This document shows, piece by piece, positions 1 through 64,000 of a stretch of 64,000 bases of DNA. A program made the position numbers and the translations under genes. Within the stretch, counting starts at the first letter, position 1. Each line of letters opens with the position of its first letter. The notes beneath the pieces were generated by a model. The model ran no database searches. It worked only from the letters and a program-made list of their open reading frames with translations, and was not told the DNA's origin. Where the stretch lies: NCBI RefSeq assembly GCF_003095655.1, contig NZ_CP029151.1, positions 267,501 to 331,500 of the forward strand, in the 5' to 3' direction. This stretch comes from Dokdonia sp. Dokd-P16. GTDB taxonomy: Bacteria > Bacteroidota > Bacteroidia > Flavobacteriales > Flavobacteriaceae.

Positions 1-1375
<1,375 letters not shown>

Positions 1376-1640
1376 ATTGTAAATAAATTTAACTCCTCAC
1401 GACTCGAAATATCTGGTCAATAATAAACTTCTAGTTTTCAAATTCTTTGTAATAATACCCGAAGGTATTAATACGCGCTGTCAATTCAATAAATCAATGA
1501 ACTTTCTCTACTACTATTAATAGTAGAAAACTCTTGTAAATGCTAAGGATTCGAACCCTAAATTAGAATAACTAATCTTCCAAAACATCTCAATAAATTA
1601 CTTCTGAACTTCGCTAGATATGTTACTGTTTCTCTAAGCG
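1376..1640 (-). other. rRNA leader region with stem-loops
   Basis: Transcribed leader between the nearest rrn promoter and the 16S 5' end; no gene seen. On the transcript strand it has a 7-bp stem closed by a UUCG tetraloop (1453-1470), a perfect palindrome CTACTATTAATAGTAG (1511-1526), and a tRNA T-arm look-alike (1541-1560). These are probably antitermination or processing structures, but this is inferred from position only. Confidence 0.6.
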
Positions 1641-1644
1641 GGTG

Positions 1645-1674
1645 CAAATATACAACTGTTTTTTAAACTCACAA
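1645..1674 (-). promoter_or_regulatory. rrn promoter nearest 16S
   Basis: On the minus strand TATATTTG (1645-1652) is a perfect TAnnTTTG -7 element, with TTG at 1672-1674 and a 19-bp spacer. This is the arrangement used by the Bacteroidetes primary sigma factor. It is followed by a GC-rich discriminator containing CCGCTTA. Confidence 0.8.
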
Positions 1675-1776
1675 CTTAATCTTAAAAATAATTGAAAATT
1701 TAATTTTCAACCTCTAAAACCAAGCAACAGTCGCAATGAACATAACTCCCAAATAACCCCCATTTGTTAGCGGCTG

Positions 1777-1806
1777 CAAAACTACAACCTTTTTCCTAAT
1801 CACAAA
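1777..1806 (-). promoter_or_regulatory. Second tandem rrn promoter
   Basis: Minus-strand TAGTTTTG (1777-1784) with TTTG at 1803-1806, spacer about 18 bp. The downstream sequence CAGCCGCTAA resembles the discriminators of the two flanking promoters. Confidence 0.72.
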
Positions 1807-1891
1807 CTATCTTTTGAAAATAATTTGAAGATATAAAAACTAACTTTTTGAAGACATTTAAAAGAACAACCGCTTGCTGTTAAGCGGGTGG

Positions 1892-1921
1892 CAAAGATAC
1901 ACCGAAGTTCTAATCTGACAA
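1892..1921 (-). promoter_or_regulatory. Third, most distal rrn promoter
   Basis: Minus-strand TATCTTTG (1892-1899) with TTG at 1919-1921, spacer 19 bp, followed by CCACCCGCTTA. With the two nearer sites it makes a triple tandem rrn promoter spaced about 115-130 bp apart. Confidence 0.75.
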
Positions 1922-2020
1922 GAATAAATATCAAAATATTTAAAATTATCTCAAAATAGCTCCTCTAAAAGCATCCAAAAAATCCTAATTAAATGAAAAC
2001 AAAGTAGTTATTGTATTTAA

Positions 2021-2036
2021 AATTTTCGCGAAAGCG
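2021..2036. repeat. Palindromic repeat (half-degenerate copy)
   Basis: AATTTTCGCGAAAGCG: intact right arm of the CGCTTTCGCGAAAGCG family, left arm partly lost. It lies between the divergent rrn and thrS promoters. Confidence 0.7.
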
Positions 2037-2083
2037 CTACAATCTTTCTCCTTATTATATAGTCAAACAGAATGTAATATATA

Positions 2084-2114
2084 TTGTGAACCTTCATTGA
2101 AGATACTATCTTTG
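2084..2114 (+). promoter_or_regulatory. thrS promoter
   Basis: TTG at 2084-2086, 20-bp spacer, TATCTTTG (2107-2114) matching TAnnTTTG. Transcription would begin about 7 bp later, giving a short leader before the thrS ATG at 2135. Confidence 0.75.
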
Positions 2115-2134
2115 CACCTTTAAACAATCGAACT

Positions 2135-4081
2135 ATGATCAATATCACTTTGCCAGATGGCAATGTAAAACAGATGGACAACGGAGCTACTCCCATGGAC
2201 GTCGCAAAGAGCATCAGTGAAGGACTGGCGCGTAATGTAATTTCGGCAAAATTTAACGGGCAAACGGTTGAAACCTCTACCCCACTTACCGAAGATGGTT
2301 CGATCACACTTTTTACCTGGAATGATGATGAAGGAAAGACAGCTTTTCGCCACTCTTCTTCTCACGTACTAGCTCAAGCAATTTTACAATTATACCCTGG
2401 AGCAAAACTTACTATAGGACCAGCTATCGAAAATGGCTTCTATTATGATGTTGACCTGGGTGACCAAACCATATCTGACAAAGATTTTAAGTCTATAGAA
2501 GACAAAATGCTTGAAATCGCTAGAGGTAAGCATGACTTTAGCCTACGCTCTGTAACTAAGCAAGAGGCTTTAGATAAATACAAAGCAGAAGGAAACGAGT
2601 TTAAGGTAGAACTTATAGAGAATCTAGAAGATGGAACAATCACATTTTGTGATCATGATGACTTTACAGATTTATGCCGTGGTGGCCACATTCCGAATAC
2701 AGGAATCATCAAGGCTGTAAAAATAATGAGTGTTGCCGGAGCTTACTGGAGAGGTGATGAGAACAAACCACAACTTACTCGTGTTTATGGAACATCGTTC
2801 CCAAAACAAAAAGACCTTAAGGAATACTTAGAATTAATAGAAGAAGCAAAAAAACGCGATCACAGAAAATTAGGTAAAGAGCTTGAACTTTTTACTTTTT
2901 CTCAACGCGTGGGTCAAGGTCTGCCATTATGGTTACCTAAAGGAGCTGCACTACGTGAGCGTCTTGAAAACTTTCTCAAAGCAGCACAGAAAAAGCAAGG
3001 CTATGAGATGGTGGTGTCTCCACATATAGGACAAAAGGAACTTTATGAAACATCTGGTCACTATGAAAAATACGGTGCAGATAGCTTCCAACCTATACTT
3101 ACACCTAATGAAGGAGAAGAGTTCTTACTTAAACCTATGAACTGCCCTCATCACTGTGAGATTTATAATAGCCGCCCTTGGAGTTACAAGGAGCTACCTA
3201 AACGTTTTGCAGAATTTGGGACTGTATACCGCTATGAGCAATCTGGCGAACTTCACGGACTAACACGTGTACGTGGTTTTACTCAAGATGACGCGCATAT
3301 ATTCTGTACACCAGATCAACTGGATGAAGAGTTTATGAAAGTAATAGACTTAGTGCTTTATGTTTTTGGATCTCTAGGTTTTGAAAACTTTACAGCGCAA
3401 GTTTCTCTACGTGATCCAGAAAAGCCAGAAAAATATATAGGAGCAGATGAAAACTGGGTGAAAGCAGAAAACGCTATCCTTAATGCTGCCAAAGCTAAAG
3501 GACTCAACTACGTTGTTGAAACTGGTGAAGCAGCTTTTTACGGACCAAAACTTGACTTTATGGTTAAGGATGCTCTTGGTCGTAGCTGGCAACTAGGTAC
3601 CATACAAGTGGATTACAACTTGCCAGAACGTTTTGAATTACAGTACAAAGGCAGTGATAATGAGATGCATCGCCCTGTGATGATACATCGTGCACCCTTT
3701 GGAAGTATGGAACGTTTTATCGCAATTTTACTAGAGCACACGGGAGGAAACTTCCCACTTTGGTTAATGCCACAGCAAGCTACTATTTTGACATTGAGTG
3801 AGAAATACGAGAAATATGCTCAGAATGTTTTAACTTTGCTTGAAAATCACGAAATTCGCGCTCTTATAGATAACCGCAGTGAGACTATGGGTAAGAAAAT
3901 ACGGGAAGCAGAGATGCAAAAACTTCCGTTTATGATTATCATAGGAGAGCAAGAAGAGAATGATGGCACAATATCTGTAAGAAGACATGGTGGTGAGGAT
4001 TTAGGTAGTATGACTATGGACGCTTTCGCGAAAATGGTAAATGCCGAGATAGCATCCACAATAAAAACATTTGAAGTTTAA
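2135..4081 (+). CDS. thrS: Threonyl-tRNA synthetase
   Basis: Cytoplasmic class II synthetase that charges tRNA-Thr; 648 residues, a normal length. Domains in order: TGS at about 1-62; editing/SAD domain with the HxxxH motif at His73-His77 and the later Cys/His pair in TDLCRGGHIPNTG; catalytic core with the zinc-binding Cys in MNCPHH (Cys337) and class II motif 3 in HRAPFGSMERF; C-terminal anticodon-binding domain from about residue 545. The ATG lies about 20 bp after a good promoter. It heads a probable thrS-infC-rpmI-rplT operon. Near the 3' end a degenerate copy of the window's 16-bp palindrome encodes DAFAK. Identification is secure. Confidence 0.98.
   Translation: MINITLPDGNVKQMDNGATPMDVAKSISEGLARNVISAKFNGQTVETSTPLTEDGSITLFTWNDDEGKTAFRHSSSHVLAQAILQLYPGAKLTIGPAIENGFYYDVDLGDQTISDKDFKSIEDKMLEIARGKHDFSLRSVTKQEALDKYKAEGNEFKVELIENLEDGTITFCDHDDFTDLCRGGHIPNTGIIKAVKIMSVAGAYWRGDENKPQLTRVYGTSFPKQKDLKEYLELIEEAKKRDHRKLGKELELFTFSQRVGQGLPLWLPKGAALRERLENFLKAAQKKQGYEMVVSPHIGQKELYETSGHYEKYGADSFQPILTPNEGEEFLLKPMNCPHHCEIYNSRPWSYKELPKRFAEFGTVYRYEQSGELHGLTRVRGFTQDDAHIFCTPDQLDEEFMKVIDLVLYVFGSLGFENFTAQVSLRDPEKPEKYIGADENWVKAENAILNAAKAKGLNYVVETGEAAFYGPKLDFMVKDALGRSWQLGTIQVDYNLPERFELQYKGSDNEMHRPVMIHRAPFGSMERFIAILLEHTGGNFPLWLMPQQATILTLSEKYEKYAQNVLTLLENHEIRALIDNRSETMGKKIREAEMQKLPFMIIIGEQEENDGTISVRRHGGEDLGSMTMDAFAKMVNAEIASTIKTFEV
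4021..4036. repeat. Palindromic repeat inside thrS
   Basis: CGCTTTCGCGAAAATG, two mismatches to the consensus. It is read as AFAK in the thrS frame, close to the C-terminus. Confidence 0.7.
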
Positions 4082-4098
4082 TTTAAAATAGAAACGCC

Positions 4099-4653
4099 AT
4101 AGCAATACGTAGAAAAAGATCGAGAGGTCCTGCTAGGATCATTAAGGAAGACCAACACAAAATCAACCAAAAGATTCGTGCCAAAGAAGTACGACTCGTG
4201 GGAGAGAACGTGGAAGTAGGGATTTACCCTATCCAAAAAGCACAAGCACTAGCCGCAGAATTAGAGCTAGATCTTGTAGAGATATCACCTAATGCCGCAC
4301 CGCCAGTTTGTAAAATTATAGACTATAAAAAGTTTGTATATGAGCAAAAGAAGCGTGAGAAGGTAATGAAGGCAAAAGCCTCAAAAGTGATTATCAAAGA
4401 AATACGTTTTGGTCCGCAGACAGACGATCACGATTACGAATTTAAAAAGAAGCATGCTGAAAAGTTCCTTAAAGAAGGAGCTAAACTTAAAGCTTATGTA
4501 TTCTTTAAAGGTCGTTCTATCATCTATAAGGATCAAGGAGAAATACTACTTCTAAGGCTAGCGCAAGAGCTAGAAGAACTAGGAAAAGTAGAACAACTCC
4601 CGAGACTAGAAGGAAAGCGTATGACAATGTTCATCGCTCCTAAGAAAAAATAA
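4099..4653 (+). CDS. infC: Translation initiation factor IF-3, ATA start
   Basis: IF-3 binds the 30S subunit and enforces correct start-codon choice. The frame is open from the thrS stop, and coding similarity runs well upstream of the first GTG (4198): residues read [10 protein letters not shown] and then [12 protein letters not shown], matching the usual Bacteroidetes IF-3 N-terminus (MAIR...). The codon in the start position is ATA at 4099-4101, with no ATG or GTG nearby. E. coli infC starts with ATT and is autoregulated through it, so an ATA start fits known infC biology. Length is then 184 residues, with the N-domain, linker and C-domain ([18 protein letters not shown]) visible. The gap from thrS is 17 bp. 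The start is inferred; the product is certain. Confidence 0.93.
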
Positions 4654-4698
4654 GCTTGCCCGCAAGCATAAGTTGTTAGTCTATAGCAGCTAGACATA

Positions 4699-4731
4699 AA
4701 ACCCTCCTACTCTTTTGAGTCAGGAGGGTTT
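4699..4731 (+). terminator. Stem-loop between infC and rpmI
   Basis: Ten-base arms AAACCCTCCT / AGGAGGGTTT enclose a 13-base loop. There is no strong T-run afterwards, so this could be a partial terminator, an attenuator or a processing site inside the infC-rpmI-rplT operon. Confidence 0.55.
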
Positions 4732-4771
4732 AGTAAGAAAATAAGTGAGATAATTTAAAAAATAGGAACAG

Positions 4772-4969
4772 ATGCCTAAAATGAAAACAAAATCCAGTGC
4801 TAAGAAGCGTTTCAAGCTTACCGGAACTGGTAAAATCAAAAGAAAGCACGCTTTTAAGAGTCACATTTTGACTAAAAAATCTAAAAAGCGTAAGCTTGCG
4901 TTAACGCATGATGGCCTTGTGCACGATGCAGATACGAGTAATGTTAAATTGATGCTTAATCTTAAGTAA
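4772..4969 (+). CDS. rpmI: Large ribosomal subunit protein bL35
   Basis: 65 residues, very basic, with the family's [15 protein letters not shown] start and the K-R-K-H-A-F-K-S-H segment. Structural protein of the 50S subunit. It lies between infC and rplT as in most bacteria. The ATG at 4772 follows a short AT-rich stretch without a clear Shine-Dalgarno site, normal for this phylum. Confidence 0.97.
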
Positions 4970-5088
4970 TCCGTTTAACCGGTTAAAACAAATATTTTTA
5001 AACCCTGGAGTATGGCCTTCTCTCCGCTTAAGAGAGAGAACAAAAGAGTATACAGCGTGTACCGCCTGCTACAAAAACACATTAAATT

Positions 5089-5433
5089 ATGCCTAGATCA
5101 GTAAATTCAGTTGCTAAAAGAGCCCGTAGAAAAAAGGTGATGAAGCAAGCCAAAGGTTACTTTGGAAGACGTAAAAACGTTTGGACAGTAGCAAAAAATG
5201 CAGTAGACAAAGCAATGTCTTATGCATATAGAGACCGTCGTCAGAATAAAAGAAACTTTCGTTCATTATGGATTACTCGTATTAATGCGGGTGCTCGTAT
5301 GCACGGTATGTCTTATTCTCAGTTTATGGGGAAAGTAAAAGCAAATGGAATCGAGCTTAACCGTAAGGTGCTTGCAGATCTTGCTATGAACCACCCAGAA
5401 GCGTTTGAAGCAGTAATCAATAAAGTAAAGTAA
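5089..5433 (+). CDS. rplT: Large ribosomal subunit protein bL20
   Basis: 114 residues; begins [20 protein letters not shown] and contains the G-Y-F-G-R-R-K-N segment typical of bL20. It assembles early on 23S rRNA and in several bacteria also represses its own operon by binding mRNA. The 119-bp gap from rpmI holds a small imperfect hairpin (about 5019-5041, TTCTCTC/GAGAGAA) that could be a leader element, though this is only a suggestion. Last gene of the operon, followed by a strong terminator. Confidence 0.97.
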
Positions 5434-5469
5434 GGCGCGAGCCTCATTTAATAATACATCTCACTTATT

Positions 5470-5500
5470 AAAAAGTCCTGCTCTTTGAGCAGGACTTTTT
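5470..5500 (+). terminator. rplT terminator
   Basis: Perfect 13-bp inverted repeat AAAAAGTCCTGCT / AGCAGGACTTTTT with a short loop and terminal T-run, 36 bp after rplT. Classic intrinsic terminator. Confidence 0.9.
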
Positions 5501-5546
5501 GTTTTAAAAAACTTCTATAAAATTCACTAATAATACTGAGTAATCC

Positions 5547-5562
5547 CGTTTTCGCGAAAGCG
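5547..5562. repeat. Palindromic repeat, intergenic
   Basis: CGTTTTCGCGAAAGCG, one mismatch to the 16-bp consensus, between the rplT terminator and giant gene 1. Confidence 0.8.
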
Positions 5563-5668
5563 TACAATAAAACTATACATCATTAATCATAATTTAAAGT
5601 CTTGTAAAGAGTCACTTAGCAAATTATATCATTATTTTTAAAGGCTTCACAGCATCCAACTGAAGGCT

Positions 5669-8600
5669 ATGCAGATTAAAAATTACGCGTTACTTGTATT
5701 ATTTCTATTTTCTTTTATATCACTTAGTGCTCAACTAGGCAGTACTCATTATATACCACCTCTACATTCTCGGGTGGGTGTTTCTAATGCAACCATCTAT
5801 TTATCTACTCCAAATGGTGATGCAACTACTCCAATTAACGTAACCATATCTAGTGGTGATGGGACACTTCTATCAACCCATCAAATATGGAGTGGAGCTA
5901 CAGCTTTTTACGAAATAAATGTATTTAACAATTCTCCGATACTCGTTGATAATACCGAACTCAACACCGCTATACAAGGAAAGGGGATCATCATAGAAGC
6001 AGATGATCTGATATATTCGAGTCTTAGAACCTTTGTGACAAATCACGCTGGGTATTTGACAGCCAAAGGAGAAGATGCACTAGGGCAACGTTTTAGATTA
6101 GGAAGTGCACGTCTACTCGAAACAAATGGTTCTCATAGTTTTTTTACTAGTGTAATGGCTACTGAAGATAATACGACCATCTCCTTCTCAGATTATGATA
6201 CTGCCAATATGATTTTTGAAAATGGTTTAAATCCTTCTACTGTTCTTAATGCAGGAGAGACTTTTGTAGTATCTGGCTATAGTGGAACGATAGCAAATAG
6301 TGAAGGTTTTATAGGTGCGCTATTAGAATCTGATAAGCCTATTATAGTAAACTCTGGAAACTTAAATGGAAATTTCTATCAAGGTCAATATGCAAATCTG
6401 TTTTCAGATATGTTAATTGATCAAATTGTGGATGAAAGTTCTACAGGTTTTGAATACATGCTTATACGAGGAGGTGGTAATGATAGTTCTGAAGTTCCAT
6501 TAATAATAGCAAATCAAGACAATACTGATATTTATGTAAATGGGAATCTTGTAGGGACTATAGCTAATGCCGGAGACTTTATTTATTTAGATAACCCTAG
6601 TTATTACCTTCCTGATACAAATGTGCAGCATAGAAATATGTATGTTACAACAAATGATCCCAGTAAGACAATTTATGTTTACCAGATGCTAGCAGGGAGA
6701 TCAGGTACTAATGATGATCCTCTTGCTGGAAACGGTAATAATTTTCCTAGTGCGACGCCAGGAATGAATTTCATCCCACCTTTAAGTTGTTTTTTTCAAA
6801 ACACTGTTGATTTAATTCCAGCTGTGCGGGAAATATATCCTGGTAATTTTGAAAACTTTACAGGAGACATTTTAATTACTTCTAGAGTAGGAAATACAGT
6901 CACTGTAAATGGTAATACACTAGACATCTCTACCGCGCTAGCTAATCCCGGAACGCCAGACTGGGAAACATATTACGTAAGTGGTCTCAATGGAGATGCA
7001 CAAATTATTGCAGATGGTCCTATTGCAGCAGGTTTGTTTGGCGGATTTCAATCTGCAGGATTTGCTGGATATTATTCAGGATTCTCAGTAACCCCAGAAG
7101 ATACTACTACTGATATTTGTACTCAAGCAGGACCTATTGATTTACTTGAACGTTTCAATGGTAACCCACCACCTGGCGGAGTATGGACACCTCCATTAGA
7201 TAGTAGTACAAATATTTTTGATCCAATAACAGATCCTGTTTCAAATCCTTCCCTTATTTATAATTACAGTGCTATTGGAGATTGCGACCCAATAGATATT
7301 GATATTACAATTACTCTTATTGATAATCCATCATTAGACCCTATAGATGATATTGATGCTTGCGAGTCATACATTCTTACTGACCCTTCTACCCTTTCGG
7401 GAAATTTTCTCAACGCACCTCAATACTTTAGCGGACTACAATCAGATATGACAACAACAGTTATAGATTGGACTGTACCTATAACAACTACTACGACCAT
7501 TTTTGTTTATGATGAGAATTTTGGAGATCCAGATTTATGCCCAGAAGAATTTAGCTTTACAGTCACCATAAGTGACGAAGCTGTTGCAAATCTTGTACCT
7601 ACAATAAGAATTTGTGATGATATTACAAATGATGGAATTGCAATATTTGATTTAGAGACTCTTACTGAAACAACTATTCTAGGCACACAAAACGAAACAA
7701 GCTTTAGCATCACTTGGCACACAACTGAACAGCAAGCTATAGATAACGTATTATCTTTTTCTAATCCTTCAGCTTTTGAGACTTCTAGTACAACAGTATA
7801 TGCAAGAATTGAAAATAACTTTAGTAACTCGTGTTTTGACACAATCGCAATACCTCTATTTGTAGATGCTCAACCTACGGCTAATGCTGTTCCCACTCAA
7901 AATATTTGTGATGACCTATCTGATGATGGAGTTGAGATTATTGACTTAACAGATTTATCTTCTATAGTACTCGTTAGCCAAGATGCTTCAGTATTCAATA
8001 TTGACTACTACCCTACTAATGCTGATGCTACTGCCGAAGTTAATATCATTGCTAATCCAACGGCTTTTAGTGTAAATGGAACAGATACTATAACGGCTAG
8101 AATCTATAATTCAGATAATAACTTATGCGCTCAGTTTACAGATATTACTGTGAATATCATCCCTCAAGCTACTGCTGTACATCCAGGAGATTACACTATC
8201 TGTGATAATTCGATTGATGGAAGTGACACCAATGGCTTTGTAAATTTTGATTTTCTTACTTTAAATTCAGTAATTCTGGACGGCCAAAACCCCTCCGTAT
8301 TTAATGTAAGCTACCACGCTAACCTAAATGATGCAACATCAAATTCAAATCCCTTGCCGTCTACATTTTACAATACAGATGCTGGCGGACAAAGTATAAC
8401 TGCACGGGTTTCAAATAATCAGAATGATTCTTGTTTTGCTATGACCACTTTTGATATTGTAGTAGCGCCACTTCCGGTAATCACGACACCAGTCTTACTT
8501 AGTCAATGTGATACTGACACAGACGGATTTGCTCTATTTAACTTGACCGAAGCTGAATCACTTCTAAGTCCTAATTGGCAAAATGAAACCTTTACTTACT

Positions 8601-11600
8601 TTGACTCTGGTAATAATCCAATATCATTCCCTACGAGCTATACAAATCAAACCGTAAATAATGAGTCTATATTTGTAACCGTTACTACTTCAAATGGCTG
8701 TATTCGTCAGGGACAAATTAATCTTGAGGTTGACACCTCTGAGATACCTGATACGTTTCTATTAGAATATTTTGAATGCGACACGGACAATGATGGTGAA
8801 GCAATTTTTGATTTTTCGGACGCGACGGCACAAATTCTAGCGCTTTTTCCTGTAGGGCAAATGCTTACTGTCAGTTATTATGAAACACAGCAAGAAGCAG
8901 AGACTGAAATTAATTCACTTAATAGTATCATAAATTCTTATACTAATAACCTAAATCTCACTGATAATAATGGTAACCAAAATATTTGGGTACGCGTAGA
9001 TGGTGACACTGCAAATGACTGTCGCGGTCTAGGCATACATATACAACTCACAGTCACTCCCAACCCAACATTCCTACCTACAATCAGTAATATTGAAACC
9101 TGTTCTGCTGTAGCAAATGCAGCTTCTTTTGATTTAACGCAGAATACAGCAGAGATAACTGCTGGAGATACAGATCTAGAAGTTACATTTTATGAGAGCA
9201 TAGCGGCTTACTCGGCAACACCTCCTGTGGCGATTGGAAATCCTACTTCTTTTTCAAATAGTAGTAACCCGCAGACTATTTTCTATAGTCTAAGAAGCAT
9301 AAGCAGCACGTGTACGACCTTTGATACTGCAATGAATTTTGAGATTATTGTGAATCAAAATCCTGTGGCTATTACGCCATTAGAACTTCAAGTGTGTGAT
9401 GATGACGGTGTAGCAGATGGATTTACCACGGTTGATCTTTCTCAAAAAGATGCCGAAATTACCAGTGGTTTTAATGCAAATCTCACGGTAACCTATCACT
9501 TGGACGCTGCTGGCGCTGCTACTGGTGATGCAAGTATTCCAGATAGCACGATGTTTACCACCACAAGCAATCCTCAGATTGTAGAAGTCCGCGTAACTGA
9601 TAATACAACAGCTTGTTTTTCAACGACGAGTATGAGTATCCGTAGTTTCCCAGTGCCTGTGGCTGTCACTCCAGCCGACTATGAGGCTTGTGATGATGAT
9701 AATGATGGTGTGTTTGACTTTTTTGTACTCTCTTCTAGAGATGCTGAAATCACTGGTGGAGACCCTAGTTTGAGTGTTGCTTATTACCTCACTCAGGCAG
9801 ATGCAGATAATGCGCCTGTAGGTCAAGAACTGGACGCAGCAATGTATATCAATAACGATCCTTTTGAGCAAATAGTTTTTGCTCGTGTATTTAATGCGAT
9901 AGGTTGTTATGACACGACACCACTTACCCTGAGAGTACTTAATACTCCGATGCCTAATGAAAATGCAACTCCTTTTACGCTTTGTGATGATAATAGCGAC
10001 GGACTACAGATTTTTGATTTAAGTACCCAAGTAGTAAATATTTTAGGAAGTTTAGACCCTGCTACCCACAGTGTAGAGTGGTTTTCTTCTCTCGCTTCCG
10101 CGGAAAATGGAACGCCTGCCATCGCAGCTTCTACCGCTTACACCAGCAACACGGCGACTGTTTTTGCAGTAGTAACAGATACGGCGCAACCAACGACCAC
10201 GGCTACTTTTTGTAGTAATATAGCGACCCTTTCCCTTATTGTGAATCCGCTTCCTACTCCAGTGCAACCTGCCGAGTATGAGCTTTGTGATGATCTAGAG
10301 AGCGGTAGTGATACCGATGAGTTTGCAAGTTTTGATTTGCGTAGCCGTGATGATGAGATTACTGGCGGTAATGATGACTGGGCAGTGAGCTATCACCTTA
10401 CCCAAGGCGATGCTGATGCAGGTGTGCCAGCACTTCCTGATGTATATCAAAACACGGTAATGGCTAACCAAACCATCTTTGCTAGAGTTGAGAATATTGT
10501 AACTAGTTGTTTTGAAACTATCACGCTCACCCTAGTAGTAAACCCATTACCATCACCTACCACGATTACAGCGGTAGAAGAATGTGATACCATGGCAAAT
10601 GATGGTGATACAGATAATGATGGAGATGCAGTATTTGATCTTACAGGCCAAGTAACTACAGATATTATTAATGGAGAGACTTTTATGTCACTCACTTTTC
10701 ACGAAACACTCGCTTCCGCGGAACTGGGAAGTCCATCGATAGCAACACCGGCGGCTTATGAAACAGCATCTAGAACAATATATGTACGAGCAACCGATAC
10801 GGACCCGGCAACAGCAACCCAGTGTTACCGTGTCATCGAACTAGTACTTACCGTACAACCAGCACCTGTACTTCCTACAGTAATCCCAGATTTAACTTCT
10901 TGCGATGATAATGTAGATGGACAAGCGCTTTTTGATCTTACTCAAAATGATCCAATTGTTCTAGGAACACAAACCACTGCTGATGTTACCCTCACATATC
11001 ATGAAACGCTGGCTAGCGCAGAGGCGATGGTAGGAAGCGCAAGTGATATGCCAGTTGCAGATCCGCTGAACTATTTAGCAAGTGCACCAACCACGCCAAT
11101 CTGGGTGCGTCTAGAAAATACAACTACAGGATGTACGGTCGTTGGTACTTTCAATTTAAACATAGCGATGATTCCAGCAATCACACCTCCTGGTGTTTTT
11201 GAAGAGTGTGATAGCGCAGGAGCACTGGTAGGCACCGATAGTGATGGGATTACAAGTTTTGATTTAACGAGCCTTGATAGCTTAATCACTGGAGGAGACA
11301 CCACTTTAAGTGTTAGCTATTATGAATCACAAGCCGACTTAGATGCTGGAGCAACTAATGCGATAATGACCCCAACAGCCTATATAAATACAGGCATGAG
11401 TCCGCAGACTATTTTTATTTTAGTTACAAGTGATCAGGCAGGAATGTGTGGTGCTCAAACTACGGTAGACCTTCAGGTGAATCCGCTGCCAGTCATTGGA
11501 GAGCCATTACCAGCAGCAATTGCTTGTGATGAAGATAATGATGGCTTTGGAGCTTTTGACTTGCAGCAATATAATGACGACTTACTAGCAACAGTAACGG

Positions 11601-14179
11601 ATATAGACTTACGTTTTTATGAAACACTAGATAATGCAACGGCAGATACAGGAGCAGGTCAGATAGATATTACGGTTCCTTATAATAACATTTCAGGGAT
11701 GACTTCGCTGTATGTAGTTGCACAAGATACGGATGCTACCACAGCCACAAGTTGTACGAAGATTTATGAGTTTGAGCTTATTGTATTTCCTATTCCTGAG
11801 CTTCCAGCAACACTAGCAACTCTTGCAGCGTGTGATGATAATAATGATTTAATGGAGGTTATTGACCTTACTCAAAATGAGGCTGCGATTATAGGAACGC
11901 AAGATCCAGCAACCCTTGTTATTACTTACCATAATACACAAGCAGATGCCGATTTAGGAATCAATGCGATTGTAAATCCAACCGCTTATTCAGCAACGCA
12001 GATAACACCTCTTGAGATTATCTGGATACGTTTGCAAGTAAGTGACGGCTCTCCAAATATATGTGCTGCCATTGGCTCTTTTGAGATATCGGTAGAGACA
12101 CCACCTACGGCAAACCCGAATGGTGATGAGCTAGACCTGATGATTTGTGATGATGATACAGATACTTTTACCGTATTTGACTTAAGCGTAAACCAAGCCA
12201 GTCTCACTGGTGGTGATCCGCTGCTTACGGTAGTGTATTATGAAAGTATTGCTGCATTAAACGCAGGAACTCCTATTACAGATCCTTCGGCGTACACAAA
12301 TGTTTTAAATCCTCAAACCATCCAGGCAGTAGTATCAAGCCCAGCAGGGTGTAGTGATGGAACGACCTTTAATATTGAAGTATTACCACTGCCAACGCCA
12401 AATACCAATCCAGATGCGCTAGAAGTGTGTGATACGACCACAGATATTGATACCGATGGTGACGGAGTGATTGATGCAGATTCAGGTTCGGCAACAGATG
12501 GTTTTGAAATCTTTGATTTAACACCTGCTATCGCGCAGATTGCGGGAGCAGAACCGGTGAATATAACGGTGTATACAGAACTCGCTTTCGCGGAAGCGAA
12601 CCCAGAAGACACCACGCTAGCCATTGCAGATGTGACTGCGTTTATCAATACCGTGACTGGCAACCAAACATTATACGCAAGAGTAGAACGTGATGTGCCA
12701 GGAGACAGCGACTTGGATAGCGACGGAAATCTATGTTTTGTAGTCGTTCCTTTTGAAGTAGTGGTAAATCCGCTACCGATCTTAGCTGAAGCTGGACCGG
12801 TAGATTATACCTTCTGTGAAGAATTTGATGGTGATGACTCGATGGGAAGTGTAGATCTTACGACCCTCGCAGATTTGGCTGGATTACTTGCTGCGCCGCA
12901 GGTAACCAGTGATTTTATTATCACTTACCATGAACTAGAGGTGCAAGCGGCAGCAAATGCAGCAGCCCTTAGCTCGCCATACACGGTGGCAGATAATCAA
13001 GAATTATTTGTGCGTATAGAAAATGCGATCACGGGATGCGTGAATTTTACCAGCATCATCTTTACGGTAGAGTCACGCCCAGAGGTATTTCCAGCTGATA
13101 ATATCGTGCAATGTGCAGACGATTTTGGAGTAAATATCGCGCCAGAGCAGAGCACAGCAACTTTTGATCTTACTCAGCAAAACGCTGTCATCACTGGAAA
13201 CGTAGCCGCAACTTCCGTGAGTTATTACACCAGCCTTGCAGATGCCCAGGCGATGACAAATGCGATTGCTACGCCTAGTGCTTTTGAAAACACCATAAAT
13301 CCGCAGGTGATTTATGCTAGAGCGGTAAACACTGCAAGTGGCTGTGAGAGTAGCACGGTAGTAGATTTTGAGATATTTGTACAACCGTTACCATACACCA
13401 ATTTAACTAATGAAGGCGGACAGATTTGTGTAGATGAGATTACAGGCGAAGCGCTTAATCCATTTACCATTGATGGTACGGTGGAGAGTCCGCAGATTGG
13501 GGTTACTTATAGTTATGCTTGGACACGTGATGGTGCATTAGTATCCTTAAACCCTGAGGTGACCATCGATGCTGCAGGGACGTATCAAGTGATGATTACC
13601 GCTACTTATGGAGATGGTACAAGCTGCGACTATGTAGCAGAAGCGGTGTATAGCGCAGAGAGTGCTCCCGTTTTTGAAGCGGTCGTTGTAGAATCTTCTT
13701 TTAATAATAGCGGATTATACACAGTAGAAGTCATTAATATTACTGGAGCAGATGCAGCTTCAATATATGAGTTTGCGATAGATGACGGACCTTTCCAGAG
13801 CAGTACAACTTTTACAGGAGTAACACCGGGAACACACACTGTTTTTGGAAGACTGGCGAGTGGTAACTGTAGTATTTCAGAAGTAGAGATAGGGATAATT
13901 GACTACCCACGATTCTTTACACCAAACGCAGATGGTTTCCACGACACATGGAATATTATAGGACTGGGAGTGGCACCAAACTTAAATGCAAAGATCTTCA
14001 TCTTTGATAGATACGGAAAACTATTAAAACAAATCAGCCCAGTAGGTGCTGGATGGGACGGTACATTTAATGGACAACCTATGCCATCAAGTGATTACTG
14101 GTTCCGCGTAGAGTTTACAGAAGTAGATGAGGAAGGAACACAAAGAACCGTAAACGGACACTTTACGTTGAAGAGATAA
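5669..14179 (+). CDS. Giant modular T9SS type B cargo protein 1
   Basis: 2836 residues. A signal peptide at about 1-21 ends in SLSAQ. Residues of about 22-480 resemble the IgGFc-binding-protein N-terminal domain (G-S-T-H-Y-I-P-P). About 20 modules of 80-100 residues follow. Each has a Cys with an acidic loop (CDDDNDGxxxFDL type), a V-x-Y-Y/H centre, a Q-T-I-F-A-R-V-like strand and a second Cys. A PKD/Ig-like segment comes next, then a type B gliding-motility C-terminal domain at about 2746-2836 (FTPNADG...WNI...FDRYGK...WDG...DYWF). The family logic is export by the T9SS to the cell surface as an adhesin or recognition protein; the acidic loops suggest calcium binding. From residue 1132 to the end it is nearly identical to giant protein 2. 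Specific function unknown. Confidence 0.9.
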   Translation: MQIKNYALLVLFLFSFISLSAQLGSTHYIPPLHSRVGVSNATIYLSTPNGDATTPINVTISSGDGTLLSTHQIWSGATAFYEINVFNNSPILVDNTELNTAIQGKGIIIEADDLIYSSLRTFVTNHAGYLTAKGEDALGQRFRLGSARLLETNGSHSFFTSVMATEDNTTISFSDYDTANMIFENGLNPSTVLNAGETFVVSGYSGTIANSEGFIGALLESDKPIIVNSGNLNGNFYQGQYANLFSDMLIDQIVDESSTGFEYMLIRGGGNDSSEVPLIIANQDNTDIYVNGNLVGTIANAGDFIYLDNPSYYLPDTNVQHRNMYVTTNDPSKTIYVYQMLAGRSGTNDDPLAGNGNNFPSATPGMNFIPPLSCFFQNTVDLIPAVREIYPGNFENFTGDILITSRVGNTVTVNGNTLDISTALANPGTPDWETYYVSGLNGDAQIIADGPIAAGLFGGFQSAGFAGYYSGFSVTPEDTTTDICTQAGPIDLLERFNGNPPPGGVWTPPLDSSTNIFDPITDPVSNPSLIYNYSAIGDCDPIDIDITITLIDNPSLDPIDDIDACESYILTDPSTLSGNFLNAPQYFSGLQSDMTTTVIDWTVPITTTTTIFVYDENFGDPDLCPEEFSFTVTISDEAVANLVPTIRICDDITNDGIAIFDLETLTETTILGTQNETSFSITWHTTEQQAIDNVLSFSNPSAFETSSTTVYARIENNFSNSCFDTIAIPLFVDAQPTANAVPTQNICDDLSDDGVEIIDLTDLSSIVLVSQDASVFNIDYYPTNADATAEVNIIANPTAFSVNGTDTITARIYNSDNNLCAQFTDITVNIIPQATAVHPGDYTICDNSIDGSDTNGFVNFDFLTLNSVILDGQNPSVFNVSYHANLNDATSNSNPLPSTFYNTDAGGQSITARVSNNQNDSCFAMTTFDIVVAPLPVITTPVLLSQCDTDTDGFALFNLTEAESLLSPNWQNETFTYFDSGNNPISFPTSYTNQTVNNESIFVTVTTSNGCIRQGQINLEVDTSEIPDTFLLEYFECDTDNDGEAIFDFSDATAQILALFPVGQMLTVSYYETQQEAETEINSLNSIINSYTNNLNLTDNNGNQNIWVRVDGDTANDCRGLGIHIQLTVTPNPTFLPTISNIETCSAVANAASFDLTQNTAEITAGDTDLEVTFYESIAAYSATPPVAIGNPTSFSNSSNPQTIFYSLRSISSTCTTFDTAMNFEIIVNQNPVAITPLELQVCDDDGVADGFTTVDLSQKDAEITSGFNANLTVTYHLDAAGAATGDASIPDSTMFTTTSNPQIVEVRVTDNTTACFSTTSMSIRSFPVPVAVTPADYEACDDDNDGVFDFFVLSSRDAEITGGDPSLSVAYYLTQADADNAPVGQELDAAMYINNDPFEQIVFARVFNAIGCYDTTPLTLRVLNTPMPNENATPFTLCDDNSDGLQIFDLSTQVVNILGSLDPATHSVEWFSSLASAENGTPAIAASTAYTSNTATVFAVVTDTAQPTTTATFCSNIATLSLIVNPLPTPVQPAEYELCDDLESGSDTDEFASFDLRSRDDEITGGNDDWAVSYHLTQGDADAGVPALPDVYQNTVMANQTIFARVENIVTSCFETITLTLVVNPLPSPTTITAVEECDTMANDGDTDNDGDAVFDLTGQVTTDIINGETFMSLTFHETLASAELGSPSIATPAAYETASRTIYVRATDTDPATATQCYRVIELVLTVQPAPVLPTVIPDLTSCDDNVDGQALFDLTQNDPIVLGTQTTADVTLTYHETLASAEAMVGSASDMPVADPLNYLASAPTTPIWVRLENTTTGCTVVGTFNLNIAMIPAITPPGVFEECDSAGALVGTDSDGITSFDLTSLDSLITGGDTTLSVSYYESQADLDAGATNAIMTPTAYINTGMSPQTIFILVTSDQAGMCGAQTTVDLQVNPLPVIGEPLPAAIACDEDNDGFGAFDLQQYNDDLLATVTDIDLRFYETLDNATADTGAGQIDITVPYNNISGMTSLYVVAQDTDATTATSCTKIYEFELIVFPIPELPATLATLAACDDNNDLMEVIDLTQNEAAIIGTQDPATLVITYHNTQADADLGINAIVNPTAYSATQITPLEIIWIRLQVSDGSPNICAAIGSFEISVETPPTANPNGDELDLMICDDDTDTFTVFDLSVNQASLTGGDPLLTVVYYESIAALNAGTPITDPSAYTNVLNPQTIQAVVSSPAGCSDGTTFNIEVLPLPTPNTNPDALEVCDTTTDIDTDGDGVIDADSGSATDGFEIFDLTPAIAQIAGAEPVNITVYTELAFAEANPEDTTLAIADVTAFINTVTGNQTLYARVERDVPGDSDLDSDGNLCFVVVPFEVVVNPLPILAEAGPVDYTFCEEFDGDDSMGSVDLTTLADLAGLLAAPQVTSDFIITYHELEVQAAANAAALSSPYTVADNQELFVRIENAITGCVNFTSIIFTVESRPEVFPADNIVQCADDFGVNIAPEQSTATFDLTQQNAVITGNVAATSVSYYTSLADAQAMTNAIATPSAFENTINPQVIYARAVNTASGCESSTVVDFEIFVQPLPYTNLTNEGGQICVDEITGEALNPFTIDGTVESPQIGVTYSYAWTRDGALVSLNPEVTIDAAGTYQVMITATYGDGTSCDYVAEAVYSAESAPVFEAVVVESSFNNSGLYTVEVINITGADAASIYEFAIDDGPFQSSTTFTGVTPGTHTVFGRLASGNCSISEVEIGIIDYPRFFTPNADGFHDTWNIIGLGVAPNLNAKIFIFDRYGKLLKQISPVGAGWDGTFNGQPMPSSDYWFRVEFTEVDEEGTQRTVNGHFTLKR
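12583..12598. repeat. Palindromic repeat inside giant gene 1
   Basis: CGCTTTCGCGGAAGCG, one mismatch, read as LAFAEA in a module. The matching site in giant gene 2 is at 37207. More decayed copies of type CTCGCTTCCGCGGAA occur in this gene near 10090 and 10710. Confidence 0.75.
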
Positions 14180-14201
14180 GGAAAGCATACATTGATTACA
14201 G

Positions 14202-14236
14202 AAGCCCTCAGTATGTGTTACTGGGGGCTTTTTTGT
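14202..14236 (+). terminator. Giant gene 1 terminator
   Basis: Inverted repeat AAGCCCTCAGTA / TACTGGGGGCTT (one G-T pair) followed by TTTTTTGT. The same terminator follows giant gene 2 and belongs to the 5.2-kb inverted repeat. Confidence 0.88.
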
Positions 14237-14252
14237 TGTTTTCGCGAAAGCG
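14237..14252. repeat. Palindromic repeat at edge of inverted repeat
   Basis: TGTTTTCGCGAAAGCG, two mismatches. It starts at the first base after the large inverted repeat loses identity. Confidence 0.7.
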
Positions 14253-14340
14253 AGATTGCACAACTTATTATAAAACTTTTGAAGTAGCTTTAAAACACTT
14301 TCATCGAAATTCCGTTACTTTGAGTGTAATAATAAAATTT

Positions 14341-15024
14341 ATGTCTACACCCGTTCTTGAACTCTCACACGCTGCTATATATCAGCGAGAAAATTTAATT
14401 TTATCTGAAGTTAATGTTACCATTGAACCAGGTGACTTTGTGTATCTTATAGGTAAAACGGGTTCTGGAAAAAGTAGTTTCATGAAAACGCTTTATGGTG
14501 ATTTACCGCTCACAGAGGGAAAAGGGAATATTGTAGGGTTTGATCTCAATGGACTTAAGGAAAAGAATATCCCATTTTTACGCCGTAAGCTAGGTGTTGT
14601 TTTTCAGGATTTTAAATTATTAAATGACCGAACCGTTATCGAGAATTTAAAATTTGTTTTAAAAGCAACTGGATGGAAGGATAAGGCTGCTATGACAAGT
14701 AAAATAGATTCGGTTCTTGATAAAGTGGGGATGAAAAGCAAAGGATTTAAGTTCCCTTATCAGCTTTCTGGTGGAGAACAACAACGTATTGCTATTGCAC
14801 GCGCTTTACTCAATGATCCCGAGCTTATCCTTGCAGATGAACCTACTGGAAATCTTGACCCGCAAACCAGTGTTGAAGTCATGGAAGTGCTTCAAGAGAT
14901 TAATAAGAATGGGAACACTATACTAATGGCAACTCACGATTATGCGCTCTTATTAAAATACCCATCTAAAACACTGAAGTGCGATGGTAATAAGGTTTTT
15001 GAGGTTGTACAGAAAACAGTTTAA
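14341..15024 (+). CDS. ftsE: FtsE-like ABC transporter ATPase
   Basis: 227 residues from the ATG at 14341. The longer in-frame extension to 14215 covers a terminator and a palindrome, so it is rejected. Walker A is GKTGSGKSS at about 38-46, the ABC signature LSGGEQQR starts near 142, Walker B is [12 protein letters not shown] around 161-172, and the switch His is His199. In the FtsEX complex this ATPase sits on the cytoplasmic face and couples ATP hydrolysis to activation of peptidoglycan hydrolases at division. No ftsX lies next to it, which is common in Bacteroidota. It follows giant gene 1 and is transcribed separately from it. Confidence 0.9.
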
Positions 15025-15182
15025 AATCTTTTCTGAGCATATATATTATCCAATTCATCAATAAATTGGTGTTTGATTGATAATGAAGTCTTCCTCATAT
15101 AAATTAATGAGTGAGACTTCATATAGATTTTGGCTAGTAAAATGCCTAAAACTTCTATTTAGCGTATATTGACATTACTTTA

Positions 15183-16061
15183 ATGCTTTCTATACTTATC
15201 CCTACATATAATACTGATATCACAGATCTTGTCCAGTCTATCTGTGAGCAAGCACATCGTGCGAGGATTACTTTTGAATTGATTTTCTGTGAAGATGCAT
15301 CTTATTTACAAACAGAAAAAAACGTACAACTTCTAGGAAACACTAACGTAAAACGGCTAATAAACGCTACCAATTTAGGTAGAACTGCCACCCGTTCTAA
15401 ACTTGCCGATAATGCAACATATAGTTGGCTACTATTTCTAGATGCAGATGTTGCACTACCTTCAATAAATTTTATTGAAAATTATGTTTCTCATCTCAAA
15501 TTATCACATGATATTATTCATGGTGGAGTTTCATATTTAAAAAATGGCAACCATAACTCCGCGCTAAGACATAGATACGGTTTACAAAGAGAAGCACAAT
15601 TAGCTAAAGTAAGGTTAAAAAAACCTTACTATATCATTTCTCAAAATATACTTGTAAAAAAGGAAATTTTTTTAAAGCTAAATACAATTGAATCAAATAG
15701 GTATGGTCTTGATAATATATTCTCCTATCAAATTTTTAAACAAGGGTATGATGTCCAACACATAGATAACCCAGTAATACATCAAGGTTTAGAAAAGAAC
15801 GATGTGTTTTTAAAAAAGTCTTCACAAGCGATAGAAACTCTTATTTATTATGAAGAGAATGGTCTAATGGCTCAAGACTTCACACGTTTACAAAAAAGCT
15901 ACCTTACTCTTAAAAAATACAGAGGAGTACTTATTTTTAGGGTTACCATAGGTAAAGGTATCAAGTACATTGAAAAAAACTTAATGAGCAAGAAGCCATC
16001 TCTATTGCTTTTTGACTTGTACAGACTACATCATTATATAACTCTTAAAGAAAATGCCTAA
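15183..16061 (+). CDS. Family 2 glycosyltransferase
   Basis: 292 residues. GT-A fold start MLSILIPTYN, a nucleotide-binding acidic stretch (IFCEDAS), and a D-x-D metal/UDP site at Asp87-Ala-Asp89 (FLDADVAL). It would transfer a sugar from a nucleotide donor to a growing surface glycan on the inner face of the cytoplasmic membrane. No membrane segments seen. It overlaps the next gene by 8 bp, so the two are probably co-translated. Donor and acceptor cannot be told from sequence. Confidence 0.87.
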   Translation: MLSILIPTYNTDITDLVQSICEQAHRARITFELIFCEDASYLQTEKNVQLLGNTNVKRLINATNLGRTATRSKLADNATYSWLLFLDADVALPSINFIENYVSHLKLSHDIIHGGVSYLKNGNHNSALRHRYGLQREAQLAKVRLKKPYYIISQNILVKKEIFLKLNTIESNRYGLDNIFSYQIFKQGYDVQHIDNPVIHQGLEKNDVFLKKSSQAIETLIYYEENGLMAQDFTRLQKSYLTLKKYRGVLIFRVTIGKGIKYIEKNLMSKKPSLLLFDLYRLHHYITLKENA

Positions 16062-16986
16062 GTTCTCGGTAGTCATATCGGTTTATAATAAGGAGGACTT
16101 TATACAGAAGACTGTAGAAAGTGTCTTAAACCAATCGGTGCAAGATTTTGAGATTATTATAGTTAATGATGGTTCAACTGATGATAGTGCTAACATCATC
16201 AAAAATATTGATCAAGCAGCCATAAATTATATCGAATTACCTCAAAATGTAGGTGCTAGTGCAGCTAGAAATATAGGTATTAAATCTGCCAAAGGATCCT
16301 TTATTGCGCTTCTGGATGGAGATGATGTTTGGGAAAACTATTATCTAGCCGAGATTGTAAGTCTCATGCATATGTTTCCTCATCATTACGTTTTCGCGAC
16401 AGCGGTATTCAAAGAATATATAGGAAAAACTACAGCAAGTAACTATAGTTTTGATAATCCAAATGAAGACACTTTTCTAGATCTAAACTACTTTGAGAGT
16501 AGCTATAAAAACTCGCTATTAACGAGTAGTTCTGCAGTGATACATAAGTCCGTTTTTCATGATATTGGGTCTTATGATGAGTCCATAAAAAGCGGACAAG
16601 ACACAGATCTATGGATTAGAATAGGAATTAAATATCGAGTAGCTTTCAGTACTAAGCCCGCTGTAACTTATATCTATGCGCCACAAAGTCTTTATAAAAG
16701 TATAAGCAGTGTTACACATAGACCTGATTATCTCAATTATCTTAATGAAGAAGAAGAGCTTGAGAGCTTAAAGAAATTTATAGATCTCAATAGATATTCC
16801 TTAATACTGAGGGCTAGGTTATGGAATGAGCCGCAAAGAGCGACCGTATATCTTGATAATCTTGACCTAAATAGTCTTAATAGTAGACAGCGGTTTCTAA
16901 TTAATTTACCTCCGAGCGTTTTGAAAATAGCGTTTAAATCCCAAGAACTATTAGCACAAGCGGGGATTAATCTATCTGCTTTCTAG
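16054..16986 (+). CDS. Family 2 glycosyltransferase
   Basis: 310 residues. Textbook GT2 N-terminus (SVVISVYNKEDFI, VNDGSTDDS) and acidic DGDD motif at residues 88-91. The N-terminal half is catalytic; the C-terminal part is variable and probably sets the acceptor. Translationally coupled to the upstream GT2 by an 8-bp overlap. Converges with the fdtA-like gene, the two stops overlapping by 4 bp. A decayed palindrome copy (16389-16404) is read as VFATA. Confidence 0.9.
   Translation: MPKFSVVISVYNKEDFIQKTVESVLNQSVQDFEIIIVNDGSTDDSANIIKNIDQAAINYIELPQNVGASAARNIGIKSAKGSFIALLDGDDVWENYYLAEIVSLMHMFPHHYVFATAVFKEYIGKTTASNYSFDNPNEDTFLDLNYFESSYKNSLLTSSSAVIHKSVFHDIGSYDESIKSGQDTDLWIRIGIKYRVAFSTKPAVTYIYAPQSLYKSISSVTHRPDYLNYLNEEEELESLKKFIDLNRYSLILRARLWNEPQRATVYLDNLDLNSLNSRQRFLINLPPSVLKIAFKSQELLAQAGINLSAF
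16389..16404. repeat. Palindromic repeat inside GT2 gene
   Basis: CGTTTTCGCGACAGCG, two mismatches to the consensus. Confidence 0.6.
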
Positions 16987-17363
16987 CCAATAAAATCTTT
17001 ATAATCGCGGATGTAATCTTGCTCATCATATTCATGAGAAGCGAGTACGAGACAAACAGAACCAGATGAGAAATTTTCTAGTTCTCGCCATATACTCACA
17101 TCAATTAACAAGCCTTCACTCGGATTGTTAAGCATAACCCGTTCTTTAGTCGTTCCATTATCGAGCACCACTTCAAAGCTACCGCTTACTGCAATGAGCA
17201 ATTCTACACATTCTTTATGTGCATGACCGCCGCGATAGGCGCCACTAGGTACATCGTGTAAATAATAAACTCGCTTGATATCATGTGGAAACACACCATT
17301 TTCTATAACCGCAAGGTTGCCTCGCGGGTCTGTTATTCTAGGGATTTCTATAATTTTTTTCAT
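16983..17363 (-). CDS. FdtA/QdtA-like sugar 3,4-ketoisomerase
   Basis: 126-residue single cupin of the WxcM-like/FdtA family. These enzymes isomerise dTDP-4-keto-6-deoxyglucose to the 3-keto sugar, the committed step towards dTDP-Fuc3NAc or dTDP-Qui3NAc. Visible motifs: D-P-R-G-N-L near the start, Y-R-G-G-H-A-H-K with the catalytic-type histidines at 47 and 49, and the V-x-L-D-N-G turn. The upstream neighbour on this strand is a GT4 gene with a 4-bp overlap. An FdtB-like aminotransferase is at 21424. Whether the product is the galacto (FdtA) or gluco (QdtA) isomer cannot be read from sequence by eye. Confidence 0.88.
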   Translation of the reverse strand: MKKIIEIPRITDPRGNLAVIENGVFPHDIKRVYYLHDVPSGAYRGGHAHKECVELLIAVSGSFEVVLDNGTTKERVMLNNPSEGLLIDVSIWRELENFSSGSVCLVLASHEYDEQDYIRDYKDFIG

Positions 17364-18478
17364 AAGGAATTTATCAGTGTATTCCAGTCATTACTAATCT
17401 GTTCTTGTGACAAGTGTGCTACACTGTCTTTGGCATTTGATTTACAATGTGCTAAAAGTTCGCCATCAAGAACAAACATACGTATAGCATTAGATAATGC
17501 CACTATATCATAATTAGGAACTAATAATCCATTATGACCGTGTTGTACTATTTCATTAGGTCCAGACTCGCAATCTACACTTATCACTGGAGTTCCTAGT
17601 GATAATGACTCTACAAGCACCATTGGGAAACCTTCATAATGACTAGTTAAGAGCGTAAATAATGCATTTTTCACGATGGAGGACGGTTGTCTTTGATGAC
17701 CTACAAAGTAGATTTTATTGCTAACGTTTAGTTTTTTGGCCAGGATAACTAGTTTTTCATTATCCTGACCGTCTCCCATTATTACGAGAGGTGTTTTTAA
17801 GTTCGCTTTCGCGAAAGCGGAAATCATCAAACTAAAATTCTTAACATCATCTACGAGTCTCCCATAACCAAGAATATAGGTACTGGGCAATGTACTAGAA
17901 GTTTCTGCTACTGAAAATTGAGGAATAGCATTGTAAATGTGGTTTGTGTTTCTGAAGCCATAAGTCTCTGTGATCTTATCACAAATGCGTTTTGAAACTC
18001 CTATAAAATTGGAGTTGTTGTAAAGTCTCTTTGCTATAGATATGGGCTTAGGGAAATAGGTTTCTAAACGGGCGCTACGCACCATAAATGCGACTTTAAG
18101 GTTACGATAGATGTATTGCGTATAGCAAATCTCTTTAAGTAGAGAGGGTCTAGATCTATTGTCTATAATTAAATCAAAATTGTGCTGGATTAAATACGCT
18201 CTTAATCTCTTCAAATGACCCCATCTAGCGGTTAAAGAATCATCAGTAAATTTATAACTCCCTAAATTAAAAAGTGTTCCTGTGTATGGGACTTCAATGT
18301 CTTCTCTTAAGGTGACGATATGCACCGTGTGCCCTAATCCAGACAACATAGTCGATAAAATCCCCAGCGATCGCTCTGCGCCACCACCTGCCAAAGAGAT
18401 GGTAACTAACGCAATTTTTTTATGAGTATCTTTAGGCAACGGAAGAAATTTTGAATACCAAATATAGTCAATGCGCAT
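17360..18478 (-). CDS. Family 4 glycosyltransferase
   Basis: 372 residues, GT-B fold. The N-terminal Rossmann domain has the GGGAERS donor-loop motif after about 24 extra residues. The C-terminal domain has a nucleotide-sugar site (YEGFPMVLVESLSLGTPVIS). A perfect palindrome copy is read as SAFAKA near residue 225. The ATG at 18478 lies inside the first codons of the divergent gene at 18471. A later TTG about 14 codons in would give a more usual GT4 N-terminus, so the start is uncertain. Confidence 0.88.
   Translation of the reverse strand: MRIDYIWYSKFLPLPKDTHKKIALVTISLAGGGAERSLGILSTMLSGLGHTVHIVTLREDIEVPYTGTLFNLGSYKFTDDSLTARWGHLKRLRAYLIQHNFDLIIDNRSRPSLLKEICYTQYIYRNLKVAFMVRSARLETYFPKPISIAKRLYNNSNFIGVSKRICDKITETYGFRNTNHIYNAIPQFSVAETSSTLPSTYILGYGRLVDDVKNFSLMISAFAKANLKTPLVIMGDGQDNEKLVILAKKLNVSNKIYFVGHQRQPSSIVKNALFTLLTSHYEGFPMVLVESLSLGTPVISVDCESGPNEIVQHGHNGLLVPNYDIVALSNAIRMFVLDGELLAHCKSNAKDSVAHLSQEQISNDWNTLINSL
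17804..17819. repeat. Palindromic repeat, perfect copy
   Basis: CGCTTTCGCGAAAGCG inside the GT4 gene, read as AFAKA. Confidence 0.95.
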
Positions 18479-19604
18479 CTTACTTGTAGGCGAATACAGC
18501 CGACTTCACAATTCGCTCAAAGAAGGACTCCTACAGTTAGGTCACGAAGTAACGATTGTGGGAAGTGGCGATGGATTTAAAAACTATCCTGTAGATATTA
18601 AACTTGAAAGAGGCTACACTAGCGGATGGAGAAAAAAGCTTAAACTTATTATTCTTAAAGCAGTTAGTATTGATATTTCTGAAATCGCTTTACGAAAATC
18701 ATTCAACACTTTAAAACCACAACTTTCTGGTTATGATGTGGTACAGCTCATTAATGAGTCTAGTTTCAACACCACACCGTCATTAGAACTAGAAATAGCT
18801 CAGTATTTAAAAAATCACAATAAGAAAGTATTTCTCCTCTCTTGTGGTGCAGATTATCCAAGTATCACACATGCATTTACAGAGGAGCTTCCATACACTA
18901 TAGTAACACCGTTTCAAGAAGAAAAGATAGATAAGAAATCTTTTGCCCCTGTGCTTAAGTATCTCGAGCTTGGTTATAAGGAACTACATAAAGAATTATA
19001 TGAGCTTATAGATGGCGTGATTGCTACAGATCTTGACTATCATATACCGCTCAAAGGTCATGATGCATATGTAGGTTTAATTCCTAATCCCATAAACACA
19101 GATACCATTAAAAGCTTATCTCAGGAGAATACAAATCCTATTGTAATCTTTCATGGTATAAATCGCGCAAACTATTTTAAGAAAGGAAATGATATTTTTG
19201 AAAATGCGCTTGCAATAATTAAAGAGAAATATGCTTCAAAAGTTACTATAATTACCACCGAAAGCTTACCCTATAAAACCTATATTAAAAAGTATAATAG
19301 CGCACATATTATTCTAGATCAAGTATATTCACATGATCAAGGCTATAATGCTCTTGAAGCTATGGCACAAGGTAAAGTAGTGTTTACTGGCGCTGGCATT
19401 CACTTTAAGGAGCATTACAATCTTTCAGAAACTGTGGCCGTAGATGCTACGCCAGATGTAGATCAAATAGTGCGCAGTTTAAAGAAACTCATTGAAAATC
19501 CAGAAACCATTGAGGAGATAGGAAGGAACGCTCGATTATTTATTGAGACTCATCATCATTATAAGAAAGTCGCACAAACTTACATTGATACTTGGAATAA
19601 TTAA
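18471..19604 (+). CDS. Glycosyltransferase, family 4-like
   Basis: 377 residues. Starts MRILLVGEYSRLHNSLKEGL, a GT-B N-terminal Rossmann strand. The C-terminal half has the G-Y-N-A-L-E-A-M-A-Q-G-K segment that occupies the donor-binding position in GT4 enzymes. It is the only plus-strand gene inside an otherwise minus-strand run (16983-23507), divergent from the GT4 before it and convergent with the acyltransferase after it (4-bp gap). Its start codon overlaps the start of its divergent neighbour, which suggests rearrangement or insertion at this point. Confidence 0.82.
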   Translation: MRILLVGEYSRLHNSLKEGLLQLGHEVTIVGSGDGFKNYPVDIKLERGYTSGWRKKLKLIILKAVSIDISEIALRKSFNTLKPQLSGYDVVQLINESSFNTTPSLELEIAQYLKNHNKKVFLLSCGADYPSITHAFTEELPYTIVTPFQEEKIDKKSFAPVLKYLELGYKELHKELYELIDGVIATDLDYHIPLKGHDAYVGLIPNPINTDTIKSLSQENTNPIVIFHGINRANYFKKGNDIFENALAIIKEKYASKVTIITTESLPYKTYIKKYNSAHIILDQVYSHDQGYNALEAMAQGKVVFTGAGIHFKEHYNLSETVAVDATPDVDQIVRSLKKLIENPETIEEIGRNARLFIETHHHYKKVAQTYIDTWNN

Positions 19605-19608
19605 TTCT

Positions 19609-20148
19609 TTAAGAAAAGCTAGAAAACGTTGTTCCCGCAGCTACATTTCCTGTAACCTTACTTCCTGCCGCAATCACGGCATTATCTCCTATAGTTACAC
19701 CTTTCCAGATACTCACATTATTTCCTATAAAAACATTCTCACCTATAGTCACAGCTGCGCTAGATCCTGTAACTAACCTGCGTTTTTCGGGATTAAGACT
19801 ATGAAAATTACAATTATAAATACTACAATTTAAACCTATGGTTGTTCTGTCTCCTATAGTAATAGAAGACTCATTTGCGATCGCACAAAAGTTATTATTA
19901 ATAGCAACGTCTTTCCCAAAGATGATCTCACTGTCCACTTTCCTTGCTTCTATATACGCATAGGTATTATAAAATAATGGCGAATTGATAACACCTATAT
20001 GTACGCTTTCGCGAAAGCATACTTTTCCTTTACCATTAATTTGCGCTGGTTGATGAAGTACCGCTTTGCCATCGATACTTTTTTGAGATGAAAGCATTTT
20101 ATACTTCCAGATTCTAAAAGATTGTAATATGTTACTGAGTCTACTCAC
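19609..20148 (-). CDS. Left-handed beta-helix acyltransferase
   Basis: 179 residues. Hexapeptide repeats (ITIGDRTTIGLNCSIYN, VTIGENVFIGNNVSIWKGV, TIGDNAVIAAGSKV) form a trimeric LbH acetyltransferase fold. Beside fdtA- and fdtB-like genes it could be the FdtC-type acetyltransferase making the 3-N-acetyl sugar, or an O-acetyltransferase of the WbbJ kind. The C-terminus stops early (AAGTTFSSFS) where relatives usually carry a G-V-P-A-K-x-I tail, so it may be slightly truncated. It overlaps the flippase gene by 8 bp. A palindrome copy is read as CFRES. Confidence 0.82.
   Translation of the reverse strand: MSRLSNILQSFRIWKYKMLSSQKSIDGKAVLHQPAQINGKGKVCFRESVHIGVINSPLFYNTYAYIEARKVDSEIIFGKDVAINNNFCAIANESSITIGDRTTIGLNCSIYNCNFHSLNPEKRRLVTGSSAAVTIGENVFIGNNVSIWKGVTIGDNAVIAAGSKVTGNVAAGTTFSSFS
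20004..20019. repeat. Palindromic repeat inside acyltransferase gene
   Basis: CGCTTTCGCGAAAGCA, one mismatch; read in the minus-strand frame as C-F-R-E-S. Confidence 0.85.
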
Positions 20149-21430
20149 TTGCTGCTATTGTTTTACCAAATAATGGTTTCCGAAAGATAAACAGTAATAC
20201 CAATAAATGTATAAAATAACTAAAGCAATGTCCCATAGACGCTCCCTCATATCCAAATTCTCGCACCAAGTAAATCCCGGAACAATAGATAACTACTAGT
20301 GATATTATCTCTGTTATTAAAAATAGCTTTAGATTGTTTGTTGCAATAATTTGATATCCTATCACGATGGAAGCTACCTTAAAAAAATCACCTAAGAGCT
20401 GCCATTTAAAAAGATGCGTCATGGGGATAAAATCTTCGGTAAAAATGAGTCCTACAATAAAATCACGTAGTAGATATATTACCACAAGTCCTACTCCAAA
20501 GAGTGGAAGAACGGTTTTATAAAACCCAAATATCTCCTTTCTAAAGGATGCGTCTGTAGTTGCCTTTGCGAGTTGAGGAAGTATATATAATGTCATAAGT
20601 GTGGCGACGAACTTCACATAATAACTAGATATTCTTGTCATTGCATCCCAGTAACCAGCACCATCACCTATCTCTTTACGTATGGCAATGTATACGAGCG
20701 GCAGCACAATCATAGAGAACAAAGCCATAAGTGTGTACGATCCTAGCTTTCGTAGCGCTGCTGTATCAAAGTTTGACCATAAAATACTTCTCAATACATC
20801 ACCTTGCTTTCCCAGTGCAATTAAGGTAATCACAAGTATCACTGCTGGACTTATAACTAGTGCAAATAGTGCACCTTGCACACCGTAGTATACAATACTT
20901 AACACCGCTATAGCAAGACCTAAAAGATTAGAAAATATTTGAATGTTAACCACCTTCTTATAAGCCGACTGCCCATTAATAATAGCAAGTAAAATACCGT
21001 TGAGTGTTATAAACGGTAAGGCTATTGCCAGCAGCTTAAATACGTACATGTACTCTGTCCCTTCTCCAAAAACCTGTGTATTAAAATAAGCAGCGCCTAT
21101 ATATAACACCAACGATACAATTAAAGTCGCAACGAGACTCACAATAACAGCAGTGGACAATAAATTTGATAATGGATGACTCTTCTCATCACCGGTAGCT
21201 ACGTACTTGACAATACCGTTAGACAAACCTAGATTTCCTGCAGCTTGAGCCGAAGTCATAAAATTGCGCAGATAACCTAGTAATGCCATGCCACGCTCTC
21301 CTAGATAAATAGCAATAAGTTTTGAAGTTATAAGCCCTCCTAAAATTTGGAGAACTACACTCACAGCATTTATTGAGCCTATCTTTAAAAGTGTATTGTC
21401 ACCTATACTAGCGCGTATTTTACTTAGCAT
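20141..21430 (-). CDS. Wzx-type polysaccharide flippase
   Basis: 429 residues, strongly hydrophobic, with about 12 membrane segments in the MOP/MATE-like arrangement (opening KIGSINAVSVVLQILGGLIT). Its role would be to flip lipid-linked oligosaccharides across the cytoplasmic membrane for a Wzy-type pathway. It overlaps the downstream acyltransferase by 8 bp and the upstream aminotransferase by 7 bp, so they form one operon. It is the only flippase seen in the window; the second cluster at 55-64 kb shows none. Confidence 0.88.
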   Translation of the reverse strand: MLSKIRASIGDNTLLKIGSINAVSVVLQILGGLITSKLIAIYLGERGMALLGYLRNFMTSAQAAGNLGLSNGIVKYVATGDEKSHPLSNLLSTAVIVSLVATLIVSLVLYIGAAYFNTQVFGEGTEYMYVFKLLAIALPFITLNGILLAIINGQSAYKKVVNIQIFSNLLGLAIAVLSIVYYGVQGALFALVISPAVILVITLIALGKQGDVLRSILWSNFDTAALRKLGSYTLMALFSMIVLPLVYIAIRKEIGDGAGYWDAMTRISSYYVKFVATLMTLYILPQLAKATTDASFRKEIFGFYKTVLPLFGVGLVVIYLLRDFIVGLIFTEDFIPMTHLFKWQLLGDFFKVASIVIGYQIIATNNLKLFLITEIISLVVIYCSGIYLVREFGYEGASMGHCFSYFIHLLVLLFIFRKPLFGKTIAASE

Positions 21431-22530
21431 CTAAAGTTGTTTAGCGCTGTTATAATATCCTCAACATCTTCCTCTGATAATGCGGGTGATAATGGAATAC
21501 TGAGCACCTCTTTATGCAATTGCTCACAAACGGGAAATGATTGCATATTGTACTCGCTAAGTCCCTCTTGCTTATGAGGAGGAACTGGATAATGAATATT
21601 AGTCCCTATTCCTTGATTTTTTAAGTATGCCTGTAATTGATCTCGATAAACACTTCGTATCACAAACAAGTGCCACACATGATTTTCCTCTTTATCTAAT
21701 TGAGGTAGTAAAATATGTTTATTATCAATCTTGCTGAGATATTGGATTGCAATCTCACGACGTTTTTGATTTTGTATATCTAAGTCTCTTAATTTTATTC
21801 TCAAGAATGCTGCCTGTATCTCATCAAGTCTAGAATTAACTCCTGCATATTCGGCTACATAGCGTTCTTTAAAGCCATAATTTCGATATTTTTTTACCAC
21901 CTGAGCAAGCGATTCATTATCTGTGGTAATTGCTCCAGCATCTCCTAACGCTCCTAGATTTTTAGTAGGGTAAAAACTGTGTGCACTCGCATCTGCTAGT
22001 GATCCGCTGCGATTTCCATTAACATCCTTCGCTCCGTGTGATTGTGCGCAATCTGTAATTACGAGTAGGTTGTACGCTTTCGCGAAAGCGTTAATCCTTT
22101 CCATATCCGTAAGTTCCCCATACAAGTGCGTAGGTAAAACTACTTTCGTTTTAGGAGTAATTTTATGTTCTAGATCTTCAAAATCGAAATTTAATGTAAG
22201 TAACGAAGCTTCTACTAATACTGGAATCAAACCAGCCTGCTTGATAGCGATAATCGTAGCGATATACGTATTACTTGCAACTAAAACTTCGTCTCCTTCC
22301 TGAAGTTGTTCTAAGATTTTATAGCCTTCAAAAATGAGTCGTAAAGCATCGAGACCATTTGCTGTACCTACACAATGTGTAGTTCCACAATACTGAGCAT
22401 ATTCTGCTTCAAAGAGTTGCACCTCTTCTCCTAGTACATACCATCCTTTCGCTAAAAAGGAATCGAACTTGTTTTTAAACTCCTGTTCAAAGGGAGCATT
22501 TATTTTTTTAAGATCTAAAAATGGAATCAT
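21424..22530 (-). CDS. FdtB-like PLP sugar aminotransferase
   Basis: 368 residues of the DegT/DnrJ/EryC1 family. The PLP Lys is at about 190 in SFYPTKNLGALGDAG, the PLP-ring Asp near 160 (ITDCAQSHGA), and substrate residues lie in GTANGLDAL. Family members transfer an amino group from glutamate to a keto-sugar nucleotide. With an FdtA-like isomerase in the same locus the likely substrate is a dTDP-3-keto-6-deoxyhexose. A perfect palindrome copy encodes NAFAKA at about 148-152. It overlaps the FemAB-like gene by 4 bp. Confidence 0.9.
   Translation of the reverse strand: MIPFLDLKKINAPFEQEFKNKFDSFLAKGWYVLGEEVQLFEAEYAQYCGTTHCVGTANGLDALRLIFEGYKILEQLQEGDEVLVASNTYIATIIAIKQAGLIPVLVEASLLTLNFDFEDLEHKITPKTKVVLPTHLYGELTDMERINAFAKAYNLLVITDCAQSHGAKDVNGNRSGSLADASAHSFYPTKNLGALGDAGAITTDNESLAQVVKKYRNYGFKERYVAEYAGVNSRLDEIQAAFLRIKLRDLDIQNQKRREIAIQYLSKIDNKHILLPQLDKEENHVWHLFVIRSVYRDQLQAYLKNQGIGTNIHYPVPPHKQEGLSEYNMQSFPVCEQLHKEVLSIPLSPALSEEDVEDIITALNNFRC
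22075..22090. repeat. Palindromic repeat, perfect copy
   Basis: CGCTTTCGCGAAAGCG inside the aminotransferase gene, read as AFAKA on the minus strand. Confidence 0.95.
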
Positions 22531-23507
22531 ACCAGTACGTTATTTAAATAGATATGATTTGCAGTGTCTATTTTAAAGCTTCGATGCACAAAAGTACGTG
22601 CGCCAAAACATTCTTTCCAATAAGTAAGTCCTTTATTGAGTTGTTTTCCTGCATTCTCATTTGAGGTTCCAAAATCAAAATATCTCTTGTTTTTAAATGT
22701 AACTTTTATAAGATGATTAAAAAGAAAGTCTAATGTACCTAAAGTTTGCTTTTCACTATTTGCCGAGATATACTGGACATGTGCTGTTGTATTTGTCTCA
22801 AATATTGTAGCTCCTCCTATAATATTTCCATCGTGATATACATTAAACTGTCTAATATTATTCGGGAACGCTTTCTTTAATAAGGTTATCTCTTCTATAG
22901 AGTGTGTAGGTTCCGCATTATGTTGCTCTTTAAGGTTAGGAATTAATATAACATCCCAGAAATCTTCAAGATAATCTTCTTCTTTAATAAGTAAATCGTG
23001 TTTTTGAGCTTTTTTCACTCCCTCAAGTCTATTGGATTGAATCTGTACGTTACTTCTATAATCAATGACAGAGGCGCTATCTACTCTATAACATTCTGCT
23101 TGCGTTAAGTGCAAGAGGTATTCTACTTCCTCACTAGGTAGTTGTGTATAGAAGCTAGGAGGTTGTTTTATGTCTAATATGGTAATTTCTTTACTTTCCA
23201 GATACTTGAGGAGTTCTTTAAAAAGTTCTAATGTGTCTGCCGTTTTTAGCTTTCGCGAAAGCAACAAACCACCATAAGTGAGGCCTTGGTGACTATACAA
23301 TTGATTTCCTTTACTATTTGCGGGTAAAACAGCTACTACTTTTTCATTTTTATAGATCATTACAGAATGATCTACAAAACGATCTGAATGATAATCCATA
23401 AAAGATCGATTATGAAGAAACGTAGCATTCTTTGCCGTAGTGATAAAATCGTTCCACTGGACGGTGTCCTTTTGTTGAAACTTATGGATGGTATAAGATG
23501 ATTTCAA
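22527..23507 (-). CDS. FemAB-like GNAT acyltransferase
   Basis: 326 residues. Reads like the FemAB/GNAT superfamily found in exopolysaccharide loci: W-N-D-F near the start, a central KKAxKH-like segment (EGVKKAQKHDLL), and a C-terminal acetyl-CoA fold with GGATIFE and FDFGTSNENAG. The exact acceptor is unknown; an amino sugar made by the neighbouring aminotransferase is a reasonable guess. First gene of the minus-strand run. A palindrome copy is read as LLSRK. Confidence 0.8.
   Translation of the reverse strand: MKSSYTIHKFQQKDTVQWNDFITTAKNATFLHNRSFMDYHSDRFVDHSVMIYKNEKVVAVLPANSKGNQLYSHQGLTYGGLLLSRKLKTADTLELFKELLKYLESKEITILDIKQPPSFYTQLPSEEVEYLLHLTQAECYRVDSASVIDYRSNVQIQSNRLEGVKKAQKHDLLIKEEDYLEDFWDVILIPNLKEQHNAEPTHSIEEITLLKKAFPNNIRQFNVYHDGNIIGGATIFETNTTAHVQYISANSEKQTLGTLDFLFNHLIKVTFKNKRYFDFGTSNENAGKQLNKGLTYWKECFGARTFVHRSFKIDTANHIYLNNVLV
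23248..23263. repeat. Palindromic repeat inside FemAB-like gene
   Basis: AGCTTTCGCGAAAGCA, two symmetric mismatches, so the copy is still a perfect palindrome. Confidence 0.85.
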
Positions 23508-23641
23508 ATACTGGGAGTTGCTCTGTTAGTACTGTAAAATACGAACATAATTATATATAATCGTTCTTTTGATTGATGTGAATTATACTACAAGTACTTT
23601 GAACAGAATATCTATTTTAGCCAAATAAATTAAAATTACTG

Positions 23642-24946
23642 TTGATGCAGATTATGAGGTCTTTAAAAAGTAATAAAAGTTATACCATAGCAATTATTTT
23701 GATTGCTATATTAGTTCTTGTTACTGCTCTTTTACGACCCGTTCATATATTCCCTGACTCTGAAGGCTACATAACGGCTGCAATTTATAGAACTCCAGTA
23801 TATCCATTATTTCTTAAAATTCTTAACTTATTATTTGGGAGCTACGAAGACATTGCTCTAATTGCATCACAAACCCTTATGGGCATAAGTGCAGCATTAT
23901 TCATGATTACTAAACTTAGAAAATGGACTTCACTGTCAGTTTATTGGCTTGTGCTCCTTTTCGGAATGGTGCTATACCCATATATTGCTGAAAGAGGAAT
24001 AGGCAACAATATCTTAAGTGAGGCAATATCTTATCCTCTTTATCTAATTACAATTACATTCTTTTTCAATGCATTTTTGAATAACGTATCAAAGCCATTG
24101 ACCAAAGCCTTTATTGTACTCTTTGTACTGCTATTAACGCGGACGCAGTTTGTCTTTCTTGTCCCAATTGGAATACTTATTTGCTTGAATCTTTATTATC
24201 GAAATAGGACTTCTAAAAAACCACTAATCTTAGCGCTAGCATTTTTGATATTACCTTTTCTCACAAATTTGGCAGATAAAACATATCATTATGTACAACA
24301 TAACCATTTTGTAAGTACTCCTTGGACAGGTATACATTTATTTACTCCTGCAATTTTTACTGCCGAAGAAGGAGATAATTTACTTTATGAGGATCCTCAA
24401 GAAAAAGATTATTTTGAGACAATGTTTGCCATTCTTAAAGAAGAAGGACTCAATGTCAATCATAAAAAAAATCCCAATGAACCAGATATTGATATCTACG
24501 AGGAACATTATAGTAAGATTGCAAATGCAACTTTATTTTATAAGGGACTAGAGGTAGTAAGTGATGGAGAGCTTACTGACGAAAACTTTATCCTCGTTGA
24601 CCAGCTAACAACATCGATGACAGCAACTCTTACTTGGGATAATAAAGTAGATTGGACTAAATTATATATTATGAATTTTATTAATGGCTTTGGTTCCATT
24701 AGTATGTTTGTTTTATTTGTAATTCTATTTTTAATAAGCCTCACAGATTTCATTAAAGAGCCTGCGATTCTCAATAAAACTGTGTTATTCTTTACTATTT
24801 GCACAATGGCAAATATGGCAGTAGTCTCCATAGCAATGCACACTATACAGCGATTTACATTTTACAATGATTGGGTTCTATTTCTAATTGTTTTTCTCAC
24901 AATAGATATGATAACTACCAAAAAAAATCTTACTAATGAAAATTGA
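23642..24946 (+). CDS. Polytopic membrane protein, GT-C-like
   Basis: 434 residues with about 10 predicted membrane segments. The first luminal loop holds F-P-D-S-E-G-Y followed by R-T-P-V-Y-P-L-F, the acidic and R-P-x-Y-P pattern of GT-C transferases that use polyprenyl-phosphate sugars. A long soluble loop lies at about 225-330. It overlaps by 11 bp the next gene, a DPM1-like enzyme that would make exactly such lipid-linked donors, so the pair forms a credible two-step module. The acceptor is unknown. A weaker reading is a plain polymerase-like membrane protein. Confidence 0.7.
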   Translation: MMQIMRSLKSNKSYTIAIILIAILVLVTALLRPVHIFPDSEGYITAAIYRTPVYPLFLKILNLLFGSYEDIALIASQTLMGISAALFMITKLRKWTSLSVYWLVLLFGMVLYPYIAERGIGNNILSEAISYPLYLITITFFFNAFLNNVSKPLTKAFIVLFVLLLTRTQFVFLVPIGILICLNLYYRNRTSKKPLILALAFLILPFLTNLADKTYHYVQHNHFVSTPWTGIHLFTPAIFTAEEGDNLLYEDPQEKDYFETMFAILKEEGLNVNHKKNPNEPDIDIYEEHYSKIANATLFYKGLEVVSDGELTDENFILVDQLTTSMTATLTWDNKVDWTKLYIMNFINGFGSISMFVLFVILFLISLTDFIKEPAILNKTVLFFTICTMANMAVVSIAMHTIQRFTFYNDWVLFLIVFLTIDMITTKKNLTNEN

Positions 24947-26081
24947 ACTTTCGATAGTGATGCCTTGTCTCAATGAGGCCGAAACGCTTGCTATTTGTAT
25001 TCAGAAGGCAAATGAGTTTTTGGTAAATCAATCTATACAGGGTGAGGTTATCATAAGTGATAATGGCAGTACAGATGGCTCGCAGGACATAGCAAAAAAG
25101 CATGGAGCAATTGTAGTAAACGCACTTCATAAAGGATATGGAAGCGCATTAAAGGAAGGAATACAGGCAGCTCGAGGAGTTTACATCATCATGGGAGATG
25201 CCGATGATAGTTACGATTTTTCAAATCTCATGCCTTATGTTAATGAATTACGTAAAGGAAACGACTTGGTAATGGGTAATCGCTTTAAAGGCGGAATCAA
25301 AAAAGGAGCAATGCCCTTCTTACATAAATATCTAGGTAATCCTGTACTATCATTTATAGGGCGATTATTTTTTAAATCTAACATTGGCGATTTTCATTGT
25401 GGCTTAAGAGGTTTTAGTAAAAATGCTTTCCAGAGAATGGAGTTACAAACTACAGGTATGGAGTTTGCCTCAGAGATGATTGTAAAAGCAAGTTTAAAAG
25501 GGATGAAAATTGTAGAAGTTTCTACCATCTTACATCCTGACGGTCGTACACGACCACCACATCTCAATACTTGGCAAGATGGATGGAGACACCTGCGCTT
25601 CTTACTGCTATACAGCCCTAGCTGGTTATTTATGATTCCAGGAATCTTACTTATGACTGTTGGATTTATACTATCTACTATTCTCGTTACTGGACCCATA
25701 CATTTAGGTGATATTACACTAGGGGTTCACACGCTACTATATAGTAGCGCCACTTTTCTTGTCGGTTTTCAACTCACACTATTTTACGGCTTGACTAAAA
25801 TTTATACAGTAGAAAATGATTTACTACCTAAATCAAAAAAATATGATCAGCTCTTTAAAGTGCTTACTTTAGAAAAAGGCTTGATTGTAGGCTTTACGCT
25901 TATTTTAATAGCCATCATAGCAACTGTGTATGCTTATCAGAATTGGCAAGCTGTAAACTTTGGAGATATTACGGGTGTAAGCACTTTACGCATAGTAATT
26001 CCTGCTATTACAATATTGTTACTTGGTGTACAGACCATTCTTTTTAGCTTCTTTTTTAGCATACTAGGCCTTAGAAAGTAA
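24936..26081 (+). CDS. DPM1/GtrB-like polyprenyl-phosphate glycosyltransferase
   Basis: 381 residues. The GT2 domain begins IELSIVMPCLNEAETL, has SDNGSTDGS and the acidic MGDADDSYDF motif (Asp88-Ala-Asp90-Asp91), and the H-P-D-G-R-T-R-P-P acceptor-loop segment. Four or so membrane helices follow from about 225. Such enzymes transfer a hexose from a nucleotide sugar to polyprenyl phosphate on the cytoplasmic side. Coupled to the preceding GT-C-like gene by overlap. Confidence 0.9.
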   Translation: MKIELSIVMPCLNEAETLAICIQKANEFLVNQSIQGEVIISDNGSTDGSQDIAKKHGAIVVNALHKGYGSALKEGIQAARGVYIIMGDADDSYDFSNLMPYVNELRKGNDLVMGNRFKGGIKKGAMPFLHKYLGNPVLSFIGRLFFKSNIGDFHCGLRGFSKNAFQRMELQTTGMEFASEMIVKASLKGMKIVEVSTILHPDGRTRPPHLNTWQDGWRHLRFLLLYSPSWLFMIPGILLMTVGFILSTILVTGPIHLGDITLGVHTLLYSSATFLVGFQLTLFYGLTKIYTVENDLLPKSKKYDQLFKVLTLEKGLIVGFTLILIAIIATVYAYQNWQAVNFGDITGVSTLRIVIPAITILLLGVQTILFSFFFSILGLRK

Positions 26082-26095
26082 TAGTTGTTAGGTTT

Positions 26096-26111
26096 AGCTT
26101 TCGCGAAAGCG
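26096..26111. repeat. Palindromic repeat beside terminator
   Basis: AGCTTTCGCGAAAGCG, one mismatch, between the stop at 26081 and the shared terminator. Confidence 0.85.
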
Positions 26112-26114
26112 CAT

Positions 26115-26146
26115 AAAAAAACCTACTCAGTACGAGTAGGTTTTTT
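26115..26146. terminator. Bidirectional terminator
   Basis: AAAAAACCTACTC / GAGTAGGTTTTTT hairpin with A/T-runs on both sides. It serves the plus-strand DPM1-like gene and the minus-strand typA gene, which converge here. Confidence 0.9.
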
Positions 26147-26172
26147 CTATAGTATTCTTATTTCTAAGATTC

Positions 26173-27969
26173 TTAAGCTATTTTAAAACGCTTACGATCT
26201 ACCTCTTTAAGGTGAATCTTACGTAATCTCAAGTGATTAGGAGTAACCTCTACATACTCATCTTTCTGAATATATTCTAGTGCCTCTTCTAATGAAAACT
26301 TGATAGCAGGAACAATCTTTGCTTTATCATCTGCACCAGATGAACGTACGTTAGATTGCTTCTTAGCTTTTGTGATGTTGATGTTCATGTCATCTTGACG
26401 AGAGTTCTCACCAATTACTTGACCTTCATATATATCTTCACCTGGAGATACGAAGAATTTACCTCTATCCTGTAACTTATCGATAGAGTAAGGTATCGCT
26501 GTTCCATTCTCCATAGATACTAGAGATCCAGATATACGTCCAGGAATATCTCCTTTAAAAGGCTGGTATTCTTTAAAGCGGTGAGCCATGATTGCTTCTC
26601 CTGCAGTTGCAGTAAGTAGTTGATTACGTAACCCTATAATACCACGTGATGGGATTAAGAATTCAATAATCATACGCTCTCCTTTTGCCTCCATAGAAAG
26701 CATTTCACCTTTACGCATTGTTACAAACTCGACAGCGCGACCAGATACATTTTCTGGAAGGTCAATAGTAAGCTCTTCTATAGGCTCACATTTTACTCCG
26801 TCTATTTCTTTTATAATTACTTGCGGCTGCCCGATTTGTAATTCATATCCTTCACGGCGCATTGTTTCAATTAGTACAGAGAGGTGCATTACTCCACGTC
26901 CGTATACTAAGAATTTATCTGCACTGTCTGTATCATTAACACGAAGTGCAAGGTTCTTTTCAAGCTCTTTAGTTAAACGATCTTTAATGTGACGTGATGT
27001 TACAAACTTTCCATCTTTTCCAAAGAAAGGTGAATCGTTAATTGAGAAAAGCATACTCATTGTAGGCTCATCAATATCGATAGTTGCAAGACCTTCTGGA
27101 TTTTCAAAATCTGCAATAGTATCGCCTATTTCAAATCCTTCTAATCCTACAATTGCACAAATATCACCAGCTTGAACGCTTGGTACTTTTAAACGACCTA
27201 AACCGTCAAAAGTGTGTAATTCTTTAATACGTGTTTTCTTGATAGTTCCATCACGCTTTACAAGAGATACTTGCATACCTTCTGTAAGCTCACCACGGTT
27301 AAGGCGTCCTATTGCGATACGACCTGTAAATGAAGAGAAATCTAAAGATGTAATTAACATCTGCGTGTTTCCTTCTTTAACCTCAGGTACTGGAATATTT
27401 TCCATTATCATTTCTAATAATGGCTCGATAGAATCTGTTGGCTTCTCCCAATCGTCACTCATCCAGTTGTTCTTTGCACTACCATAAACAGTAGGAAAGT
27501 CTAATTGCCACTCTTCTGCACCTAGTTCGAACATGAGGTCAAAAACCTTTTCATGTACGATATCTGGAGTACAATTTTCTTTATCTACTTTATTTACTAC
27601 AACAAGAGGCTTTAATCCAAGATCAAGCGCTTTTTGTAGTACAAAACGCGTTTGTGGCATAGGCCCTTCAAATGCATCTACAAGAAGACAAACACCATCT
27701 GCCATGTTCAGTACACGCTCTACTTCACCACCAAAATCGGCGTGACCAGGAGTATCGATAATGTTAATTTTCGTTCCCTTGTACATTACAGAAACATTCT
27801 TAGAGGTAATTGTAATCCCGCGCTCACGCTCAAGATCGTTGTTATCTAAAATAAGTTCTCCTTTAGATTCGTTTTCTCTAAAAAGCTCACAGTGATACAT
27901 AATTTTGTCTACCAGGGTTGTCTTACCGTGGTCTACGTGGGCGATAATCGCGATATTCCTTACGTCCAT
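26173..27969 (-). CDS. typA: Ribosome-associated GTPase TypA/BipA
   Basis: 598 residues, normal for the family. G1 motif AHVDHGKTT (about 10-18), G3 DTPGHADFGGEV, G4 NKVDKENC, then EF-G-like domains III and V and the BipA-specific C-terminal domain. A translational GTPase that binds 70S ribosomes and assists 50S assembly, notably under stress. A -7-like element (TACTTTTG, minus strand 28004-28011) lies about 35 bp upstream of the start. Confidence 0.98.
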   Translation of the reverse strand: MDVRNIAIIAHVDHGKTTLVDKIMYHCELFRENESKGELILDNNDLERERGITITSKNVSVMYKGTKINIIDTPGHADFGGEVERVLNMADGVCLLVDAFEGPMPQTRFVLQKALDLGLKPLVVVNKVDKENCTPDIVHEKVFDLMFELGAEEWQLDFPTVYGSAKNNWMSDDWEKPTDSIEPLLEMIMENIPVPEVKEGNTQMLITSLDFSSFTGRIAIGRLNRGELTEGMQVSLVKRDGTIKKTRIKELHTFDGLGRLKVPSVQAGDICAIVGLEGFEIGDTIADFENPEGLATIDIDEPTMSMLFSINDSPFFGKDGKFVTSRHIKDRLTKELEKNLALRVNDTDSADKFLVYGRGVMHLSVLIETMRREGYELQIGQPQVIIKEIDGVKCEPIEELTIDLPENVSGRAVEFVTMRKGEMLSMEAKGERMIIEFLIPSRGIIGLRNQLLTATAGEAIMAHRFKEYQPFKGDIPGRISGSLVSMENGTAIPYSIDKLQDRGKFFVSPGEDIYEGQVIGENSRQDDMNINITKAKKQSNVRSSGADDKAKIVPAIKFSLEEALEYIQKDEYVEVTPNHLRLRKIHLKEVDRKRFKIA

Positions 27970-28003
27970 AATGGGTTGTATTAATGCCGTGTTTTTGGCG
28001 GTG

Positions 28004-28011
28004 CAAAAGTA
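28004..28011 (-). promoter_or_regulatory. Probable typA -7 element
   Basis: Minus-strand TACTTTTG fits TAnnTTTG and is followed by GCACC. No clear TTG is seen at the -33 position, so the call is moderate. Confidence 0.5.
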
Positions 28012-28160
28012 AGTATTTTTAATTAAAATATTTACTATTACTATATTATATGTGCTTTCTCCTTTTAAAATGAATTAAAAAGCACTCAATTTCTTGAAAT
28101 AAAACAGCTTAGTTAATATAAGATGCTACTATTTGGAGCGATTGAGTTATAGTTTTATAT

Positions 28161-28293
28161 GGGCGTTACCCTTCGGGTCAGGCTATGCGTTTTTACTCCT
28201 CCTCATTAAGAAACCTCGCTATCATCTCACATAAAAGTGAGATGGCTAGGTGATCTCAATTCGTGTGGGGTAGCCACTACTATCCTTAACGCA
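28161..28293 (-). repeat. Structured intergenic repeat, copy 1
   Basis: About 133 bp, read on the minus strand from GCGTTAAGGATAGTAGTGG to AACGCCC. Shares with 35338-35464 the blocks GGGCG, GG(T/C)-C-A/G-GGCTAT and CCACTACTATCC plus ACGC at the end, with an internal hairpin between. It resembles a GC-richer repeat class common between genes of Flavobacteriia. It fills most of the 438-bp gap between typA and ndk. Confidence 0.65.
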
Positions 28294-28309
28294 ACAATAG
28301 CTGTAAATA

Positions 28310-28346
28310 AAAATGCTTCTTCTATGTTGTATAGAAGAAGCATTTT
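28310..28346 (-). terminator. ndk terminator
   Basis: Perfect 16-bp inverted repeat AAAATGCTTCTTCTAT / ATAGAAGAAGCATTTT with a 5-nt loop; the minus-strand copy ends in TTTTTATTTA. It lies 60 bp past the ndk stop. Confidence 0.88.
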
Positions 28347-28408
28347 AAATAAATCCTAGTGTGTAAAAACACATGTAAGATATGTATATATGTTTATTGC
28401 GCTAGCAA

Positions 28409-28825
28409 TTAAAACATCTCACGTCCAGAAAAATGGAAAGCACCTTCAATAGCTGCATTCTCATCACTATCAGAACCGTGTACTGCATTTTCTCCCATAG
28501 AAGTTGCATATAAAGCACGTATAGTACCTTCTGCAGCATCTGCTGGGTTTGTTGCTCCTATAAGCGTACGGAAGTCTGCTACTGCATTTTCTTTTTCAAG
28601 AACTGCTGCAACGATTGGTCCGCGTGTCATAAATTCTACAAGCTCTCCAAAGAATGGACGCTCGTTGTGTACTGCATAAAATGTCTCAGCGTCTGCTTTC
28701 GTCATTTGAGTAAGTTTCATTGCTACAATACGGAAACCGCTAGCAGTAATTTTTTCTAAGATTGCTCCGATGTGTCCGTTTTCAACGCCATCAGGCTTAA
28801 TCATTGTAAAAGTTCTGTTTGTCAT
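28409..28825 (-). CDS. ndk: Nucleoside diphosphate kinase
   Basis: 138 residues. Starts with the TFTMIKPDG nucleotide-site segment and ends with NAVHGSDS, where His116 is the phospho-histidine. It transfers the terminal phosphate from ATP to other NDPs in the cytoplasm. Single gene with its own terminator; upstream is a 235-bp gap shared with the divergent nrnA-like gene. Confidence 0.98.
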
Positions 28826-28904
28826 AATTCTTTAATTTCTGCAATGGCGGTATTATCTCCCTACCTTCACTTAGTTTTTAGATGCCCACGTGTTGAGCTT
28901 TTAA

Positions 28905-28920
28905 AATTTTCGCGAAAGCG
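28905..28920. repeat. Palindromic repeat (half-degenerate copy)
   Basis: AATTTTCGCGAAAGCG in the divergent ndk/nrnA-like intergenic region. It is identical in sequence to the copy at 2021-2036. Confidence 0.75.
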
Positions 28921-29060
28921 TAAAAACTCTTTCTTGAAATCGCGTGCAAAAATACTGCTTTTTAATGTTAACACCATATTAAGTTTTCATCTACTTGAAA
29001 AGCTAAATATTTAATCACAAGCAGAAATAGAGCACAGCAGAAATTGTATATTCGCAAACT

Positions 29061-30077
29061 ATGAATATCTCTCAAATCACAACAACAAAAGAGTTACTTA
29101 AAGACTCAAAAAACATAGCTGTAATTCCTCATAAGAATCCTGATGGAGATGCTATGGGAAGTACACTAGCACTTGTTGCATATTTAAATGCAAAAGGTCA
29201 TAAAGCAGTTGTAGTGGCGCCTAATGAGTATCCACATTTTTTAAAGTGGCTGCCGGGTCATGACGATGTACTTTTTTACACATCTAATACAACTAATGCA
29301 AGGGATGCAATAAAAACAGCAGATCTTGTATTCACCTTAGACTTCAATCATTTTTCTAGAGTAGGAGACCTAGAAGAGGCGCTTGATAATGTCAAAGCTC
29401 CATTTATCATGATAGACCACCACCAGCAACCTGCAGATTATGCTGCGGTTACTTATAGTGATACTACCATGAGCAGCACTTGTGAGATGGTATATCACTT
29501 TATAAAAGCGCTAGGTGATGAGCAACTAATTACTGCAGATATGGCTAGCTGTCTATATACTGGTATCATGACAGATACTGGATCTTTTAGATTCTCATCT
29601 ACTACTGCTACTACTCACGAGGTTATTGCTGCTCTCATCAAAAAAGGAGCAAATAACGACCAGATACATCAGAATATTTATGATACTAATAGTGAGTCAA
29701 GATTACAACTCCTAGGTGTTGCTCTTAATAATCTTGTGGTCTTAAGGGAATATAGAACTGCTTTTATTACTATGACGCAGAAAGAACTAGATGACCATAA
29801 TTTTCAAAAAGGGGATACAGAAGGTTTTGTAAATTATTGTCTTTCGCTAGAGGGCATTATATTTGCTGTGATATTTATAGAACATAAAGCAGATAGTATT
29901 ATAAAAATGTCGCTTAGATCTAAAGGGGAGTTCTCTGTAAATGAATTTGCTAGAGCTCATTATAATGGTGGAGGACATACCAATGCCGCTGGTGGAAGAA
30001 GCGAGATAGCACTTGCAGAAACTATTGCTAACTTTAAAGAGTTATTGCCTTCATACAAAGACCAATTATCATCATGA
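29061..30077 (+). CDS. DHH phosphoesterase, NrnA-like
   Basis: 338 residues. DHH domain motifs: HKNPDGD (His24, Asp28, Asp30), TLDF, MIDHHQQ near 127; DHHA1 domain with GGGHTNAAGG near 305. NrnA-type enzymes degrade 2-5-nt oligoribonucleotides and dephosphorylate pAp, using manganese. First gene of an apparent three-gene operon: it overlaps gldI by 4 bp, and the next gene is 14 bp beyond. In flavobacteria this gene is often found beside gldI. Confidence 0.92.
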   Translation: MNISQITTTKELLKDSKNIAVIPHKNPDGDAMGSTLALVAYLNAKGHKAVVVAPNEYPHFLKWLPGHDDVLFYTSNTTNARDAIKTADLVFTLDFNHFSRVGDLEEALDNVKAPFIMIDHHQQPADYAAVTYSDTTMSSTCEMVYHFIKALGDEQLITADMASCLYTGIMTDTGSFRFSSTTATTHEVIAALIKKGANNDQIHQNIYDTNSESRLQLLGVALNNLVVLREYRTAFITMTQKELDDHNFQKGDTEGFVNYCLSLEGIIFAVIFIEHKADSIIKMSLRSKGEFSVNEFARAHYNGGGHTNAAGGRSEIALAETIANFKELLPSYKDQLSS

Positions 30078-30625
30078 GAAATATAATATTTCTGTTTTCT
30101 ATATTCCTTATTGTTTCATGCTCTGAGACAGTTGCTCGCAGACCAGTTTCTCAAAAAACAGGATCTTACGTAAAGACAGAAACTATCTCTCGTAACAAAG
30201 AGCTTATTGCCCAAGATGAAGCAGCTATTAAAAAATTTATAGCTAGTGATACTTTAAACATCTATAACCCTTCACCTAATGGTTTCTGGTATTCTTATAT
30301 TGCAAAAGATACATTAGGTAAGCAAGCACCTCAAGTGGGTGATCTTGTTTTGTTTAATTACAACCTAGCAACAATCACCGGTAAAGAACTTGTTACGCAA
30401 GAAGAACTGGGTAATACGGTTACTCAAATAGATCAAAGTAATCCAGATATTATAACGGGAATAAGAGAAGGACTTAAATTAATGAAAGAAGGAGAAACAA
30501 TGACGTTTCTATTTCCTAGTTATAAAGCTTACGGCTATTACGGTTTTGAAGATAGAATACCTAGCAATACACCAGTGCGCAGTACCGTTACTTTACTAGA
30601 AATAAAAGACCAATCAAACGAATAA
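30074..30625 (+). CDS. gldI: GldI, gliding-associated FKBP-type PPIase lipoprotein
   Basis: 183 residues. Lipoprotein signal with lipobox Cys16 (FLIVSC). A helical N-terminal spacer is followed by an FKBP-type domain from about 80 (VGDLVLFNYNL, the GLKLMKEGETMTFLFPS strand, YGYYGFEDRIPSNTPV). In Flavobacterium johnsoniae GldI is needed for gliding; as a periplasmic prolyl isomerase it is thought to help fold secretion or motility proteins. Overlaps the nrnA-like gene by ATGA. The window's giant T9SS cargo proteins could be clients, by inference. Confidence 0.9.
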   Translation: MRNIIFLFSIFLIVSCSETVARRPVSQKTGSYVKTETISRNKELIAQDEAAIKKFIASDTLNIYNPSPNGFWYSYIAKDTLGKQAPQVGDLVLFNYNLATITGKELVTQEELGNTVTQIDQSNPDIITGIREGLKLMKEGETMTFLFPSYKAYGYYGFEDRIPSNTPVRSTVTLLEIKDQSNE

Positions 30626-30639
30626 ATAAATCACAAACA

Positions 30640-31812
30640 ATGAAGAAAACAAGTATGTTATTAGTTGCAGTAATTTTATCACTCTTTTCATGTAATGATA
30701 AATATCCAGATCTAGGAGATGGATTATATGCAGAAATCATCACAGATAAAGGAACCATGGTTGCCGAGCTTTTTTACAATGACGCCCCTGCAACGGTTGC
30801 AAATTTTGTTGCGCTAGCAGAAGGTACACACCCTCTAGCAGATAGCACGTATGCTGGTAAGCCGTTCTACAATGGATTGACTTTCCATAGAATCATAAAG
30901 GACTTTATGATTCAAGGTGGTGATCCTACAGGTACAGGTTCTGGTGATCCTGGCTACAAGTTCTTTGATGAACTTACGCCTGAGCGTAGACATGACTCTG
31001 CAGGAGTTCTTTCTATGGCAAACTCTGGATATGCGACTAACGGAAGTCAGTTCTTTATTACACATAAAGCGACACCACACCTTGATGGTTATGACTCAAA
31101 CGGTAATCTTAAAAACTGTGATAACCCTAGAGTAAGCTGTCATACAGTATGGGGTAAAGTAGTTACCGGATTAGAAGTTGTAGATGCTATTACAGAGGTA
31201 GAACTTGAAGATCCACGTGCTGGAAAACCAAAAACGCCAGTAATTATCCAGCAAGTAAATATCATCAGAAAAGGAAGTGAAGTAAAGAATTACAATGCTG
31301 GTGAGACGTTTACAAATGAACTAGCGGCCTTTGAAGAAAACAAAGCAAAAGAAGCTGCCGAAAAAGCAAAGCAATTTGCTGGAAAGAAAGCTGAGCTTGA
31401 TGCAAAGAGAGAAGGAATAGAAGAACTTCCTAGCGGATTAGGAATTTACTTTGATCAAAAAGGAAAAGGAATAAAGCCTAATACGGGTCAAAAAGTAAGA
31501 GTAGAATATGCTGGTTTCTTTACAACGGGAGAGTTATTTGATACAAGTAGCGAAGAAGTAGCTGCTGCAAATAACAAACTAGACGACCGTAAGAAAGCTG
31601 CTGGACAATATAAACTTCTTGAAACAGTATATAGCCCAGAAGCTAGACTTATTGCTGGATTTAAAGAAGGATTACAATTAATGTCTATAGGTGATAAAGC
31701 AACACTATTTATCCCTTACCACTTAGGATACGGAGCACAAGGTTACCCTGGTGCAATACCGCCTAAGGCAGATCTTGTATTTGAAATTGAACTTGTAGAG
31801 ATTGTAAAGTAA
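30640..31812 (+). CDS. Cyclophilin-FKBP fusion lipoprotein
   Basis: 390 residues combining two unrelated prolyl-isomerase folds. Lipobox Cys18 (LSLFSC). Cyclophilin domain at about 28-215 with F-H-R-I-I-K-D-F-M-I-Q-G-G-D and G-S-Q-F-F-I-T. A charged Ala/Lys linker, probably helical, at about 225-260. FKBP domain at about 275-390 with V-E-Y-A-G-F-F, G-F-K-E-G-L-Q-L-M and YHLGYGAQGYPGAIP. It would act as a periplasmic foldase anchored to a membrane. Follows gldI by 14 bp and ends the operon with a strong terminator. Confidence 0.9.
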   Translation: MKKTSMLLVAVILSLFSCNDKYPDLGDGLYAEIITDKGTMVAELFYNDAPATVANFVALAEGTHPLADSTYAGKPFYNGLTFHRIIKDFMIQGGDPTGTGSGDPGYKFFDELTPERRHDSAGVLSMANSGYATNGSQFFITHKATPHLDGYDSNGNLKNCDNPRVSCHTVWGKVVTGLEVVDAITEVELEDPRAGKPKTPVIIQQVNIIRKGSEVKNYNAGETFTNELAAFEENKAKEAAEKAKQFAGKKAELDAKREGIEELPSGLGIYFDQKGKGIKPNTGQKVRVEYAGFFTTGELFDTSSEEVAAANNKLDDRKKAAGQYKLLETVYSPEARLIAGFKEGLQLMSIGDKATLFIPYHLGYGAQGYPGAIPPKADLVFEIELVEIVK

Positions 31813-31832
31813 TACAAACATTACAGCCTATT

Positions 31833-31867
31833 AAAAAAGCTAGCCATCGTAGATGGCTAGCTTTTTT
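31833..31867. terminator. Bidirectional terminator
   Basis: AAAAAAGCTAGCCATC / GATGGCTAGCTTTTTT, 16-bp arms, 3-nt loop, T/A-runs on both sides. It separates the converging PPIase and pepD genes. Confidence 0.92.
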
Positions 31868-31899
31868 TTTATCTTATACTTTCAAGAAGTAATCAGCTG

Positions 31900-33363
31900 T
31901 TAAGCTACTGGTATATCTTTTAATATTTCTATTACAAAATCCCAGTACTTTTGAGCACTAGAGATGCTTGCTCTTTCATCTGGAGAATGCGCTCCCTTAA
32001 TAGTAGGTCCAAAGGAAATCATATCCATCTCAGGATAATTCTGACCTAAGATACCACATTCAAGTCCTGCGTGACAAGCCGCTACATGTGGATTCTCATT
32101 ATTGATCTCTTTATATTTTGCTTCTAGCACCTTTAAGATAGGACTCGCCATGTTAGGAGCCCATCCTGGATAATCACCAGAAAGTACTACGTCAAAGTTT
32201 GCAAGTTCAAACGTAGCTGTAATAGCATTTGCGAGATCATCCTTTGTGCTATCTACAGATGAGCGTGTAAGACAACCTATTTTTATAGATCCATCTTTTA
32301 CAATCACTCTAGCTATATTATTAGAAGTTTCCACTAGATTTTCTATCTCTGGGCTCATTCTATACACCCCATTATGAGCAGCACTTATCGCTTTAATAAG
32401 CTCTTGTTGAGCTTCCATGTTCATTACATTATCAGGGAGATCTGTTTTCTCTGCGGTAATACTAAGGTTTTCTTCTAGCGAATTGTACTCTACTTGAATA
32501 GCACTTGCCACATCCTGAAAATCTGCTTCAAAAGCTGCCAGTTGATTCTCATCTACTGCAATGATAGCTACGCTTTCTCTTGGGATTGCATTTCTCAAGC
32601 TACCACCATCAATGCTTGAAATACGTATATCAAAATTTTCTGATGCACTGCGCAATAAGCGGTTCATCATTTTATTTGCATTACCAAGTCCCTTAATGAT
32701 ATCCATTCCAGAGTGACCTCCATTAAGTCCATTTACACTAACTTTATAAGCTACAAGACCATCATCTATTCCTTCTTCTGGGTAATTGCGAGTAGCTGTG
32801 ATATCTACACCACCTGCACAACCTACACCTATCTCGTCATCTTCTTCTGTATCTAGATTAAGTAAGATGTCACCTTTAAGAATTCCTCCTTTAAGACCCA
32901 TCGCCCCAGTCATCCCAGTTTCTTCATCTATAGTAAATAAAGCTTCTATAGCTGGATGCTCTATGGTAGTACTTTCAAGTACTGCCATTATTGTCGCCAC
33001 TCCAAGACCGTTATCTGCTCCTAGTGTCGTTCCTTTTGCACGTACCCAGTCACCATCTACATACATCTCGATACCCTGATTGTCAAAATCAAACTCGGTG
33101 TCATTATTTTTCTGATGTACCATGTCAAGATGCGACTGCATCACAATCATTTTCTTGTTCTCATGACCAGCAGTGGCAGGTTTTCTTATGATTACATTAC
33201 CTACTTCGTCTTCTATCGTTTCTAAACCTAAGTTTTTACCAAAGTCTTTCATAAACGCAATGACGCGCTCCTCCTTTTTTGAAGGACGAGGCACAGCATT
33301 AAGATCTGCAAATTTATTCCAGAGCGCCTTTGGGGCTAGATTTCTTATTTCTTGATTATCCAT
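31900..33363 (-). CDS. pepD: Aminoacyl-histidine dipeptidase, M20 family
   Basis: 487 residues, cytoplasmic (no signal). Metallopeptidase M20C motifs: MQSHLDM with His78 and Asp80, bridging Asp117 in TLGADNGLG, general-base Glu pair in TIDEETGMTG near 147, and a late metal His in KGAHSPDER. It hydrolyses Xaa-His and other dipeptides such as carnosine with two zinc ions. It lies 43 bp after pssA on the same strand, so co-transcription is likely. Confidence 0.94.
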   Translation of the reverse strand: MDNQEIRNLAPKALWNKFADLNAVPRPSKKEERVIAFMKDFGKNLGLETIEDEVGNVIIRKPATAGHENKKMIVMQSHLDMVHQKNNDTEFDFDNQGIEMYVDGDWVRAKGTTLGADNGLGVATIMAVLESTTIEHPAIEALFTIDEETGMTGAMGLKGGILKGDILLNLDTEEDDEIGVGCAGGVDITATRNYPEEGIDDGLVAYKVSVNGLNGGHSGMDIIKGLGNANKMMNRLLRSASENFDIRISSIDGGSLRNAIPRESVAIIAVDENQLAAFEADFQDVASAIQVEYNSLEENLSITAEKTDLPDNVMNMEAQQELIKAISAAHNGVYRMSPEIENLVETSNNIARVIVKDGSIKIGCLTRSSVDSTKDDLANAITATFELANFDVVLSGDYPGWAPNMASPILKVLEAKYKEINNENPHVAACHAGLECGILGQNYPEMDMISFGPTIKGAHSPDERASISSAQKYWDFVIEILKDIPVA

Positions 33364-33406
33364 TTTCTATGTTTTACACAAAGATAATGGCTACATATCT
33401 GAAAGA

Positions 33407-34129
33407 CTACGCTTGCTCTTTAAAAACAATAGAAAGAAGGATGTACAGAATGATGATGATAGGTATTCCTAAAAACTGGAAAAACACAAGCAGTAATACG
33501 CTTGCAAGTAAAAAGAGGTAACGCACTTTATTTCCTGCAAAAGACCAGTTTTTAAATTTTAAAGCAAATAATGGAAGTTCTGCATTGAGCATAAAACAAC
33601 TTAATGCGGTAAGTACTATAAGGACGTATGGATTTTCTAATAACGCTTTCGCGAAAGCGTACTCTTCAAACATTAATATAAGAGGTAAGCTTAGTATAAA
33701 CAAGGTATTTGCAGGAGTTGGAAGTCCTATAAACGAGTTAGTCTGGCGGTCATCTACATTAAACTTTGCAAGTCTATATGCCGAAGCCATCGTTATTGCA
33801 AAACCTATGTAACCCAAGTGAAAGTGCTGCTCTTCTAATGCCGCTCCCCAAGGAATACCGCTAGCATCTTCTAGCAGTTGATACATAACTACTCCTGGCA
33901 CAACGCCACTAGTAACCATATCTGCAAGGGAATCTAATTGTAATCCCACCTCACTTGAAGCATTAAGAATTCGTGCAAAAAAGCCGTCAAAAAAATCAAA
34001 GAAAATACCAAGAGCTACAAATATCGCGGCAAGCTCTAGACGATCATTTACAGCAAAAACTACCGCAACACAACCGCTTAACAGATTACCCATTGTGATT
34101 GCATTAGGAACGTAACTCTTTATAGACAT
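33407..34129 (-). CDS. pssA: CDP-diacylglycerol-serine O-phosphatidyltransferase
   Basis: 240 residues, about seven membrane segments. The CDP-alcohol phosphotransferase signature D-x2-D-G-x2-A-R-x8-G-x3-D-x3-D is complete (Asp45, Asp48, Gly49, Ala52, Arg53, Gly62, Asp66, Asp70). It makes phosphatidylserine, the precursor of phosphatidylethanolamine, in the cytoplasmic membrane. A perfect palindrome copy encodes YAFAKA in a loop between helices. Upstream is a 123-bp gap shared with the divergent PorV/PorQ-like gene. Confidence 0.94.
   Translation of the reverse strand: MSIKSYVPNAITMGNLLSGCVAVVFAVNDRLELAAIFVALGIFFDFFDGFFARILNASSEVGLQLDSLADMVTSGVVPGVVMYQLLEDASGIPWGAALEEQHFHLGYIGFAITMASAYRLAKFNVDDRQTNSFIGLPTPANTLFILSLPLILMFEEYAFAKALLENPYVLIVLTALSCFMLNAELPLFALKFKNWSFAGNKVRYLFLLASVLLLVFFQFLGIPIIIILYILLSIVFKEQA
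33644..33659. repeat. Palindromic repeat, perfect copy
   Basis: CGCTTTCGCGAAAGCG inside pssA, read as AFAKA. Confidence 0.95.
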
Positions 34130-34252
34130 TGTTTAATTTTTAGTAAAAGTATGGAAGAATTTTCGACTAATATAGGCTTGTGCAATATCTAGCTCGTTTT
34201 ATTGTTTACAATGTGTACTAAAAGTGGGATATTTGCCCCATAAATCCTGCTA

Positions 34253-35320
34253 TTGAAAAAATCACTATCTATACTATTTCTACTCATTTCAGTTACTGCT
34301 GTGTCACAAACGGTACGTAAATATTCGAATGAATTTTTAAATATTGGTGTAGATGCTGCCGCTCTTGGTATGAGTAATGCCGTTGTTGCAGGTACAAGTG
34401 ATGTAAATGCAGGCTATTGGAATCCTGCAGGTTTAGTCAATCTAGAAGATAATCAGATCTCATTAATGCACGCCTCCTATTTTGCAAATATTGCAAATTA
34501 TGATTACATCGCTTTTGCAAAACCTCTTGATGATAGAAGCGCCATTGGTATTTCTGTAATACGTTTTGGCGTTGATGATATTTTAAATACTACCCAACTC
34601 ATTGACGATCAAGGAAATATAGATTACAATCGTATCAGTCTATTTTCTACAGCAGATTATGCTTTTACGGTCTCGTATGCAAGAGCATTACCGCTAGATG
34701 GTTTGAATCTAGGTGTGAATGCAAAAGTGGTACGTCGTGTGATAGGTGATTTTGCAAACAGCTGGGGTTTTGGCCTTGATGTAGGGTTACAGTGGAAAAA
34801 AGGAGACTGGGATTTTGGAGTTATGGCTCGTGACATCACCACTACAGTAAACGCGTGGAGTATTGACGAAGATGAGTTTGCTACCATAAGCGATGCCGTC
34901 GAAGGTCAAAATCAAGATTTACCAGAAAGTACAGAAATCACCATCCCTAAACTTCAAGTAGGATTCGGTCGCCAGTGGATTTTTCATTACGATTACTCCT
35001 TACGTGCAGAGCTAGATATGAATTTTAGATTTGCTCAAACTAATGATATAATATCATCGTCTGCCGTAAGTGCAACACCTGCCTTAGGGCTTGAGTTTGG
35101 CTATGCAGAACTTGTTTATGTGAGAGCTGGCGTTGGTAATTTCCAAGAATTAACTGCTCTTGATGACTCCACGTCCATAGGTTTTCAACCTAATATAGGT
35201 GTAGGATTCAAGTACAAAGGGATCCATGTGGATTATGCACTTACAGATATAGGTGACCAAAGCGCTGCTATTTATTCTAACGTGTTTTCTGTAAAGTTAG
35301 ATTGGGAGCTTTTTAGATAG
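34253..35320 (+). CDS. PorV/PorQ-like outer-membrane protein
   Basis: 355 residues from a TTG start at 34253 (frame reads MKKSLSILFLLISVTAVSQ, a good signal peptide). The mature part has the D-A-A-A-L-G-M-S-N-A segment and N-P-A-G-L of the PorV/PorQ (UPF0164) beta-barrel family, with alternating hydrophobic strands to the C-terminal aromatic W-E-L-F-R. PorV shuttles T9SS cargo to the attachment complex at the outer membrane; PorQ is also needed for secretion in Porphyromonas. Which of the two this is cannot be decided by eye. It stands next to a giant T9SS cargo gene. Confidence 0.82.
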   Translation: MKKSLSILFLLISVTAVSQTVRKYSNEFLNIGVDAAALGMSNAVVAGTSDVNAGYWNPAGLVNLEDNQISLMHASYFANIANYDYIAFAKPLDDRSAIGISVIRFGVDDILNTTQLIDDQGNIDYNRISLFSTADYAFTVSYARALPLDGLNLGVNAKVVRRVIGDFANSWGFGLDVGLQWKKGDWDFGVMARDITTTVNAWSIDEDEFATISDAVEGQNQDLPESTEITIPKLQVGFGRQWIFHYDYSLRAELDMNFRFAQTNDIISSSAVSATPALGLEFGYAELVYVRAGVGNFQELTALDDSTSIGFQPNIGVGFKYKGIHVDYALTDIGDQSAAIYSNVFSVKLDWELFR

Positions 35321-35337
35321 CTTTTTCCTCTCCCTCA

Positions 35338-35464
35338 GGGCGTGCCCCTATCCTTCTTCCATTTCATTCTTGAAGTCTAGTGACCGGGCTATACGTTCAT
35401 ACGCTTCGTGATGCTCCGCTATCGCTACACAACACTGCAGGGTAACCACTACTATCCCTCACGC
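35338..35464 (-). repeat. Structured intergenic repeat, copy 2
   Basis: About 127 bp, same orientation as copy 1. On the minus strand it starts GCGTGAGGGATAGTAGTGG and passes through GTATAGCCCGGTC to GGGGCACGCCC. An internal imperfect hairpin sits around TAGCGATAGCGG. It fills much of the 305-bp gap between the PorV/PorQ-like gene and giant gene 2. Confidence 0.7.
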
Positions 35465-35571
35465 AAAAAAAAATAGACGGTATCCAAGAATTACATAGAG
35501 CTAAAGCTTGTTTAAACGCTAAGATTGCTTAGCAGATAACTGATTATTTCTATCCTAAATATCAATAGACA

Positions 35572-35604
35572 AAAAAGCCCCCAGTAACACATACTGAGGG
35601 CTTC
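35572..35604 (-). terminator. Giant gene 2 terminator
   Basis: Same hairpin and T-run as after giant gene 1, carried within the inverted repeat. It lies 22 bp past the stop codon. Confidence 0.88.
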
Positions 35605-35625
35605 TGTAATCAATGTATGCTTTCC

Positions 35626-38600
35626 TTATCTCTTCAACGTGAAGTGTCCGTTTACGGTTCTTTGTGTTCCTAGCCCGTCTACTTCTGTAAACTCTACGCG
35701 AAACCAGTAATCACTTGATGGCATAGGTTGTCCATTAAAAGTGCCGTCCCATCCAGCACCTACTGGGCTGATTTGCTTTAAGAGTTTTCCGTATCTATCA
35801 AAGATGAAAATCTTTGCATTTAAGTTTGGTGCCACTCCCAGTCCTATAATATTCCATGTGTCGTGGAAACCATCTGCGTTTGGTGTAAAGAATCTTGGGT
35901 AGTCAATTATCCCTATCTCTACTTCTGATACGCTACAGTTACCACTGGCCAGTCTCCCAAAAACAGTGTGTGTTCCTGGAGTTACTCCTGTAAAGGTAGT
36001 ACTGCTCTGGAAAGGTCCATCATCTATGGCAAACTCATATATTGAAGCTGCATCTGCTCCAGTAATATTAATGACTTCTACTGTGTATAATCCGCTATTA
36101 TTAAAAGAAGATTCTACTACGACCGCTTCAAAAACAGGTGCGCTCTCTGCGCTATACACCGCTTCTGCTACATAATCGCAGCTTGTACCATCTCCATAAG
36201 TAGCGGTAATCATCACTTGATAGGTGCCTGCTGCATCAATGGTCACCTCAGGATTTAGTGACACCAACGCGCCATCACGTGTCCAAGCATAACTATAAGT
36301 CACCCCAATCTGCGGACTCTCCACCGTACCATCAACGGTAAATGGATTAAGCGCTTCGCCTGTAATCTCATCTACACAAATCTGTCCGCCTTCATTAGTT
36401 AAATTGGTGTATGGTAACGGTTGTACAAATATCTCAAAATCTACTACCGTGCTACTCTCACAGCCACTTGCAGTGTTTACCGCTCTAGCATAAATCACCT
36501 GCGGATTCGTTGTGTTTTCAAAAGCACTAGGAGTTGTAATCGCATTTGTCATCGCCTGCGCATCTGCAAGGCTAGTATAATAACTTACGGAAGTAGCGGC
36601 TACGTTTCCAGTGATAACAGCGTTTTGCTGAGTAAGATCAAAAGTTGCCGTACTCTGCTCTGGTGCGATATTTACTCCAAAATCGTCTGCACATTGCACA
36701 ATATTATCCGCTGGGAATACCTCTGGGCGTGACTCTACCGTAAAGATGATGCTGGTAAAATTCACGCATCCCGTGGTCGCATTTTCTATACGCACAAATA
36801 ATTCTTGATTATCTGCCACCGTGTATGGCGAGCTAAGCGCTGCTGCATTTGCTGCCGCTTGCACCTCTAGTTCATGGTAAGTGATAATAAAATCACTGGT
36901 TACCTGCGGCGCAGCAAGTAATCCAGCCAAATCTGCGAGGGTCGTAAGATCTACACTTCCCATCGAGTCATCACCATCAAATTCTTCACAGAAGGTATAA
37001 TCTACCGGTCCAGCTTCAGCTAAGATCGGTAGCGGATTTACCACTACTTCAAAAGGAACGACTACAAAACATAGATTTCCGTCGCTATCGAAGTCACTGT
37101 TTCCTGGCACATCACGTTCTACTCTTGCGTATAATGTTTGGTTGCCAGTCACCGTATTGATAAACGCGGTCACATCTGCAATAGCGAGCGTGGTGTCTTC
37201 TGGGTTCGCTTCCGCGAAAGCGAGCTCTGTATACACCGTTACATTCACCGGTTCTGCTCCCGCAATCTGCGCGATAGCAGCTGTTAAATCAAATACTTCA
37301 AAACCATCTGTTGCCGAACCTGAACCTGCATCAATCACTCCGTCACCATCAGTGTCAATATCTGTGGTAGTATCACACACTTCTAGCGCATTTGGATTGG
37401 TATTTGGCGTTGGCAGTGGTAATACTTCAATATTAAAGGTCGTTCCATCACTACATCCTGCTGGGCTTGATACTACTGCCTGGATGGTCTGAGGATTTAA
37501 AACATTTGTGTACGCCGAAGGATCTGTAATAGGAGTTCCTGCGTTTAATGCAGCAATACTTTCATAATACGTCACCGTAAGCAGCGGATCACCACCAGTG
37601 AGACTCGCTTGGTTTACAGTTAAATCAAACACCGTAAAGGTGTCTGTATCATCATCACAAATCATGAGATCTAGATCGTCACCATTCGGGTTTGCCGTAG
37701 GTGGTGTCTCTACCGATATCTCAAAGGAACCGATGGCTGCACATATATTTGGAGAGCCGTCACTTACTTGCAAGCGTACCCAGATAATCTCAAGAGGTGT
37801 TATCTGTGTTGCTGTATAAGCGGTAGGGTTTACAATCGCATTGATTCCTAAATCAGCATCTGCTTGTGTATTATGGTAAGTAATGACAAGGGTTGCTGGA
37901 TCTTGCGTTCCTATAATCGCAGCCTCATTTTGGGTAAGGTCAATAACCTCCATTAAATCATTGTTATCATCACAAGCAGCAAGGGTTGCTAACGTTGCTG
38001 GAAGCTCAGGAATAGGGAATACAATAAGTTCAAACTCATAGATCTTCGTACAACTTGTAGCTGTGGTAGCATCCGTATCTTGTGCAACTACATACAGCGA
38101 AGTCATCCCTGAAATGTTATTATAAGGAACCGTAATATCTATCTGACCTGCTCCTGTATCTGCCGTTGCATTATCTAAAGTCTCATAAAAACGTAAGTCT
38201 ATATTTGTTACTGTTGCTAGTAAGTCGTCATTATACTGCTGCAAGTCAAAAGCTCCAAAGCCATCATTATCTTCATCACAAGCAACTGCTGCTGGTAAAG
38301 GCTCTCCAATTACTGGCAGCGGATTCACCTGAAGGTCTACCGTAGTTTGAGCACCACACATTCCTGCTTGATCACTCGTGACTAAGATAAAAATAGTCTG
38401 CGGACTTAATCCACTATTCACATAAGCTGTTGGAGTGGTAATAGCACTTGCTAAACCAGCATCTAAGTCTGCTTGTGATTCATAATAGCTAACACTTAAA
38501 GTGATATCTCCTCCAGTGATTAAAGTATCAAGGCTCGTTAAATCAAAACTTGTAATCCCATCAGTATCGGTGCCTACCAGTGCTCCTTCGCTATCACACT

Positions 38601-41600
38601 CCTCAAAAACTCCAGGAGGTGTGATTGCTGGAATCATCGCTATATTTAGATTGAAAGTGCCAACGACCGTACATCCTGTAGTTGTATTTTCTAGACGCAC
38701 CCAGATTGGCGTGGTTGGTGCACTTGCTAAGTAATTCAGCGGATCTGCAACTGGCATATCACTTGCGCTTCCTACCATCGCTTCTACGCTAGCCAGGGTT
38801 TCATGATACGTTAAAGTAACATCAGCAGTAGTTTGTGTTCCTAGAACAATTGCATCATTTTGAGTAAGATTAAAAAGCGCTTGCCCATCTTCATTATCAT
38901 CACAAGAAGTTAAATCTGGGATTACTGCAGGTAACACAGGTGCTGGTTGTACGATAAGTGCTAGTTCGATGACACGGTAACACTGAGTAGCTGTTGCCGG
39001 GTCCGTATCGGTTGCTCGTACATATATTATTCTAGATGCTGTTTCATAAGCCGCCGGTGTTGCTATCGATGGACTTCCCAGTTCCGCGGAAGCGAGTGTC
39101 TCATGAAAAGTGAGTGACATAAACGTCTCTCCATTAATAATATCTGTAGTTACTTGACCTGTTAAATCAAATACCGCATCTCCATCATTATCTGTATCAC
39201 CATCGTTTGCCATGGTATCACATTCTTCTACCGCTGCAATGGTGGTAGGTGATGGTAATGGGTTTACTACTAGGGTGAGCGTGATAGTTTCAAAACAACT
39301 AGTTACGATATTCTCTACTCTAGCAAAGATGGTTTGGTTAGCCATTACAGTGTTTTGATATACATCTGGAAGTGCTGGCGCACCTGCATCGGCATCGCCT
39401 TGGGTAAGGTGATAACTCACTGCCCAGTCATCATTACCGCCAGTAATCTCATCATCACGGCTACGCAAATCAAAACTTGCAAACTCATCGGTATCACTAC
39501 CGCTCTCTAGATCATCACAAAGCTCATACTCGGCAGGTTGCACTGGAGTAGGAAGCGGATTTACAACAAGAGAAAGTGGCGCTATATTACTACAAAAAGT
39601 AACCGTGGTCGTTGGTTGTGCCGTATCTGTTACCACTGCAAAAACGGTTGCCGTGTTGCTGGTGTACGCGGTAGGAGCTGCGATAGCAGGCGTTCCATTT
39701 TCCGCGGAAGCGAGAGAAGAAAACCACTCCACGCTGTGAGTTGCAGGGTCTAAACTTCCTAAAATATTTACTACCTGTGTACTTAAATCAAAAATCTGTA
39801 GTCCGTCGCTATTATCATCACAAATCGTAAAAGGAGTTGGGTTTTCATTAGGCATCGGAGTATTAAGTACTCTTAAGGTAAATGGTGTTGTGTCATAACA
39901 ACCTATCGCATTAAATACACGAGCAAAAACTATTTGCTCAAAAGGGTCGTTGTTGATATACATTGCTGCGTCGAGTTCTTGACCTACAGGCGCATTATCT
40001 GCATCTGCTTGGGTGAGATAGTAAGCAACACTTAAACTAGTGTCGCCACCAGTAATTTCGGTATCTCTAGAAGAGAGTACAAAAAAGTCAAACACACCAT
40101 CATTATCATCATCACAAGCCTCATAGTCGGCTGGAGTGACAGCCACAGGCACTGGGAAGCTACGAATGCTCATACTCGTCGTTGAAAAGCAACCTGTTGT
40201 ATTATCAGTTACGCGTACTTCTACAATCTGAGGATTGCTTGTGGTAGTAAACATCGTGCTATCTGGAATACTTGCATCGCCAGTAATAGCGCCAGCAGCA
40301 TCCAAGTGATAGGTCACTGTAAGATTTGCATTAAAACCACTGGTGATTTCGGCGTCTTTTTGAGAAAGATCAACCGTTGTAAATCCATCTACTACACCGT
40401 CATCATCACACACTTGAAGTTCTGATGGCGTAATAGCCACAGGATTCTGATTTACGATAATCTCAAAATTCATTGCAGTATCAAAGGTCGTACACGTGCT
40501 GCTCGTACTTCTTAAGCTATAAAAAATAGTCTGCGGGTTACTACTATTTGAAAAAGATGCAGGACTTGCAATCGCCACAGGAGGCGTAGCCGTATAAGCT
40601 GCAATGCTCTCATAAAAAGTAACTTCTAAATCTGCGTCTCCACCAGTGATCTCCGCTACATGCTGCGTTAAATCAAAAGTAGCAGCATTGACTACAGCAG
40701 AACAAGTTTCAATACTACTGATGCTTGGTAGGAATGTTGGATTGGGGTTTACTGTGAGTCTCACATGCTCACCAAGACCTACACATCCATTATCTGTATC
40801 TGCCTCTACACGAACCCAAATATCTTGAACACCACCAGCATTAGTAAATAAAGGATTGTTGCTATAAGCAGCAATATCGATAATAGGATTAATCTCAGAT
40901 AAGGCTTCTTGTTCTGTCTCGTAATAAGCCACAGATACTACTTGTGGTGAGAAAAATGTTTCTATCGTAGCGGTAGCTCCAGAGAAATCAAATACAGCAA
41001 TACCATCACTATCGGTATCACACTCAATCTCATCTACAAAGAGTGTTCCTGTTGGAATTTGAGAAGCACTCACAATCACGTTAATAACGCCTTCTCGTGA
41101 ACATCCATCTAGATTTGTAACTGTTACAGCAATAGCTTCTGTAAAAGGAGAACCACTATTAACATAAGCCGTTGGATCAGTTATAGGTGAACCAGAAGCG
41201 TCTACATAAGTAAACGTCTCGTTAGCCGAATTTGTACTCAACTCGCTCTGTGACTGCGTTAAGTTTAAAGTTGTAACACCATTTGTATCATCATCACACT
41301 GACGTAAAATTACTGGTGTGGTAAGGACTGGAAGGGCATTTACTCTAAGATTAACAGGTGTTATTGAGAAACAACCAGTAAATGCAGTGTTTTCAACTCT
41401 TGCAAAAATAGTATCATTATTAGGGCTCGACGTATTTGTATATGCTGCAGGAAGTGGATTTGCATTACTAGATGCTTCCGGTCCGTTTACATGATAACTC
41501 ACTTCAAACTGCACTGGATCTAAGCCATTTAAAACTTCGTCATCTAATGTAGAAAGATTGAAGGTAGCCACCCCATTGGTATCATCGCCATCTATATTAT

Positions 41601-42771
41601 CATCACAAATCTCATAGGTAGCCGGCATTGTTGCAACAGGCAATGCAACAACCTCAATATTAAATGAGCTAGTACTTGAACACGTAGGCAAGCCATTGTT
41701 TTCTACACGAATAAAAATCTCATCACTTACAGAATTGTATGTTGTCGTGCCCGCTAAAGCTCCCGCTCCTGTATCTGCGTCTGCTTGACTCAAATGGAAA
41801 GAAACAGAAAACGCTGTCGCACTCTGTCCATTTAAAACATCTGGAATTTGAGCGTCTAGATTAAAACTTGCAAAACCATCTGCATCTGTATCACACTCAA
41901 AAATATCATCTGGTGCTGTTGCTGCTGGTACTGTAAAAAATGTAACAACGACCTCGTCTGTTCCTGTGTCTCCAGCAGTATCTGTGATTGTTACTTGATA
42001 CTCACCACTAGTAGTCACATCAAGCATCGCTGTAGTAACTTGAGCCCCACCACCATCTAAAACAGGCATAAAACCTGCTCCAGTATCTACAGCCCATGCA
42101 TAACCAGCTGCTTCTGCACTCGTAGCATCTAGTGTTACTGTTGTTCCTTCACAAGCATCTTGATCTGCTCCTAGTGAAGCATTTACTATAGAACAATCTG
42201 TGCTCCCGGCACCTGCTGGATCTGAGGTATTAGTCTGCTCAATAAAAATCTCTGCTTGTTGACCAGAAAAGTTGGTCACCATAAAAACGTAAATATCACC
42301 CTCTTGTGCATTCGAAATTACTGGAGTCTCTATAGCTGATGCAGAAAAACTGCAATCTTCAATATTTGCCGCAGTTAACTGATTGAATACATCAGTGTCA
42401 GGAAAAGGTCCCCAAATAATAAAATCCACATCAAGGCCTGTCCCTGTTGGAGTTCCGTCATCATCTATTGCTGTATTCTGGGTGATTTGAAATTCTAAAT
42501 CCCCTGCTTGATCAATTTGCAAGAAATACCAAGTAGGAAAAGGTTGACTACCTAAACAACCATAATTGGGACCTGCCTGTCCTGACGTAGTACAGTTTGA
42601 ATCTGTACTACCTGCAAAACAAGCGTCAAATGGTGTCGCAAAAACAGGGTCATTGGTACAAAATGGAACTGCATCTTGAAACGTCGAACCTCCTGCGGAT
42701 GTCTGCGCAAAAAGCGACGTATTTATAAAAGAAAAAGCTATTAGAATTAAAGCTAAACGTAGGATTCTCAT
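35626..42771 (-). CDS. Giant modular T9SS type B cargo protein 2
   Basis: 2381 residues. A signal peptide at about 1-22 ends SLFAQ. A Bacteroidetes N-terminal domain at about 23-190 (PFCTNDP, WYFLQI, DVDFIIWGPF) resembles those on other surface adhesins. A PKD/Ig-like segment (about 195-280) is followed by four private modules and the 14 modules shared with giant protein 1, then the same Ig-like segment and type B sorting domain ending HFTLKR. It is likely a T9SS-exported surface protein with a binding head different from protein 1 on a near-identical stalk. Ligand unknown. The PorV/PorQ-like gene is its downstream neighbour, converging. Confidence 0.9.
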   Translation of the reverse strand: MRILRLALILIAFSFINTSLFAQTSAGGSTFQDAVPFCTNDPVFATPFDACFAGSTDSNCTTSGQAGPNYGCLGSQPFPTWYFLQIDQAGDLEFQITQNTAIDDDGTPTGTGLDVDFIIWGPFPDTDVFNQLTAANIEDCSFSASAIETPVISNAQEGDIYVFMVTNFSGQQAEIFIEQTNTSDPAGAGSTDCSIVNASLGADQDACEGTTVTLDATSAEAAGYAWAVDTGAGFMPVLDGGGAQVTTAMLDVTTSGEYQVTITDTAGDTGTDEVVVTFFTVPAATAPDDIFECDTDADGFASFNLDAQIPDVLNGQSATAFSVSFHLSQADADTGAGALAGTTTYNSVSDEIFIRVENNGLPTCSSTSSFNIEVVALPVATMPATYEICDDNIDGDDTNGVATFNLSTLDDEVLNGLDPVQFEVSYHVNGPEASSNANPLPAAYTNTSSPNNDTIFARVENTAFTGCFSITPVNLRVNALPVLTTPVILRQCDDDTNGVTTLNLTQSQSELSTNSANETFTYVDASGSPITDPTAYVNSGSPFTEAIAVTVTNLDGCSREGVINVIVSASQIPTGTLFVDEIECDTDSDGIAVFDFSGATATIETFFSPQVVSVAYYETEQEALSEINPIIDIAAYSNNPLFTNAGGVQDIWVRVEADTDNGCVGLGEHVRLTVNPNPTFLPSISSIETCSAVVNAATFDLTQHVAEITGGDADLEVTFYESIAAYTATPPVAIASPASFSNSSNPQTIFYSLRSTSSTCTTFDTAMNFEIIVNQNPVAITPSELQVCDDDGVVDGFTTVDLSQKDAEITSGFNANLTVTYHLDAAGAITGDASIPDSTMFTTTSNPQIVEVRVTDNTTGCFSTTSMSIRSFPVPVAVTPADYEACDDDNDGVFDFFVLSSRDTEITGGDTSLSVAYYLTQADADNAPVGQELDAAMYINNDPFEQIVFARVFNAIGCYDTTPFTLRVLNTPMPNENPTPFTICDDNSDGLQIFDLSTQVVNILGSLDPATHSVEWFSSLASAENGTPAIAAPTAYTSNTATVFAVVTDTAQPTTTVTFCSNIAPLSLVVNPLPTPVQPAEYELCDDLESGSDTDEFASFDLRSRDDEITGGNDDWAVSYHLTQGDADAGAPALPDVYQNTVMANQTIFARVENIVTSCFETITLTLVVNPLPSPTTIAAVEECDTMANDGDTDNDGDAVFDLTGQVTTDIINGETFMSLTFHETLASAELGSPSIATPAAYETASRIIYVRATDTDPATATQCYRVIELALIVQPAPVLPAVIPDLTSCDDNEDGQALFNLTQNDAIVLGTQTTADVTLTYHETLASVEAMVGSASDMPVADPLNYLASAPTTPIWVRLENTTTGCTVVGTFNLNIAMIPAITPPGVFEECDSEGALVGTDTDGITSFDLTSLDTLITGGDITLSVSYYESQADLDAGLASAITTPTAYVNSGLSPQTIFILVTSDQAGMCGAQTTVDLQVNPLPVIGEPLPAAVACDEDNDGFGAFDLQQYNDDLLATVTNIDLRFYETLDNATADTGAGQIDITVPYNNISGMTSLYVVAQDTDATTATSCTKIYEFELIVFPIPELPATLATLAACDDNNDLMEVIDLTQNEAAIIGTQDPATLVITYHNTQADADLGINAIVNPTAYTATQITPLEIIWVRLQVSDGSPNICAAIGSFEISVETPPTANPNGDDLDLMICDDDTDTFTVFDLTVNQASLTGGDPLLTVTYYESIAALNAGTPITDPSAYTNVLNPQTIQAVVSSPAGCSDGTTFNIEVLPLPTPNTNPNALEVCDTTTDIDTDGDGVIDAGSGSATDGFEVFDLTAAIAQIAGAEPVNVTVYTELAFAEANPEDTTLAIADVTAFINTVTGNQTLYARVERDVPGNSDFDSDGNLCFVVVPFEVVVNPLPILAEAGPVDYTFCEEFDGDDSMGSVDLTTLADLAGLLAAPQVTSDFIITYHELEVQAAANAAALSSPYTVADNQELFVRIENATTGCVNFTSIIFTVESRPEVFPADNIVQCADDFGVNIAPEQSTATFDLTQQNAVITGNVAATSVSYYTSLADAQAMTNAITTPSAFENTTNPQVIYARAVNTASGCESSTVVDFEIFVQPLPYTNLTNEGGQICVDEITGEALNPFTVDGTVESPQIGVTYSYAWTRDGALVSLNPEVTIDAAGTYQVMITATYGDGTSCDYVAEAVYSAESAPVFEAVVVESSFNNSGLYTVEVINITGADAASIYEFAIDDGPFQSSTTFTGVTPGTHTVFGRLASGNCSVSEVEIGIIDYPRFFTPNADGFHDTWNIIGLGVAPNLNAKIFIFDRYGKLLKQISPVGAGWDGTFNGQPMPSSDYWFRVEFTEVDGLGTQRTVNGHFTLKR
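37207..37222. repeat. Palindromic repeat inside giant gene 2
   Basis: CGCTTCCGCGAAAGCG, one mismatch, at the site equivalent to 12583 in giant gene 1; the two copies carry different substitutions. Decayed relatives occur near 39080 and 39700. Confidence 0.75.
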
Positions 42772-42906
42772 TATAGAATTATTTAAGGAGTGAAAAATAG
42801 CGTTTTTTTGCTAAAATCCTGTTAACAGAGACTCGTTTTGTTAAGAACTATTGACAATAAAAATCCCAATTAGCAATGTCAATACCAGCAAAATAAAGAA
42901 GCTTAA

Positions 42907-43731
42907 CTACAAGGAACATGCTTGACAAAGAGTTACCACTTCCATAGCCTCTTTTACGTCATGAACTCTTAATATATGAGCGCCTTTATTAATCGCGATT
43001 GTATTTAATACCGTGGTCCCATTAAGTGCCTTATCTGGTGATGTTTCAAGGGTCTTATAAATCATAGATTTGCGGGAAACTCCTGCAAGAATAGGGAGGC
43101 CTAACTGTTTAAAGATTGCCAACTTATTAAGTAACTCAAAACTATGGCTAGCTGTTTTTGCAAATCCAAATCCTGGATCTACAATAACGTCATTTATCTT
43201 ATGAGACCTTGCCGCAGCAACGCGCTCACTAAAGTAATGCAGCACCTCTTTCGTTATATTCTCATAGACCGCAAGTTCCTTCATAGTCTGAGGAGTGCCT
43301 CGCATATGCATCATTATATAAGGAACACCCAGCTCCCCTACTGTGGACATCATTTCTTGATCTAACTGCCCAGCACTTATATCATTAATTATAGCTGCTC
43401 CTGCTGCTATTGCTTTTCTTGCTACGCTTGCGCGAAAGGTGTCTACAGAGATTATAATCTCAGGAAATAATGTAATCAGTTGTTCTATCACTGGAATCAA
43501 TCTTAGCTCCTCCTCCTCTACCGAAATATCAACAGCTCCTGGTCGAGAACTGTAAGCTCCTACGTCAATAAATGTGGCGCCATCATCAAGCATTGTTCTT
43601 ACTTGATCAATAGCAGCTTCCATATTTTTATACCTACCACCATCATAAAAACTATCTGGAGTAAGGTTTAGTATTCCCATCACCTTGGGCTTTGAGAGAT
43701 CTATTAGCGTTCCTTTACAGTTTATTTTCAT
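42907..43731 (-). CDS. folP: Dihydropteroate synthase
   Basis: 274 residues, TIM barrel. Motifs: GILNLTPDSFYDGG near the start, F-I-D-V-G-A-Y-S-S-R-P-G, I-N-D-I-S-A, and D-P-G-F-G-F-A-K. It condenses 6-hydroxymethyl-dihydropterin diphosphate with p-aminobenzoate for folate synthesis and is the sulfonamide target. Upstream of giant gene 2 on the same strand with a 135-bp gap, so the two are probably independent. No promoter match seen. Confidence 0.97.
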   Translation of the reverse strand: MKINCKGTLIDLSKPKVMGILNLTPDSFYDGGRYKNMEAAIDQVRTMLDDGATFIDVGAYSSRPGAVDISVEEEELRLIPVIEQLITLFPEIIISVDTFRASVARKAIAAGAAIINDISAGQLDQEMMSTVGELGVPYIMMHMRGTPQTMKELAVYENITKEVLHYFSERVAAARSHKINDVIVDPGFGFAKTASHSFELLNKLAIFKQLGLPILAGVSRKSMIYKTLETSPDKALNGTTVLNTIAINKGAHILRVHDVKEAMEVVTLCQACSL

Positions 43732-43821
43732 GGATGATTATTTATAAATACTTGGCTTTTATTCATTGATAGTTTGACTTCTTTAGCAGCTACTTTTAAT
43801 CACACACCACCCCTACTCCAT

Positions 43822-43900
43822 AGCCCCGATTGTAGTGAAAATCCCACAGCTGGCTGGTGCAACCGCCGCGAGGAATTGCAACAGAAAGCGGGATACTGCT
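43822..43900 (+). repeat. Structured intergenic repeat, copy 3 (shorter)
   Basis: About 80 bp starting AGCCCCGATTGTAGTGAAAA and running to CAGAAAGCGGGATACTGCTT, with an internal hairpin-like part. The order GATTGTAGTG ... AAAGCGGGA parallels GGATAGTAGTGG ... ATAGCCCGG in copies 1 and 2 read on the minus strand, so it lies in the opposite orientation. Similarity is partial. It occupies the 292-bp gap between folP and the DUF1599 gene. Confidence 0.5.
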
Positions 43901-44023
43901 TCAAAAATACACCATAAACGCTGTGCTTCAAAAGGATAATAGGGAGCATTATTTTCTAAGGCGCATCTCATTTCTTATATTGAAGATTTTAACCGAAATT
44001 TACCAAAAATCAAACAACACAGC

Positions 44024-44563
44024 ATGCCTGACACTTCTGCCCAATATGATGCGGTAATCACACAATGTAGAGACCTTTTTATTAAAAAAATGAAAGACTA
44101 TGGGAGTGCATGGCGCATATTGAGGCTTCCTTCTCTCACCGATCAAATTTTTATAAAAGCACAGCGCATACGCGGTTTACAGCAAAACGATGTGCAAAAA
44201 GTGGATGAAGGGCAGCAATCTGAATTTATAGGGATCATAAATTACTGTGCAATGGCGCTGGTGAATCTTGAGCGCGGCGTGGTAGAGCAACCAGACATGC
44301 AACTTGAGGAGGCCACTCGCGCCTACGATGAGAAAATAAAAATCACAAAACAGTTAATGATGGATAAAAATCACGACTATGGAGAAGCATGGCGTGATAT
44401 GCGAGTGAGCAGTCTTACAGATTTGATTCTCCAGAAATTATTACGTGTGAAGCAAATAGAAGATAACAAGGGAAAAACGCTGGTTTCTGAAGGTATTGAT
44501 GCAAACTATCAAGACATGATTAATTATGCTGTTTTTGCAATGATTCACTTAGGTGAAGCATAA
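44024..44563 (+). CDS. DUF1599 protein, internally duplicated
   Basis: 179 residues in two similar halves: KDYGSAWRILRLPSLTDQIF (about 22-41) matches HDYGEAWRDMRVSSLTDLIL in the second half, and each half continues with an R-x-K/R-Q helix and an I-N-Y-x-x-x-A-L/M strand. The domain family is annotated in other genomes as a nucleotide-modification-associated domain, but no reaction is established. Cytoplasmic, no signal. Stands 76 bp before the DoxX-like gene, with a palindrome copy between them. Confidence 0.8.
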   Translation: MPDTSAQYDAVITQCRDLFIKKMKDYGSAWRILRLPSLTDQIFIKAQRIRGLQQNDVQKVDEGQQSEFIGIINYCAMALVNLERGVVEQPDMQLEEATRAYDEKIKITKQLMMDKNHDYGEAWRDMRVSSLTDLILQKLLRVKQIEDNKGKTLVSEGIDANYQDMINYAVFAMIHLGEA

Positions 44564-44589
44564 GAATTAGTATTTATGAATAAAAGTTA

Positions 44590-44605
44590 CGCTTTCGCGA
44601 AAACG
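44590..44605. repeat. Palindromic repeat, intergenic
   Basis: CGCTTTCGCGAAAACG, one mismatch; flanking GTTA/TAAC extends the symmetry outwards (GTTACG...CGTAAC). Confidence 0.85.
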
Positions 44606-44639
44606 TAACTAATACACCTCCAGTACTACTGGATTATAT

Positions 44640-46388
44640 ATGAAACTACTTACACACATAGCTCGCTTTATTGTAGGAGCACTTTTTATCTTTAGCGGAT
44701 TTATAAAGCTTAACGATCCTCTCGGGTTTTCTTATAAGCTACAAGAATATTTTAGCGCAGAGGTATTAGGTCTTGAATTCTTATCACCTTACGCCCTACT
44801 AATTTCCATCATACTTGTGGTGGTTGAAGTGTTATTAGGAATTGCCTTGCTGGTAGGTTACCGTAAAAAAATCACGCTGTGGCTACTGTTTGCAATGATT
44901 GCATTTTTTACATTTCTCACCTTCTACTCGGCTTATTTTAATAAGGTGACAGATTGTGGATGTTTTGGTGATGCCATTCCGTTAGTACCGTGGGAGTCTT
45001 TTGCAAAGGATGTGATTTTATTAGTTCTTATCGTTTTCTTGATGTTTAATCAGAAATATATACGTCCCCTTTTCGGAAAACTGGTTAATACCTCAATTGT
45101 CTTTGTATCATTTTTAGCATGTATGTTCTTTGGTATGCATGTACTCGAGCACCTGCCATGGTTAGATTTTAGAGCTTACAAAGTAGGCTCAAACATAGCT
45201 GAAGGAATGAAAATTCCGGAAGGCGCACCAGAAGCTACGTTTGAATACCAATGGAAATTTAATATTGATGGTAAAGAAGAAGTAATTACCACAGAAGGTG
45301 GCTACCCACAGGTAGACGGAGAGTTTGTCTCATACGAGGTCGTACAGACAGCCGAAGGCTATGAGCCACCTGTACATGATTTTACAATAGAACGCGGAGA
45401 AGAAAACTATACTACAGAATTTCTAGAGAAAGAAAATCTAGTTGTAATCGTTGCTTATAATCTGACTAATACGGAGCGAGAAGGTTACTATAATATAAGA
45501 ACTATTGCAGAAGATGCTATTAGGAAAGGATATAACGTCATAGGTCTAAGTTCCTCGTCGCAAGATGTGACAGATGAGTTTGTACAAGATTTCAAACTTC
45601 CTTTTAAATTCTACTTTACAGATGAAACGGTTTTAAAAACTATTGTGCGCGCAAATCCTGGGATTGTGAGTCTTCACAAAGGAACTATTTTACAAAAGCT
45701 TCATTATAATGACGCGCAAGACTTGCGCTTACAAACTTTAGAAAACAGTAAGCCAAACCTTGATTTTACTCTTAAATATGAGCTAGACAGTATCGCCATT
45801 CTAGATCAAAAGTACAGAAGGATGATGTACTTGCAAGATGGAGAAGAAAAGAATACCGAAGCTAAAAAGCTAGGCGTAGCTCCAGAGGAATTTCAAAATT
45901 TTATCTGGAAGCAACAAGAATTACTAGATAGTATTAATCTTGAGCGTATAGAATATACCATAAAAACGAAAGGATATCCAGGGAAGAGTATCGTGGGCGA
46001 ACCTACAAATACTGCTGCTTGGTATGTAATCCAGCATAATCCCGATAAAATCCCAACCTACATAGATACCATCAAAAAAGCTGGAAAAGATGGAGAATTA
46101 CCATACACGCTGGTTGCTATGATGGAAGACCGCTTACTTATGGGTAATGGTGAACCTCAAATTTACGGTACCCAAGGAGCAACATATCCAAACATGGCCA
46201 ATTTTATATGGCCTATAGCAGATCCGCAAGATGTAAATGAAAGACGTGCTGCAGCTGGGTTTCCTCAAACTATTGAGCAATATGGAAAAGACCTCTTTGG
46301 GCAAGACTTTGAATACAAAGAAATAACTCTGGACGAAGCGCTTGCTGCAAAACAGCAAATGCTCCAAGGTAATGCTGCATCAAATTGA
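44640..46388 (+). CDS. DoxX/BT_3928-like membrane protein with thioredoxin-like domain
   Basis: 582 residues. Four membrane helices at about 5-140 in the DoxX/MauE style, with the C-G-C-F-G-D motif at the end of the third. After another helix near 155-175 come soluble regions. One stretch at about 255-355 (LVVIVAYNLTN ... KLPFKFYFTDE ... NPGIVSLHKG) has the strand order of a thioredoxin fold but no C-x-x-C. The remaining 220 residues are unassigned. Bacteroidota carry this as a conserved family without proven role; redox handling in the envelope is plausible. Overlaps the permease gene by 4 bp. Confidence 0.75.
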   Translation: MKLLTHIARFIVGALFIFSGFIKLNDPLGFSYKLQEYFSAEVLGLEFLSPYALLISIILVVVEVLLGIALLVGYRKKITLWLLFAMIAFFTFLTFYSAYFNKVTDCGCFGDAIPLVPWESFAKDVILLVLIVFLMFNQKYIRPLFGKLVNTSIVFVSFLACMFFGMHVLEHLPWLDFRAYKVGSNIAEGMKIPEGAPEATFEYQWKFNIDGKEEVITTEGGYPQVDGEFVSYEVVQTAEGYEPPVHDFTIERGEENYTTEFLEKENLVVIVAYNLTNTEREGYYNIRTIAEDAIRKGYNVIGLSSSSQDVTDEFVQDFKLPFKFYFTDETVLKTIVRANPGIVSLHKGTILQKLHYNDAQDLRLQTLENSKPNLDFTLKYELDSIAILDQKYRRMMYLQDGEEKNTEAKKLGVAPEEFQNFIWKQQELLDSINLERIEYTIKTKGYPGKSIVGEPTNTAAWYVIQHNPDKIPTYIDTIKKAGKDGELPYTLVAMMEDRLLMGNGEPQIYGTQGATYPNMANFIWPIADPQDVNERRAAAGFPQTIEQYGKDLFGQDFEYKEITLDEALAAKQQMLQGNAASN

Positions 46389-47461
46389 TAAAATACCTAT
46401 TATATAAATTAGGTTATGCGCTGCTCACATTGTGGGGAGTAGTCACCGTCATTTTTTTCTTATTTACGGTACTTCCTGGAGATCCTGCTCGTATGATGCT
46501 AGATCAAAATGAAGATCCAGAACAGCTAGCAAAAGTGCGTGCAAAATATGGATTTGACAAACCTATAAGTACGCAGTACGCGTACTACTTAAACGACCTT
46601 TCTTTACTTTCTCTACACGCTAATGATGAGCAAAACTACACCTCTCTTGCTTCTGGCAAGTACAGCGCAACTCCATTATTTAAAGTAGGCAATAGCATGC
46701 TCGCTATTAAATACCCATACCTTAGAGAGAGCTTTCAAAAGACAGGAAAACCCGTTACACAAGTAATTGCCGAAACGTTACCCAACACGATTGTTCTTGC
46801 TGTAAGCGCTATTGTGATTGCCATATGTATTGGTGTTTTTTTAGGTATTATTTCTGCTCAAATGCGTGACACTTGGGTTGACAAAACCATACAGATTGTA
46901 AGTACATTAGGAATGAGTGTTCCTAGTTTTTTTAGCGCTATTCTCTTTGCTTGGCTCTTTGGTTATGCCCTTCATAAATACACCAATCTCAATATGACAG
47001 GTAGCTTGTATGAGATGGATGATTTTGGTGAGCATGTGCACATCCAGTGGAAAAATTTGATTTTACCAGCACTTGTTTTAGGTATACGTCCGCTTGCCGT
47101 TGTAATTCAATTAATGCGCAACTCGCTTCTTGAGGTTTACAATCAAGAATATATAAGAACTGCAAAAGCTAAGGGGCTCACCACCTACCAGATTATAAAA
47201 AATCACGCACTTAAAAATGCATTAAATCCTGTGGTAACTGCAGTGTCTGGATGGTTTGCTTCTATGCTCGCAGGCGCCGTGTTTGTAGAATATATTTTCG
47301 GGTGGAATGGCTTAGGTAAAGAAATAGTAGATGCGCTCAACACACTCGATTTACCTATTATCATGGGTGCGGTGCTTATAATCGCTACACTCTTTGTAAT
47401 CATTAATATTCTTGTAGATTTTATCTACGGCTGGCTAGATCCAAAAATTAGGCTACGATAA
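46385..47461 (+). CDS. ABC transporter permease, OppB/DppB family
   Basis: 358 residues, starting at a TTG that overlaps the preceding stop (TTGA). N-terminal helix and W-G-V-V-T-V-I-F-F-L-F, then five more membrane segments with the permease coupling loop EYIRTAKAKGLTTYQIIKNH. Family members import peptides or similar solutes with an OppC partner, two ATPases and a binding protein. None of those partners is next to it here, so either they are elsewhere or this permease has another use. Confidence 0.88.
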   Translation: MIKYLLYKLGYALLTLWGVVTVIFFLFTVLPGDPARMMLDQNEDPEQLAKVRAKYGFDKPISTQYAYYLNDLSLLSLHANDEQNYTSLASGKYSATPLFKVGNSMLAIKYPYLRESFQKTGKPVTQVIAETLPNTIVLAVSAIVIAICIGVFLGIISAQMRDTWVDKTIQIVSTLGMSVPSFFSAILFAWLFGYALHKYTNLNMTGSLYEMDDFGEHVHIQWKNLILPALVLGIRPLAVVIQLMRNSLLEVYNQEYIRTAKAKGLTTYQIIKNHALKNALNPVVTAVSGWFASMLAGAVFVEYIFGWNGLGKEIVDALNTLDLPIIMGAVLIIATLFVIINILVDFIYGWLDPKIRLR

Positions 47462-47555
47462 ATTGCATAGTTCTTACGAAAACGTAATCGTGAAAACTGG
47501 GTTAAATCAGAACTAAACCTCTTTTTCTCTTAGTATATTTGATTTTTAAGGAATT

Positions 47556-47571
47556 CGCTTTCGCGAAAGCG
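47556..47571. repeat. Palindromic repeat, perfect copy
   Basis: CGCTTTCGCGAAAGCG in the 241-bp gap before tpiA. Confidence 0.95.
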
Positions 47572-47702
47572 AAACACAAAAAAGTAAAACACATACGCCT
47601 TTTCAAAACCATATGTAATGCTACACTGGTTTATATAATTGGGGCTTCTGGAATTAACTACTAACGAGATCTCTTTGTATTAAGAGATAAAAACGAACTA
47701 TA

Positions 47703-48455
47703 ATGAGAAAAAACATCGTCGCTGGAAACTGGAAAATGAATAATGACCTAGGTGCTACAGCAACCTTAATCACTGCACTCAAACAAAAGAAGAATGAAGG
47801 AAATGCAGAGGTTATTATTGCTCCTACATTTGTAAATCTTTACAATGCTTTTGATAGTCTTTCTGACACTAACATCACTGTTGCTGCGCAAAACATGCAT
47901 CAAGCAGAGAGTGGTGCTTTTACTGGAGAGATTTCGGCGGGTATGCTCAAAGGGATTGGTGTAGACACTGTGATTTTAGGACATAGTGAACGCCGTGCTT
48001 ATTTTCACGAAAGTGATGAATTACTAGCTCAAAAAGTAGACAGCGCTCTTAAAAATGACATGAGAATTATATTCTGTTTTGGTGAAGAACTAGAAGACCG
48101 TAAGGCTGGAAAAGAAGAAAATGTGGTGGGTAGCCAACTCAAAAATGCATTATTTCACTTAGATGCTAGCGCGTGGTCAAATATTGTTCTTGCTTATGAG
48201 CCTGTATGGGCAATAGGAACTGGAGAAACAGCATCACCAGAGCAAGCACAAGACATGCACGCCTTCATAAGAAAAACTGTTGCCGAAAAATATAATAGTG
48301 ACGTAGCAGAAAATGTATCAATCCTTTACGGAGGATCTGTAAAGCCTGCTAATGCTAAAGAAATTTTTGGGAAACCAGATGTAGATGGTGGACTCATAGG
48401 TGGAGCTGCACTTAAAGCAGATGACTTTTTTGATATTGTAAATGCATTTGCATAG
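47703..48455 (+). CDS. tpiA: Triose-phosphate isomerase
   Basis: 250 residues, TIM barrel. Active-site residues all present: Lys11 in AGNWKMN, electrophile His94 in LGHSERR, base Glu166 in AYEPVWAIGTG, and the phosphate-binding L-Y-G-G-S and G-L-I-G-G-A-A loops. Interconverts dihydroxyacetone phosphate and glyceraldehyde 3-phosphate. Single-gene unit with a terminator just after it. Confidence 0.98.
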   Translation: MRKNIVAGNWKMNNDLGATATLITALKQKKNEGNAEVIIAPTFVNLYNAFDSLSDTNITVAAQNMHQAESGAFTGEISAGMLKGIGVDTVILGHSERRAYFHESDELLAQKVDSALKNDMRIIFCFGEELEDRKAGKEENVVGSQLKNALFHLDASAWSNIVLAYEPVWAIGTGETASPEQAQDMHAFIRKTVAEKYNSDVAENVSILYGGSVKPANAKEIFGKPDVDGGLIGGAALKADDFFDIVNAFA

Positions 48456-48478
48456 TCTCAAATAATTTAAGAATTGAC

Positions 48479-48512
48479 AATGCGCTTCCATCTCTGGAAG
48501 CGCATTTTTATT
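48479..48512 (+). terminator. tpiA terminator
   Basis: AATGCGCTTCCA / TGGAAGCGCATT, 12-bp arms, 4-nt loop, followed by TTTATTTT. Confidence 0.9.
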
Positions 48513-48557
48513 TTATATCAATTGGTATTAGTACATTAGAGCTTAATCTTTTATCAC

Positions 48558-49079
48558 ATGAAATTCTTTTTTACATTGCTAGTCCTACTCCTCACCATCT
48601 GTAGTTGCACCTCACAACAAGCAGTTACCACAAGCACTCAAGAAGATGGCACACTCGTACTTCTCAAAAACGCTCAAGAAGCCAAGTCTATTTATATTAC
48701 AACAGATGGCAATATGGGTATAGGTAAAAAAGAGCCAAAGGTTAGGCTTGAGGTAAATGGCCAGGTACATGCAAGGTCAGTAAAAGTGGATATAAAAGAA
48801 TGGGCAGATACCGTTTTTGAAGATGGGTATATTTTATCACGCTTACGCGAAATTGAAACCTACATTCAGAAAAATGGGCATTTACCTGAAATTCCGTCTG
48901 CGGTAGAAGTTGAAGAAAAAGGTATTGAACTAGGCGCCATGAATGCACTACTTCTTAAAAAAATTGAAGAGCTCACCTTACACCTCATTGAGAAAGAAAA
49001 ACAAATTGACCAACTAATCGAAGACGTACACGCTCTCAAAGAAACTATCGCTCCATCTGACACTCAGAATAATGGCTAA
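48558..49079 (+). CDS. Lipoprotein with tail-fibre-like domain
   Basis: 173 residues. Lipoprotein signal with Cys at 15 or 17 (LLTICSCTS). The mature part has the pattern of Bacteroidetes tail-fibre-like proteins: N-M-G-I-G-K-K-E-P-K-V-R-L-E-V-N-G near 55, then R-E-I-E-T-Y-I-Q-K-N-G-H-L-P-E-I-P-S and a C-terminal coiled coil (about 135-165) starting G-A-M-N-A-L-L-L-K-K-I-E-E-L. Despite the name these are usually chromosomal surface proteins. Overlaps the subtilase gene by 8 bp. Role unknown. Confidence 0.75.
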   Translation: MKFFFTLLVLLLTICSCTSQQAVTTSTQEDGTLVLLKNAQEAKSIYITTDGNMGIGKKEPKVRLEVNGQVHARSVKVDIKEWADTVFEDGYILSRLREIETYIQKNGHLPEIPSAVEVEEKGIELGAMNALLLKKIEELTLHLIEKEKQIDQLIEDVHALKETIAPSDTQNNG

Positions 49080-50679
49080 ACTCATTATTTTCTCTCTCCT
49101 ACTCTACTCTTGCTTACTTCAAGCGCAAGAAGACCGCTTTTACCTACGCACAACATCTGAAAAAGTGGAGATACCTGTAAGTACAAAGGACTCCATTGTG
49201 ACCTACTTAGGTAATGATGCAAGACTTAAAGAATTATTTGCTGAGCATAGAGTCAAGATATTTAGAAAAGAATTTAAGTACGCGCAACGAGATAAACTCA
49301 AACGCACATACTTTATTATTGCAGAGAGTAAAACGTTTAAAGAAGAGTTAATGAATCTAGCGCCAGATCTTTTTGAGTTTGCAGAGAACATCTCAAATGA
49401 ATCGCTACAAATTTATGAACCCAATGATTACGGCATTACGAGCACTACTGGTAAAAACCTAGGCGCACAAGCAGTTTTAGACTATTATGATTTCCTCGGT
49501 GTACCACAGGCTTGGCATTACACCACAGGTTCTCCAGAAGTAATTATTGGAATATCTGACGGTTACATAGATCCAGAAGATCCTGAGTTTGCAGGCAAAA
49601 CTACCATGTTCAAAAAAAGTAGTCTATCCAAAGGACACGGATTTACAATCGCTGCCATCGCTGCAGCTCGTGGTGATAATGGATATGGCGCGGCGGGAGT
49701 TTGCTATGACTGCAACGTATACACTACCACCTATGGTAACTTTAAAGAGCTAGGTCAACTACTAGAACTATCAAGAGCAGGCGCAAAAGTGATTAATTGC
49801 AGCTGGGGATCGCGCACCTATTATGAGACTGCGCAAGAAGCGATTAATGAGATGAGCGACTTAGGTACCGTAATTGTTTCTGTACCGCATAATGCAGCTT
49901 ATAGCGTCACAAATGGAGAACAACTTAGATATCCAGGCGCTTACAAACATGTAATATCTGTAGGAAGTGTACAGCATAAAAATGATGAAATCGCAGATGG
50001 ACTTCTCATTGAAGAGAAAAACGGGAAGCATTATGCAGAGAAGCAGCAATATCACTTATCGCGTACCGGCGGCTTTAAAAACAATGATCCAAATGATGAA
50101 TATACCCTATACCTAAGCTCTACCAATAATCTAGATAGTACCGTAGACATTGTAGCTCCAGGCAATGATATTTTCCAATATTATAATTATAAGGAGAATG
50201 GTGAAGTATTTCATAATCCGTTTCAAGCGACATCTCCTGCCGCGCCACTTGTCACTGGCACTATAGGACTTATGTTTTCACTCAATCCATCACTCTCAGT
50301 AGACGAAGTGAATAGTATTATAAAATTAAGCGCGACTAATATTGATCATATAAAAGCAAACGCGCCACTCAAAGGATTATGGGGAGCAGGATCATTACAC
50401 ACAGGCAGGGCTGTAAAGATGACTCATGATATGCTACAACCTAATACTTATATGATGATTGAAAATCAGCGATTTGCTCGGTGGAATTTTAAAATTAATG
50501 CCGCGCATAAAATTATGATTAAGAATCAGCAATTTATAGAGGACGCTAGAGTAGATTTTACTGCAAAAGATGAGATTCTCATCAATGCAGAAACCGTACT
50601 TTTGCCTGGAAAAAACGGATCAATTATGCTTACTATTGATTCTAATGCATCTTATAACTTAGAAACTACAAAAGAATGA
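49072..50679 (+). CDS. Secreted subtilisin-like serine protease (S8)
   Basis: 535 residues. Signal peptide at about 1-19 (CLLQAQ). Propeptide-like region at about 20-125, then the peptidase domain with the full triad: Asp163 in GISDGYID, His189 in KGHGFTIAA, Ser388 in QATSPAAP; the oxyanion Asn is probably in INCSWGS or SVPHNAA. About 90 residues of beta-rich C-terminal region follow, without a recognisable T9SS sorting motif. It overlaps the lipoprotein gene upstream by 8 bp and prmA downstream by 4 bp. Substrate unknown. Confidence 0.9.
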   Translation: MAKLIIFSLLLYSCLLQAQEDRFYLRTTSEKVEIPVSTKDSIVTYLGNDARLKELFAEHRVKIFRKEFKYAQRDKLKRTYFIIAESKTFKEELMNLAPDLFEFAENISNESLQIYEPNDYGITSTTGKNLGAQAVLDYYDFLGVPQAWHYTTGSPEVIIGISDGYIDPEDPEFAGKTTMFKKSSLSKGHGFTIAAIAAARGDNGYGAAGVCYDCNVYTTTYGNFKELGQLLELSRAGAKVINCSWGSRTYYETAQEAINEMSDLGTVIVSVPHNAAYSVTNGEQLRYPGAYKHVISVGSVQHKNDEIADGLLIEEKNGKHYAEKQQYHLSRTGGFKNNDPNDEYTLYLSSTNNLDSTVDIVAPGNDIFQYYNYKENGEVFHNPFQATSPAAPLVTGTIGLMFSLNPSLSVDEVNSIIKLSATNIDHIKANAPLKGLWGAGSLHTGRAVKMTHDMLQPNTYMMIENQRFARWNFKINAAHKIMIKNQQFIEDARVDFTAKDEILINAETVLLPGKNGSIMLTIDSNASYNLETTKE

Positions 50680-51536
50680 CACCCATTTACTTAGGATATA
50701 CCTTTACTATCGAGCCACGTGACCCTGCAACAGAAATTATCATTGCAGAGCTAGGCTACGCTGGTTTTGAAAGCTTTACAGAAACTACAAGTGGTGTGAT
50801 TGCTTACATCCAGAAGGAAGAAGCATTTCCTAGTGGTGAAGTCGATTTTGCTGTGCTACTTTCTGATATCCAGATTTTAAACTCAGATGAGTTTAAAATC
50901 ACCTATACGGCCGAAGAAATTGAGCAAGTAAACTGGAATGAGGAGTGGGAGAAAAACTTTGAACCAATTGAGGTAGATGGAAAATGTGCCGTACGCGCAC
51001 CCTTCCATGAGAAAACTAATGTTGAGTTTGATATTGTTATTGAGCCAAAGATGTCATTTGGAACTGGTCATCACGAGACTACGCACATGATGATCAAGCA
51101 CTTACTCAAACTAGATGTCGCTAGCAAAAAGACGCTTGACATGGGATGTGGTACTGGCGTTCTCGCTATTCTTGCCGAAATGAGAGGTGCACAACCTATA
51201 GATGCGATAGACATTGATAACTGGTGTTACCTTAATACTATTGAAAATGTAGAACGCAACAACTGTAAGCACATTACGACCTATGAAGGTGAAGCTTCTT
51301 TGTTATCAGATAAAAATTACGAATTCATTATCGCAAACATAAACCGTAACATTCTTTTACAAGATATCAGCGTGTATGCGAGTTGTCTTTCTGAGGATGG
51401 AATACTGCTTTTAAGTGGCTTCTATACAGAAGACATTCCGTTAATTTCAGAAAAGTGTAATGAGCACGGACTCTACTTTGTAAGTAATTATGAGCGTAAT
51501 AACTGGGTGGCTTGTAAGTTTGAAAAAAGAGGATAA
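50676..51536 (+). CDS. prmA: Ribosomal protein L11 methyltransferase
   Basis: 286 residues. An N-terminal L11-recognition domain (about 1-100) is followed by the SAM-dependent fold: FGTGHHETT, motif I LDMGCGTGVLAI, acidic IDIDNW, and IIANINRNILL as the catalytic N-I-N-type segment. It trimethylates amino groups of uL11 in the cytoplasm. Coupled by ATGA overlap to the subtilase gene, a functionally unrelated neighbour. Confidence 0.95.
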   Translation: MTPIYLGYTFTIEPRDPATEIIIAELGYAGFESFTETTSGVIAYIQKEEAFPSGEVDFAVLLSDIQILNSDEFKITYTAEEIEQVNWNEEWEKNFEPIEVDGKCAVRAPFHEKTNVEFDIVIEPKMSFGTGHHETTHMMIKHLLKLDVASKKTLDMGCGTGVLAILAEMRGAQPIDAIDIDNWCYLNTIENVERNNCKHITTYEGEASLLSDKNYEFIIANINRNILLQDISVYASCLSEDGILLLSGFYTEDIPLISEKCNEHGLYFVSNYERNNWVACKFEKRG

Positions 51537-51572
51537 TTTCAAACTGTTGATGATAAATAATTGTTAGAATCA

Positions 51573-51588
51573 CGCTTTCGCGAAAGCG
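51573..51588. repeat. Palindromic repeat, perfect copy
   Basis: CGCTTTCGCGAAAGCG, flanked by A...T for extended symmetry, in the 95-bp prmA-clpS gap. It ends 16 bp before the clpS -7 element and so covers the -33 region. Confidence 0.95.
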
Positions 51589-51604
51589 TAATCTCTAAAA
51601 TTTG

Positions 51605-51612
51605 TAAATTTG
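51605..51612 (+). promoter_or_regulatory. clpS -7 element
   Basis: TAAATTTG matches TAnnTTTG, 20 bp before the clpS ATG. No TTG at -33; a palindrome copy sits there instead. Confidence 0.6.
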
Positions 51613-51631
51613 CATCATAAATCTCAATGCT

Positions 51632-51907
51632 ATGAGTAATCAAGAAAAATATCAAGAAGACGTAGACGTACTAACAGAAGAAACTCCATCACACGAGATT
51701 ATTCTGTATAATGATGAAGTAAATACTTTTGACCACGTGATAAATACGCTTATTTATGCATGTGATCACGAGGAGAATCAAGCACATCAATGTGCGCTAC
51801 TAGTACATTACAAAGGAAAATGCTCTGTAAAGTCTGGTGAGTATAAAGATCTAGAGCCTCGATGCTCAAAACTTTTACAAGCAGGACTAAGTGCAGAAAT
51901 TGTATAA
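51632..51907 (+). CDS. clpS: ClpS adaptor
   Basis: 91 residues. Core motif EIILYNDEVNTFDHVI (about 22-37) carries the Asn-Asp pair that binds N-degron residues; the C-terminal half (QAHQCALLVHYKGKCSVKSG) fits the Clp-binding face. It delivers N-end-rule substrates to a ClpC/ClpA-type unfoldase. No clp gene is adjacent. Confidence 0.93.
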   Translation: MSNQEKYQEDVDVLTEETPSHEIILYNDEVNTFDHVINTLIYACDHEENQAHQCALLVHYKGKCSVKSGEYKDLEPRCSKLLQAGLSAEIV

Positions 51908-51938
51908 AATCAATACTTATAATTAATCACAATAATGA

Positions 51939-51969
51939 TTGCGCTCTCGTGGCGCATTTGTTATTTTTG
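51939..51969 (+). promoter_or_regulatory. sucC promoter
   Basis: TTG at 51939-51941, 20-bp spacer, TATTTTTG (51962-51969). Good Bacteroidetes promoter 31 bp before the sucC ATG. Confidence 0.78.
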
Positions 51970-52000
51970 CGAGGCAAATTAAGCATCTTAAACGAAGATT

Positions 52001-53191
52001 ATGAATCTACACGAATATCAAGGAAAAGAGATATTAAATAGTTTTGGCGTACGTATCCAGCGCGGTTATGTAGCACAGACTCCGGATGAGGCTGTTGCAG
52101 CTGCCGAAAGACTTACTGAGGAAACTGGTACTGGATGGCACGTTATTAAAGCGCAAGTTCACGCAGGTGGTCGTGGTAAAGGTGGTGGTGTAAAACTAGC
52201 AAAGAGCCTAGATGAAGTAAGATCTATTGCAGATCAGATCATCGGGATGGATCTTGTTACTCCACAAACAAGTGCAGAAGGTAAAAGAGTTCACCAAGTA
52301 CTAGTTGCAGAAGATGTATACTACCCAGGTGACAGCGAGCCAGAAGAATATTATATGTCGGTACTACTTAACCGTGGTACTGGTCGCAATATGATTATGT
52401 ATTCTACAGAAGGTGGAATGGATATTGAAACAGTAGCAGAGGAAACTCCGCACTTAATTTTTCATGAGGAAATTGATCCTGCAACAGGATTACTTCCTTT
52501 CCAAGCACGTAAAATTGCTTTTAACTTAGGATTAAGTGGTGCTGCTTTTAAAGACATGACAAAATTTGTTGCTGCTCTTTATAAAGCATACACAGATTCT
52601 GATAGTTCACTTTTTGAGATCAACCCTGTTCTTAAAACAAGTGACGATAAAATTATGGCAGTAGATGCAAAGGTATCCCTAGATGATAACGCATTATACC
52701 GTCGTAAAGATTATGCAGCAATGCGTGACAAGCGTGAAGAAAACCAAGTAGAGGTTGAGGCTGGTGAAAAAGGACTTAACTATGTAGACCTAGACGGTAA
52801 CGTAGGGTGTATGGTAAACGGTGCTGGACTTGCAATGGCAACAATGGACCTTATCAAGCAATCTGGTGGTGAGCCTGCAAACTTCCTTGATGTAGGAGGT
52901 ACTGCAGATGCTGAACGTGTAGAAGCTGCTTTCCAATTAATACTTAAGGATCCAGCTGTAAAGGCAATCTTAGTAAACATTTTTGGAGGTATTGTACGTT
53001 GTGACCGTGTGGCACAAGGTATCATTGATGCATACAAAAACATGGGAACTATCAATGTGCCTATCATTGTACGTCTACAAGGAACTAACGCAGATATCGC
53101 AAAGAAATTAATAGATGATTCTGGACTTGATGTTCAATCTGCTATTGAATTCCAAGAAGCTGCAGATAAAGTACAGGCTGTACTAGCTTAA
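52001..53191 (+). CDS. sucC: Succinyl-CoA synthetase, beta subunit
   Basis: 396 residues. ATP-grasp domain (KAQVHAGGRGKGGGVK near 50-66), magnesium-binding E-I-N-P-V-L, and the C-terminal CoA-ligase domain with F-L-D-V-G-G-T-A and N-I-F-G-G-I-V-R-C. Forms the heterodimer that converts succinyl-CoA to succinate in the TCA cycle with ATP or GTP formation. The alpha-subunit gene sucD is not next to it; a strong terminator follows directly. Confidence 0.97.
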   Translation: MNLHEYQGKEILNSFGVRIQRGYVAQTPDEAVAAAERLTEETGTGWHVIKAQVHAGGRGKGGGVKLAKSLDEVRSIADQIIGMDLVTPQTSAEGKRVHQVLVAEDVYYPGDSEPEEYYMSVLLNRGTGRNMIMYSTEGGMDIETVAEETPHLIFHEEIDPATGLLPFQARKIAFNLGLSGAAFKDMTKFVAALYKAYTDSDSSLFEINPVLKTSDDKIMAVDAKVSLDDNALYRRKDYAAMRDKREENQVEVEAGEKGLNYVDLDGNVGCMVNGAGLAMATMDLIKQSGGEPANFLDVGGTADAERVEAAFQLILKDPAVKAILVNIFGGIVRCDRVAQGIIDAYKNMGTINVPIIVRLQGTNADIAKKLIDDSGLDVQSAIEFQEAADKVQAVLA

Positions 53192-53229
53192 TACTTGTAA
53201 TACATAGATGCTACTTGTAGCATCCTTCA

Positions 53230-53260
53230 AATCCCACTTTATTTAAAGTGGGATTTTTTT
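53230..53260 (+). terminator. sucC terminator
   Basis: AATCCCACTTT / AAAGTGGGATT, 11-bp arms, ATTT loop, followed by TTTTTTTG. Confidence 0.9.
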
Positions 53261-53614
53261 TGTTTTATAATCACCACTGACTATTATAATCTACCGCTAG
53301 CCATCAATCGAATACAGTATTTTCTTAACATTGACTACTCTATACTTTCTTTAAGGATTCTAAGGTTATTATAATAAAATATCACTCCATATTTCACGTA
53401 ATGCTTACTGTTGTTATCAATACATTATGAAGTTGATAATCACGCTTTCGCGAAAGCGTTACCGGAACAAACCCCCTACGTTAACAACTCATAACCAGCA
53501 TTAAACAACAGTTAAGCTTAAACAACTCCTATAGAAAAACGAGAAATAAGTCGTCTATTTGCACTGTAATAATTCATCAAAAACCTCGAAAACATCGAGA
53601 CAAAAAAGTAAATT
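53261..53614. other. Intergenic stretch without a recognised gene
   Basis: AT-rich 354 bp between the sucC terminator and a small secreted protein gene. It holds one perfect palindrome copy (53443-53458) and TCTATTTG (about 53556-53563), one mismatch from a -7 element, which may serve the downstream gene. Nothing else recognised. Confidence 0.6.
53443..53458. repeat. Palindromic repeat, perfect copy
   Basis: CGCTTTCGCGAAAGCG; the flanks AATCA...TTA match those of the copy at 51573 (AATCA...TAA) on the left side. Confidence 0.95.
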
Positions 53615-53950
53615 ATGAAAACATTAAACGTATTATTGGTAGCCGCTTTACTTGCAGTAAACACTGCCTTTGCAACAGGAACAGAACCAACATCAGACAA
53701 CAAAGAAAAAACAGTTACAGAGCAAGTAGCTGTACTTTTGAACAAGCCAGAATTTGAAGTTACTAAGGAGCTTGTTGCTCAAGTAACATTAATGGTAAAC
53801 AACAAACATGAAGTTGTTGTATTAAGCGTAGATACTGACGAGGAGTATGTAGCAGAGTTTATCAAGTCACGTCTTAACTATGAAAAGCTAAGTACAAGAA
53901 CCATAGGAGAGCAATTTACATTACCAGTACGCATCGTCCCAGGAGCTTAA
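53615..53950 (+). CDS. Small secreted protein of unknown function
   Basis: 111 residues. Signal peptide at about 1-20 (VAALLAVNTAFA). The mature part is acidic at the start (GTEPTSDNKEKT) and then alternates strands and helices: VAVLLNKPEF, VTLMVNNKHEVVVLSVDT, VAEFIKSRLNYEKL, and a C-terminal FTLPVRIVP strand. This strand-helix-strand pattern recalls small periplasmic folds with a TonB-C-like look, but I do not recognise the family with certainty. Single gene with its own terminator. Confidence 0.75.
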   Translation: MKTLNVLLVAALLAVNTAFATGTEPTSDNKEKTVTEQVAVLLNKPEFEVTKELVAQVTLMVNNKHEVVVLSVDTDEEYVAEFIKSRLNYEKLSTRTIGEQFTLPVRIVPGA

Positions 53951-53970
53951 GGAGCTTCATCTATTATGCA

Positions 53971-53997
53971 AAGCTGAGCGTCGCTCGGCTTTTTTTA
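53971..53997 (+). terminator. Terminator after small secreted protein gene
   Basis: AAGCTGAGC / GCTCGGCTT with one G-T pair, 3-nt loop, then TTTTTT. Confidence 0.85.
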
Positions 53998-54010
53998 TGC
54001 CCTATATTGA

Positions 54011-54041
54011 TTGTGAGATTTTTATACCTCCACTATCTTTA
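54011..54041 (+). promoter_or_regulatory. Probable promoter of DUF4105 gene
   Basis: TTG at 54011-54013, 20-bp spacer, TATCTTTA (54034-54041; one mismatch to TAnnTTTG). It lies downstream of an in-frame ATG at 53997, which therefore cannot be the start for this transcript. Confidence 0.55.
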
Positions 54042-54047
54042 CAAGGT

Positions 54048-55247
54048 ATGAAAAACCTAATTCTCTTAGCTTTTCTGTGCTTCTCTACGCTGGGATTTAC
54101 ACAGAATACATTCATTAGTCTATCTGATGAGGCATCTATCAATCTAATCACCATAGGCCCTGGAGCTGTACTCAATGACGCTTTTGGTCACAATGCAATT
54201 CACGTACGTGATTATAAGAAAGGGTTAGATATCGTATTTAACTACGGCAAGTTTAACTTTAAAACTCCTAACTTCTATCTAAAGTTTGCGAGAGGTAAAC
54301 TTTTATATGAAGTAGGTGTAGATAAGTATGACGACTTTGAATATAGTTATAAGCTCCAGCAAAGATGGATTGAGTCTCAAGAGCTGCAACTCACTCAAGA
54401 TCAGAAGCAAGATATTTTTGAGTTTTTAGTAAATAATGCTAAAGAAGAAAACAAATATTACAAATATGATTTCTTCTACGATAATTGCTCTACAAGACCA
54501 TTTGAGATCATCAAAGATGAAGCTAATGTAACAATGAGCTATGATCATCAAGAAGCTGGCATGACACACCGTGATCTCATACACGAATACGTGTCATGGA
54601 ACACTTGGGGAAGTATGGGAATTGATATCGCACTAGGGTCTGTAATTGATAGAACTGCTACCCCAGAAGAGTATTTGTTTTTACCACATGAGCTTATGTA
54701 TGCTTTTCAAGAAGCTACTATACAAACACCTTCGGGAACACTACCACTCGTAAAAGAAACTAAAACCGTATTCTCACCGCAAATCAAACATCGCTATAGT
54801 ACTAATTTCTTACTAAGTCCATTGTTTATACTTGGACTTCTAGCAGGGCTTATCATTTACAAAACCTACAAAGATCATAAGAATGAAAACCCACTAGGCT
54901 GGCTAGACACGAGTATTTTACTAATCACAGGGCTTATAGGAGTAGTAGTCTTTTTATTATGGTTTGGTACAGATCACAATGCCACTGCGTGGAATTACAA
55001 TTTACTATGGGCCTTCCCATTTCATATACTAGCAGCATTTGCAGTAAAAAAAGCACAACCTCCACAATGGGTTTATCCTTATATGAAGTTGGCTGTAATT
55101 ATGATGTCACTTCTATTCTTTCACTGGATTATAGGAGTCCAGCGATTTGCATTGTCTCTTTTACCGCTCCTTATAGCAGTTACGATACGCTATGTATTTA
55201 TACTTAGAAGAATTAAACTTACGAGAACAAATGGTAATGAGGAGTAG
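54048..55247 (+). CDS. DUF4105 membrane protein
   Basis: 399 residues from the ATG at 54048, chosen because it starts a clean signal peptide (MKNLILLAFLCFSTLGFTQ) and lies just after the promoter. The longer frame to 53997 runs through the terminator T-run. The periplasmic N-terminal domain of the DUF4105 type has G-H-N-A-I-H-V-R-D, N-Y-G-K-F-N-F and Y-D-N-C-S-T-R-P (a Cys-centred motif suggestive of a papain-like or NlpC-like fold). Four or five membrane helices follow from about residue 255. Function unproven. Confidence 0.82.
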   Translation: MKNLILLAFLCFSTLGFTQNTFISLSDEASINLITIGPGAVLNDAFGHNAIHVRDYKKGLDIVFNYGKFNFKTPNFYLKFARGKLLYEVGVDKYDDFEYSYKLQQRWIESQELQLTQDQKQDIFEFLVNNAKEENKYYKYDFFYDNCSTRPFEIIKDEANVTMSYDHQEAGMTHRDLIHEYVSWNTWGSMGIDIALGSVIDRTATPEEYLFLPHELMYAFQEATIQTPSGTLPLVKETKTVFSPQIKHRYSTNFLLSPLFILGLLAGLIIYKTYKDHKNENPLGWLDTSILLITGLIGVVVFLLWFGTDHNATAWNYNLLWAFPFHILAAFAVKKAQPPQWVYPYMKLAVIMMSLLFFHWIIGVQRFALSLLPLLIAVTIRYVFILRRIKLTRTNGNEE

Positions 55248-55249
55248 TA

Positions 55250-56644
55250 TTACTGCCCTCTGAAGTTGATGACCGTACTTATCGTTTTAAGTACTATACT
55301 CAAATCCATAAATAGATTACGGTGCTTAATATAATATAAGTCATACTGTAGTTTTTCTAGCGAGCCTTCTTCGGAGCTGGCATAGCCACCCATAACTTGC
55401 GCCCACCCTGTAAGTCCTGGCTTTATAATATGGCGTGTCTCATAAAAAGGTATCTCTTGAGAGAGTTCCTTTACAAATACTGGGCGTTCTGGCCTAGGAC
55501 CTATCACACTCATTTCCCCTAGAAAGACATTTATAAATTGCGGAATTTCATCTAGTCTACTCTTCCTTAAAAATTTACCGAATGTTGTAATACGCGTATC
55601 ATTTTTAGAAGACCATGCTGCTCCATCTTTCTCAGCATTTACAATCATTGTGCGCAGCTTTATAATCTTAAAAGTCTGACCACCTCTACCTATTCGTATT
55701 TGTGTATAAAACAGCGGACCACGATTACCTATTAAGTTTCCTAAAAAGACAATAGGTAATATAACAACTAAGAATATAATCCCGAATACAGACATGAGCA
55801 CATCAAAAACGCGATGAATAAACCTATAAAATTTATTTTGATTGCTACGACTAAATGGAAAGTAACGGTAAAAATCTTTATCTACGTATTCTACAGGAAC
55901 ACGCTGCGTGATATCCTCATAAACCTGCATATACTCCCGAATGGGAAATCCTATTTTCAAGAGTGTTATGAGTTGGTTGTAAAGCTCAAGCGAAACGCCG
56001 TCCTCATAAGTACTAGCGACTATAATCTCTGAGATACCATTTTCTGAGATGGTTTCTTGAAGATCTTTAATAGGAAATCGCTTTGCCTCTGTTGAGATTA
56101 CATCTGCAATAGACATGGGCTCAGTATTTATATAACCTGCAATTTTATAATTAGGATCTGCTCCTTCTAGGTTCTTAATAATCTTATGAATATTAAAAGA
56201 ATCTCCTACTACAATTGCTTTCTTGTAAAATCTTGGTGCTGAAATAAGAGACACGTACAACCACCTCCATAAAGAAATCCCAATAATCATTGCAAGAAAA
56301 AAGTAAACAATCTGAAGCCTGTTTTCTGGTAGAATGGGTGTGTAAAAAGGAGTTAACAAGTAGAATAATACGGTAACTGCTACGGTAAGAATCACATTCT
56401 TAAGCATGGTTTGAAACTTCACCGTCTTTGGTAAAAAATAAAGTTCAAACACCGTCCCAAAAATAGACAGATACCCCACAAGCACGACGATTGCCGTTAC
56501 GTTTTCCTTTCTGATTTTTACATAATCAAATTCTAAGAATAGTTCTGTAAGATATAGTGCTCCAAGGACAGATAAGATATCAAATATGCGCAGTAATACT
56601 TTACGCTCTGAGACATCAAAATGGATACTAGGTAAGAGGGACAT
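55250..56644 (-). CDS. Polyprenyl-phosphate sugar-1-phosphate transferase (initiating)
   Basis: 464 residues, the WbaP/WcaJ type. Four to five N-terminal membrane helices (about 15-130), a CoA-binding-like Rossmann domain (about 135-260), another helix near 285, then the bacterial sugar transferase domain with K-L-R-T-M-I, S-K-N-D-x-R-I-T, R-P-E-R-P-V-F and K-P-G-L-T-G-W-A-Q-V. It starts glycan assembly by loading sugar-1-phosphate onto undecaprenyl phosphate. It is the last gene of the minus-strand cluster, 36 bp after a GT4 gene, and converges with the DUF4105 gene (2-bp gap). Confidence 0.93.
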   Translation of the reverse strand: MSLLPSIHFDVSERKVLLRIFDILSVLGALYLTELFLEFDYVKIRKENVTAIVVLVGYLSIFGTVFELYFLPKTVKFQTMLKNVILTVAVTVLFYLLTPFYTPILPENRLQIVYFFLAMIIGISLWRWLYVSLISAPRFYKKAIVVGDSFNIHKIIKNLEGADPNYKIAGYINTEPMSIADVISTEAKRFPIKDLQETISENGISEIIVASTYEDGVSLELYNQLITLLKIGFPIREYMQVYEDITQRVPVEYVDKDFYRYFPFSRSNQNKFYRFIHRVFDVLMSVFGIIFLVVILPIVFLGNLIGNRGPLFYTQIRIGRGGQTFKIIKLRTMIVNAEKDGAAWSSKNDTRITTFGKFLRKSRLDEIPQFINVFLGEMSVIGPRPERPVFVKELSQEIPFYETRHIIKPGLTGWAQVMGGYASSEEGSLEKLQYDLYYIKHRNLFMDLSIVLKTISTVINFRGQ

Positions 56645-56680
56645 TCGAGGTTGGTTGAGTACCGTAAATATATCACAAAT

Positions 56681-57703
56681 TTAGCAGAGCACTTTATGCC
56701 ATTGCTCTTTTACCACGATCCAATCAAAGGTTTCTACTTTTTGACGAGCATTCAATACTATTTTCTTTGTGCTAGCTGTATTCTCAAGCAACTCACTTAG
56801 CTTTTCTGAAAAAGCAGCAACATCCTCTGGAGCTGATAATAGACCATCTACAGTGTCCTGAATAAGATATGGCATTCCGCCTACATTTGTAGATACTACT
56901 GGTAGTCCAAGTGCCATAGCCTCCATCACACTTACAGGAGTATTGTCAAAATTTGTCGTACTTATAAAAACATCATGATCTTGCGCTAGGGATGTCCAAG
57001 CTTCTTTGGATAATCTACCCGTAAAATGTAAAGGGAGATTATGCTTCCTTACATAGGCCTCGCAAAGGGCTAAACTCCCATCCTTATCTGGCCCAACCAT
57101 CGTTAATGTAGCTTCAGGATACTGTTGATATAATTTTTCAAGCACTTGAATCGCCATCAACGGATTATAAATTTCGGCAAACGATCGAACCCATAATAAG
57201 TTGGGTTGAAATACTGTTCGCTCTTTAAATGGATACTTCTCTAATTCAATGGTGTTAGGAATGTAAGTGATATTTGAGAATCCCGCTTTCGCGAAAGCGT
57301 TATATAAATACCCACTAGGAACCACGTTCACCGCTGCTTTGGTAAAGAGTTTCTTACATGTCTTTTTGTTGTTAATTAAACGTTCTGGCAAATTACCCCC
57401 ATGTAAAATTGGGATATACGGAATACTGTAGGTTCTACATAAACTAGCAATGATGACAGCAAACCAAAAATTTGAGGTACTATACGTATCTATGAGAACA
57501 GTGTCTATACTTTTGCGAGAACGTAATAATGCACGCATCATACCGAACATGCGAAGTAACTTATTTGATATTGTTGACGTTACCTCAACATCATAGCCTT
57601 CCTGCCTCAGCAATAAACTAAGGGTCTCAATAGTGGTGACCGTCTTCCCTTTATTGGATAACGCGTTGCCTACATATAGGAGTCTTTTTCTTTTCATGAA
57701 CAA
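56681..57703 (-). CDS. Family 4 glycosyltransferase
   Basis: 340 residues, GT-B fold. N-terminal LLYVGNALSNKGKT, C-terminal donor site FDNTPVSVMEAMALGLPVVSTNVGG. The Met two codons later (MKRKRLL) is an equally good start. Either way it overlaps the end of the upstream ligase gene by about 50 bp, an unusually long but plausible coupling. A perfect palindrome copy is read as NAFAKA near residue 137. Confidence 0.9.
   Translation of the reverse strand: MFMKRKRLLYVGNALSNKGKTVTTIETLSLLLRQEGYDVEVTSTISNKLLRMFGMMRALLRSRKSIDTVLIDTYSTSNFWFAVIIASLCRTYSIPYIPILHGGNLPERLINNKKTCKKLFTKAAVNVVPSGYLYNAFAKAGFSNITYIPNTIELEKYPFKERTVFQPNLLWVRSFAEIYNPLMAIQVLEKLYQQYPEATLTMVGPDKDGSLALCEAYVRKHNLPLHFTGRLSKEAWTSLAQDHDVFISTTNFDNTPVSVMEAMALGLPVVSTNVGGMPYLIQDTVDGLLSAPEDVAAFSEKLSELLENTASTKKIVLNARQKVETFDWIVVKEQWHKVLC
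57284..57299. repeat. Palindromic repeat, perfect copy
   Basis: CGCTTTCGCGAAAGCG inside the GT4 gene, read as AFAKA. Confidence 0.95.
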
Positions 57704-59012
57704 CGTTTAAAAGGGCAAGAGCATATATAAAAGCTGGTGCTGCAATACGCATTGATGAGTGATTTATAGTCATAAACCAAAATCCTAGAGCCGCATAAAA
57801 CAAATAATTACGTCTATTTTTAGAGCGATACACTAAAGGGTAAATAATAAGAATCGCTAGAATAATTAATCCTAAAACACCATGCTCTGAGAGCAATCTA
57901 CCCACCTCATTATGTGAGGCTGCGCCAATTCCTGTTTCCTCTGCTCTTAGTTCTTTTGACTTACCTGCACCGACTCCTGTAATCGGGTTATCATAAAATG
58001 CACTTAATTCTGTTTCAAATAATTCTGCTCTCCCAGTAGTTATATCGCTTTTGAGTCGTCCAGCAGCGTCTCTATTGGTATAGCGTTTATTGATGAGTCC
58101 GTTGGTCTGAAAAGAACTATAAGCACTAGCAGCCACCAGAACGCCTCCTAATAGTATTAGGTAAGTCATCATTCTTCTACGGGCAACTCCCTTTGAACCT
58201 GCAAAATATATTACTAAGAAGGCAGCACTGCACACAAGTCCGGCAATAACACCTCCCCTTGAGAAGGTTATTATCCCTTTATAAAGCAAGAAACCTGTTA
58301 ATGCAAGATGTATAAATAGAAATATTTTATCCTTACTATAAATAACAAGCTGGACAAGTGTTAGAAACATACCAAGTCCTAACACTGTAGAAACTTGATT
58401 AGGACCAAAACCACCTGTAGCGGCGTAGTTTGCTCCTGTACCACTTAACGACTCTCTTAAGTCTGGAGTTCCTAAAGTGATGTAGATGGACATCCCCACA
58501 ATAGGCAATAATATCCATCTAGTCAAGTTAGAAAGTTGTTGATAGGTTAATTTTCTATCTATGCAATACAAAGCTGAAAGCCCTAAACAAACTGGACCAC
58601 TAAGATTAAAGAAGATTGCGTTTCTAACATTAGCGCCTAAATTAAGGTTCATTGCACCTACCAATATACTGGGAAGTAATAAAAAAATATACAACCAGTA
58701 AATTCCGGACTTACGACTAGTACCACTTAAGAATAGCCCTATTAACATAAAAGCTATTACCGAATATTTACCTGCTTCATACACAGGTATAGCTTGGCTC
58801 ATTCTAAAAAACACCTCAGCACCGACCATATAGGCTGCTCCCATAAGAGCCTCGTTATTCTTATTTCCAGTTCTAAATATTTGTACTAAAAAATAGAGAA
58901 TACTACCCGCAAAATAGACTAGAGCAAGCGACCTTACGAGATACACCAATACTCCCATGATGACATGAATCATCATAAAAGTCAAGTACGTAGATTGTTT
59001 GGATATATTCAC
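57651..59012 (-). CDS. O-antigen ligase/polymerase-like membrane protein
   Basis: 453 residues, 10-12 hydrophobic segments and a large periplasmic loop at about 310-380 containing T-G-V-G-A-G-K-S, S-H-N-E-V-G-R-L-L-S-E-H-G: the Wzy_C/WaaL pattern with its conserved His. It would polymerise or ligate lipid-linked repeat units on the periplasmic side. Four bases separate it from the upstream GT4 gene. Confidence 0.87.
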   Translation of the reverse strand: MNISKQSTYLTFMMIHVIMGVLVYLVRSLALVYFAGSILYFLVQIFRTGNKNNEALMGAAYMVGAEVFFRMSQAIPVYEAGKYSVIAFMLIGLFLSGTSRKSGIYWLYIFLLLPSILVGAMNLNLGANVRNAIFFNLSGPVCLGLSALYCIDRKLTYQQLSNLTRWILLPIVGMSIYITLGTPDLRESLSGTGANYAATGGFGPNQVSTVLGLGMFLTLVQLVIYSKDKIFLFIHLALTGFLLYKGIITFSRGGVIAGLVCSAAFLVIYFAGSKGVARRRMMTYLILLGGVLVAASAYSSFQTNGLINKRYTNRDAAGRLKSDITTGRAELFETELSAFYDNPITGVGAGKSKELRAEETGIGAASHNEVGRLLSEHGVLGLIILAILIIYPLVYRSKNRRNYLFYAALGFWFMTINHSSMRIAAPAFIYALALLNVVHEKKKTPICRQRVIQ

Positions 59013-59016
59013 CGCT

Positions 59017-60093
59017 CTAAGATATCAATCCTTTATAAATTGGTAAGATTTCATTCATAAATGCCTTCTCACTATAATTAACCTCCAGACTTCTTTTAAA
59101 ATTCTCTCCAATGTCTTTTAAATCCTTTGGTTTCATTGTAAATACTCGCTGTAATACCTGAAACATTTCTGCATTTACATCATCTATAATAAAACCATTG
59201 AGACCTACAATCTTAGCGCATTGTCCTACATTAGTGGTTATGACTGGAAGTGCTGCATTACCATACTCTAATAGTGATAATGGTAAACCCTCAGATTTTG
59301 ACACCAATACTCCAACTGTAGATTGACTAAGAATGTTTGAGATATCTGATCTTGAACCATAACAAAAAACAATCTCTTCTAATTTTTCCGTTTTTATAAA
59401 ATCGTCAATAAGTTTTGAATAATTATCATGAAAATCTTTTCCTACAAAATGTAAAGTCCAACCTGGATATTTCAGCAAGCTTTCTTTGAAAACTTTCATT
59501 AAGTTTATATGATTTTTGATAGGTCTAAGGTTTGCTAATAAAAGTATCCTCTTACCATTTTCACCTTTAAGCGTAGTTAAGTGACTAACACTAGAGGTAG
59601 AGAGCAAAGAAAAATTATTTATAAAAAAATTTTTCTTTGCATATAAATTATCCTCGGCCCATATCAATAGCTTTTGATTTACAGCAATACTAACATCTAT
59701 AAATCTTGAAAAAATCTTTATTTTCGAGAGTGCAACACCTCTTATCTCTGTGCTTAATCCAAAATGATTATGCCACAAAATTTTTATTTTAGGATATTTG
59801 ATTTTTGACAAAATTGCTAACTGAATAGAAGTAGAATGCGCGTGTATTATATCTATATTAGTATCCTTTAGATATTTGAAAAATAAATTTAAAGCTCTAT
59901 AATCTAACCTATTTTTTTTATTTAAAATAAAACATTGGACATTTTTATTAATCATCTTCTCTAGAGCCCCACCTCTCACGGTACTACACAAATATGATTC
60001 TATTCCAGCCATTGCATTTGCGTTTGCGATGTTTACAGCCATGCGCTCTGCTCCTCCGGCATCTAAAGAATCTATAAGTTGGAGGACTCTCAT
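59017..60093 (-). CDS. Family 4 glycosyltransferase
   Basis: 358 residues. LIDSLDAGGAERMAVNIA at the start (donor-loop GGAER) and KSEGLPLSLLEYGNAALPVI in the C-terminal domain. AT-richer than its neighbours by eye. Overlaps the next upstream gene by 4 bp. Sugar specificity unknown. Confidence 0.9.
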   Translation of the reverse strand: MRVLQLIDSLDAGGAERMAVNIANANAMAGIESYLCSTVRGGALEKMINKNVQCFILNKKNRLDYRALNLFFKYLKDTNIDIIHAHSTSIQLAILSKIKYPKIKILWHNHFGLSTEIRGVALSKIKIFSRFIDVSIAVNQKLLIWAEDNLYAKKNFFINNFSLLSTSSVSHLTTLKGENGKRILLLANLRPIKNHINLMKVFKESLLKYPGWTLHFVGKDFHDNYSKLIDDFIKTEKLEEIVFCYGSRSDISNILSQSTVGVLVSKSEGLPLSLLEYGNAALPVITTNVGQCAKIVGLNGFIIDDVNAEMFQVLQRVFTMKPKDLKDIGENFKRSLEVNYSEKAFMNEILPIYKGLIS

Positions 60094-61202
60094 TGTAATA
60101 GCTTTTTGACTTCTTGAGCAAAGGTATCCATTGTGTATTGTCTAGACCACTCCGCAGCATCTTTACTCATTTGTGCAAGAGCTTCTTTGTTAGTTAGCTG
60201 ATTTCTTAAATATTCAATATCGATATCTTCTGGATTATTTACGAGTATTCCTCGCTCACCATTTGCAATCATCCATGGTACGCATGATACACTCGACACA
60301 ATAGGCACTACTCCCCAAAACATTGCCTCTGCGACAACCTTAGGCCAACCTTCACTTTTGGATAGTAATATAAGAAGATCTGCATTTTTGTAGGCTTCTT
60401 TTACTACATGTCCAGGTTGGTTTCCTCGTATGACGATTTGATCTAAAAGCCCATTTTCTTTTCGATACCACTTGATGTCTTCTACCGCTGGTCCATCGCC
60501 ATACATCTCAAGCGTAATATCTAATCCAGAGCTACGTAAAGATTTGATAAGAGCTACAGTTTCAAAAGGTCTTTTATTTACTCCCATAGTACCCACATAC
60601 ATGGCTTTCAGAGGGTGCTTAAAATCTCTTTTTATGATGGGCTCCTTTTCATTATTGTAATAACTTGCCGTAAAAAAGGATTTAATATTTTTAGCTTGGC
60701 TCTTCCATTCGCCGTAAACCAGCACTTGCATATTCTTAGTCAATGCGGTATTAGAAAGTATCCACTTCTGCATTTTATAAGCTAGTGGCTGCTTCGATGC
60801 AGGATCCCAATTCCCAGCATACTTAACCGTTTTACGCTTTCGCGGAAGCGTTACTTGTATCATACTAGCTAATAAAGCAAGATTACCTGGACATCTTAGA
60901 TGAATATGATCTGCCTTGCGCATAGAATTCCACAACACTATGGCTTGGTATGGAATGGTAAGAAACGAGATTACTGCCGATAACGCAGAATGAAACTCGA
61001 GTCTTCGTAATGATTGAACTTTAAAATCTTGTCTTTGAAAAGCTTGAGTTAAAAGTTTTCGTCCATATTTAGTAGGACATACAAAAGAAACATCACGGGC
61101 ATGTTGCATCCATATATCCATTTCCTTCACATAAGGTGCGTACGCTTCCCTTTTGTCAGAATTACTTAAGATAGGTGCGTCAGATATGATAAGTAATTTC
61201 AT
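60090..61202 (-). CDS. Family 4 glycosyltransferase
   Basis: 370 residues, GT-B fold. C-terminal domain with MYVGTMGVNKRPFE and KSEGWPKVVAEAMFWGVVPIVS. The N-terminal part includes L-R-C-P-G-N. A near-perfect palindrome copy is read as LPRKRK near residue 122. ATG overlaps give tight coupling on both sides. Confidence 0.9.
   Translation of the reverse strand: MKLLIISDAPILSNSDKREAYAPYVKEMDIWMQHARDVSFVCPTKYGRKLLTQAFQRQDFKVQSLRRLEFHSALSAVISFLTIPYQAIVLWNSMRKADHIHLRCPGNLALLASMIQVTLPRKRKTVKYAGNWDPASKQPLAYKMQKWILSNTALTKNMQVLVYGEWKSQAKNIKSFFTASYYNNEKEPIIKRDFKHPLKAMYVGTMGVNKRPFETVALIKSLRSSGLDITLEMYGDGPAVEDIKWYRKENGLLDQIVIRGNQPGHVVKEAYKNADLLILLSKSEGWPKVVAEAMFWGVVPIVSSVSCVPWMIANGERGILVNNPEDIDIEYLRNQLTNKEALAQMSKDAAEWSRQYTMDTFAQEVKKLLQ
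60835..60850. repeat. Palindromic repeat inside GT4 gene
   Basis: CGCTTTCGCGGAAGCG, one mismatch, the same variant as at 12583. Confidence 0.85.
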
Positions 61203-61747
61203 AAAATATAATCAGCAGAATCGTTATCACTTACTTTTATAGCCGGCACACCTACTACCGTAGTTCCCGCAACAACGTTTTTAACTACAAGACTATTTGC
61301 TCCTATCACCGCTTTATCTCCTACCATTATTTTCCCTGCTATGGTTGAATTTGCACCTATATAAACGTGATCACCTATTACTGGAATACCACGATGATCG
61401 CCGCGACCACTTACACCTATGGTTACTCCTTGAGAGATGTTGCAATTCTTACCTATGATAGCCTTTGCGTTGATAATGATCCCAGAATGATGACCTATGT
61501 AAAATCCTTCTCCTATGGTTGCGCTATATGGAATGGTTATCCCTGTTAAGATTTCTATGGCTTTTAATTTGAGAACTCCTATAGCCAATAGTGGCCATTT
61601 TAATACTTTTGGCAGTCTAGATGTATAAATCCAATTGAAAAAACGATACTGTAACAATGCCCATAACCCTTGTTGTGTAAGCAACATTACTAAAGCCGGC
61701 TTCCCGCTATAGTCAGTATATCTTTTGATGTCTTTTGAAAACTTCAT
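61199..61747 (-). CDS. Serine-acetyltransferase-like LbH acyltransferase
   Basis: 182 residues. Hexapeptide-repeat fold with the CysE-like block HHSGIIINAKAIIGKNCNIS, GVTIGVSGRGDHRGIPVIGD, and a normal G-V-P-A-I-K tail. In glycan loci such proteins O-acetylate sugars rather than serine. Sits between a GT4 and a GT2 gene with 4-bp and 1-bp overlaps. Confidence 0.88.
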   Translation of the reverse strand: MKFSKDIKRYTDYSGKPALVMLLTQQGLWALLQYRFFNWIYTSRLPKVLKWPLLAIGVLKLKAIEILTGITIPYSATIGEGFYIGHHSGIIINAKAIIGKNCNISQGVTIGVSGRGDHRGIPVIGDHVYIGANSTIAGKIMVGDKAVIGANSLVVKNVVAGTTVVGVPAIKVSDNDSADYIL

Positions 61748-62748
61748 TAATTAGGTTTATTAAAAGGTAAACTCAATATACCTACGGTTCTTCCCATCGC
61801 TTCTGTAAATGCTTCTTTACGTTCACTCGTAGTAAAGATATTGAGAAGTCTAATACCAGTAAGCAATACGGTGATTTGATACCATTTGAGTTTGTTCCTA
61901 AATGATGGTTTGGGATGTTTTACTCGCCATACATACCAGCCATTGCGCACGACCATCTTACCGTAAGTGTATTTATTAGGTCTTCCAGCTGCATCGTGAT
62001 GGTGTTCTAATTGTGCTGCTGTATTCACATACAGATCTCCTACATGAGATAATCGCAATGTAAAATCTGCATCCTCGTAGAGACCATAACCTTCAAAATA
62101 TTCAGAGAACTTATGTTCTTTTAAAACAGCAAGAGGAAAACTAGAAACACCTCCCATTAACTGTTCTACTTTATAAATCTTACCAGAAGGTGGCAAAAAA
62201 CTTATAGATCTACCATGACCAAATTCAGGATAAATAGCTGGTTGTGTTGTTTGTGCCAGCCCTAATTTTCTTCTTAGTTTGTAGCGACTGCTCTCCTTTC
62301 TCCTATAACCATCGTAATAATAATGGTTTAAATCCTCAACTTTTCCCTGTTCTGTCTTCTCCCAAGAAACTTCGTTTGTGATATAACCACCTACACCTAT
62401 TGCCGCAGGAAAGTGACTGTATGTAGCTAATAATTGCTCAAAGTAATCAGGATTAAGAATCGTGTCATCATCAAGAAATGCAACTATATCTATCTCATCA
62501 TTGACTCTCGCTATTCCATAATTACGTTGCTTCGTAAGCCCGCGGTGTTCTTGTGGCACTTTATGATAGTGTATAATGTTGTTTCCGCTTTCGCGAAAGC
62601 GTGATCCTGTATCATCATCTATAGAACCATCAATGATTAAAATTTCATCAGGCACCTGGGTTTGCAACATCACAGACTCCAATAATCTTGTTAAGGGATC
62701 TGGTCGCATGTAGGTGCAAATGATAAGACTAAGTTTATACTGTTGCAT
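61747..62748 (-). CDS. Family 2 glycosyltransferase
   Basis: 333 residues. SLIICTYMRPDPLTRLLESV at the start, FLDDDTILNP acidic motif near 93, and a Y-E-D-A-D-F-T-L-R-L catalytic segment near 222. A perfect palindrome copy is read as SRFRES near residue 50, the frame not used by the AFAKA copies. Overlaps the upstream GT2 by 14 bp. Confidence 0.92.
   Translation of the reverse strand: MQQYKLSLIICTYMRPDPLTRLLESVMLQTQVPDEILIIDGSIDDDTGSRFRESGNNIIHYHKVPQEHRGLTKQRNYGIARVNDEIDIVAFLDDDTILNPDYFEQLLATYSHFPAAIGVGGYITNEVSWEKTEQGKVEDLNHYYYDGYRRKESSRYKLRRKLGLAQTTQPAIYPEFGHGRSISFLPPSGKIYKVEQLMGGVSSFPLAVLKEHKFSEYFEGYGLYEDADFTLRLSHVGDLYVNTAAQLEHHHDAAGRPNKYTYGKMVVRNGWYVWRVKHPKPSFRNKLKWYQITVLLTGIRLLNIFTTSERKEAFTEAMGRTVGILSLPFNKPN
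62586..62601. repeat. Palindromic repeat, perfect copy
   Basis: CGCTTTCGCGAAAGCG inside a GT2 gene, read as R-F-R-E-S. Confidence 0.95.
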
Positions 62749-64000
62749 CCTGAGCTAATTTTTGTGACCAGTAGAGACTTTTACTCCATGCCTTTTTAAA
62801 ATATTTATAATAAGCAATAGGATTTTTTATTGAGTAGTCTTTATAAAACTTGATAAACAAAGTGACTTTGTATCCTATCAACTGTTTTGGAGTATAATTC
62901 TTAGTACGATGATACATGATTTGTGGGGATGGCTTAGGTAAGACAGCATCTTCTTGCCATGGAAAAACATGTAGTTTTCTAAATCCTCCTACAGGAGCCT
63001 TTAAATGCAATAATTGAATTTGAGGCGCATATATCACGTCATATCCGGCATTACGTATTTGCATCCCATAATCTACATCTTCACCGTAACCATGCTCAAG
63101 TGCCATATCAAATTTACATTTATTAATAATATCTCTATGAACAATAGAACATCCAGAACCGAAAGCTTCCCATTGCTTAAAATAGGTGTCATTTTCAATT
63201 TCTCCTTGCTGTAGATAGGCTAGATTTATAACTTTTGAATTAGTTGATTGAATTGCTTCTGAAACACGTTCTAGCACATCATTGTTAAAGCGATTATCAT
63301 CATCAAATAATAAAACCCAATCTGAACTAGTCTTTGCTATAGCATTATTTCGAGCATTACAAGCACCTGTACGGTGAATAAAGTAATGATCTATTTCAAA
63401 TGGCCACGATTGAATTAATAGGTAATCTAATTCCGTAACTGTATTAGGATTTTCATTTTGCTCAACAATTATTACTTTTTTCGCTAATAATGTTTGCTTA
63501 GCTAAATCTTCAAGAACATCTTTTAAATAACCAGCCCTTCCTATAGTAGGGATAATGACGTCGTATTCAAAATTTGACTTAGTCTGTACTTTTTTAAAGG
63601 TTTGCAATTCATGTATATCAATTTTCAACAAAGATTTTTTAATAAAAATTGTTCTCATTAATGAAATTACAGGAAAGCGTTTCTCATACCATAAATGACA
63701 GAGAAGTAAAATGAATACCCATCTAGTTCTATAATGTTGTTTTACAAACTTATAAAGTTCGTACGTTTCAAATTCTTCATTTTGAATGGTTGTAGGAATT
63801 TGATAGTTCAAGACACCTCGAGTTTGCGATAGTTTACCTAACGAATTTAACCAGTATAAATAATTCTTTTGACTAGAATGACTAAGAACACTTTCATTGA
63901 TAAAGTTGGCATGCATACAAACTATCGCTGTTCCTTTTAACCAAGTGGGATATGTAACCTTTTTATTAATATTCAAAAAAGGACTATCCTCTACGTATCC
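62735..64000 (-). CDS. Family 2 glycosyltransferase, 5' end beyond window
   Basis: At least 421 residues. The frame stays open to the window edge (64000), upstream of a possible TTG at 63976, and the extra codons read like protein (G-Y-V-E-D-S-P-F), so the true start probably lies outside. The first 130 or so residues are not part of the GT-A fold. The GT2 domain then begins YDVIIPTIGRAGYLKDVLED, with LLFDDDNRF as the metal site and G-Y-G-E-D-V-D-Y-G as the catalytic segment. Upstream-most gene seen in the second polysaccharide cluster. Confidence 0.85.
   Translation of the reverse strand, partial: GYVEDSPFLNINKKVTYPTWLKGTAIVCMHANFINESVLSHSSQKNYLYWLNSLGKLSQTRGVLNYQIPTTIQNEEFETYELYKFVKQHYRTRWVFILLLCHLWYEKRFPVISLMRTIFIKKSLLKIDIHELQTFKKVQTKSNFEYDVIIPTIGRAGYLKDVLEDLAKQTLLAKKVIIVEQNENPNTVTELDYLLIQSWPFEIDHYFIHRTGACNARNNAIAKTSSDWVLLFDDDNRFNNDVLERVSEAIQSTNSKVINLAYLQQGEIENDTYFKQWEAFGSGCSIVHRDIINKCKFDMALEHGYGEDVDYGMQIRNAGYDVIYAPQIQLLHLKAPVGGFRKLHVFPWQEDAVLPKPSPQIMYHRTKNYTPKQLIGYKVTLFIKFYKDYSIKNPIAYYKYFKKAWSKSLYWSQKLAQDATV

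Follow-up and report, generated by a model that had tools for sequence, protein, structure and literature searches.

The locus examined here raises the question of why two giant genes that differ in their 5' parts share a long, highly similar 3' part, and of what this arrangement can do to the chromosomal segment between them. The window analysed is a stretch of 64,000 nucleotides from Dokdonia sp. Dokd-P16 (genome G000, with loci A0, B0 and C0; the loci of G006 are denoted A6, B6 and C6, and C16 is that of G016). An earlier note, made from these letters alone, had described an inverted repeat joining two convergent giant T9SS genes, and comparison of the window with itself by BLAST recovers it as one long inverted pair (Table 1), of 5,191 bp, with 94.16% identity, 303 mismatches and no gaps; the 5,175-bp block claimed previously is real but 16 bp short at its 5' end. 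The estimate of about 96% protein identity is confirmed for the 1,705 C-terminal residues (96%), as is the distant relationship of the 5' parts (34% identity between the A and B heads over 632 aligned residues). The description of the copies as near-identical calls for some qualification, as approximately one base in 17 differs between A and B and the longest identical run in G000 is 251 bp.

Table 1. Coordinates of the two giant genes, their shared 3' parts and the segment that they bracket (positions in the window).
Feature	Position	Strand	Description	Basis
Gene A	5669-14179	+	2,836 aa; convergent with gene B	ORF
Gene A head	5669..9045	+	Unique 5' part	ORF and head comparison
Trunk copy A	9046..14236	+	Last 1,705 codons of gene A, stop, terminator-like hairpin	Inverted repeat, TIGR04131, hairpin
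Terminator-like hairpin	14200-14232		Inside the repeat	Consensus match only
Bracketed segment	14237..35568	.	Inverted in G006	Orientation comparison and Pfam matches
Trunk copy B	35569..40759	-	Last 1,705 codons of gene B, stop, 3' flank	Inverted repeat
Gene B	35626-42771	-	2,381 aa	ORF
Gene B head	40760..42771	-		ORF and head comparison

We propose an account to which, taken as a whole, we assign a probability of roughly 80%. Genes A and B would belong to an old set of three giant genes for T9SS surface proteins, in each of which a distinct N-terminal head is joined to a common C-terminal trunk of 1,705 residues. Within each genome, gene conversion keeps the trunks similar, as the pattern of their sequences shows, presumably through RecA-type homologous recombination. 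Because A and B are inverted relative to each other and lie 21 kb apart, a crossover between their trunks would invert the intervening segment and exchange the 3' ends, leaving both frames intact.

The products of A, B and the third gene, C, are predicted T9SS type B cargo, given that the type B sorting domain TIGR04131 is found above cut-off at the C-terminal end of all three; CHU_C was also matched at the ends of proteins A and B. None of the Pfam and NCBIfam matches of A and B is to an Rhs family, and the head of B has a weak match to PKD, just under the Pfam cut-off. Sequence searches against solved structures gave no match for either the trunk or head A at E 0.1, none for the trunk profile at E 1, and one weak match (E 0.074) for head B. 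Head A was modelled at a mean pLDDT of 37.8, and this model was set aside. For the modelled first 600 residues of the trunk, the best Foldseek match is the grappling-hook protein GhpA of Aureispira sp. CCB-QB (9fly and others; E 7.7e-18), at 14% identity and a TM-score of 0.34 and with no sequence match by profile; cadherins and titin match the model as well. The likeness to GhpA is a lead on a stalk-like fold only and, going by the model, beta-rich modules probably make the trunk an extended stalk at the cell surface, which would bear different heads.

The third trunk copy lies at G000:C1:3286001-3291175, about 0.6 Mb from the pair in the window, within a gene of 2,495 aa, and the homology between B and C exceeds the A/B block, covering window positions 35335-41331. 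Trunk DNA is 93.4-94.3% identical within G000, 95.5-96.2% within G006 and 98.3-99.8% within G016; between genomes, the values are 92.3-93.1% and 75.0-75.6%, with G016 at about 75% to G000. Paralogous trunks are more alike within than between genomes, by a clear margin for G016 and G006 and by a small one for G000, where the DNA of the trunks is just about 1% closer to one another than to that of G006. The heads follow their loci: across G000, G006 and G016, those of the A locus are 62-95% identical mutually and 32-44% to heads of other loci, and those of the B locus 70-89% and 32-52%, respectively. In the trees, A and B heads accordingly cluster by locus and the trunks of G006 and G016 by genome; the protein tree does not resolve the G000 trunks as a separate group, and the C heads are not one group, the C16 head clustering with A. 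Mosaic tracts are present among the trunk copies, and the odd-one-out sites are clustered, with 206 runs in G000, where 302 are expected, and 119 in G006, where the expectation is 207 (none of 5,000 shuffles was as low). The within-genome identity, the trees and the clustered sites strongly support, at the level of sequence, an old three-gene family whose trunks undergo concerted evolution by gene conversion between the copies; gene conversion is a possibility that the earlier note had raised.

It is very improbable that the likeness arose without gene conversion, through recent duplication in each lineage or strong selection on the protein. Judging by codons with a single difference between the A0 and B0 trunks (202 synonymous, 46 non-synonymous), the trunk is under purifying selection, but protein selection is insufficient because the likeness extends to synonymous sites. 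Recent duplication, also raised previously, is rejected: three loci with conserved upstream flanks are common to three one-contig genomes, so that independent duplications would need the same three loci each time, and trunk DNA reaches 99.8% identity within G016 at only about 75% to G000.

The gene-order comparison proposed in the earlier note yields both orientations of the bracketed segment among relatives. In G006, a related species represented by one contig, the 21-kb middle is in plus and both flanks are in minus orientation relative to the window. Between G000 and G006 the heads retain their upstream flanks and the downstream flanks are exchanged, with the junctions inside the repeats: A0-A6 and B0-B6 homology stops at the repeat end, and A0-B6 and B0-A6 homology continues to the end of the excerpt. 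No crossover is seen at locus C, where C0-C6 homology is continuous through both sides. Diagnostic sites turn from head-linked to tail-linked along the trunk. Before window position 9241, 79 are head-linked and none tail-linked; from 9241 to 14176, head-linked sites still occur in mid-trunk (11, vs 27 tail-linked; binomial P 0.014); and all 13 sites in 14000-14260 are tail-linked. The best single switch points are at 10186 and 10877, with others nearly equal, and the crossover can be placed only broadly because conversion wiped out most diagnostic sites. The two assemblies thus differ by the inversion that had been predicted from the window, with breakpoints in the repeats, giant frames unbroken and 3' parts exchanged, and a crossover between trunks has probably inverted the segment at least once between the lineage of the window and G006.

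Of the six genomes in which a junction is informative, five show one order, that of the window, and G006 alone is inverted. The order of G006 is probably derived, because that of the window is shown by three partial cases and also by G008, a genome without the repeat pair. Contigs of G003 break within the trunk, G004 has an A-side remnant only within the 80 kb examined, and the stretches examined of G010, G011, G013, G014 (contig 7) and G017 have left-flank matches only, with no head-to-flank link. That a single genome carries the inverted order could also mean that this order is an assembly error, in which case gene conversion would be real and no inversion known. The A and B trunks of G006 are in fact identical over a run of about 800 bp, a place at which an assembler could cross from one to the other; they nevertheless differ at 194 of 5,130 columns and so are mostly distinguishable, and the genome is one contig. 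We consider such an error unlikely. The assembly of Dokd-P16 is based on PacBio reads longer than the repeat (N50 15.2 kb), and these reads are public (SRR33419195) according to PMC13151707.

The bracketed segment, in which 20 proteins were annotated with Pfam, encodes an ABC ATPase (ftsE-like), an O-antigen-type cluster (15183-26081), TypA, nucleoside diphosphate kinase, DHH, FKBP, cyclophilin, M20 peptidase, CDP-alcohol phosphatidyltransferase and a PorV-like protein. The presence of both orders among relatives, and giant frames that stay open after each crossover, would suit an active, reversible switch, in which frequent flipping within a population alters the pairing between the giant genes and the ends of the polysaccharide segment towards which they read. 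Such a switch fits poorly with the single order in five of six informative genomes, the terminator-like hairpin inside the repeat and a repeat identity of just 94% in G000, and we give it little credence. No recombinase was found among the Pfam matches of the 20 segment proteins, which also speaks against a switch, or among those of eight window proteins outside the segment. Homologous recombination, as in the account preferred here, would require no dedicated recombinase. Given the identity of 94% and the short identical runs, crossing over in G000 may be rare.

Judged by its pattern of identity, most of the bracketed segment in G008 is similar to the distant G016 lineage, and this part includes the O-antigen-type genes. 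Because of this likeness, the segment of G008 has probably been mostly imported, and horizontal exchange would have replaced the greater part of it. The outer ends of the replaced stretch are a B trunk remnant and the site of the missing A gene, and we infer that the trunks guided the replacement.

Several known systems share some of these properties. In the S-layer (sap) system of Campylobacter fetus, surface-protein genes with conserved and variable parts undergo RecA-dependent inversion; the conserved part is at the 5' end and the promoter moves, whereas the Dokdonia genes share the 3' part and have no known promoter switch. In Flavobacterium psychrophilum, a member of the same family, inverted repeats with a predicted adhesin gene flank a 1.9-Mb inversion that was confirmed by optical mapping and that, its authors suggest, might recur. 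That repeat is 10 kb long and comprises three genes (adhesin, PorP/SprF and an outer membrane protein), and the terminus lies within the inverted region; in the window, by contrast, the repeat corresponds to the 3' part of genes whose heads differ, has a third copy and brackets 21 kb, and homogenised trunks do not appear in the examined text on F. psychrophilum. In Porphyromonas gingivalis, identical repeats common to T9SS surface proteins of one genome (gingipain/hagA) break assemblies, domains are shuffled or exchanged, and gene conversion has been proposed as a source of surface variation (PMC5266723), whereas in Dokdonia a whole 1,705-residue trunk would be homogenised under different heads and invert a segment. 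The Rhs genes of enterobacteria are likewise large, with a conserved core and variable ends, but it is their C-terminal tip that varies rather than the N-terminal head; once named rearrangement hot spots, they have since had their role in chromosome rearrangement discounted (PMC2935791). The chromosome flip-flop of Staphylococcus aureus (Cui et al. 2012, as cited in PMC5808330) is also a large inversion between inverted repeats, linked there to a phenotype switch, whereas no phenotype is known for that of Dokdonia. No description of homogenised trunks in flavobacterial T9SS genes was found in the literature searched, which covers subscription journals only sparsely, and the string 'inver' is absent from the examined text of the comparison of PRO95 with 4H-3-7-5 (PMC3587595).

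Three subjects that are usually treated separately come together at this locus: giant T9SS proteins, concerted evolution and chromosome change driven by repeats. Trunk sharing recurs in other genera, with near-identical trunks within the genome in all eight genomes inspected, which were hand-picked; it would help account for the breaking of such genes in draft assemblies. For marine flavobacteria it might offer a route to remodel both protein and polysaccharide surfaces, e.g., under pressure from phages or grazers. A much broader generalisation, which we advance as a speculation and rather doubt, is that giant surface genes in Flavobacteriaceae widely consist of interchangeable heads on a trunk homogenised across the genome. 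The trunks would then be homology arms for inverting, swapping and importing heads, segments of the chromosome and the surface-polysaccharide genes that they bracket, and the trunk family would act as a genome-wide system of surface diversification.

The A gene of G016 is relocated; no tRNA was found beside it, and it lies adjacent to a dispersed 80-bp element, the window copy of which is Flavo-1 RNA.

Genes A and B of the window are convergent, and a search of the whole genome (G000, one contig of 3,623,447 bp) yielded a third trunk copy (see the table), where the trunk is defined as the 1,705 residues common to the giant proteins and the head as the remainder. The A, B and C proteins all carry a T9SS type B sorting domain at the C-terminal end, and the C head contains a choice-of-anchor L domain. 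The block common to B and C (~6.0 kb) is longer than that common to A and B. According to PMC13151707, the Dokd-P16 assembly was built from PacBio reads with an N50 of 15,235 bp, so that the order of the window rests on reads exceeding the repeat.

Giant genes and trunk copies of Dokdonia sp. Dokd-P16
Feature	Position	Strand	Description
Gene A	window 5669-14179	+	2,836 aa, ORF
Gene B	window 35626-42771	-	2,381 aa, ORF
Inverted repeat, 3' parts of A and B	window 9046-14236 and 35569-40759		5,191 bp, 94.16% identity, gaps 0
Third copy	G000:C1 3286001-3291175		inside gene C, 2,495 aa

Just upstream of gene C, next to a gyrase/topoisomerase IV A-type gene, another T9SS CHU_C protein (586 aa) is encoded (locus L004, 14419-16179), which weakly matches fibronectin type III. 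Downstream of gene C (locus L140, G000:C1 3279634-3283834), there are two tandem ~2.1-kb stretches, ~82% alike as judged from shifted matches to the relative G006. The window edge truncates a minus-strand 16S rRNA gene (window 1-1373), a repeat of another class situated near gene A.

Between the assemblies of G000 and G006 (3,389,993 bp), the 21-kb segment bracketed by trunks A and B is inverted: the left flank (A side) and the right flank (B side) both align to G006 in minus orientation, and the middle (281.7-303 kb of G000) in plus orientation. The chance that this reflects an error in the G006 assembly is moderate but real. We compared excerpts that include 3,900 bp ahead of the trunk start (position 0) and 1,200 bp beyond the trunk coding end, with copies denoted A0, B0 and C0 in G000, A6, B6 and C6 in G006, and A16, B16 and C16 in another relative, G016 (3,293,944 bp). 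Homology between A0 and A6 runs from the excerpt start to 5172, the repeat end, and that between B0 and B6 spans the same range; by contrast, A0-B6 homology starts at -16, B0-A6 homology starts at -84, and both continue to the far end of the excerpt. Thus, the heads keep their upstream flanks and the downstream flanks are exchanged, whereas C0-C6 homology continues through both sides, so that exchange at C is not seen. The diagnostic sites agree with this: all 79 before window 9241 are head-linked (0 tail-linked); there are none in 9241-10035, a stretch of ~800 columns without differences between the two copies of G006; 11 head-linked and 27 tail-linked sites lie in 10035-14176 (binomial P 0.014), and 0 and 13, respectively, in 14000-14260, a range that overlaps the preceding stretch. 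The mid-trunk sites are a majority signal of mixed composition, the pattern expected after later conversion. The closest known parallel is an adhesin-flanked inversion in Flavobacterium psychrophilum.

With respect to which order is older, the window's order is present in five of the six genomes with an informative junction, G000 included, and the inverted one in G006 alone. The former is seen on the A side in the MAG G012 (locus L046), on the B side in G014 (L050) and on the B side in G016, where A is placed elsewhere; in G008 (3,305,093 bp), the middle segment also has the window's order, B is reduced to a remnant, and gene A is missing, with its two flanks 25 bp apart. Downstream of its relocated gene A, G016 has DNA that maps to 2.02 Mb in G000; beyond the far end of the G016 middle segment comes DNA that maps to 2.75 Mb. 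The first bases of the window, with the 16S rRNA gene, are matched in G016 both by the block upstream of A16 and by a site close to the former left flank, so that this relocation may have had an rRNA operon at one of its ends.

The segment encodes, by Pfam matches, an ABC ATPase, an O-antigen-type cluster (15.2-26.1 kb), then TypA and nucleoside diphosphate kinase, as well as peptidyl-prolyl isomerases, a PorV-like protein and others. Identity of G008 to G000 and G016, profiled in 400-bp bins, is 87-95% and 65-84%, respectively, in the right flank (2158.0-2166.0 kb), with that to G000 dropping to 74-83% over the final kilobase next to the B remnant. Two tracts, 2168.8-2172.4 and 2175.6-2187.2 kb (by coordinate conversion, ~window 32.0-35.6 and 14.3-28.8 kb), show 90-99% identity to G016 vs 64-91% to G000, and the stretch between them (2172.4-2175.6 kb) is native (83-95% to G000, 68-84% to G016). 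On a plain reading of these profiles, the two tracts would have been imported from a G016-like lineage; one of their outer ends lies at the trunk B remnant, the opposite one at the missing A gene, and we infer that the trunks had a role in the import. Within the segment, ~2.5 kb of G000 (window ~23580-26110), encoding a possible O-antigen polymerase (Wzy_C match below the Pfam cut-off) and a glycosyltransferase, are missing at the corresponding place in G006 and L046.

Gene conversion among the trunks is as good as demonstrated. Trunk DNA identity within genomes is 93.4-94.3% (G000), 95.5-96.2% (G006) and 98.3-99.8% (G016), compared to 92.3-93.1% between G000 and G006 and 75.0-75.6% to G016. 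Heads of the same locus share 62-95% (A), 70-89% (B) and 48-88% (C) identity, vs 32-52% for different loci; given these ranges, the C16 head is not clearly placed by identity, and its locus was assigned by the upstream flank. In trees of the nine proteins, for which the program warned of long branches, support is 100/100 for a group of all A heads and likewise for one of all B heads; the C16 head falls with A, the trunks group by genome in G016 (100/100) and in G006 (100/99), and the three G000 trunks branch without resolution beside G006. Across the trunk and 406 bp of the head, identity between A16 and C16 is 99.8%, indicating that conversion reached into the head. Odd-one-out sites are clustered (206 runs vs 302 expected in G000, 119 vs 207 in G006; for either genome, none of 5,000 shuffles gave so low a count), which, together with the within-genome likeness, implies conversion between loci more than 0.5 Mb apart on the circular chromosome.

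Beyond Dokdonia, a search with the L056 (Winogradskyella ludwigii) trunk gave some match in 144 of 149 family genomes, many of these matches being short. Among the 79 trunk-match loci, collected from contigs of at least 3 kb only, 14 are contigs wholly within the match, a pattern that would be expected from the collapse of several copies by short-read assemblers. Exact copies of the terminal 77 bp of the L056 contig are present in two further contigs, which may point to a fork between trunk copies. Eight genomes of other genera, hand-picked for at least two long matches, all contain within-genome trunk blocks, the most similar per genome spanning 2.9-5.4 kb at 96.1-99.7%, with weaker pairs down to 94.8% (G173, G144) and 83.3% (G143); outside the trunks, matches of at least 300 bp are few (300-460 bp at 70-80%). 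G182, G173, G083 and G144 have inverted pairs; in G102, G112 and G128 all pairs are direct, and the G143 copies are on separate contigs.

A profile search of the trunk found no sequence match to known structures, and the model of head A was unusable. The model of the first 600 trunk residues (mean pLDDT 90.9, pTM 0.53) consists of tandem beta-rich modules, and CD..DG motifs recur every ~98 residues in parts of the heads and trunk. Among known folds, the Aureispira grappling-hook protein resembles this model most closely, with cadherins and titin next; the trunk is likely to be an extended surface stalk, and a role in predation would be speculation.

A Flavo-1 RNA just above the Rfam gathering score is located at window 43818-43899, and similar 70-90-bp elements are present at many places in G000.
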